A stretch of 64,000 bases of DNA from an uncultured Pseudomonadales bacterium (lineage in GTDB: Bacteria > Pseudomonadota > Gammaproteobacteria > Pseudomonadales > Balneatricaceae). The notes below the pieces were generated by a model. That model was not told where the DNA came from. It saw only the letters and a list, made by a program, of their open reading frames with translations, and did not search any database. The stretch spans positions 396,262 to 460,261 of the forward strand of contig CALSNA010000005.1 of NCBI GenBank assembly GCA_943787595.1. Direction: 5' to 3'. Position 1 is the stretch's first letter, and the number at the start of each line of letters is the position of its first letter. Positions 1-64,000 of the stretch are shown piece by piece. Both the position numbers and the translations under genes were made by a program.

Positions 1-1
1 T

Positions 2-694
2 TATGGTGCCGTGCTGCCGGACAGTGTTCGCGTGATCCTACAGGATTTTTCCGACAGAGAAACTGCCAAACGCAGTCGGCAAGATCAAGTTGCCATAATG
101 GTTCAGGTCATAGTTGCTTTAATGCTGATATTTGCCCTAGCTTTCCACGTAGCAGAAGTGGGCTTAATCGGATTGATGATTATTATCCTATTGACTGCAT
201 TCAATGGTGTAACTGAGGAACATGACATTGGCCAAGCATTTAAGGAAGCATTGCCTTTTACTGCCTTACTAGTTGTATTCTTTGCAGTAGTTACAGTAAT
301 TCATGAACAACACCTGTTCAGTCCCATAATTAACTGGGTGCTGACTTTGGATATTGACTTGCAACCTCAGGTGTTCTTTGTTGCCAACGGCATTTTATCT
401 GCTATCAGTGATAATGTTTTCGTCGCTACTATCTATATTAATGAGGCCATGAATGCACTAAATTCTGGCATAATAGATCGTGCTCACTTTAATAACCTAG
501 CAATTGCCATTAATACAGGCACCAATATTCCCAGTGTCGCAACACCTAATGGGCAAGCTGCATTCCTGTTCCTACTGACGTCAGCATTGGCTCCACTGAT
601 TCGTCTTTCTTATGGAAAAATGGTATTTATGGCCCTGCCTTACACCATTGTTATGAGTTTGGTAGGTTACTCAGCTATAGTATTTATGTTGTAG
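2..694 (+). CDS. nhaB: Na+/H+ antiporter NhaB, C-terminal part (cut by left edge)
   Basis: The reading frame is open from base 2, so the protein begins outside the window; the first ATG-like start inside (about base 11) is not the real one. The visible 230 or so residues match the C-terminal half of NhaB, an inner-membrane sodium/proton antiporter for pH and sodium homeostasis. They contain several hydrophobic segments (about residues 30-63, 85-105, 120-145, 180-227 of the visible part), the SDNVFVAT segment, and the NhaB-like stretch [16 protein letters not shown] followed by [13 protein letters not shown]. The gene converges on dnaQ, with a long perfect palindrome between them. In Pseudomonas nhaB also lies near dnaQ. 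Confidence 0.93.
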
Positions 695-764
695 AAGCAG
701 GTTTGGCAACGTAAACGCAGATTTCCCATATATCGCCATTGATTATAACCTTAACCTTGAACAA

Positions 765-800
765 TACCGTCCAACTGGCAGGCCTGCCAGTTGGACGGTA
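765..800. repeat. 36-bp perfect palindrome between nhaB and dnaQ
   Basis: Left arm taccgtccaactggcagg (765-782) is exactly complementary to the right arm (783-800), with no loop. It lies 70 bases after the nhaB stop and 45 bases before the dnaQ stop, between convergent genes. It could be a bidirectional terminator: a short T run follows on the plus side (cttttatgg). The zero-length spacer and 18-bp perfect arms are unusual for an ordinary terminator, and a protein-binding or cruciform-forming element is an alternative. The sequence symmetry is certain; the function is inferred. Confidence 0.7.
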
Positions 801-844
801 CTTTTATGGCATGGTTTTCAATATCAATTCAATATATTGTATAC

Positions 845-1576
845 CTAGAATGCCGTTAACCATTCGCAACGGCCACCTGATATTACCTGAAGTTGCTCCA
901 ATTTTCGTTGATGGGCTGCCTGTTCTTCAACAGACGCCCGAATTACTATTCCAACATCTGTTTTAACTGGACGCTGGCCTTGTTCATGTTCAAGCTGGTT
1001 AAGACTTGTCACAGATTCTGGCAGTGACTGTAACTTTAGATCAGTCTGGCCACCAGTTATCGCCAGGTAAACATCGGCAAGAATTTTAGCATCCAACAAT
1101 GCACCATGTAACTCACGGTGAGAATTATTAATGCCGTAGCGCCGACAAAGGGCATCAAGATTATTTTTTTGCCCCGGATGCTTAGCTCGAGCAAGCATAA
1201 GGGAATCAGTAATCTGGCAGTGCTGATCCAAGCTGATTTTCTGTTGCCGAGATGATTGAGCCCAAAGAGCCAATTCATGGTCAAGAAAGCCGACATCAAA
1301 GGGAGCATTGTGCATCACTAATTCAGCACCAGCAATAAATTGAAGGAGCTCTTGTGCTACCTTGGCAAATATAGGTTTATCGGCCAAAAAAACATCGGTG
1401 ATACCATGGATAGCCTGAGCCTCCACAGACACGGCACACTGTGGGTTAATATACTGATGATAGGTATGGCCAGTCAGACGACGGTTAAGCAATTCAACAC
1501 AACCTATTTCAATGATACGATCACCACGTGTATGATCCAGCCCAGTAGTTTCAGTATCGAGCACTACTAATCTCAT
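845..1576 (-). CDS. dnaQ: DNA polymerase III epsilon subunit (3'-5' proofreading exonuclease)
   Basis: 243 residues, the usual length for DnaQ. It proofreads the replicative polymerase as part of the Pol III core. All exonuclease motifs are visible: Exo I DTETTGLD (residues 7-14, with the metal-binding Asp7 and Glu9), Exo II HNAPFDVGFLD (about residues 89-99), and Exo III with H-x4-D near HGALLDAKILADVY (about 156-169). The C-terminal tail, through which epsilon contacts the polymerase subunit, is present (QRKLEQLQ, ending CEWLTAF). It lies 28 bases downstream of rnhA on the same strand, the Pseudomonas arrangement; in E. coli the two are divergent. Confidence 0.97.
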   Translation of the reverse strand: MRLVVLDTETTGLDHTRGDRIIEIGCVELLNRRLTGHTYHQYINPQCAVSVEAQAIHGITDVFLADKPIFAKVAQELLQFIAGAELVMHNAPFDVGFLDHELALWAQSSRQQKISLDQHCQITDSLMLARAKHPGQKNNLDALCRRYGINNSHRELHGALLDAKILADVYLAITGGQTDLKLQSLPESVTSLNQLEHEQGQRPVKTDVGIVIRASVEEQAAHQRKLEQLQVISGGRCEWLTAF

Positions 1577-1604
1577 GGCTTTACACTCCTAGAAAATAAG
1601 CAAC

Positions 1605-2048
1605 TCATCTTGGCATATGTTCAACTGCACCCAGATTAGCTAATTCATCAGCTATTTCGTTTTCACGATGGCCACTATGCCCCTTGATCCAGTGCCATTC
1701 AATCTCATGTTGTTTTGTGCATTGATCAAGCTGTTGCCATAAATCAGCATTTTTAACCGGTTGCCGAGCTGCATTAAGCCAATTTTTACGCTTCCATTGA
1801 TTAATCCACTCCATTATGCCTTTGCGAACATATTGGGAATCCGTAGTTAACTTAATCTGGCAAGGACGTTTTAAGCTCGCCAAGCCCTGAATGGCCGCTG
1901 TCAACTCCATGCGATTATTAGTGGTCATGAATTCCCCACCGTGTAAGCGTTTCTCATGGCCTTGATAACGCAACAACACTCCCCAGCCACCCGGTCCAGG
2001 ATTACCTTTACAGGAGCCATCAGTAAATAATTCTACCCATTTTTTCAT
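1605..2048 (-). CDS. rnhA: Ribonuclease HI
   Basis: 147 residues. It cleaves the RNA strand of RNA-DNA hybrids in the cytoplasm, removing primers and R-loops. The active-site carboxylates fall at the E. coli positions: Asp10 ([16 protein letters not shown]), Glu48 (NNRMELTAA), Asp70 (TTDSQYV) and Asp134 (NEIADELAN), with His124 in the WIKGHSGH loop. The basic handle (NQWKRKNW) is also present. It sits between the yafS-type methyltransferase gene and dnaQ, 26 bases after the former, so the three are probably one transcript. Confidence 0.98.
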
Positions 2049-2074
2049 TAGTTATACTATTTTACCCATCTTTT

Positions 2075-2866
2075 TTATTTGGCTTCATAATCTGGCGTTG
2101 CATTAGCACCAACTAAACTAAACCGTGGCTTACTCATAACAGGTTGCCAACGCGGCCTAAGCAAGTGCACTCGAGTTTGTAATTTGACTGCGGAGAGTAC
2201 ATATCCAGCACCCAGTTGTATACCTCGCTTACTGCAAAATTGCTCCATGACATTATCACTTTGTAACCTGCTTGCACGGCTAATCGGTAAGTTAAAAAAA
2301 AATGGACAACATGCTAGCTGCTGAAAGCTGAGCAAATTTAGCCAATCTTGCAGGCGCCTCAGTTGTAAGAAGCGACTGCCCCAGGGGACCCCCATCTTAA
2401 ATCTTAGCAAACGCCATAATCCCCAACTGCTGAGAGGATTAAAGCCAGCTATGATTACACGCCCTCCAGGAGCTATGATACGGGCTACCTCACGCAGCAA
2501 CTGATGGGGGTTATGACTTATATCAAGGCCGTGGTGGATAACTACCAAGTCAGTACTACCGTTTGCCAAAGGCAGTTGATCTGGATGAAAAATAACCCGG
2601 CGCCAACAGGTATCCAAGTCATACAGGCACATATCTGGCTGTAATGACAAGCTACACTGGAAGTTACCTAACATTTTTGACAAAAATTGTTTACCCGGAC
2701 CAAGATGCACACTGTAATGACCAAAAGCATGCACTGCTAATGATTCAATAACTTGCTGTTCTCTGGCACAAAACGCTTGGCCCAGGGGTGTTTCAAACCA
2801 TACTTTAAGCGCCTTGCTTGCATCACTAAAAGCAGTGTCCCAATTAGCCATAACGATATTCCTCAA
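2075..2866 (-). CDS. SAM-dependent methyltransferase, YafS type
   Basis: 263 residues of a class I S-adenosylmethionine methyltransferase (Methyltransf_11-like). The methyltransferase core is recognisable from DLDTCWRRVIFHPDQLPLAN (motif II and III area) and LVVIHHGLDISHNPHQLLREVARIIAPGGRVIIAGFNPLS in short pieces such as EVARIIAPGGRVII. The substrate is unknown. Identity rests on the domain plus position: E. coli yafS and Pseudomonas PA1814 occupy the same place between gloB and rnhA. It is divergent from gloB, with a shared 149-base promoter region. Confidence 0.85.
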   Translation of the reverse strand: MRNIVMANWDTAFSDASKALKVWFETPLGQAFCAREQQVIESLAVHAFGHYSVHLGPGKQFLSKMLGNFQCSLSLQPDMCLYDLDTCWRRVIFHPDQLPLANGSTDLVVIHHGLDISHNPHQLLREVARIIAPGGRVIIAGFNPLSSWGLWRLLRFKMGVPWGSRFLQLRRLQDWLNLLSFQQLACCPFFFNLPISRASRLQSDNVMEQFCSKRGIQLGAGYVLSAVKLQTRVHLLRPRWQPVMSKPRFSLVGANATPDYEAK

Positions 2867-3015
2867 TTAATGACATCATACTGCATGCAGCTATTATTGA
2901 GCAAATACTCAGCTTAACTTAGAAAAAAATGCCAATAGGTGAAAAAAATGGCAAAATGTAAACCAATTATACGTAAGCTTTTAAATAGTTAAGTCAAACT
3001 GAGAAAATAGCAACG

Positions 3016-3810
3016 ATGACACAATATATACAGATTTATCCCCTTCCTGCCTTTGAGGATAACTATATCTGGTGCTTGCGCCAAGGCGATTTGCCAACAG
3101 TTGTCATAGTCGATCCAGGTGATGCAGAGGTAGTCTTGCAGCATCTTGAGAATAAATCATTACAGTTACAAGCCATTTTAGTGACACATCATCATGTGGA
3201 TCATACACACGGCATTGAACGACTAAAACAAGAATATGGAACAGTGCCAGTTTTTGGTCCTGCCAACAGTCCTTGCAACAGCATTACACAACCCATGAAA
3301 CATGGGCAAACCATATCCTTGTTAAATCTGAAGCTAAAAATTATTGCAGTTCCCGGACACACTCTGGATCACATTGCTTACTATGCTCAAGAAGATGAGT
3401 TTCTTCTTTGTGGCGATACACTTTTCATGGCAGGTTGTGGACGAGTTTTTGAAGGTACGCCAAGCCAGTTACAGAGTTCGTTAAATCAATTGACTAAACT
3501 TCCAGGTACAGTAAGGGTATATCCTACCCATGAATATACCCTGGCTAATCTAGCATTTGCTCAGACTGTAGAGCCCTGCAACGAAATGATTGCTACAGTT
3601 ATACAGCGATGTAAAGCTTTACGTCGCAATGGTCAGCCAACCTTGCCAAGTACTATCGCTCAAGAATTGGTAATCAACCCGTTTTTACGCCTAGATGTCA
3701 CAGCAGTGTTACAACAGGCAATTGACTACGGGGACAAACATCTTGGCATCAAAGTTAAGGACAAAATATCCTGCTTTACAGTGCTAAGGCAATGGAAAAA
3801 CAATTTTTAG
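3016..3810 (+). CDS. gloB: Hydroxyacylglutathione hydrolase (glyoxalase II)
   Basis: 264 residues. It hydrolyses S-lactoylglutathione to lactate and glutathione, the second step of methylglyoxal detoxification. The metallo-beta-lactamase fold ligands are visible: THHHVDHTHG (about residues 56-65), VPGHTLDH (about 113-120), CGDTLF (about 133-138) and YPTHEYT (about 173-179). The start MTQYIQIYPLPAFEDNYIW matches the family. It is divergent from the methyltransferase gene and is followed by a gap of about 190 bases and then mltD, the same neighbour as in Pseudomonas and E. coli. Confidence 0.97.
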   Translation: MTQYIQIYPLPAFEDNYIWCLRQGDLPTVVIVDPGDAEVVLQHLENKSLQLQAILVTHHHVDHTHGIERLKQEYGTVPVFGPANSPCNSITQPMKHGQTISLLNLKLKIIAVPGHTLDHIAYYAQEDEFLLCGDTLFMAGCGRVFEGTPSQLQSSLNQLTKLPGTVRVYPTHEYTLANLAFAQTVEPCNEMIATVIQRCKALRRNGQPTLPSTIAQELVINPFLRLDVTAVLQQAIDYGDKHLGIKVKDKISCFTVLRQWKNNF

Positions 3811-3996
3811 GATACCCTCAATGCAGTTACAATGGAAAGCTAATTAGATAATAATATCGCCACATTCATTATAGCATTGTAAATTATTCGCTGATCAAAA
3901 CTGAACTGCTAGCACAGACTTAAAAAACAGCTTGGTAGGTGATAAAATCGATTTTTTACATTACATTAAATTAACCTCTGGTAATGACTTAATTGC

Positions 3997-6027
3997 ATGA
4001 TCACCAATAACCTCACAAGTAAATTCATTAATAACTTCATAAATAAATTCACCAATAACCTAGTAAACAAGGGTGGTTTAATAAATAAAAATCGATTTCT
4101 TACGTCTAATATGAGCTGGATGCTAGTGATCGTATTATGCGGTTGCCAGACAGCACAACAATTGCAAACCAACCAACAAAACTATCAAATCAATCAATTT
4201 CAGTCGAATGAAGCCACCGATAATACTGCGGCTATACCCACAGCAGCTTCGACTAAGACAGTTGTTCTATTTAACATGGATGCTAACCCAGCTAATCGAG
4301 AAACATCATCAACGGTTACAACGCGTGATGCACACCAGCAGCACAATGCCATTTTAGTGACAAAAGATGATGCTACATTCACCAGCCTAGCGAATCCAGT
4401 AGTTCAACAAATATCTAAACCGACTCAGGCTATTGCTAAACGGGTTAATCAGTTACCATTACATACTTGGTCAGCGTCAGATGGGCAAGCATATAAAAAA
4501 CTGTCAGTAAAATCCCAAACTGCATTTACATTAACAACGCCAGAGGCGCAGTTGGCTGATGCAGTTGCCCTGCCACCTCGGCCTATTACCATGCAACCAA
4601 AACCACCCGCCCGTGATTTGTGGGAATTAACCAGAGAGCAATTTCAATTACCAAAACAAACTAATCCCATTGCCTTGCAGAGAATAAAGAAATATTACGA
4701 TTGGTTAAAGAAAAATCCTAGTTATCTATTAAAAGTAACTAAACGCTCTAAACGCTATTACCACCATATTTTCAATACCATTGTAAAAAATAAATTACCC
4801 GGTGAAATCGCTCTGCTACCTATTGTCGAAAGTGGATTTGATCCATTTGCCTATTCCCATAGCCAAGCAGCTGGAATCTGGCAGTTTATTCCTTCTACCG
4901 GTCAAATTTATGGCTTGAAGCAAAACTGGTGGTATGATGGCAGGCGTGATCCAATTGCATCAACTCAAGCAGCTATCAATTATCTAGAGCATCTACACGC
5001 GATGTTTAAGGGAGACTGGTTGCTAGCACTCGCCTCCTACAATGCCGGACAAGGTACAGTACTCAAGGCTATAAGAAAAAATAAGCGAGCTAACCGCCCA
5101 ACTAACTTCTGGGCCCTTGATCTACCACGAGAAACCCGACAATACGTACCTAAACTTTTAGCAATATCTCAGTTGGTAAAAGAAACTGCCGGTAGTGATA
5201 AGGTCACCTCCATAAGCAATACACCTTATTTTGAAATTGTTAACATCAGATCACAATTAGATCTGGCTCAAGCTGCGAAATTAGCACAAGTCAGTATTTC
5301 TGAAATTTATTTACTAAATCCTAGCTTAAATCAGTGGGCTACAGATCCAGACGGTCCACACAGATTGCTGGTACCTCTGGGACATGGTGACATATTGAGT
5401 ACAGCACTTGAGCAGTTGCCTGCTGAGAAACGCATGATTTGGAAAAGGTATAGCATTAAATCTGGTGATACTTTGTTAGAGCTTGCTCATCGATTCAATA
5501 CTACTGTGGAAGTATTACGTGATACCAATTCTATTAGTGGAAACCTAATTCGCCAGGGTGAAAAAATCATTATTCCCATAGCTAGTAAGAAAATTGAAGC
5601 CTACACACTAAGTGCAGGTCAACGCAATATAAAACTCCAGAAACGTACGCAAAAAGCAGATAAAAGCAGCAAAGTCATTCACCAGATTCAGTCAGGTGAT
5701 AGTCTATGGGCTATTGCCAAGCGCTACAATGTAACCACTAAAGAATTGGCTAGCTGGAATAACCTCAGTAGTAAAAGCGTGCTGCAGGTCAACAATACGC
5801 TAGAAATTTTACCCAAAGTGAACATATCCCAGACAGCGAGTAAGCGCAGCAATGTGCTCAAAAAGGTCAACTACAAAGTACGCCAAGGCGATAATTTATC
5901 AATGATCGCTTGGCGCTTTAATGTTAACGTAGCTGATATCCGTATCTGGAATCAATCATTGAAAAAATACCTTCAACCTGAACAGTTGTTAACACTTTAT
6001 GTCGATGTAACCAAAACTAGACAATAA
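3997..6027 (+). CDS. mltD: Membrane-bound lytic murein transglycosylase D with three LysM domains
   Basis: Up to 676 residues. A lipoprotein that cuts peptidoglycan between N-acetylmuramic acid and N-acetylglucosamine, attached to the outer membrane. The SLT catalytic domain is at about residues 265-375: IVESGFDPFAYSHSQAAGIW carries the catalytic Glu, and LASYNAGQGTV is the conserved NAGxG motif. Three C-terminal LysM modules follow (YSIKSGDTLLELAHRF, HQIQSGDSLWAIAKRY, YKVRQGDNLSMIAWRF). A lipobox LCGC lies at residues 47-50. The start is uncertain: ATG 4111 would leave only ten residues before the lipobox Cys, whereas ATG 3997 adds a 38-residue Asn-rich leader coded by a 24-bp repeat. No start has a strong ribosome-binding site. 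Confidence 0.93.
   Translation: MITNNLTSKFINNFINKFTNNLVNKGGLINKNRFLTSNMSWMLVIVLCGCQTAQQLQTNQQNYQINQFQSNEATDNTAAIPTAASTKTVVLFNMDANPANRETSSTVTTRDAHQQHNAILVTKDDATFTSLANPVVQQISKPTQAIAKRVNQLPLHTWSASDGQAYKKLSVKSQTAFTLTTPEAQLADAVALPPRPITMQPKPPARDLWELTREQFQLPKQTNPIALQRIKKYYDWLKKNPSYLLKVTKRSKRYYHHIFNTIVKNKLPGEIALLPIVESGFDPFAYSHSQAAGIWQFIPSTGQIYGLKQNWWYDGRRDPIASTQAAINYLEHLHAMFKGDWLLALASYNAGQGTVLKAIRKNKRANRPTNFWALDLPRETRQYVPKLLAISQLVKETAGSDKVTSISNTPYFEIVNIRSQLDLAQAAKLAQVSISEIYLLNPSLNQWATDPDGPHRLLVPLGHGDILSTALEQLPAEKRMIWKRYSIKSGDTLLELAHRFNTTVEVLRDTNSISGNLIRQGEKIIIPIASKKIEAYTLSAGQRNIKLQKRTQKADKSSKVIHQIQSGDSLWAIAKRYNVTTKELASWNNLSSKSVLQVNNTLEILPKVNISQTASKRSNVLKKVNYKVRQGDNLSMIAWRFNVNVADIRIWNQSLKKYLQPEQLLTLYVDVTKTRQ
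4006..4071 (+). repeat. 24-bp (8-codon) imperfect tandem repeat at the mltD 5' end
   Basis: Units start at 4006, 4030 and 4054, each beginning aataac; the third is partial (18 bases). In frame they code for NNLTSKFI, NNFINKFT and NNLVNK. The unit length is a multiple of three, so copy-number change would keep the frame. It lies just upstream of the lipoprotein signal peptide, so it either lengthens the leader or, if translation starts at 4111, is untranslated. Confidence 0.75.
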
Positions 6028-6076
6028 TTCACTGATGCAACTGAATCTAGCTTAATTCATTAATGGCAATTTGGTT

Positions 6077-6082
6077 TATAAT
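6077..6082 (+). promoter_or_regulatory. Possible sigma-70 -10 box for fabI
   Basis: A perfect TATAAT sits 55 bases before the fabI start codon. No convincing -35 hexamer is seen 16-18 bases upstream, so this is a weak prediction. Confidence 0.35.
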
Positions 6083-6137
6083 AGTGGATCATTTCTTACT
6101 ATCACAACAGAAACTATTGGAACAGAAGGATTAACTC

Positions 6138-6929
6138 ATGGGGTTTATGACCGGTAAACGAGTACTTATCGTAGGTATTGCAAGCAATCGTTCCATTGCA
6201 TATGGCATTGCTGATGCCATGCACAGAGAAGGTGCTGAACTGGCATTCACATACCAAAATGATAAATTGAAAAACCGAGTGGAAAAATTTGCGGCATCAT
6301 GGAATTCTAAGCTGATATTTCCTTGTGATGTAGCACATGATGATGAAATAGAACATGCTGTTAATGAGCTTGGCCAGCATTGGGACGGTATTGACTGTAT
6401 TGTCCACTCAGTCGGATTCGCTCCAAGTGATCAACTAGATGGGGATTTTACCTCTGTCACCAACCGTGAAGGTTTCCAGATTGCACATGACATTTCTGCC
6501 TATAGCTTTATTGCATTAGCCAAAGCAACCCGCGGTATGATGCAAGGACGTCGTAGTGCACTACTGACGTTAAGTTATCTTGGTTCAATGCGCACCATGC
6601 CTAATTACAATGTTATGGGCATGGCCAAAGCCAGCCTTGAAGCTGGAGTACGCTATCTTGCTAGTAGCTTGGGACCTGAGGGAATCCGAGTTAATGGAAT
6701 TTCCGCCGGACCTATCCGTACACTTGCAGCTTCAGGTATTAAGAGTTTCCGTAACATGCTCGATTACAATGAGAAACGTACGCCTCTGCGCCGCAATGTC
6801 ACCATTGAAGAAGTTGGTAATATGGCTGCATTCCTTTGTTCTGATCTAGCCAGTGGCATCACTGGTGAAGTTAGTCATGTTGACTGTGGTTTCAATATCA
6901 CCGCTATGGGCCATATTGATCAGAGATAA
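6138..6929 (+). CDS. fabI: Enoyl-[acyl-carrier-protein] reductase (NADH)
   Basis: 263 residues, the usual FabI length. It reduces trans-2-enoyl-ACP in the last step of each round of type II fatty acid elongation. The SDR-like cofactor segment [13 protein letters not shown] is at about residues 13-25. The FabI catalytic pair Tyr147 and Tyr157 with Lys164 lies within [20 protein letters not shown]. Gly93 (HSVGFAP), the residue whose change gives diazaborine/triclosan resistance in E. coli, is the sensitive-type Gly. An AGGA ribosome-binding site precedes ATG 6138. In Pseudomonas fabI also lies beside ppiD, but here it is convergent with the LysE-family gene. Confidence 0.97.
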
Positions 6930-6989
6930 TAGTGTCTAAGTTATGATCTATATAGGCAATAATAAACGCCACGCGAATAGAACGAATGA

Positions 6990-7622
6990 TTATTCAACCA
7001 CGGCATTGTAAAACAAACGCACAGCAACGGCCACCAAGAAAATACCCATAGTACGCTCCAGCCAATGACTAAAGCGCCTGTAAGCAATTTTTATCGATGC
7101 TTTAGTCAGCAAGGTTGCAACCAGTGCAAACCAAATACTGGTCAAAATAACCACAATCAAGCCGTACAATACCTGAACTTTAACTGGAGTAAGAGGGCTG
7201 ATTACCAGTGAAAACAACGATATGAAAAAAACCGTTGCCTTGGGATTTAGCAAGTTGGTAAACAAACCGATCCTGAAAGATACCCAGGATGACTGGCTAT
7301 TATTAATATTAGAAACCTGCTGGCTGTTGTGTGGCACAGAACGAAGACAATCCCAAGCTAGATAAAGCATATAAGCTGCACCCAAGTATTGCAATACATT
7401 GAACAACCACCGAGATTGAGCTAACAGCAGACCAATTCCGAACAACGAATAGGTCACATGCACTAGAATACCAACCCCTATGCCCAAGCTAGACCAAAGA
7501 GCAGGGACACGACCATAGCCAACTGACTGGCGCACAATAATGGCAAAGTCAGGCCCTGGGCTCATAACTGCTAACATGTGGATCAACACCACCATTGCCA
7601 ACTCGACCAAATAGGGCTGCAT
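6990..7622 (-). CDS. LysE/RhtB family amino-acid exporter
   Basis: 210 residues with about six hydrophobic segments. The family exports amino acids such as threonine or homoserine across the inner membrane; the substrate is not predictable here. The N-terminal signature MSPGPDFAIIVRQSVGYGR (starting about residue 20) and the LLNPKATVFFISLFSLV segment (about residue 109) are diagnostic. The ATG at 7622-7620 overlaps the ppiD stop (TGATG), so it is translationally coupled to ppiD. A TTG one codon upstream is a less likely start. Confidence 0.9.
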   Translation of the reverse strand: MQPYLVELAMVVLIHMLAVMSPGPDFAIIVRQSVGYGRVPALWSSLGIGVGILVHVTYSLFGIGLLLAQSRWLFNVLQYLGAAYMLYLAWDCLRSVPHNSQQVSNINNSQSSWVSFRIGLFTNLLNPKATVFFISLFSLVISPLTPVKVQVLYGLIVVILTSIWFALVATLLTKASIKIAYRRFSHWLERTMGIFLVAVAVRLFYNAVVE

Positions 7623-9508
7623 CAATTTCTGATAATTTCAGCATTATCGGTCAAAGCCTGTTTCAATGCTGCTTGATCATAATGGCTATTAATGCGAACT
7701 AAGAATTCTGCCAAAACAGCCATGTCTGTGGCAGGCATCAAGTTTGCTATGGGTTCATTAACAGCATTCAATTGCAACAAGGCCATATCTCCGTTCAGCA
7801 TGGAAGCCATACCATAAACCGATTCTGGATTTGGTCTTGGCAATGCGAACAGGACATCACTAAGCTCGGCACTTACTTCATCACTGCGACGTGAAACACC
7901 TAAATGTAACTGCCAAGTTAGCCCTATCTGCTGGGCCACTGACTCGATAGTATTGCCATCTCTTAATGAGGCAAGCAATGTTTCAACCTGCTGCCGTAAA
8001 TTTTTCACTGCTTCCTGACGCGTTAACTTGGTGGTAATAAGTGCTGATACATCATTAAATTCCTGCGGTAACGGTGGACGATGTTGTAATACCCTAACCA
8101 CCAGAGCGTGATCACTGCTAAGCTCAATTAATTGGCTGTTATTACCTTGTACTAATACATCATCATTAAAAGCTGCTTTAATGACCTGTGCTTCAGCAGC
8201 AATTCCGATACTGCCACCACTACGACTAATCCAATCAGTAGTATTAACTACTAGACCAAGCTCATCAGCAGCATCAGTTAGATCAGGGCTGGAAAACGAA
8301 ATATCTGATAGAGTCTCACTAGCTGACACAAATAATTCTTCAGATCGATCAGCTAGCAATTCATTTCTTAATTGTTTCTGAAGTTCTTTGAAGGTTGGTA
8401 ACTGGTTTTTCTGAATTCTGTGTAAATAAATCACATGCACACCAAATTCACTAATGACTGGTTGTGAATATGTCCCAGCCTGTAATGCAAATAAAGTTGT
8501 GTCAAAAGCACCACCAAAATCACCCTTCTGGACCAATCCCAGATAACCTCCTTCTGAGGCTGAACCAATGTCCTGAGAGTATTGCTTAGCAACTTTAGTA
8601 AAATTCTTTCCCTGTTTTAATGCCTGCAAAACGTCTTCTGCTAGTTGCATTGCTGTTGACTGGTCCTGTTGATTATCAATTCGCAATAGTATATGTGAAG
8701 CTTCACGCTCTTCAGTTACGGTAAAGTCAGCAATATACTGTTGGTAGACCGCCTTTAGTTCGTCATCAGTGATTGTAATCTGGTCATGATAATCACTGCT
8801 TTTTAATTCTAGGTATTCCAGTCGTACCTGCTCCCGGGTCAAAAATTCTTCCACATGCTCATCAAAATATGACCGCACAGCACCAGTTTCCAGAGTGGTT
8901 TTTTGTAGCTGTTGCTCCAATGGTAAAGTCAAATAGGCAAAGTCTCTTTTTTGGTGCTCAAGCCGAGCCAGTTGCTCTACTTCATATGGTAAGCTAAAAG
9001 TACTATTGCCCATGCTTCCCAGTAATTGACCAATAATCATCTGCTGTTTTAGCTGTTGTCGATAACTCATTGGTGTTAGGCCAATTTGGCGCACCATAGT
9101 CTTGAACAGATCTGGATTAAATTGACCGTCAACCTGGAATTCGGTAGTTTGACGAATAAACTGATCGACACTTGACTCAGCTATAGTCAGTCCCTGTTTG
9201 TTTGCATATTGTAGCATCACTGTTTCATCAATCAGCTGATTAAGCGCTGCGTTTTCAATGACCTGCTGATCTAGACTTACTGGATCAAGATCTGGATTAG
9301 CAACTAGAATCTGGCGCCGTTGCAATGCTGCATTGCGTAATAGCGCTTGTCTAGATACTTCTTCTCCATTAACTTCTGCTGGAGCATTAGTGCCCTGATT
9401 TAATAATACCAACGACTCAGCTCCCCACAGTACAAATGTAAGGGCAATGACACCGACAATAATCTTAACGGCAATACTTTTAGATTTATCTCGAATATTC
9501 TGTAACAT
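7622..9508 (-). CDS. ppiD: Periplasmic folding chaperone / peptidyl-prolyl isomerase PpiD
   Basis: 628 residues, the size of PpiD. It is anchored in the inner membrane by one N-terminal segment (VGVIALTFVLWGAESLVLL, about residues 18-36), with the rest in the periplasm, where it helps fold outer-membrane and secreted proteins. A SurA_N-like region occupies about residues 40-210, and a parvulin rotamase domain about 255-365 (EASHILLRI, then SEGGYLGLVQKGD and ISEFGVHVIYLH). I chose ATG 9508 (MLQNIRDKSKS, with GGAA upstream) over the TTG at 9526. The order hupB-ppiD matches Pseudomonas and E. coli. Confidence 0.95.
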   Translation of the reverse strand: MLQNIRDKSKSIAVKIIVGVIALTFVLWGAESLVLLNQGTNAPAEVNGEEVSRQALLRNAALQRRQILVANPDLDPVSLDQQVIENAALNQLIDETVMLQYANKQGLTIAESSVDQFIRQTTEFQVDGQFNPDLFKTMVRQIGLTPMSYRQQLKQQMIIGQLLGSMGNSTFSLPYEVEQLARLEHQKRDFAYLTLPLEQQLQKTTLETGAVRSYFDEHVEEFLTREQVRLEYLELKSSDYHDQITITDDELKAVYQQYIADFTVTEEREASHILLRIDNQQDQSTAMQLAEDVLQALKQGKNFTKVAKQYSQDIGSASEGGYLGLVQKGDFGGAFDTTLFALQAGTYSQPVISEFGVHVIYLHRIQKNQLPTFKELQKQLRNELLADRSEELFVSASETLSDISFSSPDLTDAADELGLVVNTTDWISRSGGSIGIAAEAQVIKAAFNDDVLVQGNNSQLIELSSDHALVVRVLQHRPPLPQEFNDVSALITTKLTRQEAVKNLRQQVETLLASLRDGNTIESVAQQIGLTWQLHLGVSRRSDEVSAELSDVLFALPRPNPESVYGMASMLNGDMALLQLNAVNEPIANLMPATDMAVLAEFLVRINSHYDQAALKQALTDNAEIIRN

Positions 9509-9640
9509 GTGAGTGTGTTCCAGCAAACTTTACAAGGTACAAGTCAGTTTATAAGACCTGAAGGCTTAGTTGCTTGCAATAGTTAGTTTTCCAGTTTTTA
9601 TCCAATGTCTTACATTAACTGGACTAGTGTCGTTGTAATT

Positions 9641-9670
9641 AAAAAACGCATTCAATGGAATGCGTTTTTT
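9641..9670 (-). terminator. Rho-independent terminator after hupB
   Basis: A 13-bp perfect stem, aaaaaacgcattc (9641-9653) with its complement (9658-9670), and a 4-base loop. On the minus strand it reads as a hairpin ending in TTTTTT, about 80 bases after the hupB stop and before ppiD. It is symmetrical and so could act in both directions. It implies that ppiD has its own promoter. Confidence 0.85.
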
Positions 9671-9748
9671 AAACCAACGAGTGGTATCAATATATCGACA
9701 AAGTTAATGGCATTGTCGGATCTGCCGCCTGTCACTACCTGTGTAGAC

Positions 9749-10021
9749 TTAGTTAACTGATTCTTTTAAGGCTTTACCGGCTTTAAAAGCTGGTACGTTG
9801 GCTGCGCTAATCTCGATGGTAGCGCCAGTTTGAGGATTCCTACCAGTACGAGCTGAACGCGCTTTAACGGAAAAAGTCCCGAATCCAATCAGTGCGACTG
9901 ATTCACCATTTTTCAATGCCCCAGTTACCGCTTCAGTGAATGCTTCCAGAGCACGACCAGAAGCCGCTTTGGAAATGTCTGCTTTTGCCGCAATGGCATC
10001 AATCAGTTCTGATTTGTTCAC
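9749..10021 (-). CDS. hupB: DNA-binding protein HU, beta type
   Basis: 90 residues, full-length HU. A nucleoid-associated dimer that bends DNA. It starts [11 protein letters not shown] and carries the HU signature [21 protein letters not shown] (in parts at about residues 46-66), including the DNA-intercalating RNPQTG turn, and ends [11 protein letters not shown]. It lies between lon and ppiD as in most gammaproteobacteria, with a strong terminator downstream. Confidence 0.98.
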
Positions 10022-10197
10022 TGTAATTCCCCTTTTTGATATTTGATTAGTAATTTCTTACAGAATAAAGATCAGGCGTAATCAAATTTTTTTGTAATAA
10101 ATTGTGGCTCTGCAGTCTGTGCATACATGCCAAATGATTTATACCAATATGGTCAAAGTGTTGTCAAGCAAGGCCTGTCATAATTTATATCCAGTAG

Positions 10198-12600
10198 CTA
10201 ATGCGTATTAACCAAGTCCTCAGCAGTTAATATTGAGCGTGAATTTTCAGCCAAAACTTGGCTTTCAGGAGCCATTTCTGGTTGATATTGTAAAGCCACA
10301 TTGAGTACTTCATCAATCCACTTGACTAACTTAATAGTTAAATCCGATTTAATGTTATCTGGAATTTCTGTTAAATCACGTTTGTTTTCCTGAGGAATAA
10401 TGACAGTTTTTATGCCGCTACGATGGGCAGCTAACAACTTTTCCTTGAGCCCTCCTATGGTCAAGACCTCTCCTCGCAAGGTAATCTCTCCAGTCATGGC
10501 CACATCAGCACGTACTGGAATGCCAGTCAATACTGAAACCAGTGCGGTACACATACCAATACCAGCACTAGGCCCATCTTTCGGTGTTGCACCTTCAGGC
10601 ACATGTATATGAATATCATTTTTTTCATGAAAGTCCTGGCTAATTCCAAAGCCTATCGCTCTGCCTCTGACCACTGTCAATGCAGCCTGGATAGATTCTT
10701 GCATAACATCGCCAAGCGACCCAGTCTTTACTAAACGACCTTTACCCGGTACCAGTGCAGATTCTATGGTAAGGATATCACCACCTACTTCAGTCCAAGC
10801 TAGCCCAGTTACATGACCAATTCGATCATCTGCATCAACTTGGCCAAAATTGAATCGCCTAACGCCAGAATATGGCTCCAAGTTATGAGTTTGGATTGAC
10901 TGTTTAACGAATGCTTTACTATCGCGCTGCGTTAATAAGCTCTGCTTTACTACCTTACGACATACCTTAGCAATTTCACGCTCCAGGTTTCGCACACCAG
11001 ATTCACGCGTGTAATAACGGATCAAATCCCGAATTGCATCGGTTTCAATCGATAATTCATTAGTATTCAAGCCATTGGCAACTAATTGTTTGGGAATGAG
11101 GTAACGGTTAGCAATATTAATTTTTTCATCTTCCATATAACCTGGAATACGAATCACTTCCATGCGATCCAACAAAGCACTGGGAATATTCATAGAGTTA
11201 GCGGTACAAACAAACATCACTTCCGATAGATCATAGTCTACTTCAAGATAGTGATCGTTAAACGTGTTATTTTGTTCAGGATCAAGCACTTCTAGCAAAG
11301 CCGATGCTGGATCACCACGATGATCCATACCCATTTTATCAATTTCATCCAGCAGAAATAACGCATTGCGAGCTCCACACTTAGCAATTTTCTGCATTAA
11401 TTTACCTGGCAAAGAACCAATATAGGTGCGTCGATGTCCACGGATTTCGGCTTCATCACGAACACCACCAAGTGCCATACGGATATATTTACGCCCAGTA
11501 GCTTTGGCAATGGATGCTCCTAATGAGGTTTTACCTACACCAGGTGGCCCTACCAAACAAAGTATGGAACCTTTGAGCCGTTTAACTCGCTGCTGGACCG
11601 CAAGATACTCAAGGATACGCTCTTTAACTTCAGATAAGCCATAATGATTCTCATTTAATACGGTCTCGGCATGACCCAAGTTATGCTTCAAACGGCTCTT
11701 TTTGCGCCATGGAATGGTTACCATCCAGTCAATATAACTGCGCACCACTGTTGCTTCTGCCGACATCGGCGACATCATTTTTAACTTATTGAATTCATTA
11801 ATAGTTTTATTACGAGCTTCTTTAGGCATGCCAGCCGCCTCGATCCTCGCCTGCAATTCATTCATATCATTGGGAACTGCCTCATCAATATCGCTCAGTT
11901 CTTTCTGGATTGCCTTCATCTGCTCATTCAGGTAATACTCACGCTGGCTTTTTTCCATCTGCTTTTTGACACGGCCTCGTATGCGTTTTTCAACCTTAAC
12001 CAGATCAATTTCACCTTCTATTCTAACCATCAGGTGCTCAAACCGCAGACTTAGATCAGTCATTTCCAGAATTTTCTGTTTTTCTTCCAGATTTAGGCTA
12101 ATCTGCCCAGCAATGGTATCAGCAAGGCGACTTGGCTCTTCAATACTGGTTATGGAAGACATGACCTCATCAGATACCTTTTTGCCCAAGGTCACATACT
12201 GCTGAAATTGAGCTAACAGTGTGTGTGTCAAAGCTTTACATTCACTCTCATTAAGTTCAACTTCTGCAACACTACGGATGTGTGCCATAGAAAATTTATC
12301 ATTTTCTTCAACACGATCAATGACTACTCGATCTTTACCTTCGACCAGCACTTTGACTGTCCCGTCAGGTAGTTTAAGCAATTGTAGAATGCGTGCTGAG
12401 GTGCCAATAGTAAATATATCCTTAACCTGTGGCTCATCCGTGCCGGCATTTTTTTGAGCTACCAAAACAATTGATTTTTCATTAACCATGGAAAATTCCA
12501 GGGCTTCTATGGACTTCTCCCTGCCAACAAATAGGGGGATCACCATATGTGGGTACACAACAACGTCCCGTAAGGGAATAAGAGGCAGTACTGTATGCAT
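10198..12600 (-). CDS. lon: ATP-dependent protease La (Lon)
   Basis: 800 residues. A cytoplasmic AAA+ serine protease that degrades misfolded and regulatory proteins. It has an N-terminal substrate-binding domain (LPLIPLRDVVVYPHM onward), a coiled-coil-rich middle with EKSQREYYLNEQMKAIQKEL, Walker A GPPGVGKTSLG (about residue 350), Walker B LFLLDEIDKMG, and a C-terminal protease domain with the catalytic Ser in PKDGPSAGIGM and the Lys in SGIKTVIIPQENKRD. Lon is a sigma-32 regulon member in E. coli; a weak candidate site lies upstream. Confidence 0.98.
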   Translation of the reverse strand: MHTVLPLIPLRDVVVYPHMVIPLFVGREKSIEALEFSMVNEKSIVLVAQKNAGTDEPQVKDIFTIGTSARILQLLKLPDGTVKVLVEGKDRVVIDRVEENDKFSMAHIRSVAEVELNESECKALTHTLLAQFQQYVTLGKKVSDEVMSSITSIEEPSRLADTIAGQISLNLEEKQKILEMTDLSLRFEHLMVRIEGEIDLVKVEKRIRGRVKKQMEKSQREYYLNEQMKAIQKELSDIDEAVPNDMNELQARIEAAGMPKEARNKTINEFNKLKMMSPMSAEATVVRSYIDWMVTIPWRKKSRLKHNLGHAETVLNENHYGLSEVKERILEYLAVQQRVKRLKGSILCLVGPPGVGKTSLGASIAKATGRKYIRMALGGVRDEAEIRGHRRTYIGSLPGKLMQKIAKCGARNALFLLDEIDKMGMDHRGDPASALLEVLDPEQNNTFNDHYLEVDYDLSEVMFVCTANSMNIPSALLDRMEVIRIPGYMEDEKINIANRYLIPKQLVANGLNTNELSIETDAIRDLIRYYTRESGVRNLEREIAKVCRKVVKQSLLTQRDSKAFVKQSIQTHNLEPYSGVRRFNFGQVDADDRIGHVTGLAWTEVGGDILTIESALVPGKGRLVKTGSLGDVMQESIQAALTVVRGRAIGFGISQDFHEKNDIHIHVPEGATPKDGPSAGIGMCTALVSVLTGIPVRADVAMTGEITLRGEVLTIGGLKEKLLAAHRSGIKTVIIPQENKRDLTEIPDNIKSDLTIKLVKWIDEVLNVALQYQPEMAPESQVLAENSRSILTAEDLVNTH

Positions 12601-12668
12601 AATTGACTCTTGTTAATAGGCGCCTGAACTGGTCTGCTGGTTTATCGTAAGTACTACTAAGGATAAAT

Positions 12669-12698
12669 CTATATCAATGGAATCACAAAATACACAAG
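12669..12698 (-). promoter_or_regulatory. Weak candidate heat-shock (sigma-32) promoter for lon
   Basis: On the minus strand CTTGTGT is followed, 11 bases later, by CCATTGAT. This loosely resembles the sigma-32 consensus CTTGAAA and CCCCATNT. It ends about 70 bases before the lon ATG. The -10 is degenerate, so this is only suggestive. Confidence 0.25.
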
Positions 12699-12803
12699 GT
12701 TCCGCATCAAAATTGTATAATGGCAACTGGCATTTAATTGACCCTTAAAAGTCGTGTTATCTATAACTGTTTAATCAGCACATTATTATATTAATGAAAG
12801 AAT

Positions 12804-14093
12804 TTATTCATCTGAAGCGGCTTGTGCGATTCCAGCTTCAGGGTTCTGGTAAATAATCAGCGGCTCACTATTGTCCTTGATATTTCGCTCGTCGACTACA
12901 ACTTTGGTGGCATGTTTCAAATCAGGTAGTTCATACATGGTTGGCAGCAAAACTGATTCCATGATGGACCGTAAACCCCGAGCTCCAGCTTTACGGTCCA
13001 TTGCTTTACGAGCCACAGCACTAAGCGCTTCCTTGCGAAAGTCGATTTCCACGCCTTCCATCTCAAATAGCTTAGAATATTGCTTAGTTAGAGAATTTTT
13101 TGGCTCTGTAAGAATTTTTACCAAGGCATCTTCATCCAGTTCCTCCAATGTAGCAACTACAGGAAGACGGCCTACAAATTCAGGAATCAAACCGTATTTT
13201 ACCAAGTCTTCAGCTTCAATGTGCTGCAATAGAACACCGACTGATTTCAGGTTACGTTTACTTATGACCTGAGCAGAAAAACCGATACTGCTTTTCTCGG
13301 ATCGATCCCGGATTACCTTGTCCAAACCAGCAAATGCACCACCACAAATAAATAAGACTCCTGAAGTATCCACTTGAAGGAATTCTTGTTGGGGGTGTTT
13401 ACGCCCACCTTGTGGAGGCACTGATGCTACTGTACCTTCAATTAACTTTAACAGCGCTTGCTGAACACCTTCGCCAGAAACATCACGAGTAATAGAAGGG
13501 TTATCCGATTTACGGGATATTTTATCAATTTCATCAATGTAAACAATACCTTGTTGTGCTTGCTCAACATCGTAGTCACATTTTTGCAACAATTTCTGGA
13601 TAATATTTTCAACATCTTCACCAACGTAACCAGCTTCAGTCAGCGTTGTAGCATCAGCAATAGCAAAAGGAACATTTAACAATCTGGCAAGTGTTTCTGC
13701 TAGCAGTGTCTTGCCACTGCCAGTTGGTCCAACTAACAGGATATTGCTCTTACCCAGTTCTACATCACCTTTATCACCAGTGTAATTAAGGCGCTTATAG
13801 TGATTATAAACAGCCACCGACAAAACCATTTTGGCTTTATCCTGACCAATTACATATTGGTCTAAAACTGACTGAATTTCCCGCGGAGTTGGCAGTTGGC
13901 CATCTTGCTGACTTGGTTTGCTCTCTAGTATTTCTTCATGAAGGATATCATTACAGAGATCGACACATTCATCACAAATAAATACTGATGGGCCAGCAAT
14001 TAACTTGCGGACATCATTTTGGCTCTTGCCACAAAAGGAGCAATGCAATGATTTATCAACCTTATTACCGGAGTCGCTTTGATTTGTGCTCAT
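12804..14093 (-). CDS. clpX: ATP-dependent Clp protease ATP-binding subunit ClpX
   Basis: 429 residues. An AAA+ unfoldase that feeds substrates into ClpP. An N-terminal zinc-binding domain has Cys18, Cys21, Cys40 and Cys43 (CSFC and CDEC). Walker [13 protein letters not shown], Walker [11 protein letters not shown], the [19 protein letters not shown] sensor region (in parts) and the ClpP-docking loop IGF (SSIGFSAQ) are present. It lies 125 bases downstream of clpP on the same strand, the standard arrangement. Confidence 0.98.
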
Positions 14094-14218
14094 TCAGATG
14101 ATCCAAAATCATTAATAAAATGACAGTTCAGACTAATAATAGTACCGGATGCATATAATTCAAGTGATGATATCATTGGATAGCCCAATCATAGGCTCAA
14201 CTAGAATTAGTGTGGATT

Positions 14219-14851
14219 TTAGACGGGCCGACTTTCCAATACTGAATCAATTAGCCCATACTGGGTGGCTTCAGAAGCAGTCATAAAGTTATCGCGATCC
14301 GTGTCTTGAACTATAGTAGCCAGTTCCTGGCCAGTATGAAGTGCTATCAGTTGGTTAAGTGTTGTACGTATTTTAAGTATCTCACGGGTATGGATCTCGA
14401 TATCGCTTGCTTGGCCTTGGTATCCACCGAGCGGTTGATGAATCATCATACGGGAGTGAGGCAAGCAATAACGCTTTCCTTTAGCTCCACCAGTCAATAA
14501 CAGTGCTCCCATACTCGCAGCTTGACCGATACACATAGTGCTTACATCTGGCTTAATAAATTGCATGGTGTCATAAATAGCCATACCGGCAGTGACTGAA
14601 CCACCTGGTGAATTTATATACAAGTGGATATCTTTTTCCGGGTTTTCCGCTTCAAGGAATAATAACTGTGCTACGACCAGATTAGCCATATGATCTTCGA
14701 CTTGTCCAATCATAAAAATTACCCGTTCTTTGAGCAAACGCGAGTAAATATCATAGGAACGTTCACCACGCGAAGTCTGTTCAATGACCATGGGAACTAG
14801 CGCATTCGTTATATCATTTGTCTTGGGTGATAATAAAATCGGAGAATTCAT
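14219..14851 (-). CDS. clpP: ATP-dependent Clp protease proteolytic subunit ClpP
   Basis: 210 residues. The 14-mer serine peptidase that pairs with ClpX. The catalytic triad is visible: Ser113 ([11 protein letters not shown]), His138 (SRMMIHQP) and Asp187 (DTDRDNFM). A short N-terminal extension before the conserved [20 protein letters not shown] corresponds to the propeptide region. It is transcribed with clpX and lies downstream of tig. Confidence 0.98.
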
Positions 14852-15029
14852 ATATGATCCGCTCTATAAGCCAAAGAAATATCTTTAGTTGGTGAATTAC
14901 ACGCGCAAGTTATGTGAGTGACAGTTGTTGGTACAGTCAATAATTAGGGTAACAGATGCACATTAATTGATTCTGCTTTATTATTCAATTTCCAAAGTTA
15001 AACACATCAGGATGTTTAAATTCAAATCA

Positions 15030-16346
15030 CTAGCCATGATCTTGTTTTTCTAACTCAACTGCTGATTGATAATCCACCTCGATATCAGTAATGCTGGCTG
15101 CTGACAAAAGGTAACCAAGCACCTGATTTTCCAACACTAAGCTCTCAATCTGGGCCAGTTTTTCCTTGTTACCCATATAGTGGCCAATAAATTCTTGTGG
15201 TTCATCGTAGCCTTGAGCCATACTTTCCAGCAGTGCCCTAACCTTTTCAGGTGTAGCTTTGAGGGCATGAATTTTGATAATCTCAGTCACCAGCAAATTC
15301 ATCTTGACACGATGGATGGCCTGATCAGTGAATATTTCATCCGGCAAATTAGATGTATCCAATTTACCAGCAGAGCCACTAAATTGCTTGCTAGACTCTT
15401 GCTTCATGTGTTCTATTTCACTATCAATCAGTGTTTTAGGAGCATCAAATTGGTGTAACTTCAGATAGGCATCCAGAACCTGACGCTTTAGTTTGTTTGT
15501 AAGTGTTTGGCTCATTTCCCGAACCATATTGCCTTTAACTTCCTTGCGAAAACCTAGCTCACCTTTCTCCTTAGGGTTAAATAAGGCAAAAAATGCGTCA
15601 TCCAATTCAGGTGTCTCTGCTTCACTGACCTTATTTACCTTGATTGAGAATCGAGCTTGCTGGCCCTGCAAATGTTCGGCACCGTAATCCTCTGGAAAAA
15701 CAACCGTTATCTCTTTTTGATCACCAGCTTTCATGCCAATAATCCCTGCCTCAAAGCCTGTGATCATGCTGTTTGTTCCCAGCACTAAATCACGACCTTG
15801 GCCGGCCCCACCCTCAAAGGCTTCATCACCAATATAACCAGTAAAATCAATGTTTACTTGATCACCATTAACACTGGATCGATCCACTAAAAACCATTTA
15901 ACATGTTGCTTTTGCAACAAGGCAACCATATCATCTACGTCAGCATCCTGAACTGTCCCGAGTTGGCGCTCAACGGACAATGCAGCAGGTTCAACCAAGC
16001 TAATCTCAGGGTAGACTTCCACTACAGCAACATAACTGAAATCCTGCTCTGCGTCACTCTGATGTGGTTCAATGGATGGCATACTCGCTGGATTGATACC
16101 CGCTTCAGCGATCGCTTCAAAATAGCTGGCCTCAATTAACTCACCTATAATCTCTTGGCGAATACTCCCCCCGTAGCGTTTTTTGACCAAGCTAGCTGGC
16201 ACTTTACCTTTACGAAAACCATCAATACGAATTGTTTTCGCTGTCTGACGAACTTTTTTGTCTACAGCATTGTCAATGCGTTCGGATGGCAAACTTACAG
16301 TAACTCGCCGCTCCAAGATGGTAGTTGTTTCAACAGAAACTTGCAT
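15030..16346 (-). CDS. tig: Trigger factor
   Basis: 438 residues. A ribosome-associated chaperone and peptidyl-prolyl isomerase acting on nascent chains. The ribosome-binding signature GFRKGKVPASLVKKRYG is at about residues 44-60. An FKBP-type domain follows at about 155-245 (DQVNIDFTGYIGDEAFEGG, FPEDYGAEHL), then the helical C-terminal arms. It starts the minus-strand run tig-clpP-clpX-lon-hupB-ppiD. Confidence 0.97.
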   Translation of the reverse strand: MQVSVETTTILERRVTVSLPSERIDNAVDKKVRQTAKTIRIDGFRKGKVPASLVKKRYGGSIRQEIIGELIEASYFEAIAEAGINPASMPSIEPHQSDAEQDFSYVAVVEVYPEISLVEPAALSVERQLGTVQDADVDDMVALLQKQHVKWFLVDRSSVNGDQVNIDFTGYIGDEAFEGGAGQGRDLVLGTNSMITGFEAGIIGMKAGDQKEITVVFPEDYGAEHLQGQQARFSIKVNKVSEAETPELDDAFFALFNPKEKGELGFRKEVKGNMVREMSQTLTNKLKRQVLDAYLKLHQFDAPKTLIDSEIEHMKQESSKQFSGSAGKLDTSNLPDEIFTDQAIHRVKMNLLVTEIIKIHALKATPEKVRALLESMAQGYDEPQEFIGHYMGNKEKLAQIESLVLENQVLGYLLSAASITDIEVDYQSAVELEKQDHG

Positions 16347-17452
16347 TCAATTGCCCCATTGTTAATTACGATTGCGGATCATATCGCAAATGAAAAACAT
16401 AATTTATGAATTGATAGTGTACAAAGATTAATTAATAAAAAATTAGCTGCAAAATACTTTCTGAATATATTCCAATAACAATATCAGAACAATTTTGCAA
16501 AAAAATTTAGGATGAAGCAATGCAGTCTCACATGGCAACCATTCAGAGACGAGTTGAGCATCCAGGTCTCGCATTGCCAGGCCAAAGTTGGCTACTAATA
16601 AGTTTAGCCTGGCCATCCTTGGTCGTAAAAATGGGAACATAGCCTCAGTAGCTTACGATAACCTAATGAACGCATATTCCCTGGTGTGGCCCTTTTTGAA
16701 TTAATAAGGCGGCTCAGAGTTTACACATCACCACAACACAAATGCCAATGCACTGATGTAAAAACTTGCGATCATAGACGTTTAAATCGTTCTAACACTG
16801 ACACCATACATGATCATTCAACGGACATAAACTACTAAATATATAACCAGAGCACACAAAAAGGCATTCAAAAAATTAACCTTAAATTTTCCGCTATGAC
16901 CATCAAATAGTCAAGTAATTCGTGGTTAATGCATACATATTTAAGGGAACTCCCACAGGGCAAAGATCTATATGTATATGTAATTTAGCTAGAAGATTCA
17001 AAATGGCTGGTTAACCGCGCGACTGTACACAATACAAAAGGTAAGGACACCCCTCTTTGGGCTGGCAACTCTTAAAAACTGTCATTAGCCAGATAGAATA
17101 ACTTTTAATCACAACAACACTATACACATAAACAGCACACAGCCACCGGTTAGCTAAATATTAACCTTGCCATTGATGTGAGATGTAAACAATTTGCCAA
17201 CACTAAACCACTTAATGGTCATTCAATCAGAATCTGAAGCATTTTCTCAATTTACTTGAGTCGAGGCAGTGTATCGACACTTATTTTTCAGATAGAATGG
17301 TAAGTAATATCGCAGAAATAAAAAATATCAGTATTACTTTAATTACAGTTATGGTAAAAAATTAACTCATTTGAATTTCATTGCACAGTTAAAAATTCTT
17401 CAGTGGATATAACTTAAGCAATAATATTAACCTCCCAAATTTAGGTGAATCA
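16347..17452. other. Gene-free stretch between tig and pntA
   Basis: About 1.1 kb between divergently transcribed genes. It must hold the tig and pntA promoters, but I could not fix their boxes. No tRNA, no convincing ORF and no strong hairpin was seen. The short minus-strand ORF at about 16443-16640 has no recognisable features. Confidence 0.6.
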
Positions 17453-19006
17453 ATGCTAATCGGCATCCCTAAGGAACCTATGGCTGGCGAAACCCGTGTC
17501 GCCGCAACCCCGCAAACTGTTAGTCAACTCATTAAACTAGGCTTTAGTGTCACAGTAGAATCAGGTGCTGGGCTAGCTGCTAGTTTTAGTGACTTAGCTT
17601 ACGAACAAGCTGGTGCTACAGTCAGTAAAGGGTATCAGTCTGTCTATCAAAGTGAGTTGTTATTAAAGGTTAACCCATTACAGGAACATCTTCGTGCAGG
17701 CCAGTCTGAATTACAACTAGTAAACGATGGTGCCGCCATTATCAGCTTTATTGCGCCAGCTCAGCATGAAGCCCAGCTCAAACGCATGGCTGAGCGCCAG
17801 CTGACTGTCCTGTCAATGGAATCCGTGCCTCGTATTTCGCGTTCCCAGTCCATGGATGCACTCAGTTCTATGGCCAATATTGCAGGTTACCGTGCAGTCA
17901 TCGAAGCGGCTCATCACTTTGGCCGTTTTTTTGCTGGCCAGATTACTGCGGCCGGCAAAGTACCACCAGCTAAAGTACTGATTATTGGTGCTGGAGTAGC
18001 AGGATTGGCAGCCATTGGCGCTGCCGGCAGCTTAGGTGCTATTGTCAGAGCCTTTGACACTCGCCCTGAGGTAAAAGAACAGATTAATAGCATGGGTGCT
18101 GAGTTTCTGGAAGTAGATATTGAAGAGGAAAGTGGAACAGGTGATGGCTATGCAAAAGTAATGAGCAACGCTTTTATTGAAGCTGAAATGGCTTTATTTG
18201 CTGAACAGGCAAAAGATGTTGACATTATCATCACTACAGCCATGATACCCGGCAAACCAGCTCCAAAATTAATTACTGCTGACATGGTAGCAAGCATGAA
18301 ACCCGGCAGCGTAATCGTTGATCTGGCAGCCTTAGGTGGTGGCAACTGTGACCTAACGATTGTTGGCAATGTCAGCACCAGCGACAATGGCGTAACTGTC
18401 CTCGGCTACACCGACATGGCAGCTCGTCTGCCTGCCCAGGCTTCCCAGTTATATGGCAACAATTTGGTTAATCTATTGAAACTACTGTGCCCAAATCAAG
18501 ATGGCACATTAAATATCAATTTTGAAGATCAAATTATCCGTGGAGTGACTGTGACTCATGAAGGTGCAGTAACCTGGCCACCACCGGCCATCCAAGTATC
18601 AGCCACCTCGAAAGCCACAGCTAAACCAGCTGAAACAATGGCAAAACCAGCAAAACAAACCATGCCCAAACCAGTCAAGTATGGTCTGGGCCTAGCAGGG
18701 ATCGCTTTTACTACCTGGATTGCAGTATATGCACCAACAGAGTTTTTAACCCATTTTACAGTCTTCGTGCTGGCTTGTATTATTGGCTATTACGTGGTTT
18801 GGAATGTCAATCATGCCCTCCATACTCCCTTAATGAGTATCACCAATGCGATCTCCGGTATCATCGTAGTGGGAGCATTGTTGCAAGTCTCTGATGAAAT
18901 GAATCTAATTAGTATCATGGCGCTAGTGGCTATATTGATTTCCAGTATTAATATTGCAGGCGGCTTTTCCGTAACTAAACGTATGTTGAAAATGTTCCAA
19001 AAATAG
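17453..19006 (+). CDS. pntA: NAD(P) transhydrogenase subunit alpha
   Basis: 517 residues, the fused E. coli-type alpha subunit. With PntB it couples hydride transfer from NADH to NADP+ to proton entry across the inner membrane, supplying NADPH. It starts [20 protein letters not shown]. The NAD-binding domain contains [20 protein letters not shown] (about residues 178-197) and the mobile loop [20 protein letters not shown] (about residue 320). The C-terminal 120 or so residues hold four membrane segments. It lies nine bases before pntB. Confidence 0.97.
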
Positions 19007-19015
19007 GAGGCACAT

Positions 19016-20401
19016 ATGCAATATTCAATGGTTACAACAGCCTATATTATCGCTGCTGTGTTGTTTATTATGGCATTGGCTGGGCTAGCTCAACAGGAAT
19101 CAGCTAAGCGTGGCATATGGCTTGGCATGATTGGCATGATAATTGCCTTGGCTGCCACAATCTTGAGTCCCGAAGTAATCAAATTGAATACTGGACTAGG
19201 CTATATCATCGCCACCATGATCATTGGGTCGATAATTGGATTATGGGTAGCTCGACGGGTAGCAATGACAGAAATGCCTGAACTGGTAGCAATACTGCAT
19301 AGTTTTGTAGGCCTGGCTGCCGTTTGTGTGGGCTATAATAGTTACCTGTATCATCACGATCTAACCGGTATCATGCAACAAATCCATCTGGTGGAAGTGT
19401 TCCTTGGCATATTTATCGGTTCTGTAACCTTTACTGGTTCCGTAGTAGCCTTTGCAAAATTACGTGGCTTGATCGCATCCAAACCACTTAATCTACCTCA
19501 TCGCCATAAACTGAACTTGTTAGCTCTATTAATTAGCACAGTACTGATGGTGAACTTTGTGATGCAAGGTGGTAGTACCAATAACCTGCTAATTATGACT
19601 CTAATAGCCTTGGTATTTGGCTGGCATCTGGTTGCTTCCATTGGTGGTGCTGATATGCCGGTAGTGGTTTCCATGCTTAATTCCTATTCTGGCTGGGCCG
19701 CTGCTGCAGCAGGTTTCATGTTAGGAAATGACCTGCTAATTATAACCGGAGCACTGGTAGGTTCATCGGGAGCTATCCTTAGCTATATTATGTGCCGCGC
19801 CATGAATCGATCGTTCTTTGCGGTTATAGCCGGTGGCTTTGGTAATGATCCAGTCACTACTGAAACCGGGATAGAAGGTGAAATCATCACTACAACTGCT
19901 GAAGAAGTCGCTGCTATGCTAAGCAGTTCTAAACAAGTGATTATTACTCCCGGTTATGGGATGGCCGTAGCACAAGCCCAATATCCAGTACATGATATTA
20001 CCCAAAAGCTGCGCAGTCAGGGAGTCACCGTGCGATTTGGCATCCACCCGGTAGCAGGACGATTACCAGGACACATGAATGTATTGCTGGCAGAAGCAAA
20101 GGTCCCTTATGATATCGTTCTGGAAATGGATGAAATCAATGCAGATTTTGCCAGCACCGACACGGTATTGGTGATTGGCGCCAACGATACGGTTAATCCG
20201 GCAGCTAAGCAGGCTGGCAGCCCCATCGCTGGCATGCCCGTACTAGAAGTATGGGATGCAAAACGTATTATAGTATTTAAACGTGGTATGGCCTCTGGTT
20301 ATGCCGGCGTGCAAAACCCACTGTTCTTTATGGAGCATACCCGAATGCTATTTGGCGATGCTAAATCCAGTGTGGAAGAGATTGCCAAGCATCTGCGCTA
20401 G
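19016..20401 (+). CDS. pntB: NAD(P) transhydrogenase subunit beta
   Basis: 461 residues. The membrane domain (about residues 1-270, eight or nine hydrophobic segments) carries proton translocation, and the NADP-binding domain (about 290-461) shows [15 protein letters not shown] and [15 protein letters not shown] textbook AGGAGG ribosome-binding site lies just before ATG, between pntA and pntB. pgk follows after 30 bases, so the transhydrogenase and glycolytic genes may share a transcript. Confidence 0.97.
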
Positions 20402-20434
20402 CAATACTAACAACGAGTATGGCAAAGGCTTATG

Positions 20435-21601
20435 ATGAGTGTTTTACATATGTCTAAACTTGATCTTGCCGGTCAGCGGGTGCTGATCCGGGAAGACTTA
20501 AATGCACCTCTCAAAGATGGGCAGGTAGCCGATGACACTCGACTCTGGGCAGCTTTGCCCACGATCAGTCGAGCCCTGGATAAAGGTGCCAGAGTCATGG
20601 TAATGTCCCACCTTGGCAGACCCATAGAAGGACAGTTTACAGAATATTTGTCACTTGCCCCAGTGGTTGCGTGGCTTGATCAACAACTCGACTGTAACGT
20701 CCAACTAAAGCACGACTGGTTGACTGGAGTCAATCCAATTGCAGGCGAAGTAGTAGTGCTGGAAAACTGCCGTTTCAATGTAGGTGAAAAGACCAACGAT
20801 GATGACCTGTCGCGACAAATAGCTAGCTTGTGCGACATTTATGTTAACGATGCCTTTGCCACAGCGCACCGGGCTCATGCCTCGACCCATGGCGTGGCAC
20901 ACTATGCACCTATAGCCTGTGCCGGACCATTAATGATAGCTGAGTTGGAAGCACTAAGCGAAGCCCTTTACAAGCCTGCCAAACCTCTGATAGCAGTGGT
21001 AGGAGGAGCCAAGATTTCCACCAAACTGTCTATATTGAAACAGCTTTCTGAACAGGTTGATCAGTTAATTGTGGGCGGTGGTATCGCCAATACTTTTCTG
21101 GCTGCCAGTGGCCAGCCAGTGGGGCAATCTCTACATGAACCCAATCTGGTAGATACCGCACGCTCACTTATGCAAAGAACCCATATACCCATTCCCGTTG
21201 ATGTAGTCACTGCCACTGGGCTAAGTGAAAGTGCTGTAGCCACGATCAAGGACCCTGGCATGGTCACTGACCATGATATGATCCTTGATGTAGGCCCAAA
21301 GACAGCACAACAAATAGCGAACCTTATCACTCAGGCAGGCACCATTATCTGGAATGGACCACTGGGCGTATTTGAGTTTGAACAGTTTGGACATGGCACC
21401 AAAGCATTGTCCCATGCAATTGCCACCAGCCACGCATTCTCCATAGCGGGTGGTGGTGATACATTGGCAGCAGTAAATCAATACGGTATACGTGACCAAG
21501 TGTCCTATATTTGCACCGGTGGTGGGGCTTTCCTCGAATTTATCGAAGGCAAGAAATTACCAGCCATAACGATACTTGAGCAGCGTGCCGCAGTATATTA
21601 A
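20435..21601 (+). CDS. pgk: Phosphoglycerate kinase
   Basis: 388 residues. It transfers phosphate between 1,3-bisphosphoglycerate and ADP in glycolysis and gluconeogenesis. Family motifs: [15 protein letters not shown] at the N-terminus (the usual Asp-Asn substrate site), [47 protein letters not shown] and the C-terminal [13 protein letters not shown]. Two adjacent ATGs (20432, 20435) are possible. It lies upstream of fba as in many gammaproteobacteria, but with pntAB rather than epd/gap before it. Confidence 0.97.
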
Positions 21602-21655
21602 GAAAGATGCTTTAAGCACAATTTAAAATGTTATGTATGCGGAGAACCAGAAGAT

Positions 21656-22711
21656 ATGGCCTTGATTAGTTTACGACAGTTGCTTGATCATGCAGCTGAA
21701 TTTAGTTATGGCATTCCAGCATTTAATGTTAACAACCTTGAACAAATACGGGCCATTATGGAAGCGGCTGATCAAACCGATAGCCCAGTGATTGTGCAAG
21801 CTTCTGCCGGGGCCAGTAAATATGCCGGTTCCCATTTTCTCAAGCATATGATACTGGCTGCAATTGAAGCATTTCCACATATTCCAGTATGTATGCATCA
21901 GGATCATGGCGCCTCCCCAGCTGTTTGCCAAAGATCCATTCAGTTGGGATTTTCTTCGGTGATGATGGATGGTTCCTTACAAGAAGATCAAAAAAACCCA
22001 GCCAGCTATGATTATAATGTTAAAGTAACCCGCCGCACCGTTGAAATGGCCCACGCCTGCGGCGTGTCCGTGGAAGGCGAACTCGGCTGCTTGGGATCTC
22101 TGGAGACTGGCACTGCCGGTGAGGAAGACGGAGTTGGAGCTGTTGGCAAGTTGAGTCATGAGCAGTTGCTAACAGACCCAGAGGAAGCCGCTGATTTTGT
22201 CGCCAAAACCGGTATTGATGCACTGGCCATTGCCTGTGGTACCAGTCACGGCGCTTATAAATTCAGTCGTCCACCCACCGGAGATATACTGTCTATTGAT
22301 CGAATCAGAGACATACATGCCCGTATTCCGAATACCCACCTAGTTATGCACGGTTCATCTTCAGTACCACAAGACTGGCTAGCAGTAATTAATGAATATG
22401 GCGGTGCCATACCACAGACTTATGGTGTCCCTGTTGAACAAATTGTGGCAGGCATTCGCCACGGCGTACGCAAAATCAATGTTGATACTGACCTACGTCT
22501 AGCTTCAACAGGAGCAGTAAGGCGTTTCTTATCGCACCACCCAAGTGAATTTGATCCACGCAAATTCCTCAAAGTTACTACAACGGCCATGAAAGCAATC
22601 TGCGTGGCCCGCTATGAAGCATTCGGTTCTGCCAGCCATGCCAGTAAAATTAAGCCAATCAGTCTGGAATCCATGGTGAGCCATTATCAGAGTGGTGAGT
22701 TCAAAATATAA
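21656..22711 (+). CDS. fba: Fructose-bisphosphate aldolase, class II
   Basis: 351 residues, the class II (zinc) aldolase of the CbbA/Fba type. It cleaves and forms fructose 1,6-bisphosphate. Zinc and catalytic positions are seen in [11 protein letters not shown] (about residues 79-89), [14 protein letters not shown] (about 193-206), [10 protein letters not shown] (about 226-235) and the phosphate-binding KINVDTDLR (about 275-283). GGAGAACC lies before the ATG. It closes the pntAB-pgk-fba run. Confidence 0.97.
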
Positions 22712-24067
22712 CCTTGAACACTGACAGACCTTATAACAGATTTAGCTTTAGCCATACTGTTCATTTATAGCCTTTGAGAAACAGAACGGGGAGTTTCTAT
22801 GAGTTCACATAGATAAAATCAATATCTATATTATTTCCATTAACTCGGACTGAATGTCCAATAAATTATGTAACAAAACGAATTAACATCGCCATTCACT
22901 CACTTACAGCGTTACGAATAAATAGGGTCTGAACACCAGCGATTGCCAGTTAGTCACGCAGCGATGTTATCAAACAAATACCTAATTATTTTCAGGTCCA
23001 CAATGTTAAATTGATGTGTTGTTTCCATTGATATGCTATTTTTTTGATCACCTGATAGCCAACGCGACAGAATAATAATTCAGTATTACATACCGTCATT
23101 CTGCAGCAATGAATGTAATAAAAAAACTCCCAGATTTTTTTTATCAAGCGCCAGAAAAAAACGCATAAAAAGATAGCCATCCACTGTAATTGTCTTAATT
23201 CAGCCCTTTTTCAAGACCAATCCGTGATTTTTGCAACATAGTAGAGCAGATACATCAGCCGTGGTCTGCAAACCAAAATTTATACTGGCTACCGACTTGA
23301 CACATTGATGGTATTTGTCGTTTCTCCATTGAGGCAGGCACTACATCACCGAGATGAGTAGAAACACTCTGGTAGTCTGGTTGCGACTGTTTATTTCGTT
23401 TTGGACAGGTGTTTTAAGCGGCCAGTTGCCCCTGTGTTTATAGTAACTGTACTGCCCATAAGCACGGTGCAACAGATTGAAATAAAGCATACTGAGCCTG
23501 ATTTTTTTTGGCACGGCAAAGTTAAAGTTAACACCATGGCGAAAAACAGTAGGTATGAATTTATAATGATCCACTGGCGCTTTTGGTATTTTTAGATTGT
23601 AAATTTGTTGTTTTAACATTCATAATAAGTTGCTCAGAATTACTTACCTTGACTTTGTGTAGTCCAGGTAAGTAACCGCCATCACAGTATAATACGGTGT
23701 GCAGTACCAGACAGTAGTCACTAGTTTTTCACAGATGGTATCGCAGCAAACCAGCCTAAAGGTAATAAAATTACGGGGATACCAACCCGTCAATGTTCAA
23801 TCAACTTGCTGGCAGCCATACAAGTTGCGTGTTGTCGTTGATAATTTTTAGTGGCACACTGATCGGTGCTAAGCCAAGGCAACACCGTCTGATATTGATT
23901 GTCAGCAATGTATGCCTTTAGTCCCAAGTAAGTTAAATGCAGTTATAATGAATCTGAGCAAACGTAAATTATGTAAGTTCATCGTATTACAATATATTAT
24001 CCATCCTACAGACGTTAAGTAACCACGTTTGAGGGCAAGCGGCTATACCACCAACAATGGAGATATC
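22712..24067. other. Gene-free stretch between fba and pepA
   Basis: About 1.36 kb. Short ORFs here (for example minus 23341-23619) are not recognisable. A coding-like minus-strand segment at 23721-23927 is listed separately. I see no tRNA and no clear terminator. It contains the pepA promoter somewhere near its right end. Confidence 0.55.
23721..23927 (-). pseudogene. Unidentified decayed coding remnant
   Basis: Read on the minus strand from 23927, a 68-codon frame with a single internal TGA gives coding-like protein (DNQYQTVLPWLSTDQCA, then after the stop a hydrophobic stretch RVGIPVILLPLGWFAAIP). I do not recognise the family. Its codon pattern and a hydrophobic segment suggest a membrane-protein fragment, but chance cannot be excluded. 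Confidence 0.25.
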
Positions 24068-25567
24068 ATGAATTTTGTACTTGCCACTAATGCCAGCACC
24101 ATGCAGGCAGACACCCTGCTGTTGCCACTGTCCCAAGACAAGCGCCTTGATGACATAGCCCAGTCCGTTGATCAACTAATGGGCGGAGTTATCAGCCGAG
24201 CCATTGCAAGTGGTGATCTCAGCGGTGAATTCAAACGACATCACTTATTTCTTAATGATACACCGCAAGGACCACGGCGCATTTTGGTGATCGGCACCGG
24301 AGAACCCGGTAAGTTAACTGCTCGCAAATATCGGTTGCTGTTGCAGACAAGTTGGAACCTGATCAAACATCACCGCATCAACAACGTACATAATTGTCTT
24401 ACGCAGGCACAGTCAGTTCACCTTGGCGATACTGCTAGAATAAGGCTGACAATTGAAACGTTAACCCATGCTAGCTACACATTCAGACAGTATAAAAGTC
24501 AACCTGAACCTGAGTATGGTGCCACTGTAACCATGCAACTAAGCAGCACCAGCCAAGATGCACAACAACATCTGGAACTGGGATTTGCCACTGCCCAAGC
24601 CATGGATTTATGCCGTAATCTTAGCAACTTGCCTGGCAATATTTGCACCCCCAGTTATCTAGCAGAGCAAGCCCAAAAACTAGCTAAAGAAAGTACCAAA
24701 GTCAAAACCGAGGTATTGGATGAAACTGCAATGGCACAGTTAGGCATGCACTGCCTGCTGTCCGTAGGCCAGGGCAGTGCTGAACCATCGCAGCTTATCG
24801 TGGTGCATTATCAGGGCAGTGACCAGGCTGAACAGCCCCATGTTCTCGTGGGTAAAGGCATTACCTTTGATTCTGGTGGTATCAGTCTCAAGCCCGGGGC
24901 TGGCATGGATGAAATGAAATACGATATGTGTGGTGCAGCCAGCGTGTTAGCCACCATGCAAGCAGTTATTGAACTGGCATTGCCTATTAATGTAATTACA
25001 GTAATAGCCAGTGCTGAGAACATGCCGTCTAGCACAGCCTGCAAACCAGGCGATATTGTCACTACCATGTCAGGCCAGACTGTAGAAATACTTAATACGG
25101 ATGCCGAAGGAAGACTGGTATTATGTGACGCATTGACCTACATAGCACAATTCAATCCAGCCACTGTAGTCGATGTCGCAACCCTTACAGGTGCCTGTAT
25201 CATTGCCTTAGGGCACCATACCACTGCCCTGTTGAGTAATGATGATACGTTTGCCGAGCACTTACTGGCCGCAAGTCAACAAGCACATGATCCAGCCTGG
25301 CGATTGCCCTTGGGTGACGAGTATCAAGAACAGTTAGACAGTAATTTTGCTGACATGGCTAATATCGGTGGTCGGACCGCAGGAACCATCACTGCTGCAT
25401 GTTTTCTAGCCCGTTTTACACAACAATATACCTGGGCTCATCTGGATATTGCAGGTACAGCTTGGTCCTCAGGCAAACATAAAGGAGCCAGTGGCCGTAG
25501 TGTGCCCTTGCTAGTGCAGCATTTGGTTAACCAAGCTAACCCAACTGTGACAGCCAGCCAGGCATGA
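24068..25567 (+). CDS. pepA: Cytosol (leucyl) aminopeptidase PepA
   Basis: 499 residues. A hexameric di-metal M17 aminopeptidase that removes N-terminal residues; in E. coli it also binds DNA in site-specific recombination. Metal-site motifs: LVGKGITFDSGGISLKPG, MKYDMCGAASV and the signature NTDAEGRL. ATG 24068 has GGAG six bases upstream and is preferred over an upstream TTG at 24029. The stop overlaps the holC start (ATGA), so the two are coupled. Confidence 0.97.
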   Translation: MNFVLATNASTMQADTLLLPLSQDKRLDDIAQSVDQLMGGVISRAIASGDLSGEFKRHHLFLNDTPQGPRRILVIGTGEPGKLTARKYRLLLQTSWNLIKHHRINNVHNCLTQAQSVHLGDTARIRLTIETLTHASYTFRQYKSQPEPEYGATVTMQLSSTSQDAQQHLELGFATAQAMDLCRNLSNLPGNICTPSYLAEQAQKLAKESTKVKTEVLDETAMAQLGMHCLLSVGQGSAEPSQLIVVHYQGSDQAEQPHVLVGKGITFDSGGISLKPGAGMDEMKYDMCGAASVLATMQAVIELALPINVITVIASAENMPSSTACKPGDIVTTMSGQTVEILNTDAEGRLVLCDALTYIAQFNPATVVDVATLTGACIIALGHHTTALLSNDDTFAEHLLAASQQAHDPAWRLPLGDEYQEQLDSNFADMANIGGRTAGTITAACFLARFTQQYTWAHLDIAGTAWSSGKHKGASGRSVPLLVQHLVNQANPTVTASQA

Positions 25568-25992
25568 CAGAAATATGTCCGCAGGCAGATTTCTATATTC
25601 TCCAGTCTAGCGATCATACTAGCCGTTATCGGCCTCTATGCCGCTTGCTAGTCAAAGCCTGGCCTCAGCATCAAGTTTACATACACTGCCAAGATGCAGA
25701 CCAGGCTGGCTACCTAGATGATTTTATCTGGCACTGTCTGCCTGACAGTTTCTTGCCTCACAACCGCCTCAGTCATGGCACAGCAACAGCTATTGAGCTG
25801 GGTTCAGGACTACAGATGCCAAAACATCGCGACGTATTGGTCAATCTTGCCATACAAACGCCACACTATTATCAGGAGTTCAATCGTATTATTGAATTTG
25901 TTACCCAGGATGATCAGATTCTGCGGGCTACTCGAACCCATTATAAATTGTATCGCCAGCAGGGTCTTAAATTACAACGCCATGTTCTTTAA
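25564..25992 (+). CDS. holC: DNA polymerase III chi subunit
   Basis: 142 residues. Part of the clamp loader; with psi it links Pol III to single-strand-binding protein. The chi pattern is seen in the N-terminal ADFYILQS, VYIHCQDADQAGYLDDFIW, FLPHNRL and the C-terminal DDQILRATRTHYKLYRQQG. The ATG overlaps the pepA stop; pepA-holC-valS is the classical order. Confidence 0.93.
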   Translation: MTEICPQADFYILQSSDHTSRYRPLCRLLVKAWPQHQVYIHCQDADQAGYLDDFIWHCLPDSFLPHNRLSHGTATAIELGSGLQMPKHRDVLVNLAIQTPHYYQEFNRIIEFVTQDDQILRATRTHYKLYRQQGLKLQRHVL

Positions 25993-26041
25993 ATAAATAC
26001 TGATGTTCGCCCATCATTACACTAAAGCCGCCGGATTCGTA

Positions 26042-26047
26042 TATAAT
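26042..26047 (+). promoter_or_regulatory. Possible -10 box for valS
   Basis: A perfect TATAAT lies 98 bases before ATG 26140 (59 before TTG 26101), in the gap after holC. No good -35 is seen. It would allow valS to be transcribed independently of pepA-holC. Confidence 0.3.
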
Positions 26048-26139
26048 CATTATTCTTTATATAAAACACGGCCTACAGCCAGCCAAGGGTTGTAGATACA
26101 TTGACTGAATCTTTGAGCATTGACAGACCGCCAGCTACT

Positions 26140-28983
26140 ATGGATAAAACGTATAACCCTCGAGCCATTGAACAACAGTGGTACCAACACTGGGAAAACA
26201 ACCACTACTTCACTCCCTCCGGGTCAGGAGTACCCTATAGTATTGTCATTCCACCGCCCAATGTGACTGGCAGCTTGCATATGGGACATGCGTTACAAGA
26301 CACGATTATGGACGCTTTGATCCGCTACCATCGAATGCAACAGCATGATACCTTGTGGCAAGTGGGCACTGATCATGCCGGTATTGCTACACAAATGCTA
26401 GTAGAGCGTAAATTGTTAGCTGATACCGGCCAAAGCCGTTATGAACTGGGCCGGGATGCCTTTCTGAAGCAAATCTGGAAATGGAAAGCCGAATCTGGTA
26501 ACAGGATTACTAGCCAGTTGCGCCGTATGGGAGCCAGTGTCGACTGGAATCGAGAACGATTCACAATGGATGAAGGTTTCTATGATGCCGTACAAGAAGC
26601 CTTTATACGTCTGTATGACGATGGTTTGATCTATCGTGGCAAACGACTGGTGAATTGGGATCCACAATTACATACCGCCATTTCCGATCTGGAGGTTGTT
26701 GCTAGCGATGAACCGGGCCATCTTTGGCACTTGCGCTATCCCCTCGCCAACGATGTACATACTGTTGAAGGAATTGATCATATTGTAGTAGCCACCACCC
26801 GACCAGAAACTATGTTGGGAGACACGGCAGTGGCAGTGCATCCAGATGACCCACGTTACCAGAACCTGATTGGTCAGCAAATGCACCTACCGCTGACTAA
26901 TCGGCTAATCCCCATCGTTGCCGATGACTACGTGGATGTAGCCTTCGGTACCGGTTGCGTAAAGATCACCCCCGCCCATGACTTTAACGACTATGCTATG
27001 GGCCAACGTCACCAGCTAATGCTAATCAATGTACTCGACCAGAACGCCGCCATATTATCGATACCTGAGGTATACGATTATCAGGGCAATGCCAAAGACG
27101 ACACCACAGCTGCAATTCCCAAAGCTTATCAAGGTCTGGATCGTTACCAGGCACGCGAGCTTATCATTGCTGACCTAGCACAGGCAGGACTGTTAGATAA
27201 AGTGGAAGACCATGCCTTGAAAGTGCCTCGCGGGGATCGTTCTGGTTTGGTAATTGAGCCTTTGCTGACTGATCAATGGTTTGTCAGTACCAAGCCACTG
27301 GCTGAATCTGCCATTGCGGCAGTGGCAGACGGCCGCATCAAATTTGTTCCTCAACAATGGCAAAACACCTATTTTTCCTGGATGCATAACATTCAGGACT
27401 GGTGTATCTCGCGCCAACTCTGGTGGGGCCACCGGATTCCAGCCTGGTATGACCAAGCTGGACAATACTATGTTGGCCGTAATGAAACTGAAGTACGGAC
27501 CAAGTACCAGTTGGGTGACCAGCCCTTGCATCAGGATAACGATGTCCTGGACACTTGGTTTTCGTCCAGCCTGTGGACATTTGGCAGCCAAGGTTGGCCT
27601 AAGGCCACTACGGCACTGGCACGTTATCATCCCACTGATGTTTTGGTAACTGGTTTTGATATTATCTTTTTCTGGGTGGCACGGATGATCATGATGACCC
27701 TGCATCTAGTCAAAGATGAACAGGGTACTCCTCAAATTCCCTTTAAAACCGTTTATGTGACTGGCCTGATTCGTGACGAACGTGGCGATAAGATGTCCAA
27801 GTCCAAAGGCAATGTACTGGATCCACTGGACCTGATTGATGGCATCACGTTAGAGGATCTGCTGATCAAACGCACCGGCAATATGATGCAACCTCAATTG
27901 GCCAAACAAATTGAACAGCAAACACGTGAACATTTCCCCAACGGCATGGAGGCCTATGGTACTGATGCCTTGCGTTTTACCTTGTGCGCTCTTGCCTCAA
28001 CAGGCCGTGACATTAAATTTGATCTGGGTCGTATTGCAGGCAACCGGAACTTCTGCAATAAAATCTGGAATGCCGCCAACTATGTGTTGCTACACTGCGA
28101 ACAGCAAAACTGTGGTCAGTCGGGCGAACCTGTGGAACTGGGACTGGCTGAGCGGTGGATTAATTCGCGTCTGCAAGCCGCCCAACAGAAGGTACAGCAC
28201 GCTTTGGATCACTACCGCTTTGACCAAGCTGCTGTGGCTCTATATGATTTCATCTGGCATGAATACTGTGACTGGTATCTCGAACTGTCCAAACCTGTAC
28301 TTTGGGATACTCATTCTTGTGACAAACAGTTACGTGGTACACGTCGTACTCTGGTGTGCGTGCTAGAAACTGTGCTGCGTTTAGCACATCCGCTCATGCC
28401 TTATATTACCGAAGCCATCTGGCAGAAGGTGAAAGGTCTGGCTGGCCAGACCGGTGACAGTATCATGCTGCAAACCTATCCAAAACAAAATGCCACTTTA
28501 GTGGATGATCAAGCAGAAGCCGACTTAAACTGGGTCCAGGCGGTAGTTGAGGGGATTCGTAACATACGTGGCACCATGAACTTATCACCAGCCAAACCCA
28601 TACCAGTACTGTTAGCCAAAGGCTCCTCTGAAGACCAAAACCGACTACAAGCCAACCATCAGTTTCTAATCAAACTGGCTAAGCTTGACACGCTTAGCTG
28701 GCTTGATGCAACCGCAGCAACGCCACTGTCTGCTACAGCACTGGTAGGAAGAATGGAAGTACTGGTGCCCATGGCTGGGTTAATTGACATAGCAGCAGAA
28801 CAGCAACGTCTGAATAAAAAAATAGCTAAGTTACAACAAGAAATTAGCCGTCTCGACACGAAGCTGGGCAATGCACGTTTTACTGAAAAAGCACCTGCAG
28901 AAGTAGTCGACCGGGAAAAGGCCAAGTTGATCTCGGCACAGCAGGCAATGGCCACCTTACAGAAACAAATGACACAGTTTTAA
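26140..28983 (+). CDS. valS: Valyl-tRNA synthetase
   Basis: 947 residues. It charges tRNA-Val. A class I synthetase: HIGH-type motif [14 protein letters not shown] (about residues 43-56) and KMSKSKGN (about 552-559). The editing domain contains [17 protein letters not shown]. The C-terminal coiled coil ends the protein ([19 protein letters not shown]). I chose ATG 26140 because [19 protein letters not shown] matches the usual start. The frame continues up to a TTG at 26101 preceded by AAGGG, so a 13-residue extension is possible. Confidence 0.97.
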
Positions 28984-29299
28984 CCAGAACTGTTAACAAA
29001 ATTGGTTGTATAATCCTAAAAAGGTAGATTTTTATGCACTTTAAATCAGATTAAATTATCAATAAATATATGTAATTAATAGTTTTTAAAAAAACTATTT
29101 CATGTCAATATTGACGTGTTAATGGATATCCCTGACAACCCCCGCCAAATAATGATCCTGGGTAATTTTAACCACTACAGCAATGTGGATGACTTGCATA
29201 TCGTGAATATAGAATAATCGCTAATTTATATAGGTAGTCAAATGTCCTACCCTTACAGATGATAATCCCAATAACATTACGCCACTTGCAGCCGTACTG
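28984..29299. other. Gap between valS and the serine hydrolase
   Basis: Contains an AT-only style inverted repeat, aatagttttt (29078-29087) with its complement (29090-29099), about 95 bases after valS; a weak terminator candidate. An ATG at 29242 opens a short frame that stops at the TGA in cagatgataatcc, one base out of frame with the serine hydrolase, so the true start of that gene may have been lost by a frameshift. Confidence 0.4.
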
Positions 29300-30313
29300 T
29301 TGCCAGCAGTTGCCAAGGCCATTGCAGCTGGTATGCCCGGGATCATTGTTTATGCTGGTATCGGTAATGAAGAAGCCAACATTGCTCAAGGCACAGCTAA
29401 TGTCACTGCTGGCACGCCCATGCGTACTGACCATATGTTCCGGATTGCCAGTAATTCTAAAACCTATCTTGCAGTGCTCATTGCCCAGCTACATAGTCTG
29501 GGAACCTTTTCCCTAGATACACCCATTGCCGAGATATTAAGTGCAGAAGCTATTGCCGGCATTGCCAATGCAAATCAAGTCACTACACGCCAACTACTCA
29601 ATCACACAAGCGGTGTTTACGATTACTTCGAGAGTGACACCATTTGGCATGCTATGCTAAGAGACCCTACTCATCAATGGACAGCGATGGAAGCCTTGCA
29701 ATATGCTCGCAATGTACCAGCAAAATTTGCGCCAGGAACCGGGTTTGGCTATTCCAATAGCAATTATCTCCTAGCCAGGCTGGTAGTGGATGCCATCACT
29801 GGTATGCATCACCCTGCCAGCATTCAGCGTAATATTCTCAATGCAGCCGATCTCTCACAAACCTACTATGAAGCCCATGGCACACCTATTGGAGAACTCT
29901 GTCACGGTTATGGACAATATCAGGGAGATCGTAACATCGATGATAGTTTTGCTTTTAATCAGGGCTACGGTATGGCTGATGGTGGTATGGTTGCTACAGC
30001 TCGTGACCTTGCAAGATTTTACATGGCTATTCAAGATGGCACCTTGCTTGATAATGAGGCCAAACATACCCTGTTCGATAATTCCGTACCTGATGGCAAC
30101 TCACAGGCTGGGCTGGGCATATTTATTGAGACTAAGGACGATAAGGAGGTCTGGCTACACGGTGGCGCTTTGGTAGGCTACCTGAGTGATGTTCTTTATT
30201 ATCCTGCTACTGGCAATGTATTGGTTTTCTTTGATAATGGCTCCGGGCAAGAGCTCAATGACGTTTACGATACGCTGTCGGAGGAGCTATCAACTGCCTT
30301 TAATCAACATTAA
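29300..30313 (+). CDS. Serine hydrolase of the class C beta-lactamase / DD-peptidase fold
   Basis: About 337 residues from the TTG at 29300. Active-site motifs of the penicillin-binding-protein-like beta-lactamase family are present: SxxK in RIASNSKTY, YxN in FGYSNSNYL and HGG in VWLHGGALVGY. Such proteins act as DD-carboxypeptidases, esterases or peptidases, and the substrate is not predictable. Relatives usually have a signal peptide, and none is seen. The frame is open back to a stop at 29231 but has no ATG there, so the start is uncertain or the gene is 5'-truncated. It is convergent with pabB. Confidence 0.75.
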   Translation: MPAVAKAIAAGMPGIIVYAGIGNEEANIAQGTANVTAGTPMRTDHMFRIASNSKTYLAVLIAQLHSLGTFSLDTPIAEILSAEAIAGIANANQVTTRQLLNHTSGVYDYFESDTIWHAMLRDPTHQWTAMEALQYARNVPAKFAPGTGFGYSNSNYLLARLVVDAITGMHHPASIQRNILNAADLSQTYYEAHGTPIGELCHGYGQYQGDRNIDDSFAFNQGYGMADGGMVATARDLARFYMAIQDGTLLDNEAKHTLFDNSVPDGNSQAGLGIFIETKDDKEVWLHGGALVGYLSDVLYYPATGNVLVFFDNGSGQELNDVYDTLSEELSTAFNQH

Positions 30314-30478
30314 GGTCATTACAACCAGATCAGCTGTTACCAATGGAGTTAACTGTTTTCGTGTTTATTTTGGATGTTTCAACCACGCAATCGAGTGAGT
30401 CAAAACAATAGCTTGCCATTGGCTTTCAAACCACTTTGACCAAATCATTTAGCGCAGCTTTCCGGTATCCAGTGCAAT

Positions 30479-31864
30479 TTAACTGGCCTGCTGCAGGCAA
30501 TGAATCAGGTTATTAATCTTATCAAAGGTTTCCTGATATTCATCATTACAATTGGAATCAGCCACAATCCCACCACCAGCCCAGCAGTATATATAACCGA
30601 CTGGTTGATGATTATATTGCTCGTGGGTAGCCACTAGGGTGCGAATACAGATGTTGGTATCCATACGCCCATGGCTGCTAATGTAACCGATTGAGCCAGT
30701 GTAAGCCGTACGTCGATGCGGCTCCAATTGTTCAATAATTTCCATAGCCCGCAACTTTGGCGCGCCGGTTATAGAGCCTCCAGGAAAGGCACCTTTTAGC
30801 AAAGATAGCCGCTTATTATCACTAATTCTGCCACGTATGGTAGTAACAAGATGGTGCACATTGCTGTAGCTTTCAATGGCAAACAGGCGCGGCACCTGCA
30901 CTGTATTTACATCACAGTGCTTGCTGAGATCATTGCGCAATAAATCCACAATCATTAGGTTTTCGGCTCGATCTTTAGGGCTTGCCGCCAACTCATTGTA
31001 CAGCGCTTTATCCTGTTGTGGCGTTTGTCCCCGCGCTCTGGTGCCTTTGATAGGTTTGGTTTCCACCTGGCCCTGATTAACCTCTAGAAAGCGTTCCGGC
31101 GATAAGCTTAATACAGTAGCACCCGTTAACTGCAAATAAGCACTGAACGGGGTGGGTGAGACTGTACGTAAACGAAGATAAGCATCCCAGAGATCACCTT
31201 GATAGATAGCACGCAGACGCTGTGCTAAACAAACCTGATAGCAGTCTCCTGCTACAATGTAATCCATAATCTGCTTAAATTTATGCGCATATTGGTCAGG
31301 TGTCATATTGGGCTGAAATGCTTCTAACAAGCTAAATGGCTTACGACTATGGCTGAAACTGGTCAGCAAACTGTCACGCAAAGCCAGCGTTAACTGGCTT
31401 GACAGGTGACTAACCAAGTAGGTTGTCTGCTGTTGGTAATCACTGATGATAGCCCATAGATAAATGCCAACACTCATATCGGGAATCGCAATATCGTCTA
31501 TCGCCTGGCTCGGCAATGTTTCAATGCTGCGACCCAAGTCATAACCAAACAAGCCTGCAGCACCACCACAAAAAGGCAATTGTTGCCACTTTGGGCTGAT
31601 GGAATTGGGTAGTAAACGCGTCATGGTCTGCTCTATCAGAGCGAATGGATCAGCATCACTATTAGTACAGTGGCCAGACTCATGCAAAGTAGTGATACCA
31701 GCAGCATGCGTTATCAAGGCTACTGGATCAGCCATGACTAGATCATAACGACCAAAGCGGCTGGCTGGCTGGTTAGAGTCCAACAATAGGGCATGGTCAA
31801 GATGACGAACCCGCTCGAAATAGTTGCAGGCATTCTCAGTATAGGGAAGGGAAATTACATGCAC
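30479..31864 (-). CDS. pabB: Aminodeoxychorismate synthase component I
   Basis: 461 residues. With a glutaminase (PabA) it converts chorismate to 4-amino-4-deoxychorismate for folate synthesis. The chorismate-binding domain fills the C-terminal half. The motif VETKPIKGTRARG has Lys in PIKGT, typical of PabB; anthranilate synthase TrpE has PIAGT. Other conserved pieces are DRAENLMIVDLLRNDL, GGSITGAPKLRAMEII and YCWAGGGIVADSNCNDEYQET. No pabA neighbour is visible. Confidence 0.95.
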   Translation of the reverse strand: MHVISLPYTENACNYFERVRHLDHALLLDSNQPASRFGRYDLVMADPVALITHAAGITTLHESGHCTNSDADPFALIEQTMTRLLPNSISPKWQQLPFCGGAAGLFGYDLGRSIETLPSQAIDDIAIPDMSVGIYLWAIISDYQQQTTYLVSHLSSQLTLALRDSLLTSFSHSRKPFSLLEAFQPNMTPDQYAHKFKQIMDYIVAGDCYQVCLAQRLRAIYQGDLWDAYLRLRTVSPTPFSAYLQLTGATVLSLSPERFLEVNQGQVETKPIKGTRARGQTPQQDKALYNELAASPKDRAENLMIVDLLRNDLSKHCDVNTVQVPRLFAIESYSNVHHLVTTIRGRISDNKRLSLLKGAFPGGSITGAPKLRAMEIIEQLEPHRRTAYTGSIGYISSHGRMDTNICIRTLVATHEQYNHQPVGYIYCWAGGGIVADSNCNDEYQETFDKINNLIHCLQQAS

Positions 31865-32610
31865 TGGCTGGTAATCTGTTGGTTGAAAAACTGACAGTTT
31901 ACCTTGCCTTAAGTTACAAACCTAGCATAAAGCATCCTGGATGATAAACAATGATTTGCAAGTCTTCCAATTAAATGGCTGATTGCCTCTTAATAATTAC
32001 AGAAAGTATATTTGCATAATGATCAGATTGACGACCCAAAATAGTGCTCATATAATGAAAAGTAATTAAATTATAAAAAAATAATTTAATTACTTATTTT
32101 AAGTCCTGGCTCATCCAATATCAGACGCCATTATCAATAACACCGTGACTGGCGTTATTGCCCAGTGACATAAACTCAATGAGCTGTAGTTAATACGTAC
32201 TAATAAAACCAGCTACCATGCCATTTAGGACATATAATTAGTCGGTAGTTATTGCTCCTGAACCCAGGTGAACACATCAGACAACATTGAAAACACCTGG
32301 CAATTGTGCATATCAATAACCAAGAGGTAATTGAATTACATCAGTGACTGCATATCTGCACAGCACACATTCAGAAAAACAATGTGAATTGCCATTAATG
32401 CATTGTCAAGAACGCTTATAAATAAACCATTTTTTTTGGCTACGCCAGAAGACGATTTTTACCCCCTATTGGGAATATATAGTTACTAATTTAGCTTAAC
32501 CAAGCGGCTGATATGGAGGCATCACAACGATGTACGTACCAATACCATGCCACATACAAACTAATGCGTGTTAACCTCTACGGTAGCCGCCTAATTTGAT
32601 GGAGATATTG
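31865..32610. other. Gap between pabB and prpB with an AT-rich hairpin
   Basis: About 750 bases between divergent genes. No gene is recognisable. It carries the 15-bp perfect inverted repeat listed next. The prpB ribosome-binding site (GGAG at 32601-32604) lies at its right end. No propionate regulator gene (prpR) is present. Confidence 0.55.
32060..32095. repeat. 15-bp perfect AT-rich inverted repeat with A6 loop
   Basis: aagtaattaaattat (32060-32074) and its exact complement (32081-32095) flank AAAAAA, and attttaag follows. It lies 195 bases upstream of pabB and about 515 bases upstream of prpB. It could be an operator for an AT-preferring regulator or a weak terminator; the symmetry is certain, the role is not. 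Confidence 0.6.
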
Positions 32611-33501
32611 ATGAACCAGAGCTTATCCCCCGGAGGAAAATTTCGGGCTGCCATCACGGCTAACCAGCCATTGCAGATCGTAGGCACTGTTAATGCTTAT
32701 ACAGCTATGATGGCGCAAAAGGTTGGCCACCAGGCTATTTACCTTTCCGGAGCCGGGGTTGCAAATGCTTCCTATGGGCTACCCGATTTGGGACTTACCA
32801 GCCTGCCTGAAGTATTAACAGACGTCAGCCGTATTACCGCAGTTTCAGATTTGCCACTGTTGGTTGATATTGATACAGGCTGGGGTGGAGCTTTTAACAT
32901 CGCGCGCACTGTAAAAGCCATAGAGAAAGCTGGTGCAGCAGCTATCCACATTGAAGACCAGGTATCACAGAAGCGTTGTGGCCACAGACCTAATAAAGCT
33001 ATCGTGAGCAAAGCTGAAATGACCGATCGGGTTAAGGCTGCGGTTGATGCGCGTGCAGAAGAGGATTTTTTTGTTATGGCGCGCACTGATGCCTTTCAAA
33101 AAGAAGGCCTGGACGCCGCACTGGATCGAGCACAAGCCTGTGTTGCAGCTGGTGCAGATGCTATTTTTGCCGAAGCAGTACATGAATTAAGCGATTACCA
33201 TGCCTTCACCCAAGCACTTGAGGTACCCGTGCTAGCTAATATCACTGAATTTGGTGCAACACCCCTATACAACTGCGAAACACTGGCTCAAGTGGGTATT
33301 CAACTGGTGCTGTATCCTTTGAGCGCCTTTCGCGCTATGAACAAAGCCGCTCTTAATGTTTATCAGCATCTGCTGGACGATGGGCACCAGCAAGAGGTAC
33401 TGGATACCATGCAGACCCGTATGGAATTATATGAATTCCTTGACTATCACGCATTCGAAACCAAGCTAGATCAGCTGTTTGCAGCTGGCAAAAATCTGTA
33501 G
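32611..33501 (+). CDS. prpB: 2-methylisocitrate lyase
   Basis: 296 residues, identical in length to E. coli PrpB. It splits 2-methylisocitrate into succinate and pyruvate, the last step of propionate oxidation by the methylcitrate cycle. Isocitrate lyase superfamily signature KRCGH (in [12 protein letters not shown]), metal-binding [11 protein letters not shown] and IHIEDQ are present. ATG 32611 has GGAG six bases upstream; the two in-frame starts just before (TTG, ATG at 32596-32599) are less likely. First gene of prpB-prpC-acnD-prpF. Confidence 0.97.
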
Positions 33502-33532
33502 TACGTACTGCATAATAAGAAGGACAATTAAG

Positions 33533-34660
33533 ATGGCTCATAAAAAACTTTCTGGTGCTGGCCTGCGTGGTCAGTCTGCTGGTTCTACTGCCCTTTGCAC
33601 TGTAGGCAAAACCGGCACTGGCTTGAGTTACCGTGGTTATGATATTACTGAATTAGCCGCTAAGGCGCGATTCGAAGAGGTAGCCCACTTATTGCTTAAG
33701 GGCCACTTGCCCAGCCAAGGGGAACTGGATGCCTATATCAGCAAGCTGGTGGCACTGCGCAGTTTACCTGAAGCCTTAAAAGCGGTCCTGGAACAGATTC
33801 CTGCGGATGCCCATCCCATGGATGTAATTCGTACGGGCTGTTCTATGCTGGGAAATCTGGAAATGGAGCAAAGCTTTGCCTATCAACAGACAGTAACAGA
33901 TCGAATGCTCGGCCTATTCCCTGCCATAATATGTTACTGGTATCGCTTCAGCCATGATGGCGTTCGTATCAATACCGCAACTGATGATACCTCCATTGGA
34001 GCCTACTTCCTGCATCTACTGCATGATCGTAAGCCCAGTAACTTGCACGAGCAAGTCATGCATGTATCCTTGATACTGTACGCTGAACATGAGTTTAACG
34101 CCTCAACCTTCGCGGCTCGAGTTTGTGGCTCAACCCTGTCTGACATGCATTCTTGTATAACTGCCGCTATCGGTACCCTTAGAGGCCCCCTGCACGGTGG
34201 TGCCAATGAAGCCGCCATGGAAATGATTGCAAAATGGAATACACCTGATGAAGCTGAAGCAGCCATTATGGCAATGTTGGCTCGCAAGGAAAAAATCATG
34301 GGTTTTGGTCATGCCATCTATCGTGAATCCGACCCACGCAGTATTATTATCAAGCAATGGGCTGAAAAATTGGCAGATGCAGCAGGTGATACCAAGCTTT
34401 ATCCTGTATCAGTGCGTTGTGAAGAAGTCATGTGGCGGGAAAAGAAATTATTCTGCAATGCAGACTTTTTTCACGCTGCTACATATAACTTTATGGGCAT
34501 TCCTACCAAGCTGTTCACGCCTATTTTTGTTATGTCACGCTTGACAGGCTGGGCAAGCCACGTCATGGAACAGCGTCAAAATAACCGCATTATCCGTCCC
34601 AGTGCTGATTACATCGGACTGGATACAGCACATTGGGTTGATATTGAAGACCGTGTATAG
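33533..34660 (+). CDS. prpC: 2-methylcitrate synthase
   Basis: 375 residues. It condenses propionyl-CoA with oxaloacetate. Citrate synthase family with the prpC-type N-terminus MAHKKLSGAGLRGQSAGSTALCTVG. Active-site regions: GPLHGGANEAAMEM, MGFGHAIYRESDPR (catalytic His) and the Asp region FCNADFFHAATYNFMGIP. AAGGA precedes ATG 33533. It lies 31 bases after prpB. Confidence 0.97.
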   Translation: MAHKKLSGAGLRGQSAGSTALCTVGKTGTGLSYRGYDITELAAKARFEEVAHLLLKGHLPSQGELDAYISKLVALRSLPEALKAVLEQIPADAHPMDVIRTGCSMLGNLEMEQSFAYQQTVTDRMLGLFPAIICYWYRFSHDGVRINTATDDTSIGAYFLHLLHDRKPSNLHEQVMHVSLILYAEHEFNASTFAARVCGSTLSDMHSCITAAIGTLRGPLHGGANEAAMEMIAKWNTPDEAEAAIMAMLARKEKIMGFGHAIYRESDPRSIIIKQWAEKLADAAGDTKLYPVSVRCEEVMWREKKLFCNADFFHAATYNFMGIPTKLFTPIFVMSRLTGWASHVMEQRQNNRIIRPSADYIGLDTAHWVDIEDRV

Positions 34661-34725
34661 AACCGATATAAACATTTTTGCAGGATTTATTACCACTGTA
34701 TTCTCAGACGGGATGCTCAAATACT

Positions 34726-37320
34726 ATGAATAGCAATTATAAAACCGATCTGCCCAATACAAAACTGAAGTATTTTGATACTCGCGCCGCCATTGATTCA
34801 ATCCAGCCAGGTGCCTATGCAACGCTACCATACACTGCCAAAATACTTGCTGAACAACTGGTGCGATGCTGTGATTCAACTGTACTGACCGCAAGCTTAC
34901 AGCAGATCATTACACGCCAGCGTGAGTTAGATTTTCCCTGGTATCCAGCCCGAGTAGTATGCCATGATATACTTGGCCAAACTGCACTGGTTGACTTGGC
35001 TGGCTTGCGCGACGCCATTGCCAAACAAGGAGGCGATCCAGCCCAGGTGAATCCAGTTGTACCCACTCAGTTAATCGTCGACCATTCCCTGGCGGTTGAA
35101 CATGGTGGTGATGACCCAAATGCGTTTGCCAAGAACCGTGCCATTGAAGATCGTCGCAATGACGACCGGTTTCACTTTATTGAATGGACTAAGACTGCTT
35201 TCAAGAACGTACATGTAATTCCAGCTGGCAATGGCATTATGCACCAGATTAACTTGGAAAAAATGTCGCCGGTAATTCAACAGCGAGGCGCATTGGCATT
35301 TCCCGATACCTGCATTGGCACCGATAGTCATACGCCCCATGTGAATGCTTTGGGTGTGATTGCCATTGGTGTCGGGGGTTTGGAAGCTGAAAATGTTATG
35401 CTGGGACGAGCATCCATGATGCGCTTGCCAAATATCATCGGAGTCGAACTGACTGGACAACGACAGTTGGGTATTACGGCTACTGATATTGTCTTGGCTC
35501 TAACTGAGTTTCTGAGACAACAACAAGTGGTATCAGCCTATCTGGAATTCTTTGGCACAGGTGCCCGCGCACTGAGTATTGGCGACCGTGCAACCATCGC
35601 TAATATGACCCCTGAATTTGGTGCTTCTGCCGGGATGTTCTATATTGATGAAGCAACCATCGACTATTTAAAACTAACAGGTCGTGCGCCAGAGCAAGTG
35701 GCACTGGTAGAAAATTACGCCAGGACTGCTGGATTATGGAGTGACGCGATGGTGAGCGCTGAATACGAACGGGTATTGACCTTTAATCTATCTACAGTGG
35801 GCCGTAATATGGCTGGCCCTTCCCATCCTCACCGACGACTGCCAACAGCTGAGCTGAAAAGCCGTGGCGTGGCTGGAGACTGGCAACAGCAAGCTGGCCA
35901 AATACCCGATGGCGCAGTGATTATTGCCGCCATTACTAGTTGTACCAATACCAGTAATCCACGTAATGTAGTGGCCGCAGGTTTACTGGCCCGTAATGCC
36001 AACCGGCTGGGCCTGGTGCGCAAACCCTGGGTAAAAACATCCTTTGCACCAGGATCAAAGGTAGCCAAACTGTATTTGGAACAGTGTAAATTACTAGCTG
36101 AATTGGAACAATTGGGATTTGGGATTGTGGGTTATGCATGTACCACCTGTAACGGCATGAGCGGCGCTCTAGATCCTGCGATCGAGCAAGAAGTGATTGA
36201 GCACGATATCCATACCACTGCCGTGCTATCTGGCAATCGTAATTTTGATGGCCGCATCCACCCCTATGCCAAGCAAGCTTTTCTGGCTTCACCACCATTA
36301 GTGGTAGCCTATGCTATTGCCGGCACGATACGCGTTGATATTGAACGAGATGCACTGGGACAAGATGCACAGGGTAATGCTGTAACTCTGCAAGACATCT
36401 GGCCTGATGACGATGAAATTGATGCCATAGTTGCCAGCAGTGTCAAGCCTGAGCAGTTTAACCAAATTTATATTCCCATGTTTGATCTCGAGACCATAAC
36501 CCCCGCTGCGAGCCCATTATATGAATGGCGCCCACAAAGTACCTACATAAGGCGCCCTCCCTATTGGGACGGTGCCTTAACCAAGGTGCGCAGTCTTAAA
36601 GGCATGCGTCCACTTGCTATCTTGGGCGACAATATCACTACTGATCATCTGTCACCTTCTAACGCTATTTTGGCTGACAGTGCAGCTGGTGAATACCTGA
36701 CCAAGATGGGTCTGCCAGAAGTAGACTTTAATTCTTATGCCACTCACCGTGGTGACCACCTAACCGCCCAGCGAGCAACCTTAGCCAACCCCAAACTGAT
36801 TAATGAAATGTGTTGTGATGACCAGGGCCGGGTTATGCAAGGTTCGCTGGCACGTATCGAACCGGAAGGACAACAGACACGTATGTGGGAAGCCATAGAA
36901 ACCTACATGGCACGCCAACAGCCATTGATTGTTGTTGCAGGGGCAGATTATGGCCAGGGCTCATCACGTGACTGGGCGGCCAAGGGCGTGCGGCTAGCCG
37001 GAGTAGAAGCCATTGTTGCTGAAGGATTTGAACGCATACACCGCACTAATCTAGTGGGTATGGGTATACTGCCACTAGAATTCAAACACGGAACCGATCG
37101 CCATACCTATCAGATCAATGGTACCGAAACTTTTGACGTAATTGGTCAGCCAATGCCACAAGCCGATCTGACTCTGGTCATTCATCGAACTGACAGTGCA
37201 CCTATCGAAGTCCCAGTAACCTGTCGTCTGGATACCGCTGAAGAGGTCACCGTCTACACTGCTGGTGGCATATTACAGCGTTTTGCCCAAGACTTTCTGG
37301 AAACCACATTAGAGCAATAA
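34726..37320 (+). CDS. acnD: 2-methylcitrate dehydratase, Fe/S-dependent (AcnD)
   Basis: 864 residues. An aconitase-like dehydratase that, with PrpF, replaces PrpD. Cluster ligands appear as AAITSCTNTSNP (about residue 405) and YACTTCNGMSG (about 472). The swivel domain shows GADYGQGSSRDWAAKG and the ILGDNITTDHLSPS signature. The start MNSNYKTDLPNTKLKYFDTR at 34726 matches the family; the frame extends 16 codons further to a TTG. prpF follows after only four bases. Confidence 0.96.
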   Translation: MNSNYKTDLPNTKLKYFDTRAAIDSIQPGAYATLPYTAKILAEQLVRCCDSTVLTASLQQIITRQRELDFPWYPARVVCHDILGQTALVDLAGLRDAIAKQGGDPAQVNPVVPTQLIVDHSLAVEHGGDDPNAFAKNRAIEDRRNDDRFHFIEWTKTAFKNVHVIPAGNGIMHQINLEKMSPVIQQRGALAFPDTCIGTDSHTPHVNALGVIAIGVGGLEAENVMLGRASMMRLPNIIGVELTGQRQLGITATDIVLALTEFLRQQQVVSAYLEFFGTGARALSIGDRATIANMTPEFGASAGMFYIDEATIDYLKLTGRAPEQVALVENYARTAGLWSDAMVSAEYERVLTFNLSTVGRNMAGPSHPHRRLPTAELKSRGVAGDWQQQAGQIPDGAVIIAAITSCTNTSNPRNVVAAGLLARNANRLGLVRKPWVKTSFAPGSKVAKLYLEQCKLLAELEQLGFGIVGYACTTCNGMSGALDPAIEQEVIEHDIHTTAVLSGNRNFDGRIHPYAKQAFLASPPLVVAYAIAGTIRVDIERDALGQDAQGNAVTLQDIWPDDDEIDAIVASSVKPEQFNQIYIPMFDLETITPAASPLYEWRPQSTYIRRPPYWDGALTKVRSLKGMRPLAILGDNITTDHLSPSNAILADSAAGEYLTKMGLPEVDFNSYATHRGDHLTAQRATLANPKLINEMCCDDQGRVMQGSLARIEPEGQQTRMWEAIETYMARQQPLIVVAGADYGQGSSRDWAAKGVRLAGVEAIVAEGFERIHRTNLVGMGILPLEFKHGTDRHTYQINGTETFDVIGQPMPQADLTLVIHRTDSAPIEVPVTCRLDTAEEVTVYTAGGILQRFAQDFLETTLEQ

Positions 37321-37324
37321 ACCA

Positions 37325-38506
37325 ATGGACTTGACACCACAAATCCGGGTACCAGCAACCTACATGCGTGGCGGTACCAGCAAGGGGATTTTTTTCCATC
37401 TAGACGACTTGCCATTGACCTGCCAAGTACCAGGTCCAGACCGTGATGCCTTACTACTGCGGGTAATGGGCAGCCCTGATCCCTACGGAAAACAGATTGA
37501 TGGCATGGGGGGCGCTACCTCAAGTACCAGTAAAGCTGCTATCATCTCCAGAAGCGAACGATCTGGGCATGATATCGACTACCTGTTTGGCCAAGTTGCC
37601 ATTGACAAAGCCCTGGTGGACTGGAGTGGTAATTGTGGTAATTTGAGTGCTGCAGTGGGTGCCTTTTCGATCTACAGTGGTCTGATTGATAATGATCGTA
37701 TACCCACCAATGGTTTAGTACACATACGCATCTGGCAAGCCAATATTGGTAAAACTATTATAGTGCAGGTACCCATTACTGACGGTCAAGTTCAGGAAAC
37801 AGGCGATTTTATACTGGATGGCGTTACCTTTCCTGCTGCTGAATTGGAGGTAACGTTTATGGATCCGGCCAGTGGCAATGCCTTATTTCCTACTGGTAAT
37901 CTAGTGGATCAACTGACAGTTCCTGGACTGGGTATTATTAATGCCACTCTCATTGATGCTGGGATCCCCACCATATTTATCAATGCCCAAGACATTGACT
38001 ACAACGGTACTGAATTACAGGACGAAATTAATCGCGATAGCAAAGCCCTGGAAAAGTTTGAAGCTATTCGTGCTCATGGCGCTGTCACTATGGGATTAAT
38101 CAAGCATATATCTGAAGCCAGCTACCGCCAGCATATACCTAAGATTGCTTTTGTTGCTCCACCAGCTGCATATATTGCTTCAAATGGTCAATTGGTTGCG
38201 CAAAGTGAAGTGGAACTACTGGTTAGGGCTCTATCTATGGGCCAGCTTCACCATGCAATGATGGGTACTGCAGCCGTTGCTATTGCCACTGCGGCCACTA
38301 TTCCCGGCACCTTGGTTAATCAGGCTGCCAGCGGCGACAGCCTCAACAGTGTGTGTTTTGGACACCCATCGGGCACCCTGAAAGTGGGCGCTGAAACCCA
38401 TTTTATGAATGGTCGATGGCAAGTCCATCGGGTTGTAATGAGCCGTAGCGCACGAATTTTGATGGAAGGCTGGGTCAGGGTGGCCTCAAATACACAATTA
38501 CATTAA
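37325..38506 (+). CDS. prpF: 2-methylaconitate cis-trans isomerase PrpF
   Basis: 393 residues. It isomerises the 2-methylaconitate made by AcnD so that it can be rehydrated. DAP-epimerase-like fold with the PrpF start VPATYMRGGTSKGIFF and the conserved WSGNCGNLSAAVGAFSIYSG (in parts) and FGHPSGTL segments. acnD-prpF adjacency is the diagnostic arrangement for this version of the methylcitrate cycle. No prpD, prpE or prpR accompanies it. Confidence 0.97.
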   Translation: MDLTPQIRVPATYMRGGTSKGIFFHLDDLPLTCQVPGPDRDALLLRVMGSPDPYGKQIDGMGGATSSTSKAAIISRSERSGHDIDYLFGQVAIDKALVDWSGNCGNLSAAVGAFSIYSGLIDNDRIPTNGLVHIRIWQANIGKTIIVQVPITDGQVQETGDFILDGVTFPAAELEVTFMDPASGNALFPTGNLVDQLTVPGLGIINATLIDAGIPTIFINAQDIDYNGTELQDEINRDSKALEKFEAIRAHGAVTMGLIKHISEASYRQHIPKIAFVAPPAAYIASNGQLVAQSEVELLVRALSMGQLHHAMMGTAAVAIATAATIPGTLVNQAASGDSLNSVCFGHPSGTLKVGAETHFMNGRWQVHRVVMSRSARILMEGWVRVASNTQLH

Positions 38507-39111
38507 ATGACCGTGTCTTGCCAGATAAACCATATAGCGTGTCATTTGACTATCATATTTTCCCAAGATTTCTGCAATATGTCCCTAACTGGCACAAAAA
38601 ATAAAGCTATGGCCTAGCAATGCGGGCAGTTGGCCAGTACTGACAACGGTATTTGACCTCAATAGCCCAATTGGCTACAGTGGGCATAATCGTATTGAGT
38701 AAATTCATTCAGTCTTGAAACAAACACTGGGCCAGTTCAAAGCAATGGCAAAAGTCATCTGAAACACGTTAAGCAACCTAGCATTTGGTTTGCTGAACCT
38801 AAGCAGGCCAGTTGCTGTAACTACCCAGCCAAGGCTGGCAGTATGAATTAATATCTACCAATGACCAACTGAGCGATGCACACCGTTTTCGTTAAATGAC
38901 ACATGTACAAGGCGATCAATATCTTTTGAGCCTGATTCATTGTGAGATATACACGAACATATTGTCTCTCAACAATGCAGCCAATCAATAATCACGTGCC
39001 TCTTGTAACAAAGCAGCAATAAGTGCCATAACCAATGCCGTGCATAAAGCAACAGTGTCATTACATACCCGTACCATACTACTATTGTGTAGTCTTACTG
39101 GGAAAAGAACG
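38507..39111. other. Gap between prpF and acetoacetyl-CoA synthetase
   Basis: About 600 bases with no recognisable gene, RNA or strong hairpin. It presumably holds the promoter of the next gene. Confidence 0.5.
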
Positions 39112-41073
39112 ATGTCAACCCCTTTATGGAAACCTGATACAACGCGTATTACAACCAGCAACATGTGGCAGTTTATGCTCTCCACAAACCAAAAACATCA
39201 CTTAGAGTTACAAAATTACGCAGACCTACATGACTGGAGCGTCACCTGCCCAGAGATATTTTGGAGTGATTGGTGGGACTACGCAGGCATTATTGCACAT
39301 GGTAAGGGCGATACGATACTGGAAAATGGGCACCTCATGCCTGGTGCACGCTGGTTTCCAAATAGCCACCTGAATTACGCTGAAAATCTGTTGCAGTACC
39401 GTGATCAGCACACCGCATTGGTATTTTGCGGCGAAGACGGGGTACGCAATAGTATCAGTTATGCGGATCTCTATATCCGGGTAGCACAGTGTACTGCTGG
39501 CTTACAACGCCTGCAGTTAAAGCCTGGCGAACGGGTGACTGGATTTATGCCCAATATTATTGATACGGTAGTTGCCATGCTCGCCACCACAAGCCAGGGT
39601 GGCGTCTGGAGTTCGTGCTCCCCGGACTTTGGTATTCAAGGGGTACTGGATCGATTCGGCCAAATCAGACCCAGAGTGCTGTTTACCACCGACGGATATC
39701 GCTATAACGGTAAGCAGTTCAATTCTCTAAAACGGGTTGCCAAAATTACCGAACAAATCGATTCCATTGACATGGTTGTGGTGTGCGACTACTTAAATCA
39801 TCAAGCTGATCTGACTGAATTACAGCAACACATTGGTAATCGGGCACAGGCCTTCGCTGATTTTATAGATCCGTCAGCCCACCACATAGAGTTTGCAGTC
39901 ATGGAGTTTGCAGACCCACTTTACATTATGTATTCATCAGGCACCACTGGAACCCCCAAATGCATTGTCCACAGTATTGGTGGCACCCTGCTACAACACA
40001 CCAAGGAACACAGCCTGCATACAAATATCAATCGATATGACACCCTGTTTTTCTACACCACCTGTGGCTGGATGATGTGGAACTGGCTGGTTAGCGGTCT
40101 GGCTCAAGGCTGTACACTTGTCCTATATGACGGTTCTCCTTTTATTACCCCAGCCATTATGATGGATATGATCGTACAGGAACAAATCAGTGTATTTGGG
40201 ACGAGCACCAAATATATTGCTGCCTTGCAAAAAAAAGGGGTAAAACCAGCCCTTAGCCACGATCTAACCTCATTACACACCTTGCTCACCACAGGCTCAC
40301 CATTGGCCCATGAAAGTTATGATTATGTTTACCGTGAAATAAAAGCTGATCTACTGTTAGCATCTATCTCAGGTGGCACTGATATTATTTCCTGCTTCGC
40401 CCTGGGATGCCCACTGCTGCCAGTATATCAAGGCCAATTGCAATGTGCTGGCCTTGGCATGGCAGTTACTGTATTTGATGATGCAGGCCAATCAGTGATC
40501 CATAGTAAAGGGGAACTGGTCTGCACACATCCCTTCCCTTCAATGCCGATCTATTTTTGGGACGATATCGATAATTGCAAATATCAGGACGCCTATTTTA
40601 ATCAATATGACCATGTCTGGTCCCACGGCGATTATGCTGAAGTCACAGCACAGCAAGGTATCATCATTCATGGCCGCTCTGATGCTGTGTTAAACCCGGG
40701 TGGTGTACGTATCGGCACAGCAGAGATTTACCGCCAAGTGGAACAAATTACCAAAGTTATGGAGAGTATCGTGGTGAGCCAAAAATGGGCTGGAGATGAG
40801 CGCATTATTCTGTTTGTGGTGCTAGAACAGGGCCAGGCTTTGGACGCTGGGCTAACCAACACGATCAAACAGAGTATCCGTCATAATACAACCCCTCGCC
40901 ACGTCCCGGCTAAAGTGCTTCAAGTGGCAGATATTCCACGTACAATCAGTGGCAAGGTCGTGGAGTTGGCGGTGCGCAAGGTAATTCATGGTGAAGTTGT
41001 AACCAACAGGGATGCATTGGCTAATCCAGCTGCGTTGGAGTTATTTGTCAATCTACCCGCATTACAGACTTGA
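39112..41073 (+). CDS. Acetoacetyl-CoA synthetase (acetoacetate-CoA ligase)
   Basis: 653 residues. An adenylate-forming enzyme activating acetoacetate. Core motifs: YIMYSSGTTGTPKCIVH (AMP-binding P-loop, about residue 270), TTCGWMMWNWLVSGL, the SGGTDIISCF segment, HGRSDAVLNPGGVRIGTAEIY (A8 region) and RTISGKVVELAVRKV (catalytic Lys). Length and the WKPDTTRITTSNMWQF start fit AacS rather than PrpE or Acs. ATG 39112 has GGGAAAAG upstream. It may recover ketone-type intermediates; position after the propionate cluster is suggestive only. Confidence 0.92.
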   Translation: MSTPLWKPDTTRITTSNMWQFMLSTNQKHHLELQNYADLHDWSVTCPEIFWSDWWDYAGIIAHGKGDTILENGHLMPGARWFPNSHLNYAENLLQYRDQHTALVFCGEDGVRNSISYADLYIRVAQCTAGLQRLQLKPGERVTGFMPNIIDTVVAMLATTSQGGVWSSCSPDFGIQGVLDRFGQIRPRVLFTTDGYRYNGKQFNSLKRVAKITEQIDSIDMVVVCDYLNHQADLTELQQHIGNRAQAFADFIDPSAHHIEFAVMEFADPLYIMYSSGTTGTPKCIVHSIGGTLLQHTKEHSLHTNINRYDTLFFYTTCGWMMWNWLVSGLAQGCTLVLYDGSPFITPAIMMDMIVQEQISVFGTSTKYIAALQKKGVKPALSHDLTSLHTLLTTGSPLAHESYDYVYREIKADLLLASISGGTDIISCFALGCPLLPVYQGQLQCAGLGMAVTVFDDAGQSVIHSKGELVCTHPFPSMPIYFWDDIDNCKYQDAYFNQYDHVWSHGDYAEVTAQQGIIIHGRSDAVLNPGGVRIGTAEIYRQVEQITKVMESIVVSQKWAGDERIILFVVLEQGQALDAGLTNTIKQSIRHNTTPRHVPAKVLQVADIPRTISGKVVELAVRKVIHGEVVTNRDALANPAALELFVNLPALQT

Positions 41074-41110
41074 ACCTAAAATACAGTAATATGGATAACC
41101 ACACCAGTAT

Positions 41111-41746
41111 CTATTCGTAATAGGCTGAATAAACCCCTTGCGGCAACTCTGGATCAACTGGCATCTGATCTAAATAACAAGCTCGAATCAGGAATACCAC
41201 AGTAGCCACGATACCCCAGGACAAGCCAACCACAACACCAGCATCAATAATGGGACGCCAGGGTTGCGGCAAGTTTACCGCAATAGTGACAAACCCAATA
41301 ACCATCACCAATAGCGCCAAAGTAGTAAGGAATCTGCGACGACTGGAATAAACCAGGCCAATAGCATAGATGGGTGCTAAAATGACCAGCCACAGACAAG
41401 GATTATGTTTAAGCCAGATTAAACGTGCTGCAACGCGAGGAGAAAAGGCTCGCTGAAATCCTTTGTAGCCTTCCATATAGGCCATAAGCCCTAACCATAC
41501 TATCAGTATTATCCAATGCATGAGAGTCGCCGGGAAATCAAAAAATTCCTGAGCAACGAGACTCAGACGCAAAGTAGAATAAACCAGTAGACCAATACTA
41601 CCAATGGCACCCCATAAAAAACCGATCCATCCCACAATAACAAGCCTCAATAAACCTCTCCTACTTAAAAGGCGTGATTGTATCATACCAGAACATATGC
41701 CTGAAACAGATTCAAGGGATGGCTCAATTACATCAACAGTTAACAT
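41111..41746 (-). CDS. Unidentified membrane protein, about five TM segments
   Basis: 211 residues. I do not recognise the family. Hydrophobic segments lie at about residues 34-58, 74-92, 117-134, 139-157 and 166-186, with a charged, Arg-rich loop (KGFQRAFSPRVAARL) between the second and third and an SRRRF turn before the fourth. The C-terminus (DPELPQGVYSAYYE) is polar. The clean, well-spaced TM pattern and full use of the space downstream of the synthetase support a real gene. Convergent with acetoacetyl-CoA synthetase. Confidence 0.75.
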   Translation of the reverse strand: MLTVDVIEPSLESVSGICSGMIQSRLLSRRGLLRLVIVGWIGFLWGAIGSIGLLVYSTLRLSLVAQEFFDFPATLMHWIILIVWLGLMAYMEGYKGFQRAFSPRVAARLIWLKHNPCLWLVILAPIYAIGLVYSSRRRFLTTLALLVMVIGFVTIAVNLPQPWRPIIDAGVVVGLSWGIVATVVFLIRACYLDQMPVDPELPQGVYSAYYE

Positions 41747-42306
41747 GATCGATTAGCAAATCACCTGATATCAGCATTTCACAGCCGTCTGTTGTGGTCG
41801 TTAATTATCTTCATATATCAGAGGTGACCTATCAAGTTTGAGTGTACTACTTTTAGCTGTAAACGTGGAAACTACACTATCTTGATACATGCCTCAAAGC
41901 AATACATACGATTACAGCGTCCTCCATTACAAGATTCGGATAACATTGCATAGCATCGGCAAGTAATTTTCACTGCAATAGAGATTAAGATAGTTTTAGC
42001 AAGTTGGTGCTGATCGTGGCCCTGATGATTATCCAGTTCAGTACTTTATAAAACCACTTGCATTTAATGCCAAAATAAGATAAGTATCAACTACACTCAT
42101 TCAACCAGACCAGTCAACAAGCTATAAACAGTCACCGTTAACTGGTAGCAAATACCTGGCGACATGAGAATGGCATGGAAAAGCCAGAAATCTCTGCTAA
42201 AATGTATATTTTTTAAAGTTAGCATTGCCCATTTATATGAATATGCAGTGCATCACATTACGTAATATAATTACATCTGATGTTCAATAATATAGGAAAT
42301 CAGTCA
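41747..42306. other. Gap upstream of first secreted-family gene
   Basis: About 560 bases between divergent genes. A TATAAT (42266-42271) lies 36 bases before ATG 42307 and is a candidate -10 for that gene; no -35 match. Nothing else recognisable. Confidence 0.45.
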
Positions 42307-42948
42307 ATGCGCCACACTCATACACAGACAAAACCATGTTGGCAAACTAATACTGTAGCCAGAAAATACCCGTTCAAGCAACTATTTAACGTCACTGTGC
42401 TGACAACAATTGCATTATTAATGATGACTGCCAGTGCATTTGGGCTTAATTTAGAAGGCAATGCTAGTTTTGGTCAAATTAGCAATCAAGTAACTGTAAC
42501 AGTCAAAGGTAAATTGGATTTAAAAACTGAGTTGCCCGGCAGTACACAAAGGATTTGCATGCTGGATCGGTCGACAAGCCCAGCTGTAAATGTAACGATC
42601 ACAGCCGCAAATAATTATAGCACCTGTCAGTACAACTCTATGAGAACATCAGCATTAAAGCAAAACTGGCACTTCGTATTGTTCACAATAACGTCCATAT
42701 CCGGCAGTGCAACTACAGATACCACTACAACCACCATACTGTTGCCTACGGCATTGATAAGGGAAAATGAGTTTTATGAAATGGCACTCTACGATAAGAG
42801 GCATGTACAAATTAAATGGGCGACAGCTACCAGTAGTATCCCTGAAGAATTTATAGCTCAAGGTGCCGAAAATATTAAGGCAGATGTCGAAGTAAAGGTA
42901 TCAAAAATAAGAATAGACGGTCTATTTAGTAAGCAGGAAATATTATAG
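42307..42948 (+). CDS. Secreted protein of a novel three-member family, copy A
   Basis: 213 residues, no known family recognised. A long basic leader plus hydrophobic segment (about residues 28-44) ending TASAFG suggests signal-peptide export. The mature part has NQVTVTVKGKL (60-70), LKQNWHFVLF (117-126), TTTTILLPTAL then YEMALYDKRHVQIKW (140-171) and the C-terminal SKIRIDGLF (199-207). The same blocks occur in order in the genes at 60034 and 60869. Two Cys in the mature part (84 and 107) could pair, but the other copies lack them. Mostly predicted beta strands, Thr/Asn rich. ATG 42307 has AGGAA upstream; an earlier ATG at 42280 is possible. A terminator-like hairpin lies about 150 bases downstream. 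Confidence 0.8.
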   Translation: MRHTHTQTKPCWQTNTVARKYPFKQLFNVTVLTTIALLMMTASAFGLNLEGNASFGQISNQVTVTVKGKLDLKTELPGSTQRICMLDRSTSPAVNVTITAANNYSTCQYNSMRTSALKQNWHFVLFTITSISGSATTDTTTTTILLPTALIRENEFYEMALYDKRHVQIKWATATSSIPEEFIAQGAENIKADVEVKVSKIRIDGLFSKQEIL

Positions 42949-43096
42949 TCCATCTCATAATAACCAATGGCCCTGCTCCAGGGCATCTACTGATATTAGA
43001 CAGTACACCTCTGTAAATGTCAGACAGCAGAGACACGATTTCCTGAAAGTGTTAACAAGGTCTTTGCAAGAACCTTGAGCAAAGGCTGCATTACTT

Positions 43097-43128
43097 TGCC
43101 CCTGGGGCATGAATGGGGCAGTTTTTTT
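43097..43128 (+). terminator. Candidate rho-independent terminator after secreted copy A
   Basis: Stem tgcccc (43097-43102) with ggggca (43115-43120), followed by g and seven Ts. Only six pairs, but GC-rich and correctly followed by a T run. It lies about 150 bases after the copy A stop and before the convergent LysR remnant. Confidence 0.5.
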
Positions 43129-43174
43129 ATTTTTCATGCCGATAAGTCTTAGTGTTGCTATATTGATAAACTTA

Positions 43175-44035
43175 TCATACCTCCATTTTATCCCAGAAGG
43201 GTAGTCCCCTAAACCGATCTGTTAAAAAATCAATAAATTGTCTACAGCGCTCTCGTAAAAAACGGTTTCCTGGATAGACGACATAAGCACTCATTTCAGG
43301 TAACTGATAATTATTTAACAGAGCAACTAGTTTTCCATCTGCGAGCTCCTGATAAGTTAGGAAGGTGGGTAATATGTTAAACCATGGCCTTTTAAAGCCA
43401 TTTTTTTAAGAAAATCTCCATTATTGGCGGCTACTTTTGGTGTCATTCAATAACCCATACTCTAAAAACGCGCGATTCATGAGTTCTGAAGGAATTTTAG
43501 GTGTGCCAAACTGATTCAAATAATCAGGACTCGCGCAAAAGACATGGCGAATAGACGTAAGCCTCTTAGCCTGTAAACTGGAGTCGGGTAGATTTCCGAT
43601 ACGAATAGCAAGCTCAAACCCCTCTGCAAACAAGTCAACATGGCTATCAGTAAAATCGACTTGAAAGCTAAGGTCACTGTGCTTTTTAGCATATTCACTG
43701 ATTAATGGGCTTAAATGCATTAATCCAAACGACAGTGGCGCAGATATCTTTAGTGTGCCTTCTGTTCGCGCCTTATTGCCAGAAGTCTGTTCATTGAGTT
43801 CACAAACTTCGTCCAGAATATTTTGGGTGCGTTTGTAATAGAGCAAGCCTGCTTCGGTAAGGCTTGAGGTACGGGTGGTGCGATGGAGTAATTGAGTCCC
43901 GAGTCTCTTTTCAAGATCCATTAAACGTCTACTGACTGCTGATTTAGCCATGTCGAGTTGTTCAGCGGCCTTGCTGATTCCCCCTCCTGCCTCTACGATG
44001 CGCACGAACATCGCCATATCTTCTAGCTGGCCCAT
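43175..44035 (-). pseudogene. LysR-family regulator, YhaJ-like, broken by two frameshifts
   Basis: The first 190 or so codons from 44035 are intact: HTH ISKAAEQLDMAKSAVSRRLMDLE (in parts, about residues 20-42) and the first half of the effector domain. Then the frame shifts: the main frame stops after LEYGLLNDTKSSRQ, the next piece (VAANNGDFLKKMALKGHGLT) is in a second frame, and the end (ILPTFLTYQELADGKLV ... GLPFWDKMEV, stop at 43175-43177) is in a third. Joined, these give a normal 285-290-residue LysR protein. It is divergent from doxX; in E. coli the LysR gene yhaJ lies close to yqjF (DoxX) and yqjG, so it was probably their regulator. Confidence 0.9.
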
Positions 44036-44140
44036 TATAGTTCTCTACATAAGAACTATGATTTTCGATCATCCATGTTTATTCTCCTGAAAGCAATCTT
44101 TATTATTCTAGTCACAATCTAATCATTGAGGAAAATAATC

Positions 44141-44527
44141 ATGAATCAAATACACACTTTTGCAGCACCAGTAGGCCGCTTACTGCTAGCAACGATGTTC
44201 ATTATGGCGGGATTAAACAAGATTGGGGGTTATGCCGGAACACAGGGTTATATGGAAGCTATGGGGGTTCCAGGAGTTCTGCTGCCGCTAGTCATCGCAT
44301 TACAGGTTTTGGGTGGACTAGCCGTACTTGTCGGTTATCAAGCTAGATTGACAGCCCTGGGGTTAACTGGCTTTTGTGTTTTATCGGCTGTGCTTTTCCA
44401 CAATGACTTTTCTGACCAAATGCAAATGATGAGCTTTATGAAAAACATCACGATTGCAGGTGGTTTCTTAATCATTGTTGCACACGGTGCTGGTGGCTTT
44501 TCGCTTGATAAGCTTCGTGCAAAATAA
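44141..44527 (+). CDS. DoxX family membrane protein (YqjF-like)
   Basis: 128 residues with four hydrophobic segments: about 10-27, 45-66, 70-88 and 98-117. DoxX pattern: APVGRLLLATMFIMAGLNKI at the N-terminus, GVPGVLLPLVIALQVLGGLAVLVGY and HNDFSDQMQMMSFMKNITIAGGFL. GAGGAAAA precedes ATG 44141. The E. coli homologue yqjF is induced by quinone-like compounds through YhaJ. Here the gene is intact although both of its functional neighbours (LysR and the reductase) are broken. Confidence 0.9.
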   Translation: MNQIHTFAAPVGRLLLATMFIMAGLNKIGGYAGTQGYMEAMGVPGVLLPLVIALQVLGGLAVLVGYQARLTALGLTGFCVLSAVLFHNDFSDQMQMMSFMKNITIAGGFLIIVAHGAGGFSLDKLRAK

Positions 44528-44606
44528 GTCTGGATACCAGGAAGAAGTTAATAACGATTTTAATTATAGTATCGTCTAATTCACATCGAACATTGAGGTA
44601 TTGAGC

Positions 44607-45418
44607 ATGGGCTTACTAATTAAAGGTTGCTGGTATACGGATTAGTATGACACTGAATCAACTGACGGTAAATTTGTCCGTGAAGGGTCGCACTTCCGTA
44701 ACTGGGGCGCTATTATTTATATGTTTCTCTGGCATGCCTCTGGGACCACCACACCCTGATCTTCAGAGCAGTCAAGGGTCTGCAAGATATAATCACAGTA
44801 TCGGTTGTGAATGCATTGATGAGTGACGAAGGCTGGACGTTCGAGCCTGGGGATGGCGTGATTGAAGACTCGGTTAACCATAAAACCCGACTGCATGAAA
44901 TCTATACGATTGCTGATCCTGAATATACAGGCCGAGTCACTGTGCCCATACTCTGGGACAAAAAGCGCAATACTATTGTGAGCAATGAGTCTGCATAAAT
45001 CATCCGCATGCTCAATAGCGCATTTGATCATCTTGGCGCTAAAACAGGAGACTACTATCCTGAAAGCAGGCACAAAGAAATAGATGAACTTAATGCACTG
45101 ATTTATAACAGCATCAACAATTTTGTTTGCAACGACTCAATCGGCATACGATGAAGCAGTAAAAGACATGTTCGGTGTGTTAGACAGGCTTGAACAGCGG
45201 TTGGCTAAACAGCGTTATTTGAGTGGTAGCAACATCACTGAAGCCGATTGGTGTTTGTTTACAACGCTAATCCGTTTTGATGCTATTTATGTGGTCCATT
45301 TCAAATGTAACCTAAAATGTCTACGGGACTACCCTGCGTTGACTGATTACCTGCGCGTCTGTATCAGCAACCGGGTATCGCCGACACGGTAAACATCAGC
45401 TATATCAAGGTTCACTAG
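44607..45418 (+). pseudogene. Glutathionyl-hydroquinone reductase (YqjG/ECM4-like), degenerate
   Basis: From ATG 44607 the protein starts MGLLIKGCWYTD, hits a stop, then continues YDTESTDGKFVREGSHFRNWG. Further pieces in shifting frames match the family: CLWDHHTLIFRAVKGL, where the family has CPWAHRT with the catalytic Cys; DEGWTFEPGDGVIEDSVNH; GRVTVPILWDKKRNTIVSNESA; a stop; then IIRMLNSAFDHLGA, DYYPESRHKEIDELN; and the C-terminal GST helix region YLSGSNITEADWCLFTTLIRFD and YHxNLK-like FKCNLKCLRDYPAL. At least one missense loss in the CPWAHR motif, several stops and frameshifts make it non-functional. It lies 79 bases after doxX, as yqjG follows yqjF in E. coli. Confidence 0.9.
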
Positions 45419-46002
45419 TACCAGTCACACACCAGTATTAACCCGACACAGATTGTTCCAGCAGGACCAGAGCTGAATTTTAGAGGCCAACATAACCGAA
45501 ACCATCTTATTTAGGGTTAGGAAATAAAGAAGAATAAATTAAATACCCCGTTACTCCAAGAAAGGCGTGCTAATGAAACGTATGTATTGCTAATACCCTT
45601 TAGTACTGAAGAATAGTCATTATCTCGGTACTTGGGGTAAAGCTATGCAAGTATTTTAATCTTCTTTAAGGTGTCAAGATCAATGGATAATCCAACAGCA
45701 TTAAAGCCAAAATGGTTACTGCCTGCTTTAAGGCGGAAGATGATGCGGTGCTATCGTTAGATTGGTCAATCCATAGGGTCGATATGGATATAAAAAAATA
45801 GACCGGCTACTTCGCTTCAAAAGCTGGTGGGCCAATCACACCCAAGTTGAGCGTCTACGACGTGATCAAGAAGAGCCGCCTCTACAACGTCATAACCAAT
45901 ACAACTTCAATTAGACAGTAGGGCATGCATTGCCTAACAAACGATAATACTCTATAAACGACTTCAAGACACATTCATGGCGTCAACAAGTGCTGAGTCT
46001 TC
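45419..46002. other. Gap with an unidentified coding remnant
   Basis: About 580 bases between the reductase remnant and the isomerase-like gene. A plus-strand frame 45712-45921 (69 sense codons, one internal TAG at 45799) reads VTACFKAEDDAVLSLDWSIH, then after the stop TGYFASKAGGPITPKLS and YDVIKKSRLYNVITNTTS. It looks coding-like and is probably the end of a decayed gene whose family I cannot name. Confidence 0.35.
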
Positions 46003-46686
46003 TTATTTGTCTCCAGAAATTATTCTGTGCCCTGCTTGCAGGGTTGCTAAAGCACTATCGATAACGGGTATTTTCAGGCTTTTACTCAAGTCATCTGCAA
46101 CACCCGCGCCCTTCAAATTTGTGCACATAATCATGATCACATCCGGGGCATTTTTAGCCAAGCTTCTGACTGTCTCCTCAATTACATCGGGAGAAATCGA
46201 TGCGAAGTCATTACTCACTGTTTTACCCAGGTTTAGGCCCACCGGTCTTGGAAAACCCAATTTTACATAGTTATCAAGAATGCGGTTGTGAACATCATCT
46301 GTATATGGCGTCAAAATTGCAATCCGTCTGGCATCTAAATCGGTCATCTTTCGGTTCATTTCGAGCATGCAGGTTGTGGTAGGGATAGCCGTTTCCTGCT
46401 CAACCAGTTTGCAATAAGTCTCATCGCGTTCGAGCCCAAGCCAACCAGCAGAAGTGCCACCCCATACAATCGCATCTACTCGTGCATCGCAGAGCTTCTG
46501 CGCAGCAATTAGTTGCTCCCGAATCTCAAACTGCTCCAAAGACTTCGCATCAAGCTTGATTTCACTGACACTCAAGCGTGAGAAATGCACGGTATAATTT
46601 AAATCCCTAAAACGCTGCGCCACTAAAGGTTCAATCACAACATTTGAAGACGGGATTACGATTCCAATACGCCTAACTGCATACAT
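46003..46686 (-). CDS. Maleate isomerase / arylmalonate decarboxylase-like protein (Asp/Glu racemase superfamily)
   Basis: 227 residues. The start RIGIVIPSSNVVIEP matches the maleate cis-trans isomerase group. In two-cysteine members a catalytic Cys follows the second strand; here that loop reads VWGGTSAGWLGLE with no Cys, while the C-terminal Cys is kept (IMIMCTNLKGAG). One-cysteine members include arylmalonate decarboxylase, so a decarboxylase or other non-racemising role is possible. ATG 46686 lies two bases after the SDR stop (46689), so it is translationally linked; an upstream 28-residue extension within the SDR gene is unlikely. Third gene of ADH-SDR-this. Confidence 0.83.
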   Translation of the reverse strand: MYAVRRIGIVIPSSNVVIEPLVAQRFRDLNYTVHFSRLSVSEIKLDAKSLEQFEIREQLIAAQKLCDARVDAIVWGGTSAGWLGLERDETYCKLVEQETAIPTTTCMLEMNRKMTDLDARRIAILTPYTDDVHNRILDNYVKLGFPRPVGLNLGKTVSNDFASISPDVIEETVRSLAKNAPDVIMIMCTNLKGAGVADDLSKSLKIPVIDSALATLQAGHRIISGDK

Positions 46687-46688
46687 AC

Positions 46689-47471
46689 TCAGATGATCGA
46701 TCGGCGCGAGGCGATACCGCCGTCCACCGTAACAATGGTTCCAGAGATGTAACCTGAACGATAGGAGCATAAAAACGCGATAACATCAGAGACTTCACGT
46801 TTGTGGGCAGGACGTGCAAGTGGATAGTTTTTCTGCAGCTTTCCAGCATGACTCTCGTCACCCATATCTTTGATCGCACGTTTCTTCAACATGTTATAAA
46901 TGCGGTCAGTGTCAACTGGACCAGGATTGACTCCAACCACACGAATATTATCGTCAAGACTAAATGCACCAAGTGCGCGTGTAAAACCCATGAGACTGGC
47001 ATTGCCTGATGAACCAGCGATATATTTTGGATCCAGTACTTCTCCACCATTGCCAATGTTGTTGATAATAACACCACCTCCTGCATGCTGCATTTTGGTA
47101 TAAAATTCGCGGCACATGCCAATATAGCCGTAGACTTTCAAATCCCAGCCATTCCGCCAACTTTCCTGATCCAAGTCCCATAAATCTCCGCCAGGAATGG
47201 CGCCTGCATTATTGATGAGTATGTCAACTTGTTTAATTGCTGAGCTAAGCTGCTCAATAGCACCATCAGCGGTCAAATCCAACGGATGGAGGGTTACGCT
47301 CACATCGCTGATTTTAGCAATACGGGCTTTCAAAGCCTCCAGTTTATCCCTGCTACGCGCTGTCAAATGCAAGTTTACGCCTTCGTCAGCAAAAGTTTCA
47401 GCAAGATGTTCACCAATACCCATAGAGGCGCCAGTGATGATTGCGGTCTTACCGCTCAGATTAAGTTCCAA
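46689..47471 (-). CDS. Short-chain dehydrogenase/reductase with non-canonical active site
   Basis: 260 residues. Classical SDR fold: cofactor motif TGASMGIGEHLA (about residues 14-25), NNAG (about 87-90) and the C-terminal SGYISGTIVTVDGGIA. The catalytic region departs from the rule: where Ser and YxxxK are expected the sequence is IINNIGNGGEV and YIAGSSGNASLMGFTRALG. Aligning ASL with the usual AAL puts Gly and Asn at the Tyr and Lys positions. It may therefore use another mechanism or not be a reductase. It lies nine bases after the ADH stop and two bases before the isomerase-like start. Confidence 0.88.
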   Translation of the reverse strand: MELNLSGKTAIITGASMGIGEHLAETFADEGVNLHLTARSRDKLEALKARIAKISDVSVTLHPLDLTADGAIEQLSSAIKQVDILINNAGAIPGGDLWDLDQESWRNGWDLKVYGYIGMCREFYTKMQHAGGGVIINNIGNGGEVLDPKYIAGSSGNASLMGFTRALGAFSLDDNIRVVGVNPGPVDTDRIYNMLKKRAIKDMGDESHAGKLQKNYPLARPAHKREVSDVIAFLCSYRSGYISGTIVTVDGGIASRRSII

Positions 47472-47480
47472 TTCATTCTC

Positions 47481-48488
47481 CTACCGTAAGTCTAATACTG
47501 TGCGGCCTTCAACTCGACCTTCCATAAGACAGGCAAGTGCATCATTGATTTTTTCAAAGCACATTGTGTTGATCATACCCTTCACGTTTCCCCTGGCGGC
47601 AAGCGCCAAAAGTTCGTTCATCTCTTGCCGGTTAGAAGCGGAGCTGCCAACAACCTTAAGCCCACGTTCGACCAACTCATAGGTATAGAATGCCAGTTGA
47701 TCCGCAGGCACAGCTGTTAGAACAATCGTTGCGCGAGGGTTACAAGCCGCTAACATCAATGGCCAGGTCGCACCAACTGGCGCAAAGTTTACGCACCCTT
47801 GCGCACCACCCAATGCCTGGATTACAGCACCAGCGTTCTTGTCTGCCACTACAACCTCATCAGCACCCAATGCCTTGGCTGTAGCCAGCTTCTCCTCACT
47901 GATATCTACTGCGATCACTCGAACACCCGACAGCTTGGCAATTTGAATTGCATATTGTCCTAACCCTCCCAGACCAAAGATAGCTAATGTTTCTCCAGTT
48001 TGAACACCTGTTTTCTTGTAAGACGCATAAGCAGCCGCACCAGCGCACATAAGTGGTGCAGCCTCGACTGGGCTGATACATTCAGGAATACGATTGAGCC
48101 ACTCCTTACGCATACATACATATTCTGCAAAACAGCCACTAACGGAAAACCCGGTGGCATCAAAATCAGGGCAATAGTTTTCCCCACCAGTCAGACAATC
48201 GCGACAATGACCACAAGCTCCAAATACATAACCGATTCCTACGCTATCCCCAATCCCAAGCATCCCGCCTTCAGAACCAAGCGCCACAACGCGCCCTACC
48301 CCTTCATGTCCCATAATCAAAGGCAATGGATTGGGGGAGGCGTGTTCCCCTTTCAAGATATGTACATCAGTGAAGCAAACTCCACTGGCTTCAATCTTAA
48401 CAAGAACTTCATCTGACTTCGGGATAGGCCGTGGGACATCGGCAATTTTTAACGGTTTGCCATATTCCATCAGCAATGCGGCTTTCAT
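47481..48488 (-). CDS. Zinc-dependent alcohol dehydrogenase (MDR family)
   Basis: 335 residues from ATG 48488 (MKAALLMEYGKPLKIADVPRP); the frame extends 16 codons upstream without a better start. It oxidises alcohols with NAD(P). Catalytic zinc: Cys in SGVCFTDVH and GHEGVGRV. Structural zinc cluster CGHCRDC...YC (about residues 93-108). Rossmann motif FGLGGLGQYAIQIAKLSG (about 172-189) and NAD-type Asp in VIAVDIS. First gene of a three-gene minus-strand operon and divergent from the aldehyde dehydrogenase, so alcohol-to-aldehyde-to-acid flow is plausible. Confidence 0.95.
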   Translation of the reverse strand: MKAALLMEYGKPLKIADVPRPIPKSDEVLVKIEASGVCFTDVHILKGEHASPNPLPLIMGHEGVGRVVALGSEGGMLGIGDSVGIGYVFGACGHCRDCLTGGENYCPDFDATGFSVSGCFAEYVCMRKEWLNRIPECISPVEAAPLMCAGAAAYASYKKTGVQTGETLAIFGLGGLGQYAIQIAKLSGVRVIAVDISEEKLATAKALGADEVVVADKNAGAVIQALGGAQGCVNFAPVGATWPLMLAACNPRATIVLTAVPADQLAFYTYELVERGLKVVGSSASNRQEMNELLALAARGNVKGMINTMCFEKINDALACLMEGRVEGRTVLDLR

Positions 48489-48839
48489 AGTAAGTGGATT
48501 GGTCAAGATATCTCTCCTTTTCTTTAGGTATCGCAAAGTTCTAGCATCTTGTACAAGTCAGGAAATTTCTAACCGTTTAATTCTACTTTTAGTTTAAATA
48601 TAATGGTACTGTGGCAAACTTTGTATGAAAATCAAACTACATGGTATCATCAAGTTATTGAATTTTGCCAGACTGGGTTTCTTACTTAAGCTATGGTTTT
48701 TCGATGGTTTGAAGCGGGTTAGGTGCTGAAACCCAAATTTTGGGTCTAGTGGTGCTGTTTGCGGATAGTAAGCACCATTGCTCCTTTTCTTCTGGTCAAA
48801 AGCAAACTCAACCCATGAGTTTACAACAGACTGTGTCGC
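48489..48839. other. ADH upstream region with a possible IS3 end fragment
   Basis: It contains ttctacttttagtttaa (48581-48597), identical to 62113-62129, where it is part of the left end of an IS3-type remnant. This suggests a small leftover insertion-sequence terminus about 95 bases upstream of the ADH start. No gene. Confidence 0.4.
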
Positions 48840-49345
48840 ATTGACTCGCTGGAATATGTGTGGACATTAGTTTGGCTTTAGCCTTTCTTTGGCAGATATG
48901 AGAACAGTACCTATTGACTCTGAGCCAAACCCCATAAGCTCGTATGACATACACCGTGTCAGCCCAGACTGTCTGCAAGGAATTATATTTATCAGCATCC
49001 TTCTGCCTCATTATTGGCCTTTTTGACTTTGCTATACTTGACTATCCAGTATGCATCCATATCTTTTTGAGCTACTTTGGCAGGTCTTCATGCCAGATTT
49101 TAGCTTCACCGGCCTTGGCCAAGCATTTCTTCCCTGGTCATCTGTTGCCCAGAGGCAGCAATCAATAAGATATCCACGCGTTGAACTACCACAGAAAGGT
49201 ATTCTCTATCCTTTAGAATGCTTCAAATAAAGTGAATAGCTGCTTTAGGACACCTGCCTGTTTCAGGCTCTCTCCAAATAACCAGATGGGCTTGGCTTCA
49301 GGCGATGATCATTCATATCAGCCTGAAGCATCTCCAGATCAATCG
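48840..49345 (-). pseudogene. IS5-family transposase remnant
   Basis: Minus-strand conceptual translation with several stops and frame changes gives, in order: AKPIWLFGESLKQAGVLKQL (cf. the IS5 IS1031-group DANTIWLFREQL-x-KAG), a RQQMTRE/KAGEAK stretch, AQKDMDAYWIVKYSKVK (cf. QKDTDARWTVKYSKAK with a catalytic Asp) and SLQTVWADTVYVIRAYGVWL (cf. VWADTAYRSxENEAWL with the next Asp). It is clearly related and clearly dead. It occupies the intergenic region between the divergent ADH and ALDH genes. Confidence 0.78.
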
Positions 49346-49655
49346 TCAATCACTACTACATACCCAACTCTGCTTGATAGCGATGAATCAAGTTACTACA
49401 CAAAATAATGGATTTTAGAAGTGATTATCCTGTCTAAAAAATTCTAGGGTTACCTCAGTTTTGCGTCCATTGTGCTGGGTTAGATACATCTTGGTAAGCT
49501 GTCCAAATCACTTCAGATTCAAACTTCAATCAAAATATGAAATATTTGTGAAAAAACTACAATAATTACCCAATAAAGTATGGATGTTTGCAATTTATAC
49601 TTGCATATTGTCAATTATTCCTTCTAGTATACCGAAACAAATTCTGGAGGCACCA

Positions 49656-51170
49656 ATGACAACATTGAGCGATGAATTTCTGATCCCTGGTACAAATAAA
49701 GGTATTTTCTATGGAGGTAAGTTCCAGAAACCTAACCATAGCGCCGTGATTAAAGTCTTGAATCCAGCCAAGGCACAACTCTTTACTACCGTTCCTGATG
49801 CTACAGCCGATGACGTGCAAGCCGCTGTAAGCGCAGCCCGTTCAGCCTTTGCCAGTTGGTCAGAGCTTGATTCTCTGGACCGCTCGAGATATCTGCATAA
49901 ATTTGCCAATGTACTTCGAACCAATATAGCTTCACTGGCTCTACTAGAATCTACAATCACTGGCCGTTCCATCCGAGAAATGAATGCCCAAATGGCACGA
50001 ATTCCAGAATGGCTGGAATACTTTGCCAGTATCGCTATCGGGTTAGAGGGAGAATCTAATGTCGTCAAAGGTGGCTATGTTACGATGACTCACTACGAGT
50101 CTCTTGGCCCTGTTGCGTTGTTGACACCCTGGAACCATCCTGTTCTGATTTTGGTTAAAAAGTTGGCTGCGGCGCTGGCAGCTGGTAATACATGTGTTAT
50201 CAAACCTTCGGAATTAGCACCAGTCTCACCTCTCGTTCTCGCTGCTCTAGCAACAGAAGCGGGACTGCCAGATGGGGTTGTCAATGTGGTCACTGGAGGG
50301 CCAGCAACCGGAGCAGCACTGTGTGCAGCTGATGACATTCACTACATTGACCTTACCGGTGGTACTGAAACTGGGCGTAAGGTAGCCGGTGTTGCCGGAG
50401 AGCGCCTGATCCGTACGACTATGGAATTAGGTGGAAAAACGCCTATCATCGTTTGCGAAGATGCCGATATTGAAGCCACAATTGCTGGCACATTATTCTC
50501 TGCATTTGTTGCTTCCGGGCAAACATGTGTATCTGGTGCTCGCTTTCTTGTGCACGACAAAATATATGATCATTTTGTCGAAGGACTTGCTGGACGCGCT
50601 GAACAGATCAGGATCGGCGATCCTCTGGATAAAGCCACTCAGATGGGCCCAGTAATTTCCCAGAGATCCAAAGAACGGTGCTTAAGCATGATCGCACAAG
50701 CTAAAACAGAAGGTGCTAAAATGGTTGCGGGTGCAGGTCCTCTAGATCTGCCTAAAGAGTTTACCAATGGCTTTTATGTACGTCCAACTGTGTTCAAGGA
50801 TGTCGAACCACACTGTAAACTGTTCTTAGAGGAAGTATTTGGCCCAGTTATTTCGATCACTCGATTCCACAATGACGATGAGGCGATAGTAATGGCCAAC
50901 ACCGGCACTTTTGGTCTCGGTGTTTCGATCTGGTCACGTGATATTACTCAGGCTCATCGGCTTTCACTCAAAGTGCGTGGTGGCGTAGTTTGGCTAAATG
51001 ATCATCACCGCAATGACCCGCGCTCAGTCTGGGGTGGCGTTCGAGATAGCGGTTTTGGCAAAGAGAATGGATGGGACGCTTTGCGGGCATATTTAACCAA
51101 AAAGTCAGTTATTGTCCGTACTGCAGCCGGTCATGATGATTGGTTCAAAGGCTCAGCCAGATACGGGTGA
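49656..51170 (+). CDS. Aldehyde dehydrogenase (NAD(P)-dependent)
   Basis: 504 residues. It oxidises an aldehyde to the acid. Catalytic Glu in TTMELGGKTPIIV (about residue 259) and catalytic Cys in ASGQTCVSGAR (about residue 293); cofactor-side TPWNHPVLILVKKLAAALAAG (in parts) and LTGGTETGRKV; EEVFGPVISI near the C-terminus. ATG 49656 has a perfect TGGAGG six bases upstream, so it is chosen over 49584. Divergent from the ADH operon across an IS5 remnant; probably part of one catabolic route, substrate unknown. Confidence 0.96.
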   Translation: MTTLSDEFLIPGTNKGIFYGGKFQKPNHSAVIKVLNPAKAQLFTTVPDATADDVQAAVSAARSAFASWSELDSLDRSRYLHKFANVLRTNIASLALLESTITGRSIREMNAQMARIPEWLEYFASIAIGLEGESNVVKGGYVTMTHYESLGPVALLTPWNHPVLILVKKLAAALAAGNTCVIKPSELAPVSPLVLAALATEAGLPDGVVNVVTGGPATGAALCAADDIHYIDLTGGTETGRKVAGVAGERLIRTTMELGGKTPIIVCEDADIEATIAGTLFSAFVASGQTCVSGARFLVHDKIYDHFVEGLAGRAEQIRIGDPLDKATQMGPVISQRSKERCLSMIAQAKTEGAKMVAGAGPLDLPKEFTNGFYVRPTVFKDVEPHCKLFLEEVFGPVISITRFHNDDEAIVMANTGTFGLGVSIWSRDITQAHRLSLKVRGGVVWLNDHHRNDPRSVWGGVRDSGFGKENGWDALRAYLTKKSVIVRTAAGHDDWFKGSARYG

Positions 51171-51251
51171 ATATATGAACCTGCCCTTGTCTACTGAAAC
51201 CAGGTTAATACATTCTGTGTGCGGCAGCTTACCGACTACCAAGTCCGTGTT

Positions 51252-51420
51252 TTAATGCTGGCTCGTTCCGTTGTGTTTCACACGCCGGGGAGTATTCGGG
51301 TTGAGATTGCGAATCACTGTACGTGTACGATAACAGCCAATCACATAGCCTTCTTTGCAAAGCTGCATGGTGTTGTGACTCACCTTTAACAATCCTTGTA
51401 GCTGGCCGATAACACTGTAG
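51252..51420 (-). pseudogene. Probable IS3-family OrfB fragment
   Basis: The minus-strand translation KEGYVIGCYRTRTVIRNLNP followed by RRVKHNGTSQH resembles the HTH_21-like linker of IS3 OrfB proteins (E-G-Y-x-I-G-R-Y-R-T-R-x-L-M-x-x-L-N...). Only this piece is seen. It is adjacent to the IS30 remnant. Moderate confidence because the match is short. Confidence 0.45.
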
Positions 51421-51429
51421 CTATTTAGC

Positions 51430-51690
51430 AGGCCGTTTGTACCAAACATAGTAGACTGAGTACTTGCATCGCAATTTCATTGAGTTTATCTGACAGGGTC
51501 TGGAAATCAATTGTTTTCCCTGGGTGCTGATTGAACTTTTTAGCGAGTTTGCCTGATTCTGCCTGCGAGTATATGGACAGATCTGTTTTTTCGGAAAATA
51601 CTGGCGCAAGAGTCAATACCTATTTTCATTCGCCCTCCCCTGCCAAGGATTCCCAAAATCACAAAAGTAGATCCAGGTGCTAATCGCCAT
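51430..51690 (-). pseudogene. IS30-family transposase C-terminal remnant
   Basis: Joining two minus-strand frames gives YFCDFGNPWQGRANEN, a stop, LLRQYFPKK, TDLSIYSQAESGKLAKKFNQ, HPGKTIDFQTLSDKLNEI. This follows the IS30 pattern YFCDPHSPWQRGxNENTNGLLRQYFPKGTDLSxYSQ...LNxRPRKTLxxxTPxxxL. One stop and one frameshift show it is inactive. The rest of the element is missing. Confidence 0.85.
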
Positions 51691-52036
51691 CGTGAAAGCT
51701 TTATGGTTCACACAGCACAAGCATAAATCACGTGTTAACGTCTGACGCAACTACACAAGTATCGTAAATCACGATTGTTGTTCTACCAGTGTCACCATAT
51801 AAGTACTGGACGAACCAGCAATGAAATTGCTCTCCCAGCGTTCTGAAATGACACGATCCTCTATCCCTGGTGAGTGATCCCTGATTAATATACCATCAAT
51901 ATTTAACCACTCTGAATACCACGGTTACTGGGCTGCCTGGATTGAGGGAACGGCCGTTTGGCCGGCAGTGGCTTCTGAAACCATTTTTTCAATACACCTT
52001 ATGACTAGATAAACAGGCTTTTATAGGTGGCCATGT
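51691..52036. other. Gap between IS30 and IS3 remnants
   Basis: About 350 bases of non-coding sequence. A short GC-rich inverted repeat (cggccgtttggccg, around 51950) is present. No gene recognised; probably insertion-sequence scar DNA. Confidence 0.4.
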
Positions 52037-52830
52037 GTAATCCCCCCAAAACGTCGGAGCAGTTATAAGTAGAAAATTCCACTAAAATGAACGAAAGGAG
52101 TTTTCTATGAGAAAGTCACGTTATAGCGATAGCCAAATACTGGCGATATTGAAACAAAATGAGCAAGGCATCGGTGTGCCAGAGCTGTGCCGGGAACACG
52201 GCATGAGTTCTGCCCGGTTTTACAAATAGCGGTCGACGTTTGGTGGTATGGATGTGTTAATGATGAAGCGTCTTAAGGAACTGGAAGACGAGAACCGTAG
52301 ACTCAAAAAAATGTGTGCTGAAGAAAAGATCAAGGCAGATATTGCTCGGGAGGCCATTGAAAAAAAGTGGTAAAGCCATCACGTCGCAAGCAGATGGCAC
52401 AAAGCGCTTATGCGCATTATGGAACCAGTATCAGGCTGGTGTGTTCGGTGTTTGGTATCAGTGAAAGCGGTTATCACTATCAGGCGCCGCTGGCCACGGA
52501 GAATGCGGGAATAGCCGATTGGTTGCTCCAGTTAACGACGGAAAATATGCGTTGAGGATTTGGTTTGTGTTGCCTCTATCTGCGTAACGTCAAAGGCTTT
52601 GTTTGGAACCACAAGCGGGTTTATCGTGTCGATACCTTGTTGAAGTTAAACGTACAACGCAAAGCTAAACGGCCTTTCCCTGATCCTAACCCTTTACCAA
52701 TAAAGGTGCCTGACCAAGCCAATATCTGTTGGTCAATGGTCTTTATGAGTGACACCCTGGCTCAGGGTCATCAACACCGTACATTTAATGTCCTAAATGA
52801 CATTAAATCAGGCATTCAGGCGAAACGGGT
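52037..52830 (+). mobile_element. Decayed, truncated IS3-family element (IS407-like group)
   Basis: Left end tgtaatccccccaaaa near 52038. OrfA starts at ATG 52107: MRKSRYSDSQILAILKQNEQ, REHGMSSARFYK, then an in-frame TAG where Trp is usual, and RSTFGGMD...LKELEDENRRLKKMCAEEK. OrfB overlaps from about 52367: SRRKQMAQSAYAHYGTSIRL, YHYQAPLATENAGIADWL, TTENMR, a TGA, GFGLCCLYLRNVKGFVWNHK, RVYRVDTLLKLNVQ, ICWSMVFMSDTL (the first catalytic Asp region is WSMVFM, without the usual Asp), FNVLNDIKSGIQAK. It breaks off at about 52830, so roughly 40% of OrfB and the right end are missing. Confidence 0.9.
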
Positions 52831-53334
52831 TACCTATTTCCACGGTATAAAAGGGAGCGGCATTTGTGGTAGATATATCGCTCATCAACGGCATTGCCAT
52901 GCTTGCTTAAACGGAATTGTACACCAGCTTGTCAATATTCACACTGCGTGCTTGCTACCTTTCCTTAATTTTTTTCACCTACCACCGCCCTAACCAAACA
53001 TATTCATATCACAGAAAAAGTGGCAATTTAATATTGCAGCTAACCATGAAACAGATTATGAAATTAGAGCAAATCCAGTTAACACATTAAAGCTGTTTAT
53101 AAACTAACCGTATTCGATCAATGCCTGCCTCAGTCAAGCCGATAGAGTTACATATCTGGCAATAGCTAATATGGTGCAGATGCCCTAATCAGTCCGTACA
53201 TCATTCTTTTTGATCTCCTCAATACAATTTATGTTGTTCTTCAGGTTGTCATGCATGGTGACTCATTTCACTACCTGACTGCCTGCTAAACAGCCAATGT
53301 GTAATGGCCAATTTTTTGATCAAGGAGATCATCT
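52831..53334. other. Gap upstream of endonuclease I gene
   Basis: About 500 bases after the IS3 truncation point with no recognisable gene. A GGAG ribosome-binding site lies just before ATG 53335 (caaggagatcatctatg). Confidence 0.45.
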
Positions 53335-54015
53335 ATGTTTAATTTTATTATTAAGTCGGGTTTAGTGTGGTGTCTGGCAACCATGGCCCTGGCACATCAA
53401 TCCATTAGTTTTTCTCAAGCTAAAAGGCATCTGCTACAAATCTATCAGGATCATCCAACGACTTTTTATTGCAACTGTAATTATAGTCTTAAAGATAGCA
53501 AACCCGCACCTAATTGGAATAGTTGTGGATTCACTCCACGTAAACAGGCGAAACGCGCTGCCCGCATTGAATGGGAGCATGTGATGCCAGCCTATCAATT
53601 TAGAAACCAGATGCCATGCTGGAAAGAAGGAGGCCGCAAAGCGTGTCACAAGGATGAAGCCTTTCGTATGATGGAGGGTGATATGCATAATCTGGTACCG
53701 ACCATTGGTGAAGTGAATGGTGATCGGTCCAATTACCAGTATGCGCTCATTGAAGGAGAGGATCGGGTGTATGGTGCCTGTGATGCTGAAGTTAATTTTC
53801 AATTTAAACAGTTTGAACCGACGCCAAACGTTCGAGGCAATATTGCAAGAATTTACTTTTATATGGCTGACCAGTATTTAGTCGAATTGGATGTATCACA
53901 ACGTATTATGTTTGAGCAGTGGGCTCTGGAAGATCCAGTTGATGATTGGGAGATTGAGCTTAATCATCGCATTGCTGCCATCCAGGGCAACTTGAATCCT
54001 TACGTACGTGAGTAA
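53335..54015 (+). CDS. endA: Endonuclease I (periplasmic/extracellular nuclease)
   Basis: 226 residues. A non-specific endonuclease that cuts double-stranded DNA after export. The signal peptide (about residues 1-20, ending ALAHQ) is clear. EndA pattern: FSQAKRHLLQIY, TFYCNCNYS, CGFTPRK, RAARIEWEHVMPAYQF (the HxxP active-site region), DEAFRMMEGDMHNLVPTIGEVNGDRSNYQY and RGNIARIYFYM. Six Cys fit disulphides in the periplasm. Full length, with GGAG before the ATG, although flanked by dead insertion sequences. Confidence 0.95.
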   Translation: MFNFIIKSGLVWCLATMALAHQSISFSQAKRHLLQIYQDHPTTFYCNCNYSLKDSKPAPNWNSCGFTPRKQAKRAARIEWEHVMPAYQFRNQMPCWKEGGRKACHKDEAFRMMEGDMHNLVPTIGEVNGDRSNYQYALIEGEDRVYGACDAEVNFQFKQFEPTPNVRGNIARIYFYMADQYLVELDVSQRIMFEQWALEDPVDDWEIELNHRIAAIQGNLNPYVRE

Positions 54016-54193
54016 AAAAGTGCTGGAAAATTATGGGTAATATTACATGGCAGTTTAGATACAAGCTAAAAAAACTGCCTTGTAAAACAGAATATATTAA
54101 CCATGTTGCCTGGCAAGCAACTGAATTTAGCTGACCAGTTAGGTTATCTCTTTACAGCCTGAGAAATGATGGGAGTATCCTGAGATACAGGTT

Positions 54194-54466
54194 ATGACTC
54201 TAAAGAAGCTGTTAATGACGGTAGTTTTATCTTGTCCTGTGAAAAAATTCGTCGCGGGCCCAATCCAAAAGCTCGAATTTGACTCAACCCCGAATTGTCA
54301 GTTACCCAGAATACTATTCATGAACCAGCATGACTTTCGATGCAAGACCTGTGGTGATATTGACAAGTTTTATCCTGAAAAGTATTTTTCTAATAACGGG
54401 TCAATGGTCAAACTAGGCTGTAGTATTCATATTAGGGTCAAATGCACTCTTTCTGAGTTTAATTAG
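54194..54466 (+). CDS. Small hypothetical protein (doubtful)
   Basis: 90 residues, no family recognised. The N-terminus (KKLLMTVVLSC) resembles a weak signal or lipoprotein leader, and the middle has a CxxC pair (FRCKTCGDID) plus later Cys residues (LGC, VKC). ATG has GGTT only, no good ribosome-binding site. It lies between endA and an IS3 remnant, so it may be chance or a leftover. Confidence 0.25.
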   Translation: MTLKKLLMTVVLSCPVKKFVAGPIQKLEFDSTPNCQLPRILFMNQHDFRCKTCGDIDKFYPEKYFSNNGSMVKLGCSIHIRVKCTLSEFN

Positions 54467-54522
54467 CCATCAGGTGCAGTATCCATAAATTTATACCCAT
54501 TATAACCCAACTTAAAAGTTCT

Positions 54523-54776
54523 GGTTAATGGACTTAACGACTGTTTTGGAGCAACTGCCAATAGCGCTATTAGAGAGCAATTGGTGATAAGGCCATAGCC
54601 ACTGGATAACATTATTCTGAACGTCTGCAATGGACTAAAAGTTATGATAATTCAGGCAAGCATAGCGCACCGTAAGGTGGTAACGTTCAATTTAAGCGTT
54701 TTTTTACGGCCAATGCAGCTGTATATATTGCAGCGCAATATCATGTTTGCCTGCTTCACTGTCAGCGGCTTACACC
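54523..54776 (-). pseudogene. IS3-family OrfB C-terminal remnant
   Basis: Minus-strand translation: EAGKHDIALQYIQLHWP, stop, KNA, stop, IERYHLTVRYACLNYHNF, stop, SIADVQNNVIQWLWPYHQLL, SNSAIG. It parallels the IS3 end HxIxLQYIQPGKPQQNAYIERYNRTVRYDWL...SIxEVQxxxTQWLWTYNxxRPNxAIG. The catalytic Glu (YIERY) survives, but three stops kill the frame. Confidence 0.85.
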
Positions 54777-55951
54777 TGATATATGAGCGCCCATGATTAT
54801 GGCTTATTTTCTAAATTTTAATATTATAGTAAAACATTTAATATGATACGCATATCCCTTCTGTGAGAAGAGTGTTAACTAGACAACCTCAATGGCCAAA
54901 TTATCATCATTGTAGCTATCAATGATACTTAACAAGCAATGACTGTATCTATTAGCGGATTTGTACCATGTATCCCAGATAATTTGCTGGCTGTGAGCCA
55001 GTTGTTCAGTGCCATCGTTCACCACAATTTGCTTTACCTGTTGCCTCATCTATTTACTGTTTATACTATGTGTTCTGTAGCGTTCACTACTCAAGGGCTT
55101 CATACCACCAGCTTCTGAATTGCGATAGTACGTATCGTGAGAGATAAAGCCAGATACAAGTTCAGCTAGTGGATTCATTACGACCATGATTGCCTTCCAC
55201 CCCATGAACCAAGCATAACCAGTTTCGTATTATACATACACCAATGGTATCAGCATGCAAAAATTACTGTTTCAGTATAGCTTTATTATGGCTTCCAGAT
55301 TGCCATTGACCTGGTTGTTGAGTGGTGTTTTTTCCATGCATGCCAAATGCTTACACACAGCTATTTTTTTAATTGTGATCAACATTAGTTAATTTAATAT
55401 GGATTACAATGGGTATAGTTAGCAATCAGATATTGTTTTGGCAAACGTTGATATTCAGGATATTCAGGCCTTTACAGCGATATTTATGGGCACTGATTAT
55501 CAAGGGATTAAAGACTAATCAGCCTTGGCTCTAATTACAATTGGCTTAATGCAGCTTTATTCAAGAGTGTAGCCTGCTTGTGGCTGGCCTATAGTTTGGC
55601 TGATATAAAGGCTAGGCCTAGCATCTTTTGGCAGGCTTATTTGCTAGAGAGCACCCTGTTAAGTCCCTGAGACTGTTTTAGTGCCACTGGCCTTAAATCT
55701 AGCATTGGACTGATAGTGGGTTGATAGCCTGGCCTGGGTAATATTGCAATGGCTGTATTAGGTGCTGGCGATGGTGTTTTAACCTCATGTAAGGAAGGCT
55801 AGGCTAGCCAGTTTTTTGCTGCTGCTTTAAACTGGTTTTACTTTCTTGTATAGAACTAAAGAACTAAATTGGATTACCCTGAATGTTTCATATAGGCTTG
55901 GTATATAAAGGAAAAAATAATTACACGCATTGTGTATTAGCAGAATAAATC
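54777..55951. other. Gene-free stretch upstream of uvrC
   Basis: About 1.2 kb. In many gammaproteobacteria gacA/uvrY lies directly before uvrC; no response-regulator sequence is visible here on either strand. No tRNA, no other ORF of interest. AT-rich, probably decayed DNA. Confidence 0.5.
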
Positions 55952-57802
55952 ATGCATACAAATGGAATGAACCAGCCCGATACTTTTAATATTGATGATT
56001 ATCTGCAGCAGTTGCCTCAGCGGCCTGGGGTATATCAAATGCTGGGAACAGATGATGAAGTGCTGTATGTTGGTAAGGCAGTTAACCTGAAAAATCGGGT
56101 TAGCAGTTATTTCCGTGGTAAATCTCACAACGCAAAAACCCATCTTATGGTTGGCCGCATTGTGCGAATTGAGATTACCATCACCCACAGTGAAGTAGAA
56201 GCACTGCTGCTAGAAAACACTTTGATCAAGCGCATTAAACCACGCTTTAATATTGCACTACGGGATGATAAGTCCTATCCGTTTATCTACATTTCAGTAG
56301 CTGATCAATATCCAGCATTACAATACATGCGTGGCAAGCAGTGCCGTAAGGGACAATACTTTGGGCCTTATCCTAATGCTAATGCAGTCAGGGAAAGTCT
56401 TAATCTGTTACAAAAAATTTTCTTGTTACGCCAATGTGATAACAGTTTTTTTCAAAACCGCAGCCGGCCTTGCCTGCAATATCAAATAAAGCGCTGTAGT
56501 GCACCTTGCACCGGTTTAATTACCCCACAACAATACCGTAATGATCTCCACCATGCACAATTGTTTTTGCAAGGTAAAAGCCAGCAATTATTACACGAAC
56601 TCAGGGAAGCAATGCATCAGGCTGCAGAGCAACTTGATTTTGAAACAGCAGCCCGTAAGCGTGACCAGTTAAGCCATTTGCGGCAGGTTCAAGAACAACA
56701 ACATGTCATATCCAGTCGTGGCGACTTAGATATCTTGGCGATTGCCATGCTGGGAGCAGTTCACTGTACTCATCATTTAATGGTTCGTGGTGGACGGGTT
56801 GTCGGCAACAAGAACTACTTTCCAAAAATTCGGCTTGAAAACAAGCCCAGTACAGTGATGAATGCCTTTCTTGGCCAGTTCTATCTGGTGGGTAAGCAAC
56901 ACGCTATTCCAGATGAAATCATTGTGAATGTAATGGATACCGACACAACTGCCATTGCTAAAGCAATCCAGTTTCAAGGTCACAAAAATCTGCGGATTAC
57001 CAGTAATGTCAGAGGCCAACGAGCCAACTGGCTTAAATTGGCGATGACCAATGCAGAACAAGCACTAGTTGTGCATCAAGCCAGCCGGGAGAGTTATATG
57101 ACCCGTTTGCGGTCATTACAGATACTGCTGGACATGGATCAGCTACCAGAGCGACTTGAGTGCTTTGATATCAGTCATAACCGTGGTGAAGCTACAGTCG
57201 CTTCCTGTGTGGTGTTTGATCAAAGTGGCCCCAGAAAAGTGGATTACCGTCTATTCAATATCAAGGGAATTACACCAGGAGATGACTATGCAGCCATGGA
57301 ACAGGCAATTAAGCGGCGTTATACTAAAGTAAAACAAGGTCAGGGAAGCCTGCCTGACCTTTTGGTTATTGATGGAGGCCAGGGTCAACTGGGACGTGTG
57401 ATGCGGACTATGGCTGAACTGCAATTACAGGATCTTGTTGTATTAGGCATAGCCAAAGGAGATACCCGTAAGGCAGGTTTCGAGCGTATTTTCAATGCCT
57501 GGAGCGGTGCTGAGATAACCTTGCCAGCAGACTCATCTGTATTGCATCTGATACAACATATACGCGATGAGAGTCATCGTTTTGCCATTTCAGGTCATCG
57601 CCAACAACGTGCACGAAAATGCACTCAGTCGAAATTGCAACAGATTGAAGGGATCGGGCCACAACGCCGACGAGCGCTATTGCAATATTTTGGTAGTGTG
57701 GCCGCAGTTAGCAAAGCCAGCATTGATGAATTAACTAAAGTCAAAGGATTTAGCCGCTCGTTAGCTCAACATGTCTATGCAACGATGCGGGGTGAGTTGT
57801 GA
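55952..57802 (+). CDS. uvrC: Excinuclease ABC subunit C
   Basis: 616 residues, the usual UvrC length. It makes both incisions in nucleotide excision repair. The N-terminal GIY-YIG nuclease (RPGVYQMLGTDDEVLYVGKA, with NRVSSYF, about residues 23-55), the cysteine region CLQYQIKRCSAPCTG, the UVR motif (ETAARKRDQLSHL), the RNase H-like nuclease core with CFDISHNRGE and LLVIDGGQGQL (Asp residues), and the C-terminal helix-hairpin-helix (IEGIGPQRRRALLQYFGS) are all present. ATG 55952; a second in-frame ATG at 55967 is possible. Confidence 0.98.
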   Translation: MHTNGMNQPDTFNIDDYLQQLPQRPGVYQMLGTDDEVLYVGKAVNLKNRVSSYFRGKSHNAKTHLMVGRIVRIEITITHSEVEALLLENTLIKRIKPRFNIALRDDKSYPFIYISVADQYPALQYMRGKQCRKGQYFGPYPNANAVRESLNLLQKIFLLRQCDNSFFQNRSRPCLQYQIKRCSAPCTGLITPQQYRNDLHHAQLFLQGKSQQLLHELREAMHQAAEQLDFETAARKRDQLSHLRQVQEQQHVISSRGDLDILAIAMLGAVHCTHHLMVRGGRVVGNKNYFPKIRLENKPSTVMNAFLGQFYLVGKQHAIPDEIIVNVMDTDTTAIAKAIQFQGHKNLRITSNVRGQRANWLKLAMTNAEQALVVHQASRESYMTRLRSLQILLDMDQLPERLECFDISHNRGEATVASCVVFDQSGPRKVDYRLFNIKGITPGDDYAAMEQAIKRRYTKVKQGQGSLPDLLVIDGGQGQLGRVMRTMAELQLQDLVVLGIAKGDTRKAGFERIFNAWSGAEITLPADSSVLHLIQHIRDESHRFAISGHRQQRARKCTQSKLQQIEGIGPQRRRALLQYFGSVAAVSKASIDELTKVKGFSRSLAQHVYATMRGEL

Positions 57803-58702
57803 CAGGTTGATCAGAAAAAATACAGCCATAGCATATGGATGCTTGCCTCTGATGTGACATTTAATCTTGAGAAAAAAATCTGGGCCATTCTGGTTAAGGA
57901 CTTGACCCTTAACTCAAAACTAAAAGTTAACGCTCATAATTTATATGCACAATCGGCTTATTTAAACATACAGCCAATTCATCTAATTTTGCAGAAGCCC
58001 CCTGTGGAACATACTGGAATTCTGCACGATTATGGGCGCATACCACGACCAGGAACTGGTCAAGGGCAATGGTATAAACCAGCTGACTGGCAAGTGTCGT
58101 AACCTGATTAGTTGCAAAAATTGAACAGATAGAATGGTATTACGAGCTGTGCTGAATAAGACCACCTGCCCACAACCAGCAACATACTACAATAACGCAT
58201 TGCGTAAATTGGGTATCTTCTTATCCAGTAACTGGTGTGTGATCAATCTGGCTACGTTATAATCTAGTCTTTGCAAAAACTCTTAAATACGCTTATAACA
58301 AAGTATTTGGCCACATAATGATGTTAATTGACGAAATATTACTTGCTGTAACCACTGTCACGGGAACACCTACAGTGGTTTCGCCAAACCATGTTTTTCG
58401 GCAGGCACTATAGCTAACAGTCCAGACAAATGGATGACACAATGTTTATTATTGAAACCCATAACAAGTGGATAAATTGCCAGATTAAGGCCATGTATCT
58501 ACATCATTATGTAGTAAATTACATTTCATGGATTTAGTATATGTCATTAACCCATTGATTTGATTTGTGAATTTATTTGTAATGCACTGAATGCCATTAT
58601 TCTAACAAACTGACCTATGTATGCTTGTTCACAGGCAATTCAGCCATTAGCATAGTGTTAGATAACTACAACCACCAGGATCAATAATCATCTGGATTAT
58701 TA
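57803..58702. other. Gene-free stretch between uvrC and pgsA
   Basis: About 900 bases where uvrC and pgsA are normally nearly adjacent. Short ORFs (57839-58102 plus, 57983-58165 minus) have no recognisable features. No insertion-sequence motif was found. Confidence 0.5.
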
Positions 58703-59251
58703 ATGAATATTCCCAATTCATTAACACTATTGCGTATATTCCTGCTACCAGTCATTGTGCTGGTTTACTACCTGCCTTTGGATTCCAGTTATACTTGGGC
58801 TGCTGGTCTGTTCCTAATGGCCGCCCTAACTGATTGGCTAGATGGTTATTTGGCCCGGCGGCTGCATCAAGCAACTAGACTTGGGGCTTTTCTAGACCCA
58901 GTTGCTGACAAGCTTACAGTCAGTTTGACATTGTTATTACTAGTGGATGAATATGATGCAATATGGATGACTTTGCCCGCCATGGTTATTGTCGGTAGGG
59001 AAATTGTCATTTCAGCACTGCGTGAATGGATGGCTCAAATGGGCCAGCGCTCATCAGTGGCAGTCTCATATATTGGTAAATTTAAAACTGCAGTGCAGAT
59101 GGTGTCTATAGTGTTACTTTTATCTACTCCACCAGATACTCATGTTGCCATTGTGGGAATCACATTACTTTACATAGCTACTGTGCTTACCTTGTGGTCT
59201 ATGTCATTGTACTTATACGTTGCCTGGCAGCAGTTGCGGCAGTTAAATTAA
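58703..59251 (+). CDS. pgsA: CDP-diacylglycerol-glycerol-3-phosphate 3-phosphatidyltransferase
   Basis: 182 residues, as in E. coli. It makes phosphatidylglycerolphosphate, the first committed step to PG and cardiolipin, in the inner membrane. The CDP-alcohol phosphotransferase motif is complete: DWLDGYLARRLHQATRLGAF then LDPVADK (about residues 45-71). Hydrophobic segments lie at about 8-25, 28-45, 77-105, 128-145 and 150-175. It follows uvrC, as usual, although after an expanded gap. The tRNA genes that follow pgsA in E. coli are not seen. Confidence 0.97.
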   Translation: MNIPNSLTLLRIFLLPVIVLVYYLPLDSSYTWAAGLFLMAALTDWLDGYLARRLHQATRLGAFLDPVADKLTVSLTLLLLVDEYDAIWMTLPAMVIVGREIVISALREWMAQMGQRSSVAVSYIGKFKTAVQMVSIVLLLSTPPDTHVAIVGITLLYIATVLTLWSMSLYLYVAWQQLRQLN

Positions 59252-59469
59252 TTAAGCTGGGAAATCCATCTGACAAGCATAAAAATCCAGGCCACTTGAA
59301 ACCTGTAAATTCTTACACGGGAACATGTGTTTCTTGCACTAGAATAATTTATGTAGTGGCCAACTGATTCAACACCGATTCTGTCTTTCTAACGCCTATA
59401 CAGATTCCATTGTGCCAACAATATTCATTCACGCTGGCTTATATCGGGGTGTATCCGTTAGTAGCACAG
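59252..59469. other. Short gap after pgsA
   Basis: No terminator or tRNA recognised. It leads into an IS3 remnant. Confidence 0.35.
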
Positions 59470-59628
59470 TCTTTGGATAAAATTTACCGCTGGCCTACGC
59501 CAGGTAGCGTTAGAATGAAACTACACCTGAGGCCTGCTATCTGCTTGATCAGCCTTATCCATGACTTTAACAGATCAGTTAAAGCCTGGGTCATCAGCAT
59601 GCATCTGGCATTACCTGACAATATATAG
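59470..59628 (+). pseudogene. IS3-family OrfB middle fragment
   Basis: The open frame reads SLDKIYRWPTPGSVRM, then ICLISLIHDFNRSVKAWVIS and MHLALPDNI. It follows the IS3 OrfB pattern WSLDFMHDxLxDGRSVR...FNVIDDFNREALxIEVDxSLPAxRVI. The first catalytic Asp (SLD) and the HDFNR Asp remain but surrounding residues are degraded and the flanks are missing. Confidence 0.65.
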
Positions 59629-60033
59629 ATAACACCACGAGTAACCTGAAACTAGGATGTCTTAAACCGGAACATTCTTTTAACATATTTCTGTTGATGT
59701 AGAATTGATCCCTGAATGCGTTACAGAAGATTTACCATATAGCGGTTTAACTTACTACATAGCTTATCTACAATCATCAGTATTATGGCAGTCGCACACT
59801 AATTTTGTAATATCTATACTAATCCGTATAATTTTGATTTCTGCTTGGCTATTGAAACATTTTTTACTGGCTATTCTAAAGTAAAGACTTCAATTAGGCA
59901 GTTGGAGGCACTTGCATTAAATATTTCTACGATATGCATGTTTGATGCACAATCACCTGCTAATGCCATACTTATTTGGTGCTATAATTTGGTTTAGTTG
60001 ATATACGCCACTAATACTACAGGAAACAGACAC
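59629..60033. other. Upstream region of secreted copies B and C
   Basis: About 400 bases. A TATAAT (59983-59988) lies 45 bases before ATG 60034, a spacing similar to the TATAAT 36 bases before copy A. No -35 match. No gene. Confidence 0.4.
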
Positions 60034-60726
60034 ATGATATATATCAATAAAACATCATTAAAATCGTGGTTCACAACTGGCGGTGAAACCAGACAAACCC
60101 AATTTCTGAAATCATGCCTGATAGTGCCTTTACTAACAGTGGTCACATTGCTGCTAACCGCAAATGCCCAGGGAAATCTTAGCACCGATCAAGACGCTAA
60201 TTTAGGAACAGCTGAAAATACAGTAACCGTGACGGTGAATGGTAATTTGAATGCGACTGGTATGATTTCTGGATTACCACTACCATCAGGCACAGGACTA
60301 CAGTCAGTCGTTATAGAAGAACTGGTAAACGTACCATCTTCAGGATTAACCGTAGAGCAATGGCTGGCAAACGATGGAAGCTATGTGTATGATTATACGG
60401 AGTATGATGTAACCGTTAACCTGAATTTAGACACAGTAAAGGAAAATTGGTATTTTTTACTCATTTCTGTTGATACTGAAGGCACTGTAATACAAAACCG
60501 GAAACCTACTCTCACTGGAAGTGACTTTAATACTACAACTATGATAATTCCTACAGACACCATAATTGCAGGTCACAAACATGAAATGGCAAAGCACCAT
60601 GCAAGATTTGCAGAATTTTTTTGGATTGTCCCGAATTCAAATTCACTACCTGATTCAATGCAGTTTGATTTCGATCATTGTGCACCAACAAGAATAAATG
60701 TTTATGGCGTATTAAGAAAGAAATAG
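60034..60726 (+). CDS. Secreted protein of a novel three-member family, copy B
   Basis: 230 residues. The hydrophobic segment (about residues 27-44) ending LTANAQG is a good signal peptide with cleavage near ANA-QG. The family blocks follow: DANLGTAENTVTVTVNGNL (54-72), VKENWYFLLISV (135-146), NTTTMIIPTDTI (166-177), HEMAKHHARFAEFFW (183-197) and TRINVYGVLRKK at the C-terminus (219-230). It has an extra Gly/Pro/Ser-rich insert after the first block compared with copy A. AGGAAA precedes ATG 60034; an in-frame TTG at 59998 is less likely. Tandem with copy C (142-base gap). Function unknown. Confidence 0.82.
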   Translation: MIYINKTSLKSWFTTGGETRQTQFLKSCLIVPLLTVVTLLLTANAQGNLSTDQDANLGTAENTVTVTVNGNLNATGMISGLPLPSGTGLQSVVIEELVNVPSSGLTVEQWLANDGSYVYDYTEYDVTVNLNLDTVKENWYFLLISVDTEGTVIQNRKPTLTGSDFNTTTMIIPTDTIIAGHKHEMAKHHARFAEFFWIVPNSNSLPDSMQFDFDHCAPTRINVYGVLRKK

Positions 60727-60868
60727 GTAGTTTATTAACCAACAACATAGTGCTGAACACACACAATTTCACATTGTCTTATATCATAATACAATTTATT
60801 ACACACGATTCAGCCAATTGATTCTGGTTAGTGACAACTGGGTTGTAAAAGATTATGGAAATAGAGAA

Positions 60869-61498
60869 ATGACTAACACCAGTAAAATACAAAAAAAATT
60901 ACAGCTTGAAATTGGCTACTTAGTGAGTCAATTTCAGCAACTGAAGCAGCAATGTATCTATTGCCTAGTAACAATAGTGATGTTACTAATAACACCTATG
61001 GGATGGTCACTAGAACTGGAATCCAGTCAAGAAGCAATTTTTGGAAAACCCAATGATTCAGTGACTTTTACAGTGAATGGCGAACTGCAAACGCAGTCAC
61101 TCGTTGTTTTTGACGAATTTATTTCAAAAGAAAATACAAATAACTCTTTAATAGCCAACAGCATTGGTCATTACGTTAACACTGTCACCGTTAACGACAG
61201 TTCTATTTCCATAAGTAATTTGCAAAATAGCTGGCATTTTTTAATAATCTTGATTAAAACGAGTGTAAAGGACAGGCATCACTTAAATAGCTTACCAGCA
61301 CCACACACTAATTCTACAGTTATATCCACGGCAGAAATAGAGGTAGGTAGATATTATGAAGTGGGGCAATACGAAAAAAGACGCCTTTTATTTCAGTGGC
61401 CCAACCAGAGTACGCTCGAATTTAAAGATTCTACCCCAGACCTGGCCGATAAATTATATATAACTAATATAAATATAACGGGATTCTTAAGGAAATAA
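60869..61498 (+). CDS. Secreted protein of a novel three-member family, copy C
   Basis: 209 residues from ATG 60869, with a possible start at the TTG 60818. A hydrophobic segment (about residues 28-46, ending PMGWSLE) serves as signal peptide or anchor; it is preceded by a Gln/Lys-rich 25-residue stretch. Family blocks: QEAIFGKPNDSVTFTVNGEL (54-73), LQNSWHFLIILI (118-129), NSTVISTAEI (148-157), YYEVGQYEKRRLLFQW (162-177) and TNINITGFLRK (199-209). No Cys in the mature part. It diverges from B more than tandem copies of recent origin would. Confidence 0.8.
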   Translation: MTNTSKIQKKLQLEIGYLVSQFQQLKQQCIYCLVTIVMLLITPMGWSLELESSQEAIFGKPNDSVTFTVNGELQTQSLVVFDEFISKENTNNSLIANSIGHYVNTVTVNDSSISISNLQNSWHFLIILIKTSVKDRHHLNSLPAPHTNSTVISTAEIEVGRYYEVGQYEKRRLLFQWPNQSTLEFKDSTPDLADKLYITNINITGFLRK

Positions 61499-61908
61499 TG
61501 CTAGTATCTATGTAATTAAATTCTATCTCAAAATAGAATCTAATTACGTTTTAATCTGTAAAAATTTACAGCTGGTTTTAAAACTACTAATTCGTTGTTA
61601 GTATCAGTTTTTGTAATTTTGAGAGAGATGCTTCTGTGCCCAAATTGATTTATTACATCATAACGCATTTGTTTTAGACGTCCAGATTAAGCACAATATA
61701 ATCATTGAAAGATTTAAGGACTATGCTCCTAGAAATGTAATTATTGGACGTTATTCAATACTGGAAATATTTTTGGGGTTTGCACTAGATAGTGTCGTAA
61801 AAATATTCAACTCCAGATAGCCAAGCAGCGAATTTTCATATATCCAGCCTGATAAACTGTAATCACCCACCGATTATCGAAATAGTTATTCGTAGAAAAC
61901 GATTTAAA
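61499..61908. other. Gap after secreted copy C
   Basis: About 400 bases, AT-rich. Immediately after the stop, tctatctcaaaatagaatctaattac forms an imperfect hairpin. No gene recognised. Confidence 0.35.
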
Positions 61909-62152
61909 CTACTGTTGCCATATTGGAGGAATATTTCCTGTCGCAGTATTTAACTCATCATTTATAAAATGTGACTGGCTTATTTCATGTTCCCTGAAAA
62001 GATTGAGCACATATGTATCAGCTTCAGTTTTTTTTAAAATGGCCATAATTTTACATATCTGAATATGTTGACCCTTTTATGCAGAATCTCCTATGCTTAT
62101 GTTACGAAAAATTTCTACTTTTAGTTTAAGTTAATTTTCGGAGGGATTACCC
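61909..62152 (-). mobile_element. IS3-type left end and OrfA remnant
   Basis: Read on the minus strand from about 62152: gtaatccctccgaaaa resembles the left end of the element at 52038 (gtaatccccccaaaa), then aaactaaaagtagaa, then a broken start (STYSDM, stop) and in the next frame MAILKKTEADTYVLNLFREH, EISQSHF, which matches the OrfA pattern IxAILKxxExGxxVxELCREHGISxxxFYKW. The frame ends at 61909. A frameshift and truncation make it inactive. Confidence 0.7.
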
Positions 62153-62397
62153 CAGATAATGCTTGTCGTAGCATAAGTGTTTATCAGGCTCAGCAACCAA
62201 GGGTACTTCAGTGGGAAGTTTTTTGAACAAATAACTGAATTCACTGAGGTCTTTCTCAGACTTCATGGATATTTTGGGCTTTTTAATTGATAGGAATTAT
62301 ATCCCGTTAGAATTAATTATAAAAAATACACAAACTAGTTCACAGTCTGCTTTGAGGCGTTTTTTAAGCCGTTCATATAAAAAACGGTTTCTGTCTC
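62153..62397. other. Gap with an inverted repeat beyond the SemiSWEET gene
   Basis: Contains cgtttttt (62358-62365) and its complement (62379-62386), with a nested ccgtt/aacgg pair. It lies 12 bases beyond the stop of the minus-strand SemiSWEET gene and may be its terminator, though no clean T run follows on that strand. The short plus ORF at 62265-62450 is probably chance. Confidence 0.35.
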
Positions 62398-62697
62398 TTA
62401 CCTGGATTTCTTACTATATATTACCCTTTTACTTCTATTTTTTTCGGTAACACAATAATAGAGTATAACTATATTTGCCATAAAATAAAGAGAATTAGCA
62501 ATAATAATGGGAATTTCTTTCAGAGAAAAACCATAAGCTATCCACAACAAACTAGAAGTTACGTGTAAAGAGATGGATATTATTGAAACACCTTCTGTTT
62601 TCTTATTTTTTACAGTTAAATAAGCTTGGGGCAAATTTAATATGGATACTAGGAATGCAGCACTATATCCAACAATTATATGAATAATATCTTCCAT
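62398..62697 (-). CDS. SemiSWEET-type (PQ-loop/MtN3) small sugar transporter
   Basis: 99 residues with three hydrophobic segments (about 5-24, 38-57, 62-83), the size and topology of a bacterial SemiSWEET protomer, which dimerises to carry a sugar or related small molecule. The PQ motif is in ILNLPQAYLTVKNKKTEGVS; SISLHVTSSLLWIAYGF and IIIANSLYFMANIVILYY match the second and third helices. It starts eight bases after the stop of the UraD-like gene, so they form an operon. AT content is far higher than in the housekeeping genes, suggesting acquisition. Confidence 0.88.
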   Translation of the reverse strand: MEDIIHIIVGYSAAFLVSILNLPQAYLTVKNKKTEGVSIISISLHVTSSLLWIAYGFSLKEIPIIIANSLYFMANIVILYYCVTEKNRSKRVIYSKKSR

Positions 62698-62705
62698 TTT
62701 ATGGA

Positions 62706-63275
62706 CTAATAATCATAATTTTTATTAAGAAAGCTAATTTTTTTTAATTTAAGGCACGCCAGGTTTTCTCTCAACCTTAAAAAGGTTAGTTTTTCTAATT
62801 GGGACATAGCAATAAAAAATTCAGTTTCAAATGAATTTGATATTCTTTTCTCGAAAATGGACAGGATTTCTTTACTATTTAATCCTGAAACAACGCATAA
62901 AAATATAAAGTTAAATTTGGCTTTATAGGCTAAATTTAAATATTTGAACCTATTATGGTATTCATCTGATAAATTATTTAGTCCAGATGATCTATGCTCA
63001 TGTTTAGCATATTTATTTCGTTCTGTTATTCCAGCGACTATGCCTAGTTCATCTTGATTTTTTAAAATTTTTAATTGGTCAATATGTGGTAATCTTTTAA
63101 TTTGTAATAGAATTTCTTGGTAAATTTGTATCCCATTTAAAAATGGTCGTTTTTTTTCTACTTCATCTATGAATGAGAGGGTGTGAGCAGGACTATTAAA
63201 AAATTGATACATTAATTCGATAAATTCTTCTTTTTCTATCTTATTGATAGAATCAATCTCAAGGCAGTTCATCAT
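62706..63275 (-). CDS. OHCU decarboxylase (UraD)-like protein lacking the catalytic His
   Basis: 189 residues. The UraD fold pattern is clear: EEFIELMYQFFNSPAHTL, KKRPFLNGIQIYQEIL, SSGLNNLSDEYHNRFKYLN, AYKAKFNFIFLCVVSGLNSKEIL, EKRISNSFETEFFIAM. UraD decarboxylates the urate-derived OHCU to allantoin. The family's HPxL motif, with the catalytic His, is replaced by NQDEL (about residue 75), and SxEQxxAGL is changed to AKHEHRSSGL. It may have lost that activity or gained another. Two ATGs (63275, 63272), no clear ribosome-binding site. It is co-transcribed with the SemiSWEET gene. No other urate-pathway gene is nearby. Confidence 0.75.
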   Translation of the reverse strand: MMNCLEIDSINKIEKEEFIELMYQFFNSPAHTLSFIDEVEKKRPFLNGIQIYQEILLQIKRLPHIDQLKILKNQDELGIVAGITERNKYAKHEHRSSGLNNLSDEYHNRFKYLNLAYKAKFNFIFLCVVSGLNSKEILSIFEKRISNSFETEFFIAMSQLEKLTFLRLRENLACLKLKKISFLNKNYDY

Positions 63276-63789
63276 TATTTTAATTAAACCAATTTTTTAT
63301 AAAAATATATTTTCTAACCACCTCAATAGGTGGTATGCATATTGGGATACGCTAATTAAAGGGTATGGTTATTTTTATGATTAGTATCAAAAAAGCTATT
63401 TTACTAGATAATTTTGGCTCTGCTAACGTATTATTTCGAAAAATGAAAATGATCATTAACTAGGAAATCCAGTTCATATGTACGAACATTTATCACAAAT
63501 AATAGTTTATTGTTCACTTGATATCAAACTAAAAAAGATAGTTTTTTCTGGGGCTCAATCGCCCTTCCCATCATCTCAACGTCATAACAGGTGAGAAACC
63601 CGTAAATTATAGAATTATAGGCTTTTTTTAAATGCTGTGTAAGCATTATTAATGCGGGGCATATTACACCACCTGTTAATATCAATAATATAAATTATTT
63701 TTTATGCTGTACCACACCCAATAATCCACCATAAAGAGTGGTGACAGCCAGAAAAAGCAAGAAGCTAACCGCTACTTTTCAACTCCACT
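63276..63789. other. AT-rich gap up to the right-edge insertion sequence
   Basis: About 510 bases, very AT-rich, no gene recognised. It must hold the promoter of the UraD-like/SemiSWEET pair. Confidence 0.4.
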
Positions 63790-64000
63790 TGTAACTATCC
63801 CCTAAACTAATACACATCACTCGTAGAATTTTTTATAAGATATCCCAGAGCAGTTTTACGATGAGCAAACGCATGACCGAAAGCCAAATAGTGGCAATTT
63901 TGAAAGAAGCTGACGCTGGTATGGCAATAAAAGATATCTGCCGTAAATATAGCGTAGCCAATTCAACTGTTTATAAATGGCGAGAAAAGTATGGCGGCAT
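63790..64000 (+). mobile_element. IS3-family element, left part (cut by right edge)
   Basis: A probable left end tgtaactatcccctaaac starts at 63790. OrfA opens at ATG 63861 and is intact to the edge: MSKRMTESQIVAILKEADAG, MAIKDICRKYSVANSTVYKW, REKYGG. This is the HTH of an IS3-family OrfA (transposase subunit). Unlike the other copies it has no stop in the visible part and keeps the YKWR motif, so this copy could be active. Confidence 0.88.

What the first reader, a model, noticed from the sequence alone, without database searches (positions are those of the whole stretch)
42307..61498. Novel family of three secreted beta-rich proteins
The genes at 42307-42948, 60034-60726 and 60869-61498 encode proteins of 213, 230 and 209 residues that share no obvious known domain yet show the same ordered blocks: an N-terminal export segment, a block with VTVTVxGxL (VTFTVNGEL in one), an NWxF or SWHF block, a Thr-rich strand followed by a HEM/YEM...KR...W block, and a C-terminal IxIxG-hydrophobic tail. 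Block spacing is kept in all three while overall sequence has diverged strongly, which implies selection on a fold. They sit in the accessory part of the window near decayed DNA but are themselves intact. A surface, adhesin-like or toxin/effector role in host interaction is possible but unproven.
Basis: partly seen in the sequence, partly recalled or inferred. Interest (0 to 1): 0.85.

Follow-up and report, generated by a model that had tools for sequence, protein, structure and literature searches.

The report
Lineage-restricted exported beta-rich protein trio
Three genes in this bacterium encode members of one protein family that matched no family library searched and was found otherwise only in a few unnamed sequences; the proteins are likely exported from the cell and predicted to be rich in beta strands, and what they do is unknown.

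Summary
The products of 42307-42948 (A), 60034-60726 (B) and 60869-61498 (C) are homologous (BLASTP E 1e-10 to 1e-14; mature-region scores 16-19 s.d. above shuffles). Each starts with a charged segment, a hydrophobic stretch and, by eye, a cleavage site. No family library or PDB sequence gave a convincing match. Three protein searches gave eight relatives besides the window's own, in three clades, one per paralog, so the duplications predate the split of these strains and all three copies were kept. Genome searches found no convincing member elsewhere. AlphaFold models of A and B are weak (pLDDT 52 and 40) but agree on strand order in the C-terminal half; no known fold is matched securely. Wrong in the finding: spacing is nearly constant only from NWxF to the tail (80-83 residues); V-block to NWxF varies (56-74). 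My reading: an orphan family of likely exported, predicted beta-sandwich proteins. A surface-binding role is inference; adhesin, toxin and filament roles are untested.

The parts
42307..42948 (+). paralog A, 213 aa
   Evidence: intact ORF, homologous to B and C
60034..60726 (+). paralog B, 230 aa
60869..61498 (+). paralog C, 209 aa, in tandem with B (142 bases between them)
42307..42438 (+). A: long charged n-region, hydrophobic stretch, predicted cleavage after ASA (residue 44)
   Evidence: hydropathy maximum 2.06 at residue 26; cleavage site read by eye (inferred)
60034..60168 (+). B: the same, predicted cleavage after ANA (residue 45)
   Evidence: maximum 2.58 at residue 28; site read by eye
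60869..61009 (+). C: the same, predicted cleavage after GWS (residue 47)
   Evidence: maximum 2.39 at residue 29; site read by eye
42490..42516 (+). A V-block VTVTVKGKL
60223..60249 (+). B V-block VTVTVNGNL
61061..61087 (+). C V-block VTFTVNGEL
42664..42675 (+). A NWHF block, start of a predicted strand after a short helix
60445..60456 (+). B NWYF block
61229..61240 (+). C SWHF block
42775..42786 (+). A YEMA block
60580..60591 (+). B HEMA block
61355..61366 (+). C YEVG block
42907..42927 (+). A C-terminal IRIDGLF strand
60694..60714 (+). B C-terminal INVYGVL strand
61469..61489 (+). C C-terminal INITGFL segment (strand by analogy; C was not modelled)
42556..42627 (+). A: Cys84 and Cys107, aligned in 5 of 5 A-type proteins; a disulphide is inferred
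42294..42299 (+). AGGAAA, likely ribosome-binding site of A
   Evidence: by eye
60021..60026 (+). AGGAAA, likely ribosome-binding site of B
   Evidence: by eye
60857..60862 (+). GGAAAT, likely ribosome-binding site of C
   Evidence: by eye

Best explanation
The three genes are paralogs of one orphan protein family that these searches found only in this bacterium and in a few unnamed sequences, and their products are likely exported by Sec, predicted to fold as beta-sandwiches, and would likely act outside the cytoplasm as surface or secreted binding proteins. Shown: common ancestry, three paralog clades each with relatives in other strains, a hydrophobic N-terminal segment after a long charged stretch, and no convincing match in the libraries searched. 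Predicted: cleavage by signal peptidase I, a beta-sandwich or jelly-roll-like C-terminal half, and a disulphide in the A type. Inferred: the proteins fold in the periplasm and stay there or cross the outer membrane; a type II secretion system is a possible route, since secretin and ATPase genes that look like gspD and gspE lie together in the genome. Binding to a surface, glycan or partner protein is the least certain step. Rough step confidences: family 0.98, export 0.85, beta-sandwich 0.6, extracellular binding role 0.3.
For: Homology. Three copies in the genome and no fourth at E 10. Relatives: 8 protein clusters besides the window's own C (P0002), in three supported clades of A, B and C type; window proteins lie 0.03-0.31 changes per column from their own type (1.27 for A to P0009) and 3.0-3.4 from the other types in the pairs that one search lists (A-C is not listed). 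The B-C pair is probably kept in two other strains: P0005 and P0006 share the longest-contig length 4907, P0001 and P0004 share 1935 (inferred from equal lengths). Hydropathy maxima of 2.06-2.58 in the N-terminal stretch of A, B and C, against at most 1.25 after residue 46, with net charge +3 to +5 before the stretch. The N-terminal segment occurs nowhere else in the genome at E under 0.15. Cys pair in 5 of 5 A-type proteins. Predicted secondary structure agrees in 84 of 97 aligned C-half columns between the B and A models; 0 of 96 circular shifts reach this, the best reaching 78, but both models used nearly the same alignment. Among the weak structure matches, sandwiches and jelly rolls are frequent. 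A secretin gene followed by an ATPase gene is in the genome (named gspD- and gspE-like by eye).
Against: Both models are poor (mean pLDDT 40.1 and 51.7), C was not modelled, and no Foldseek match reached E 0.001 in PDB or BFVD. The two models draw partly different neighbours: capsid jelly rolls for B, LolA, lipocalins and unrelated folds for A. No signal-peptide predictor was available. Nothing shows binding. P0007 has no N-terminal segment, so it may be incomplete or miscalled. Neighbouring genes give no functional hint: a pgsA-like gene (by eye) upstream of B, a protein without a Pfam match upstream of A.
Confidence: 0.45

Rival explanations
1. The proteins are subunits of an extracellular filament or tube: beta-sandwiches that polymerise by donating a strand to the next subunit, as archaeal cannulae may do.
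For: Weak structural matches of the B model to CanA (7uii, E 0.29) and a Pyrodictium cannula fibre (9h8b, E 0.51). CanA is a non-canonical jelly roll with an N-terminal signal and two homologous co-subunits, CanB and CanC (passages of PMC12326000). Here too there are three divergent, likely exported paralogs.
Against: Profile comparison with CanA/CanX gave probability 0.45 over 7 columns, within the range of 40 shuffled decoys (best 8.3, 1.1, 0.7) (a low-power test, since the CanA side was two rows of the C-terminal part). Picornavirus capsids and malectin rank as high. CanA is not among the 50 rows shown for the A model.
Confidence: 0.1
2. They are periplasmic or outer-membrane-associated housekeeping proteins of this lineage (ligand carriers or envelope factors), not secreted.
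Against: Those matches are insignificant, and none is among the 50 rows shown for the B model. No member in the 115 other genomes of the family, where a housekeeping role would predict some.
Confidence: 0.3
3. They are effectors or toxins that act on a host or on competing bacteria.
Against: No family match in Pfam, NCBIfam or PADLOC above cut-off; no immunity partner or catalytic residues recognised by eye; same-type relatives change slowly.
Confidence: 0.08
4. They are chaperone-usher pilins.
For: Size, predicted sandwich and a C-terminal beta strand.
Against: No usher gene found in the genome (0 of 1; of 14 control genomes E. coli rings); no pilin family above cut-off.
Confidence: 0.02

Closest known systems
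CanA/CanX cannula subunits of Pyrodictium
   Same: exported, CanA 182 residues, known jelly-roll-like sandwich (predicted here), several paralogs
   Different: no detectable profile similarity (low power); archaeal; polymerisation not tested here
Phage tail-fibre and baseplate beta-sandwich domains (T4 gp9, monocin side fibre, phage K gp144)
Lineage-restricted (orphan) exported protein families
   Same: no homologs found outside a narrow set, likely signal peptide, intact and kept
   Different: three old paralogs with clade-specific features (Cys pair in A type only)

Membership tests
Lineage-restricted (orphan) family | no homologs outside a narrow lineage | tested here: met
   (8 relatives besides the window's own; one search scored only the 7990 candidates sharing most words); own only, 1 of 116 genomes of the family; own only, 1 of 390 of the order; 2 of 369 of the class, the second (E 0.0015) inside a sensor-kinase ORF; 2 of 57, the second E 0.017 with three stops.
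Lineage-restricted (orphan) family | intact frame kept across strains | tested here: met
   full-length relatives of each paralog, except P0007 which lacks the N-terminus
Sec-exported proteins | positively charged n-region, hydrophobic h-region, cleavage site | tested here: inconclusive
   hydropathy and charge fit; no dedicated predictor; sites read by eye; n-regions are unusually long (about 25 residues)
Cannula proteins (CanA) | sequence-profile homology | tested here: inconclusive
   probability 0.45, within the range of shuffled decoys; low power (two rows, C-terminal part of CanA only)
Cannula proteins (CanA) | jelly-roll fold | tested here: inconclusive
   weak models, insignificant matches
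Cannula proteins (CanA) | ion-driven polymerisation into tubes | not testable with these tools
   needs purified protein
Chaperone-usher pili | usher in the genome | tested here: not met
   0 of 1 (genome 96.9% complete)
Type II secretion substrates | T2SS in the genome | tested here: inconclusive
   secretin match E 1.1e-47 followed by an ATPase gene, named gspD- and gspE-like by eye; the other T2SS genes were not sought
Type II secretion substrates | export depends on the T2SS | not testable with these tools
   needs a knockout

The most novel reading that the evidence does not exclude
A, B and C are subunits of a new class of bacterial extracellular fibre or tube, built from beta-sandwiches by strand donation without chaperone and usher, with one major and two minor subunits.
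Probability: 0.08. Interest if true: 0.65.

Novelty: new member of a known kind. Interest (0 to 1): 0.35.

Why it matters
Exported orphan families are where lineages keep lineage-specific surface biology (general knowledge, not tested here), and many stay unstudied because no profile finds them. This one offers a compact set: three old paralogs, slow change within each type, 15 invariant residues and a type-specific Cys pair. A structure of one member would show whether it is a new fold or a known one beyond sequence recognition.

Tried and rejected
CanA homology: suggested by ranks 7 and 13, tested by profile alignment and not supported, by a low-power test. Class-level match G735 (E 0.0015): lies inside, and in the frame of, a sensor-kinase ORF (kinase named by eye); about 0.6 matches this good are expected by chance among 369 genomes. 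Order-level match G046 (E 0.017): three stops inside. NCBIfam 'invert_tail' on B and P0005 (E 0.008 and 0.003; 16-18 bits against a cut-off of 37): covers the hydrophobic segment, taken as compositional. Pfam singles among the 11 members (best E 0.064; one PilA4 pilin match at E 0.13, two DUF4293 at best 0.16) are weak and taken as chance. Shared upstream motif: little beyond the ribosome-binding region aligns by eye. DNA similarity between the copies: no match between A and the B-C stretch better than E 0.79; the best direct match within the B-C stretch is E 0.13. Promoter- and terminator-like sites were not clearly more frequent than in shuffles. A wider set of proteins with the same N-terminus: none at E under 0.15. 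Horizontal origin by codon use: A 0.022, B 0.046, C 0.012 log units per codon against 0.014-0.111 in 28 neighbouring genes, and GC 0.40, 0.38, 0.35 against 0.40-0.49: low, but the genes are short; not decisive. Relatives by degenerate patterns: none (297 stretches of named genomes, 199 viral stretches). Phages (B only) and plasmids (A only) by tblastn: none. Rfam on the whole window: none. Paper searches concerned cannulae, orphan genes and secretion; the family has no name to search for, so they do not show that it is unpublished.
Full report
Observation. The ORFs 42307-42948 (A), 60034-60726 (B) and 60869-61498 (C) are intact and encode 213, 230 and 209 residues. They are truly related: BLASTP among the three gives E 8.6e-13 (A-C), 1.1e-10 (A-B) and 1.6e-14 (B-C), and the regions after the export segment score 125, 113 and 132 (A-B, A-C, B-C) against shuffle maxima of 53, 49 and 62 in 500 trials each. 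Identity is 23-30%. Their spacing is kept only in part: NWxF to the tail motif is 81, 83 and 80 residues in A, B and C, but V-block to NWxF is 58, 74 and 56. C has YEV in place of HEM/YEM, and B has AR where the others have KR.

Family size and spread. The genome (2,284,036 bases, 6 contigs, 96.9% complete) holds these three copies and no fourth at E 10. Three searches of 5.8 billion proteins (the last scored only the 7990 candidates sharing most words) found nine protein clusters; P0002 is the window's own C, leaving eight: P0001 and P0005 (B type), P0004 and P0006 (C type), P0003, P0007, P0008 and the diverged P0009 (A type). The longest contig of each of these eight is 1,454 to 8,242 bases, and none carries an organism name. 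The same profile found only the own genome in 116 genomes of its family (E 0.01), only the own genome in 390 of its order (E 0.001), and in 369 of its class the own genome plus one match at E 0.0015 that lies inside a sensor-kinase ORF. These sets overlap. In 57 relatives the one other match has three stops. Pattern scans of named genomes and of viral contigs gave no relative. In Pfam, PHROGs, NCBIfam and PADLOC nothing passed a curated cut-off where one exists, and the best E was 0.0033; the PDB sequences gave nothing at E 10.

Evolution. In the tree of 11 proteins the A, B and C types form three clades (support 99/98, 99/96, 100/99); the window's proteins differ from their own type by 0.03-0.31 changes per column (1.27 from A to P0009), and from the other types by 3.0-3.4 in the pairs listed. 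The duplications are therefore older than the split of these strains. Retention of three slowly changing copies argues for a function for each. dN/dS could not be measured, because the DNA of the relatives was out of reach. Equal longest-contig lengths suggest that B and C stay side by side in two other strains (inferred).

Export. A, B and C each have a positively charged stretch of about 25 residues, a hydrophobic stretch (maximum 2.06-2.58 over 15 residues) and, by eye, small residues fit for signal peptidase I; after residue 46 no stretch exceeds 1.25. Of the other rows, P0003 (1.73) and P0008 (1.98) have weaker stretches and P0007 none (0.49). No dedicated predictor was at hand. This N-terminus was found on no other protein of the genome at E under 0.15. 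Two cysteines are aligned in 5 of 5 A-type proteins; mature B has one cysteine and mature C none. The genome search found no usher and a secretin gene followed by an ATPase gene, gspD- and gspE-like by eye.

Source. The closest UvrC proteins in named genomes share 49-54% identity (the best 80 of 565 loci, a capped scan), many titled Pseudomonadales or Cellvibrio. The 16S rRNA gene matches the top listed record of the plasmid collection at 87.7%; one of 517 records falls in the 90-95% band but is not among the 20 listed, and this collection is a limited yardstick. The organism is thus a divergent gammaproteobacterium, likely of Pseudomonadales; its habitat is not known to me.

Function. I commit to likely exported beta-sandwich proteins with a surface or extracellular binding role, at 0.45 for the whole and about 0.3 for the role. 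A periplasmic role is the main rival. The filament reading is the most novel one not excluded; its only lead, CanA, was not supported by the profile test. I read passages of PMC12326000 on CanA; other papers were seen as search listings only.

Noticed in passing
window 62398-63275: Two genes of 27-28% GC (PQ-loop protein, OHCU decarboxylase family) against 40-49% in the 28 core genes measured; likely foreign DNA.
   Followed up: partly
window 63861-64000: A transposase gene start (HTH_Tnp_1, E 3e-10) cut by the end of the window, which is also the end of contig C5; the assembly breaks there.
   Followed up: no
window 43421-44035: LysR-type regulator whose substrate-binding domain matches only profile positions 3-109 of 209: truncated.
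   Followed up: no
L096 1486-2702: A second secretin, PilQ-like by eye, is split over two ORFs; described only.
   Followed up: no
L050 and L087: Contigs titled Klebsiella pneumoniae MAGs whose UvrC is among the 80 closest to this lineage (50% and 49%): probably mislabelled.
   Followed up: no
window 32596-41073: A methylcitrate-pathway run (prpB, prpC, an aconitase-like and a PrpF-like gene) followed by an acyl-CoA-synthetase-like gene; the last three named by eye.
   Followed up: no
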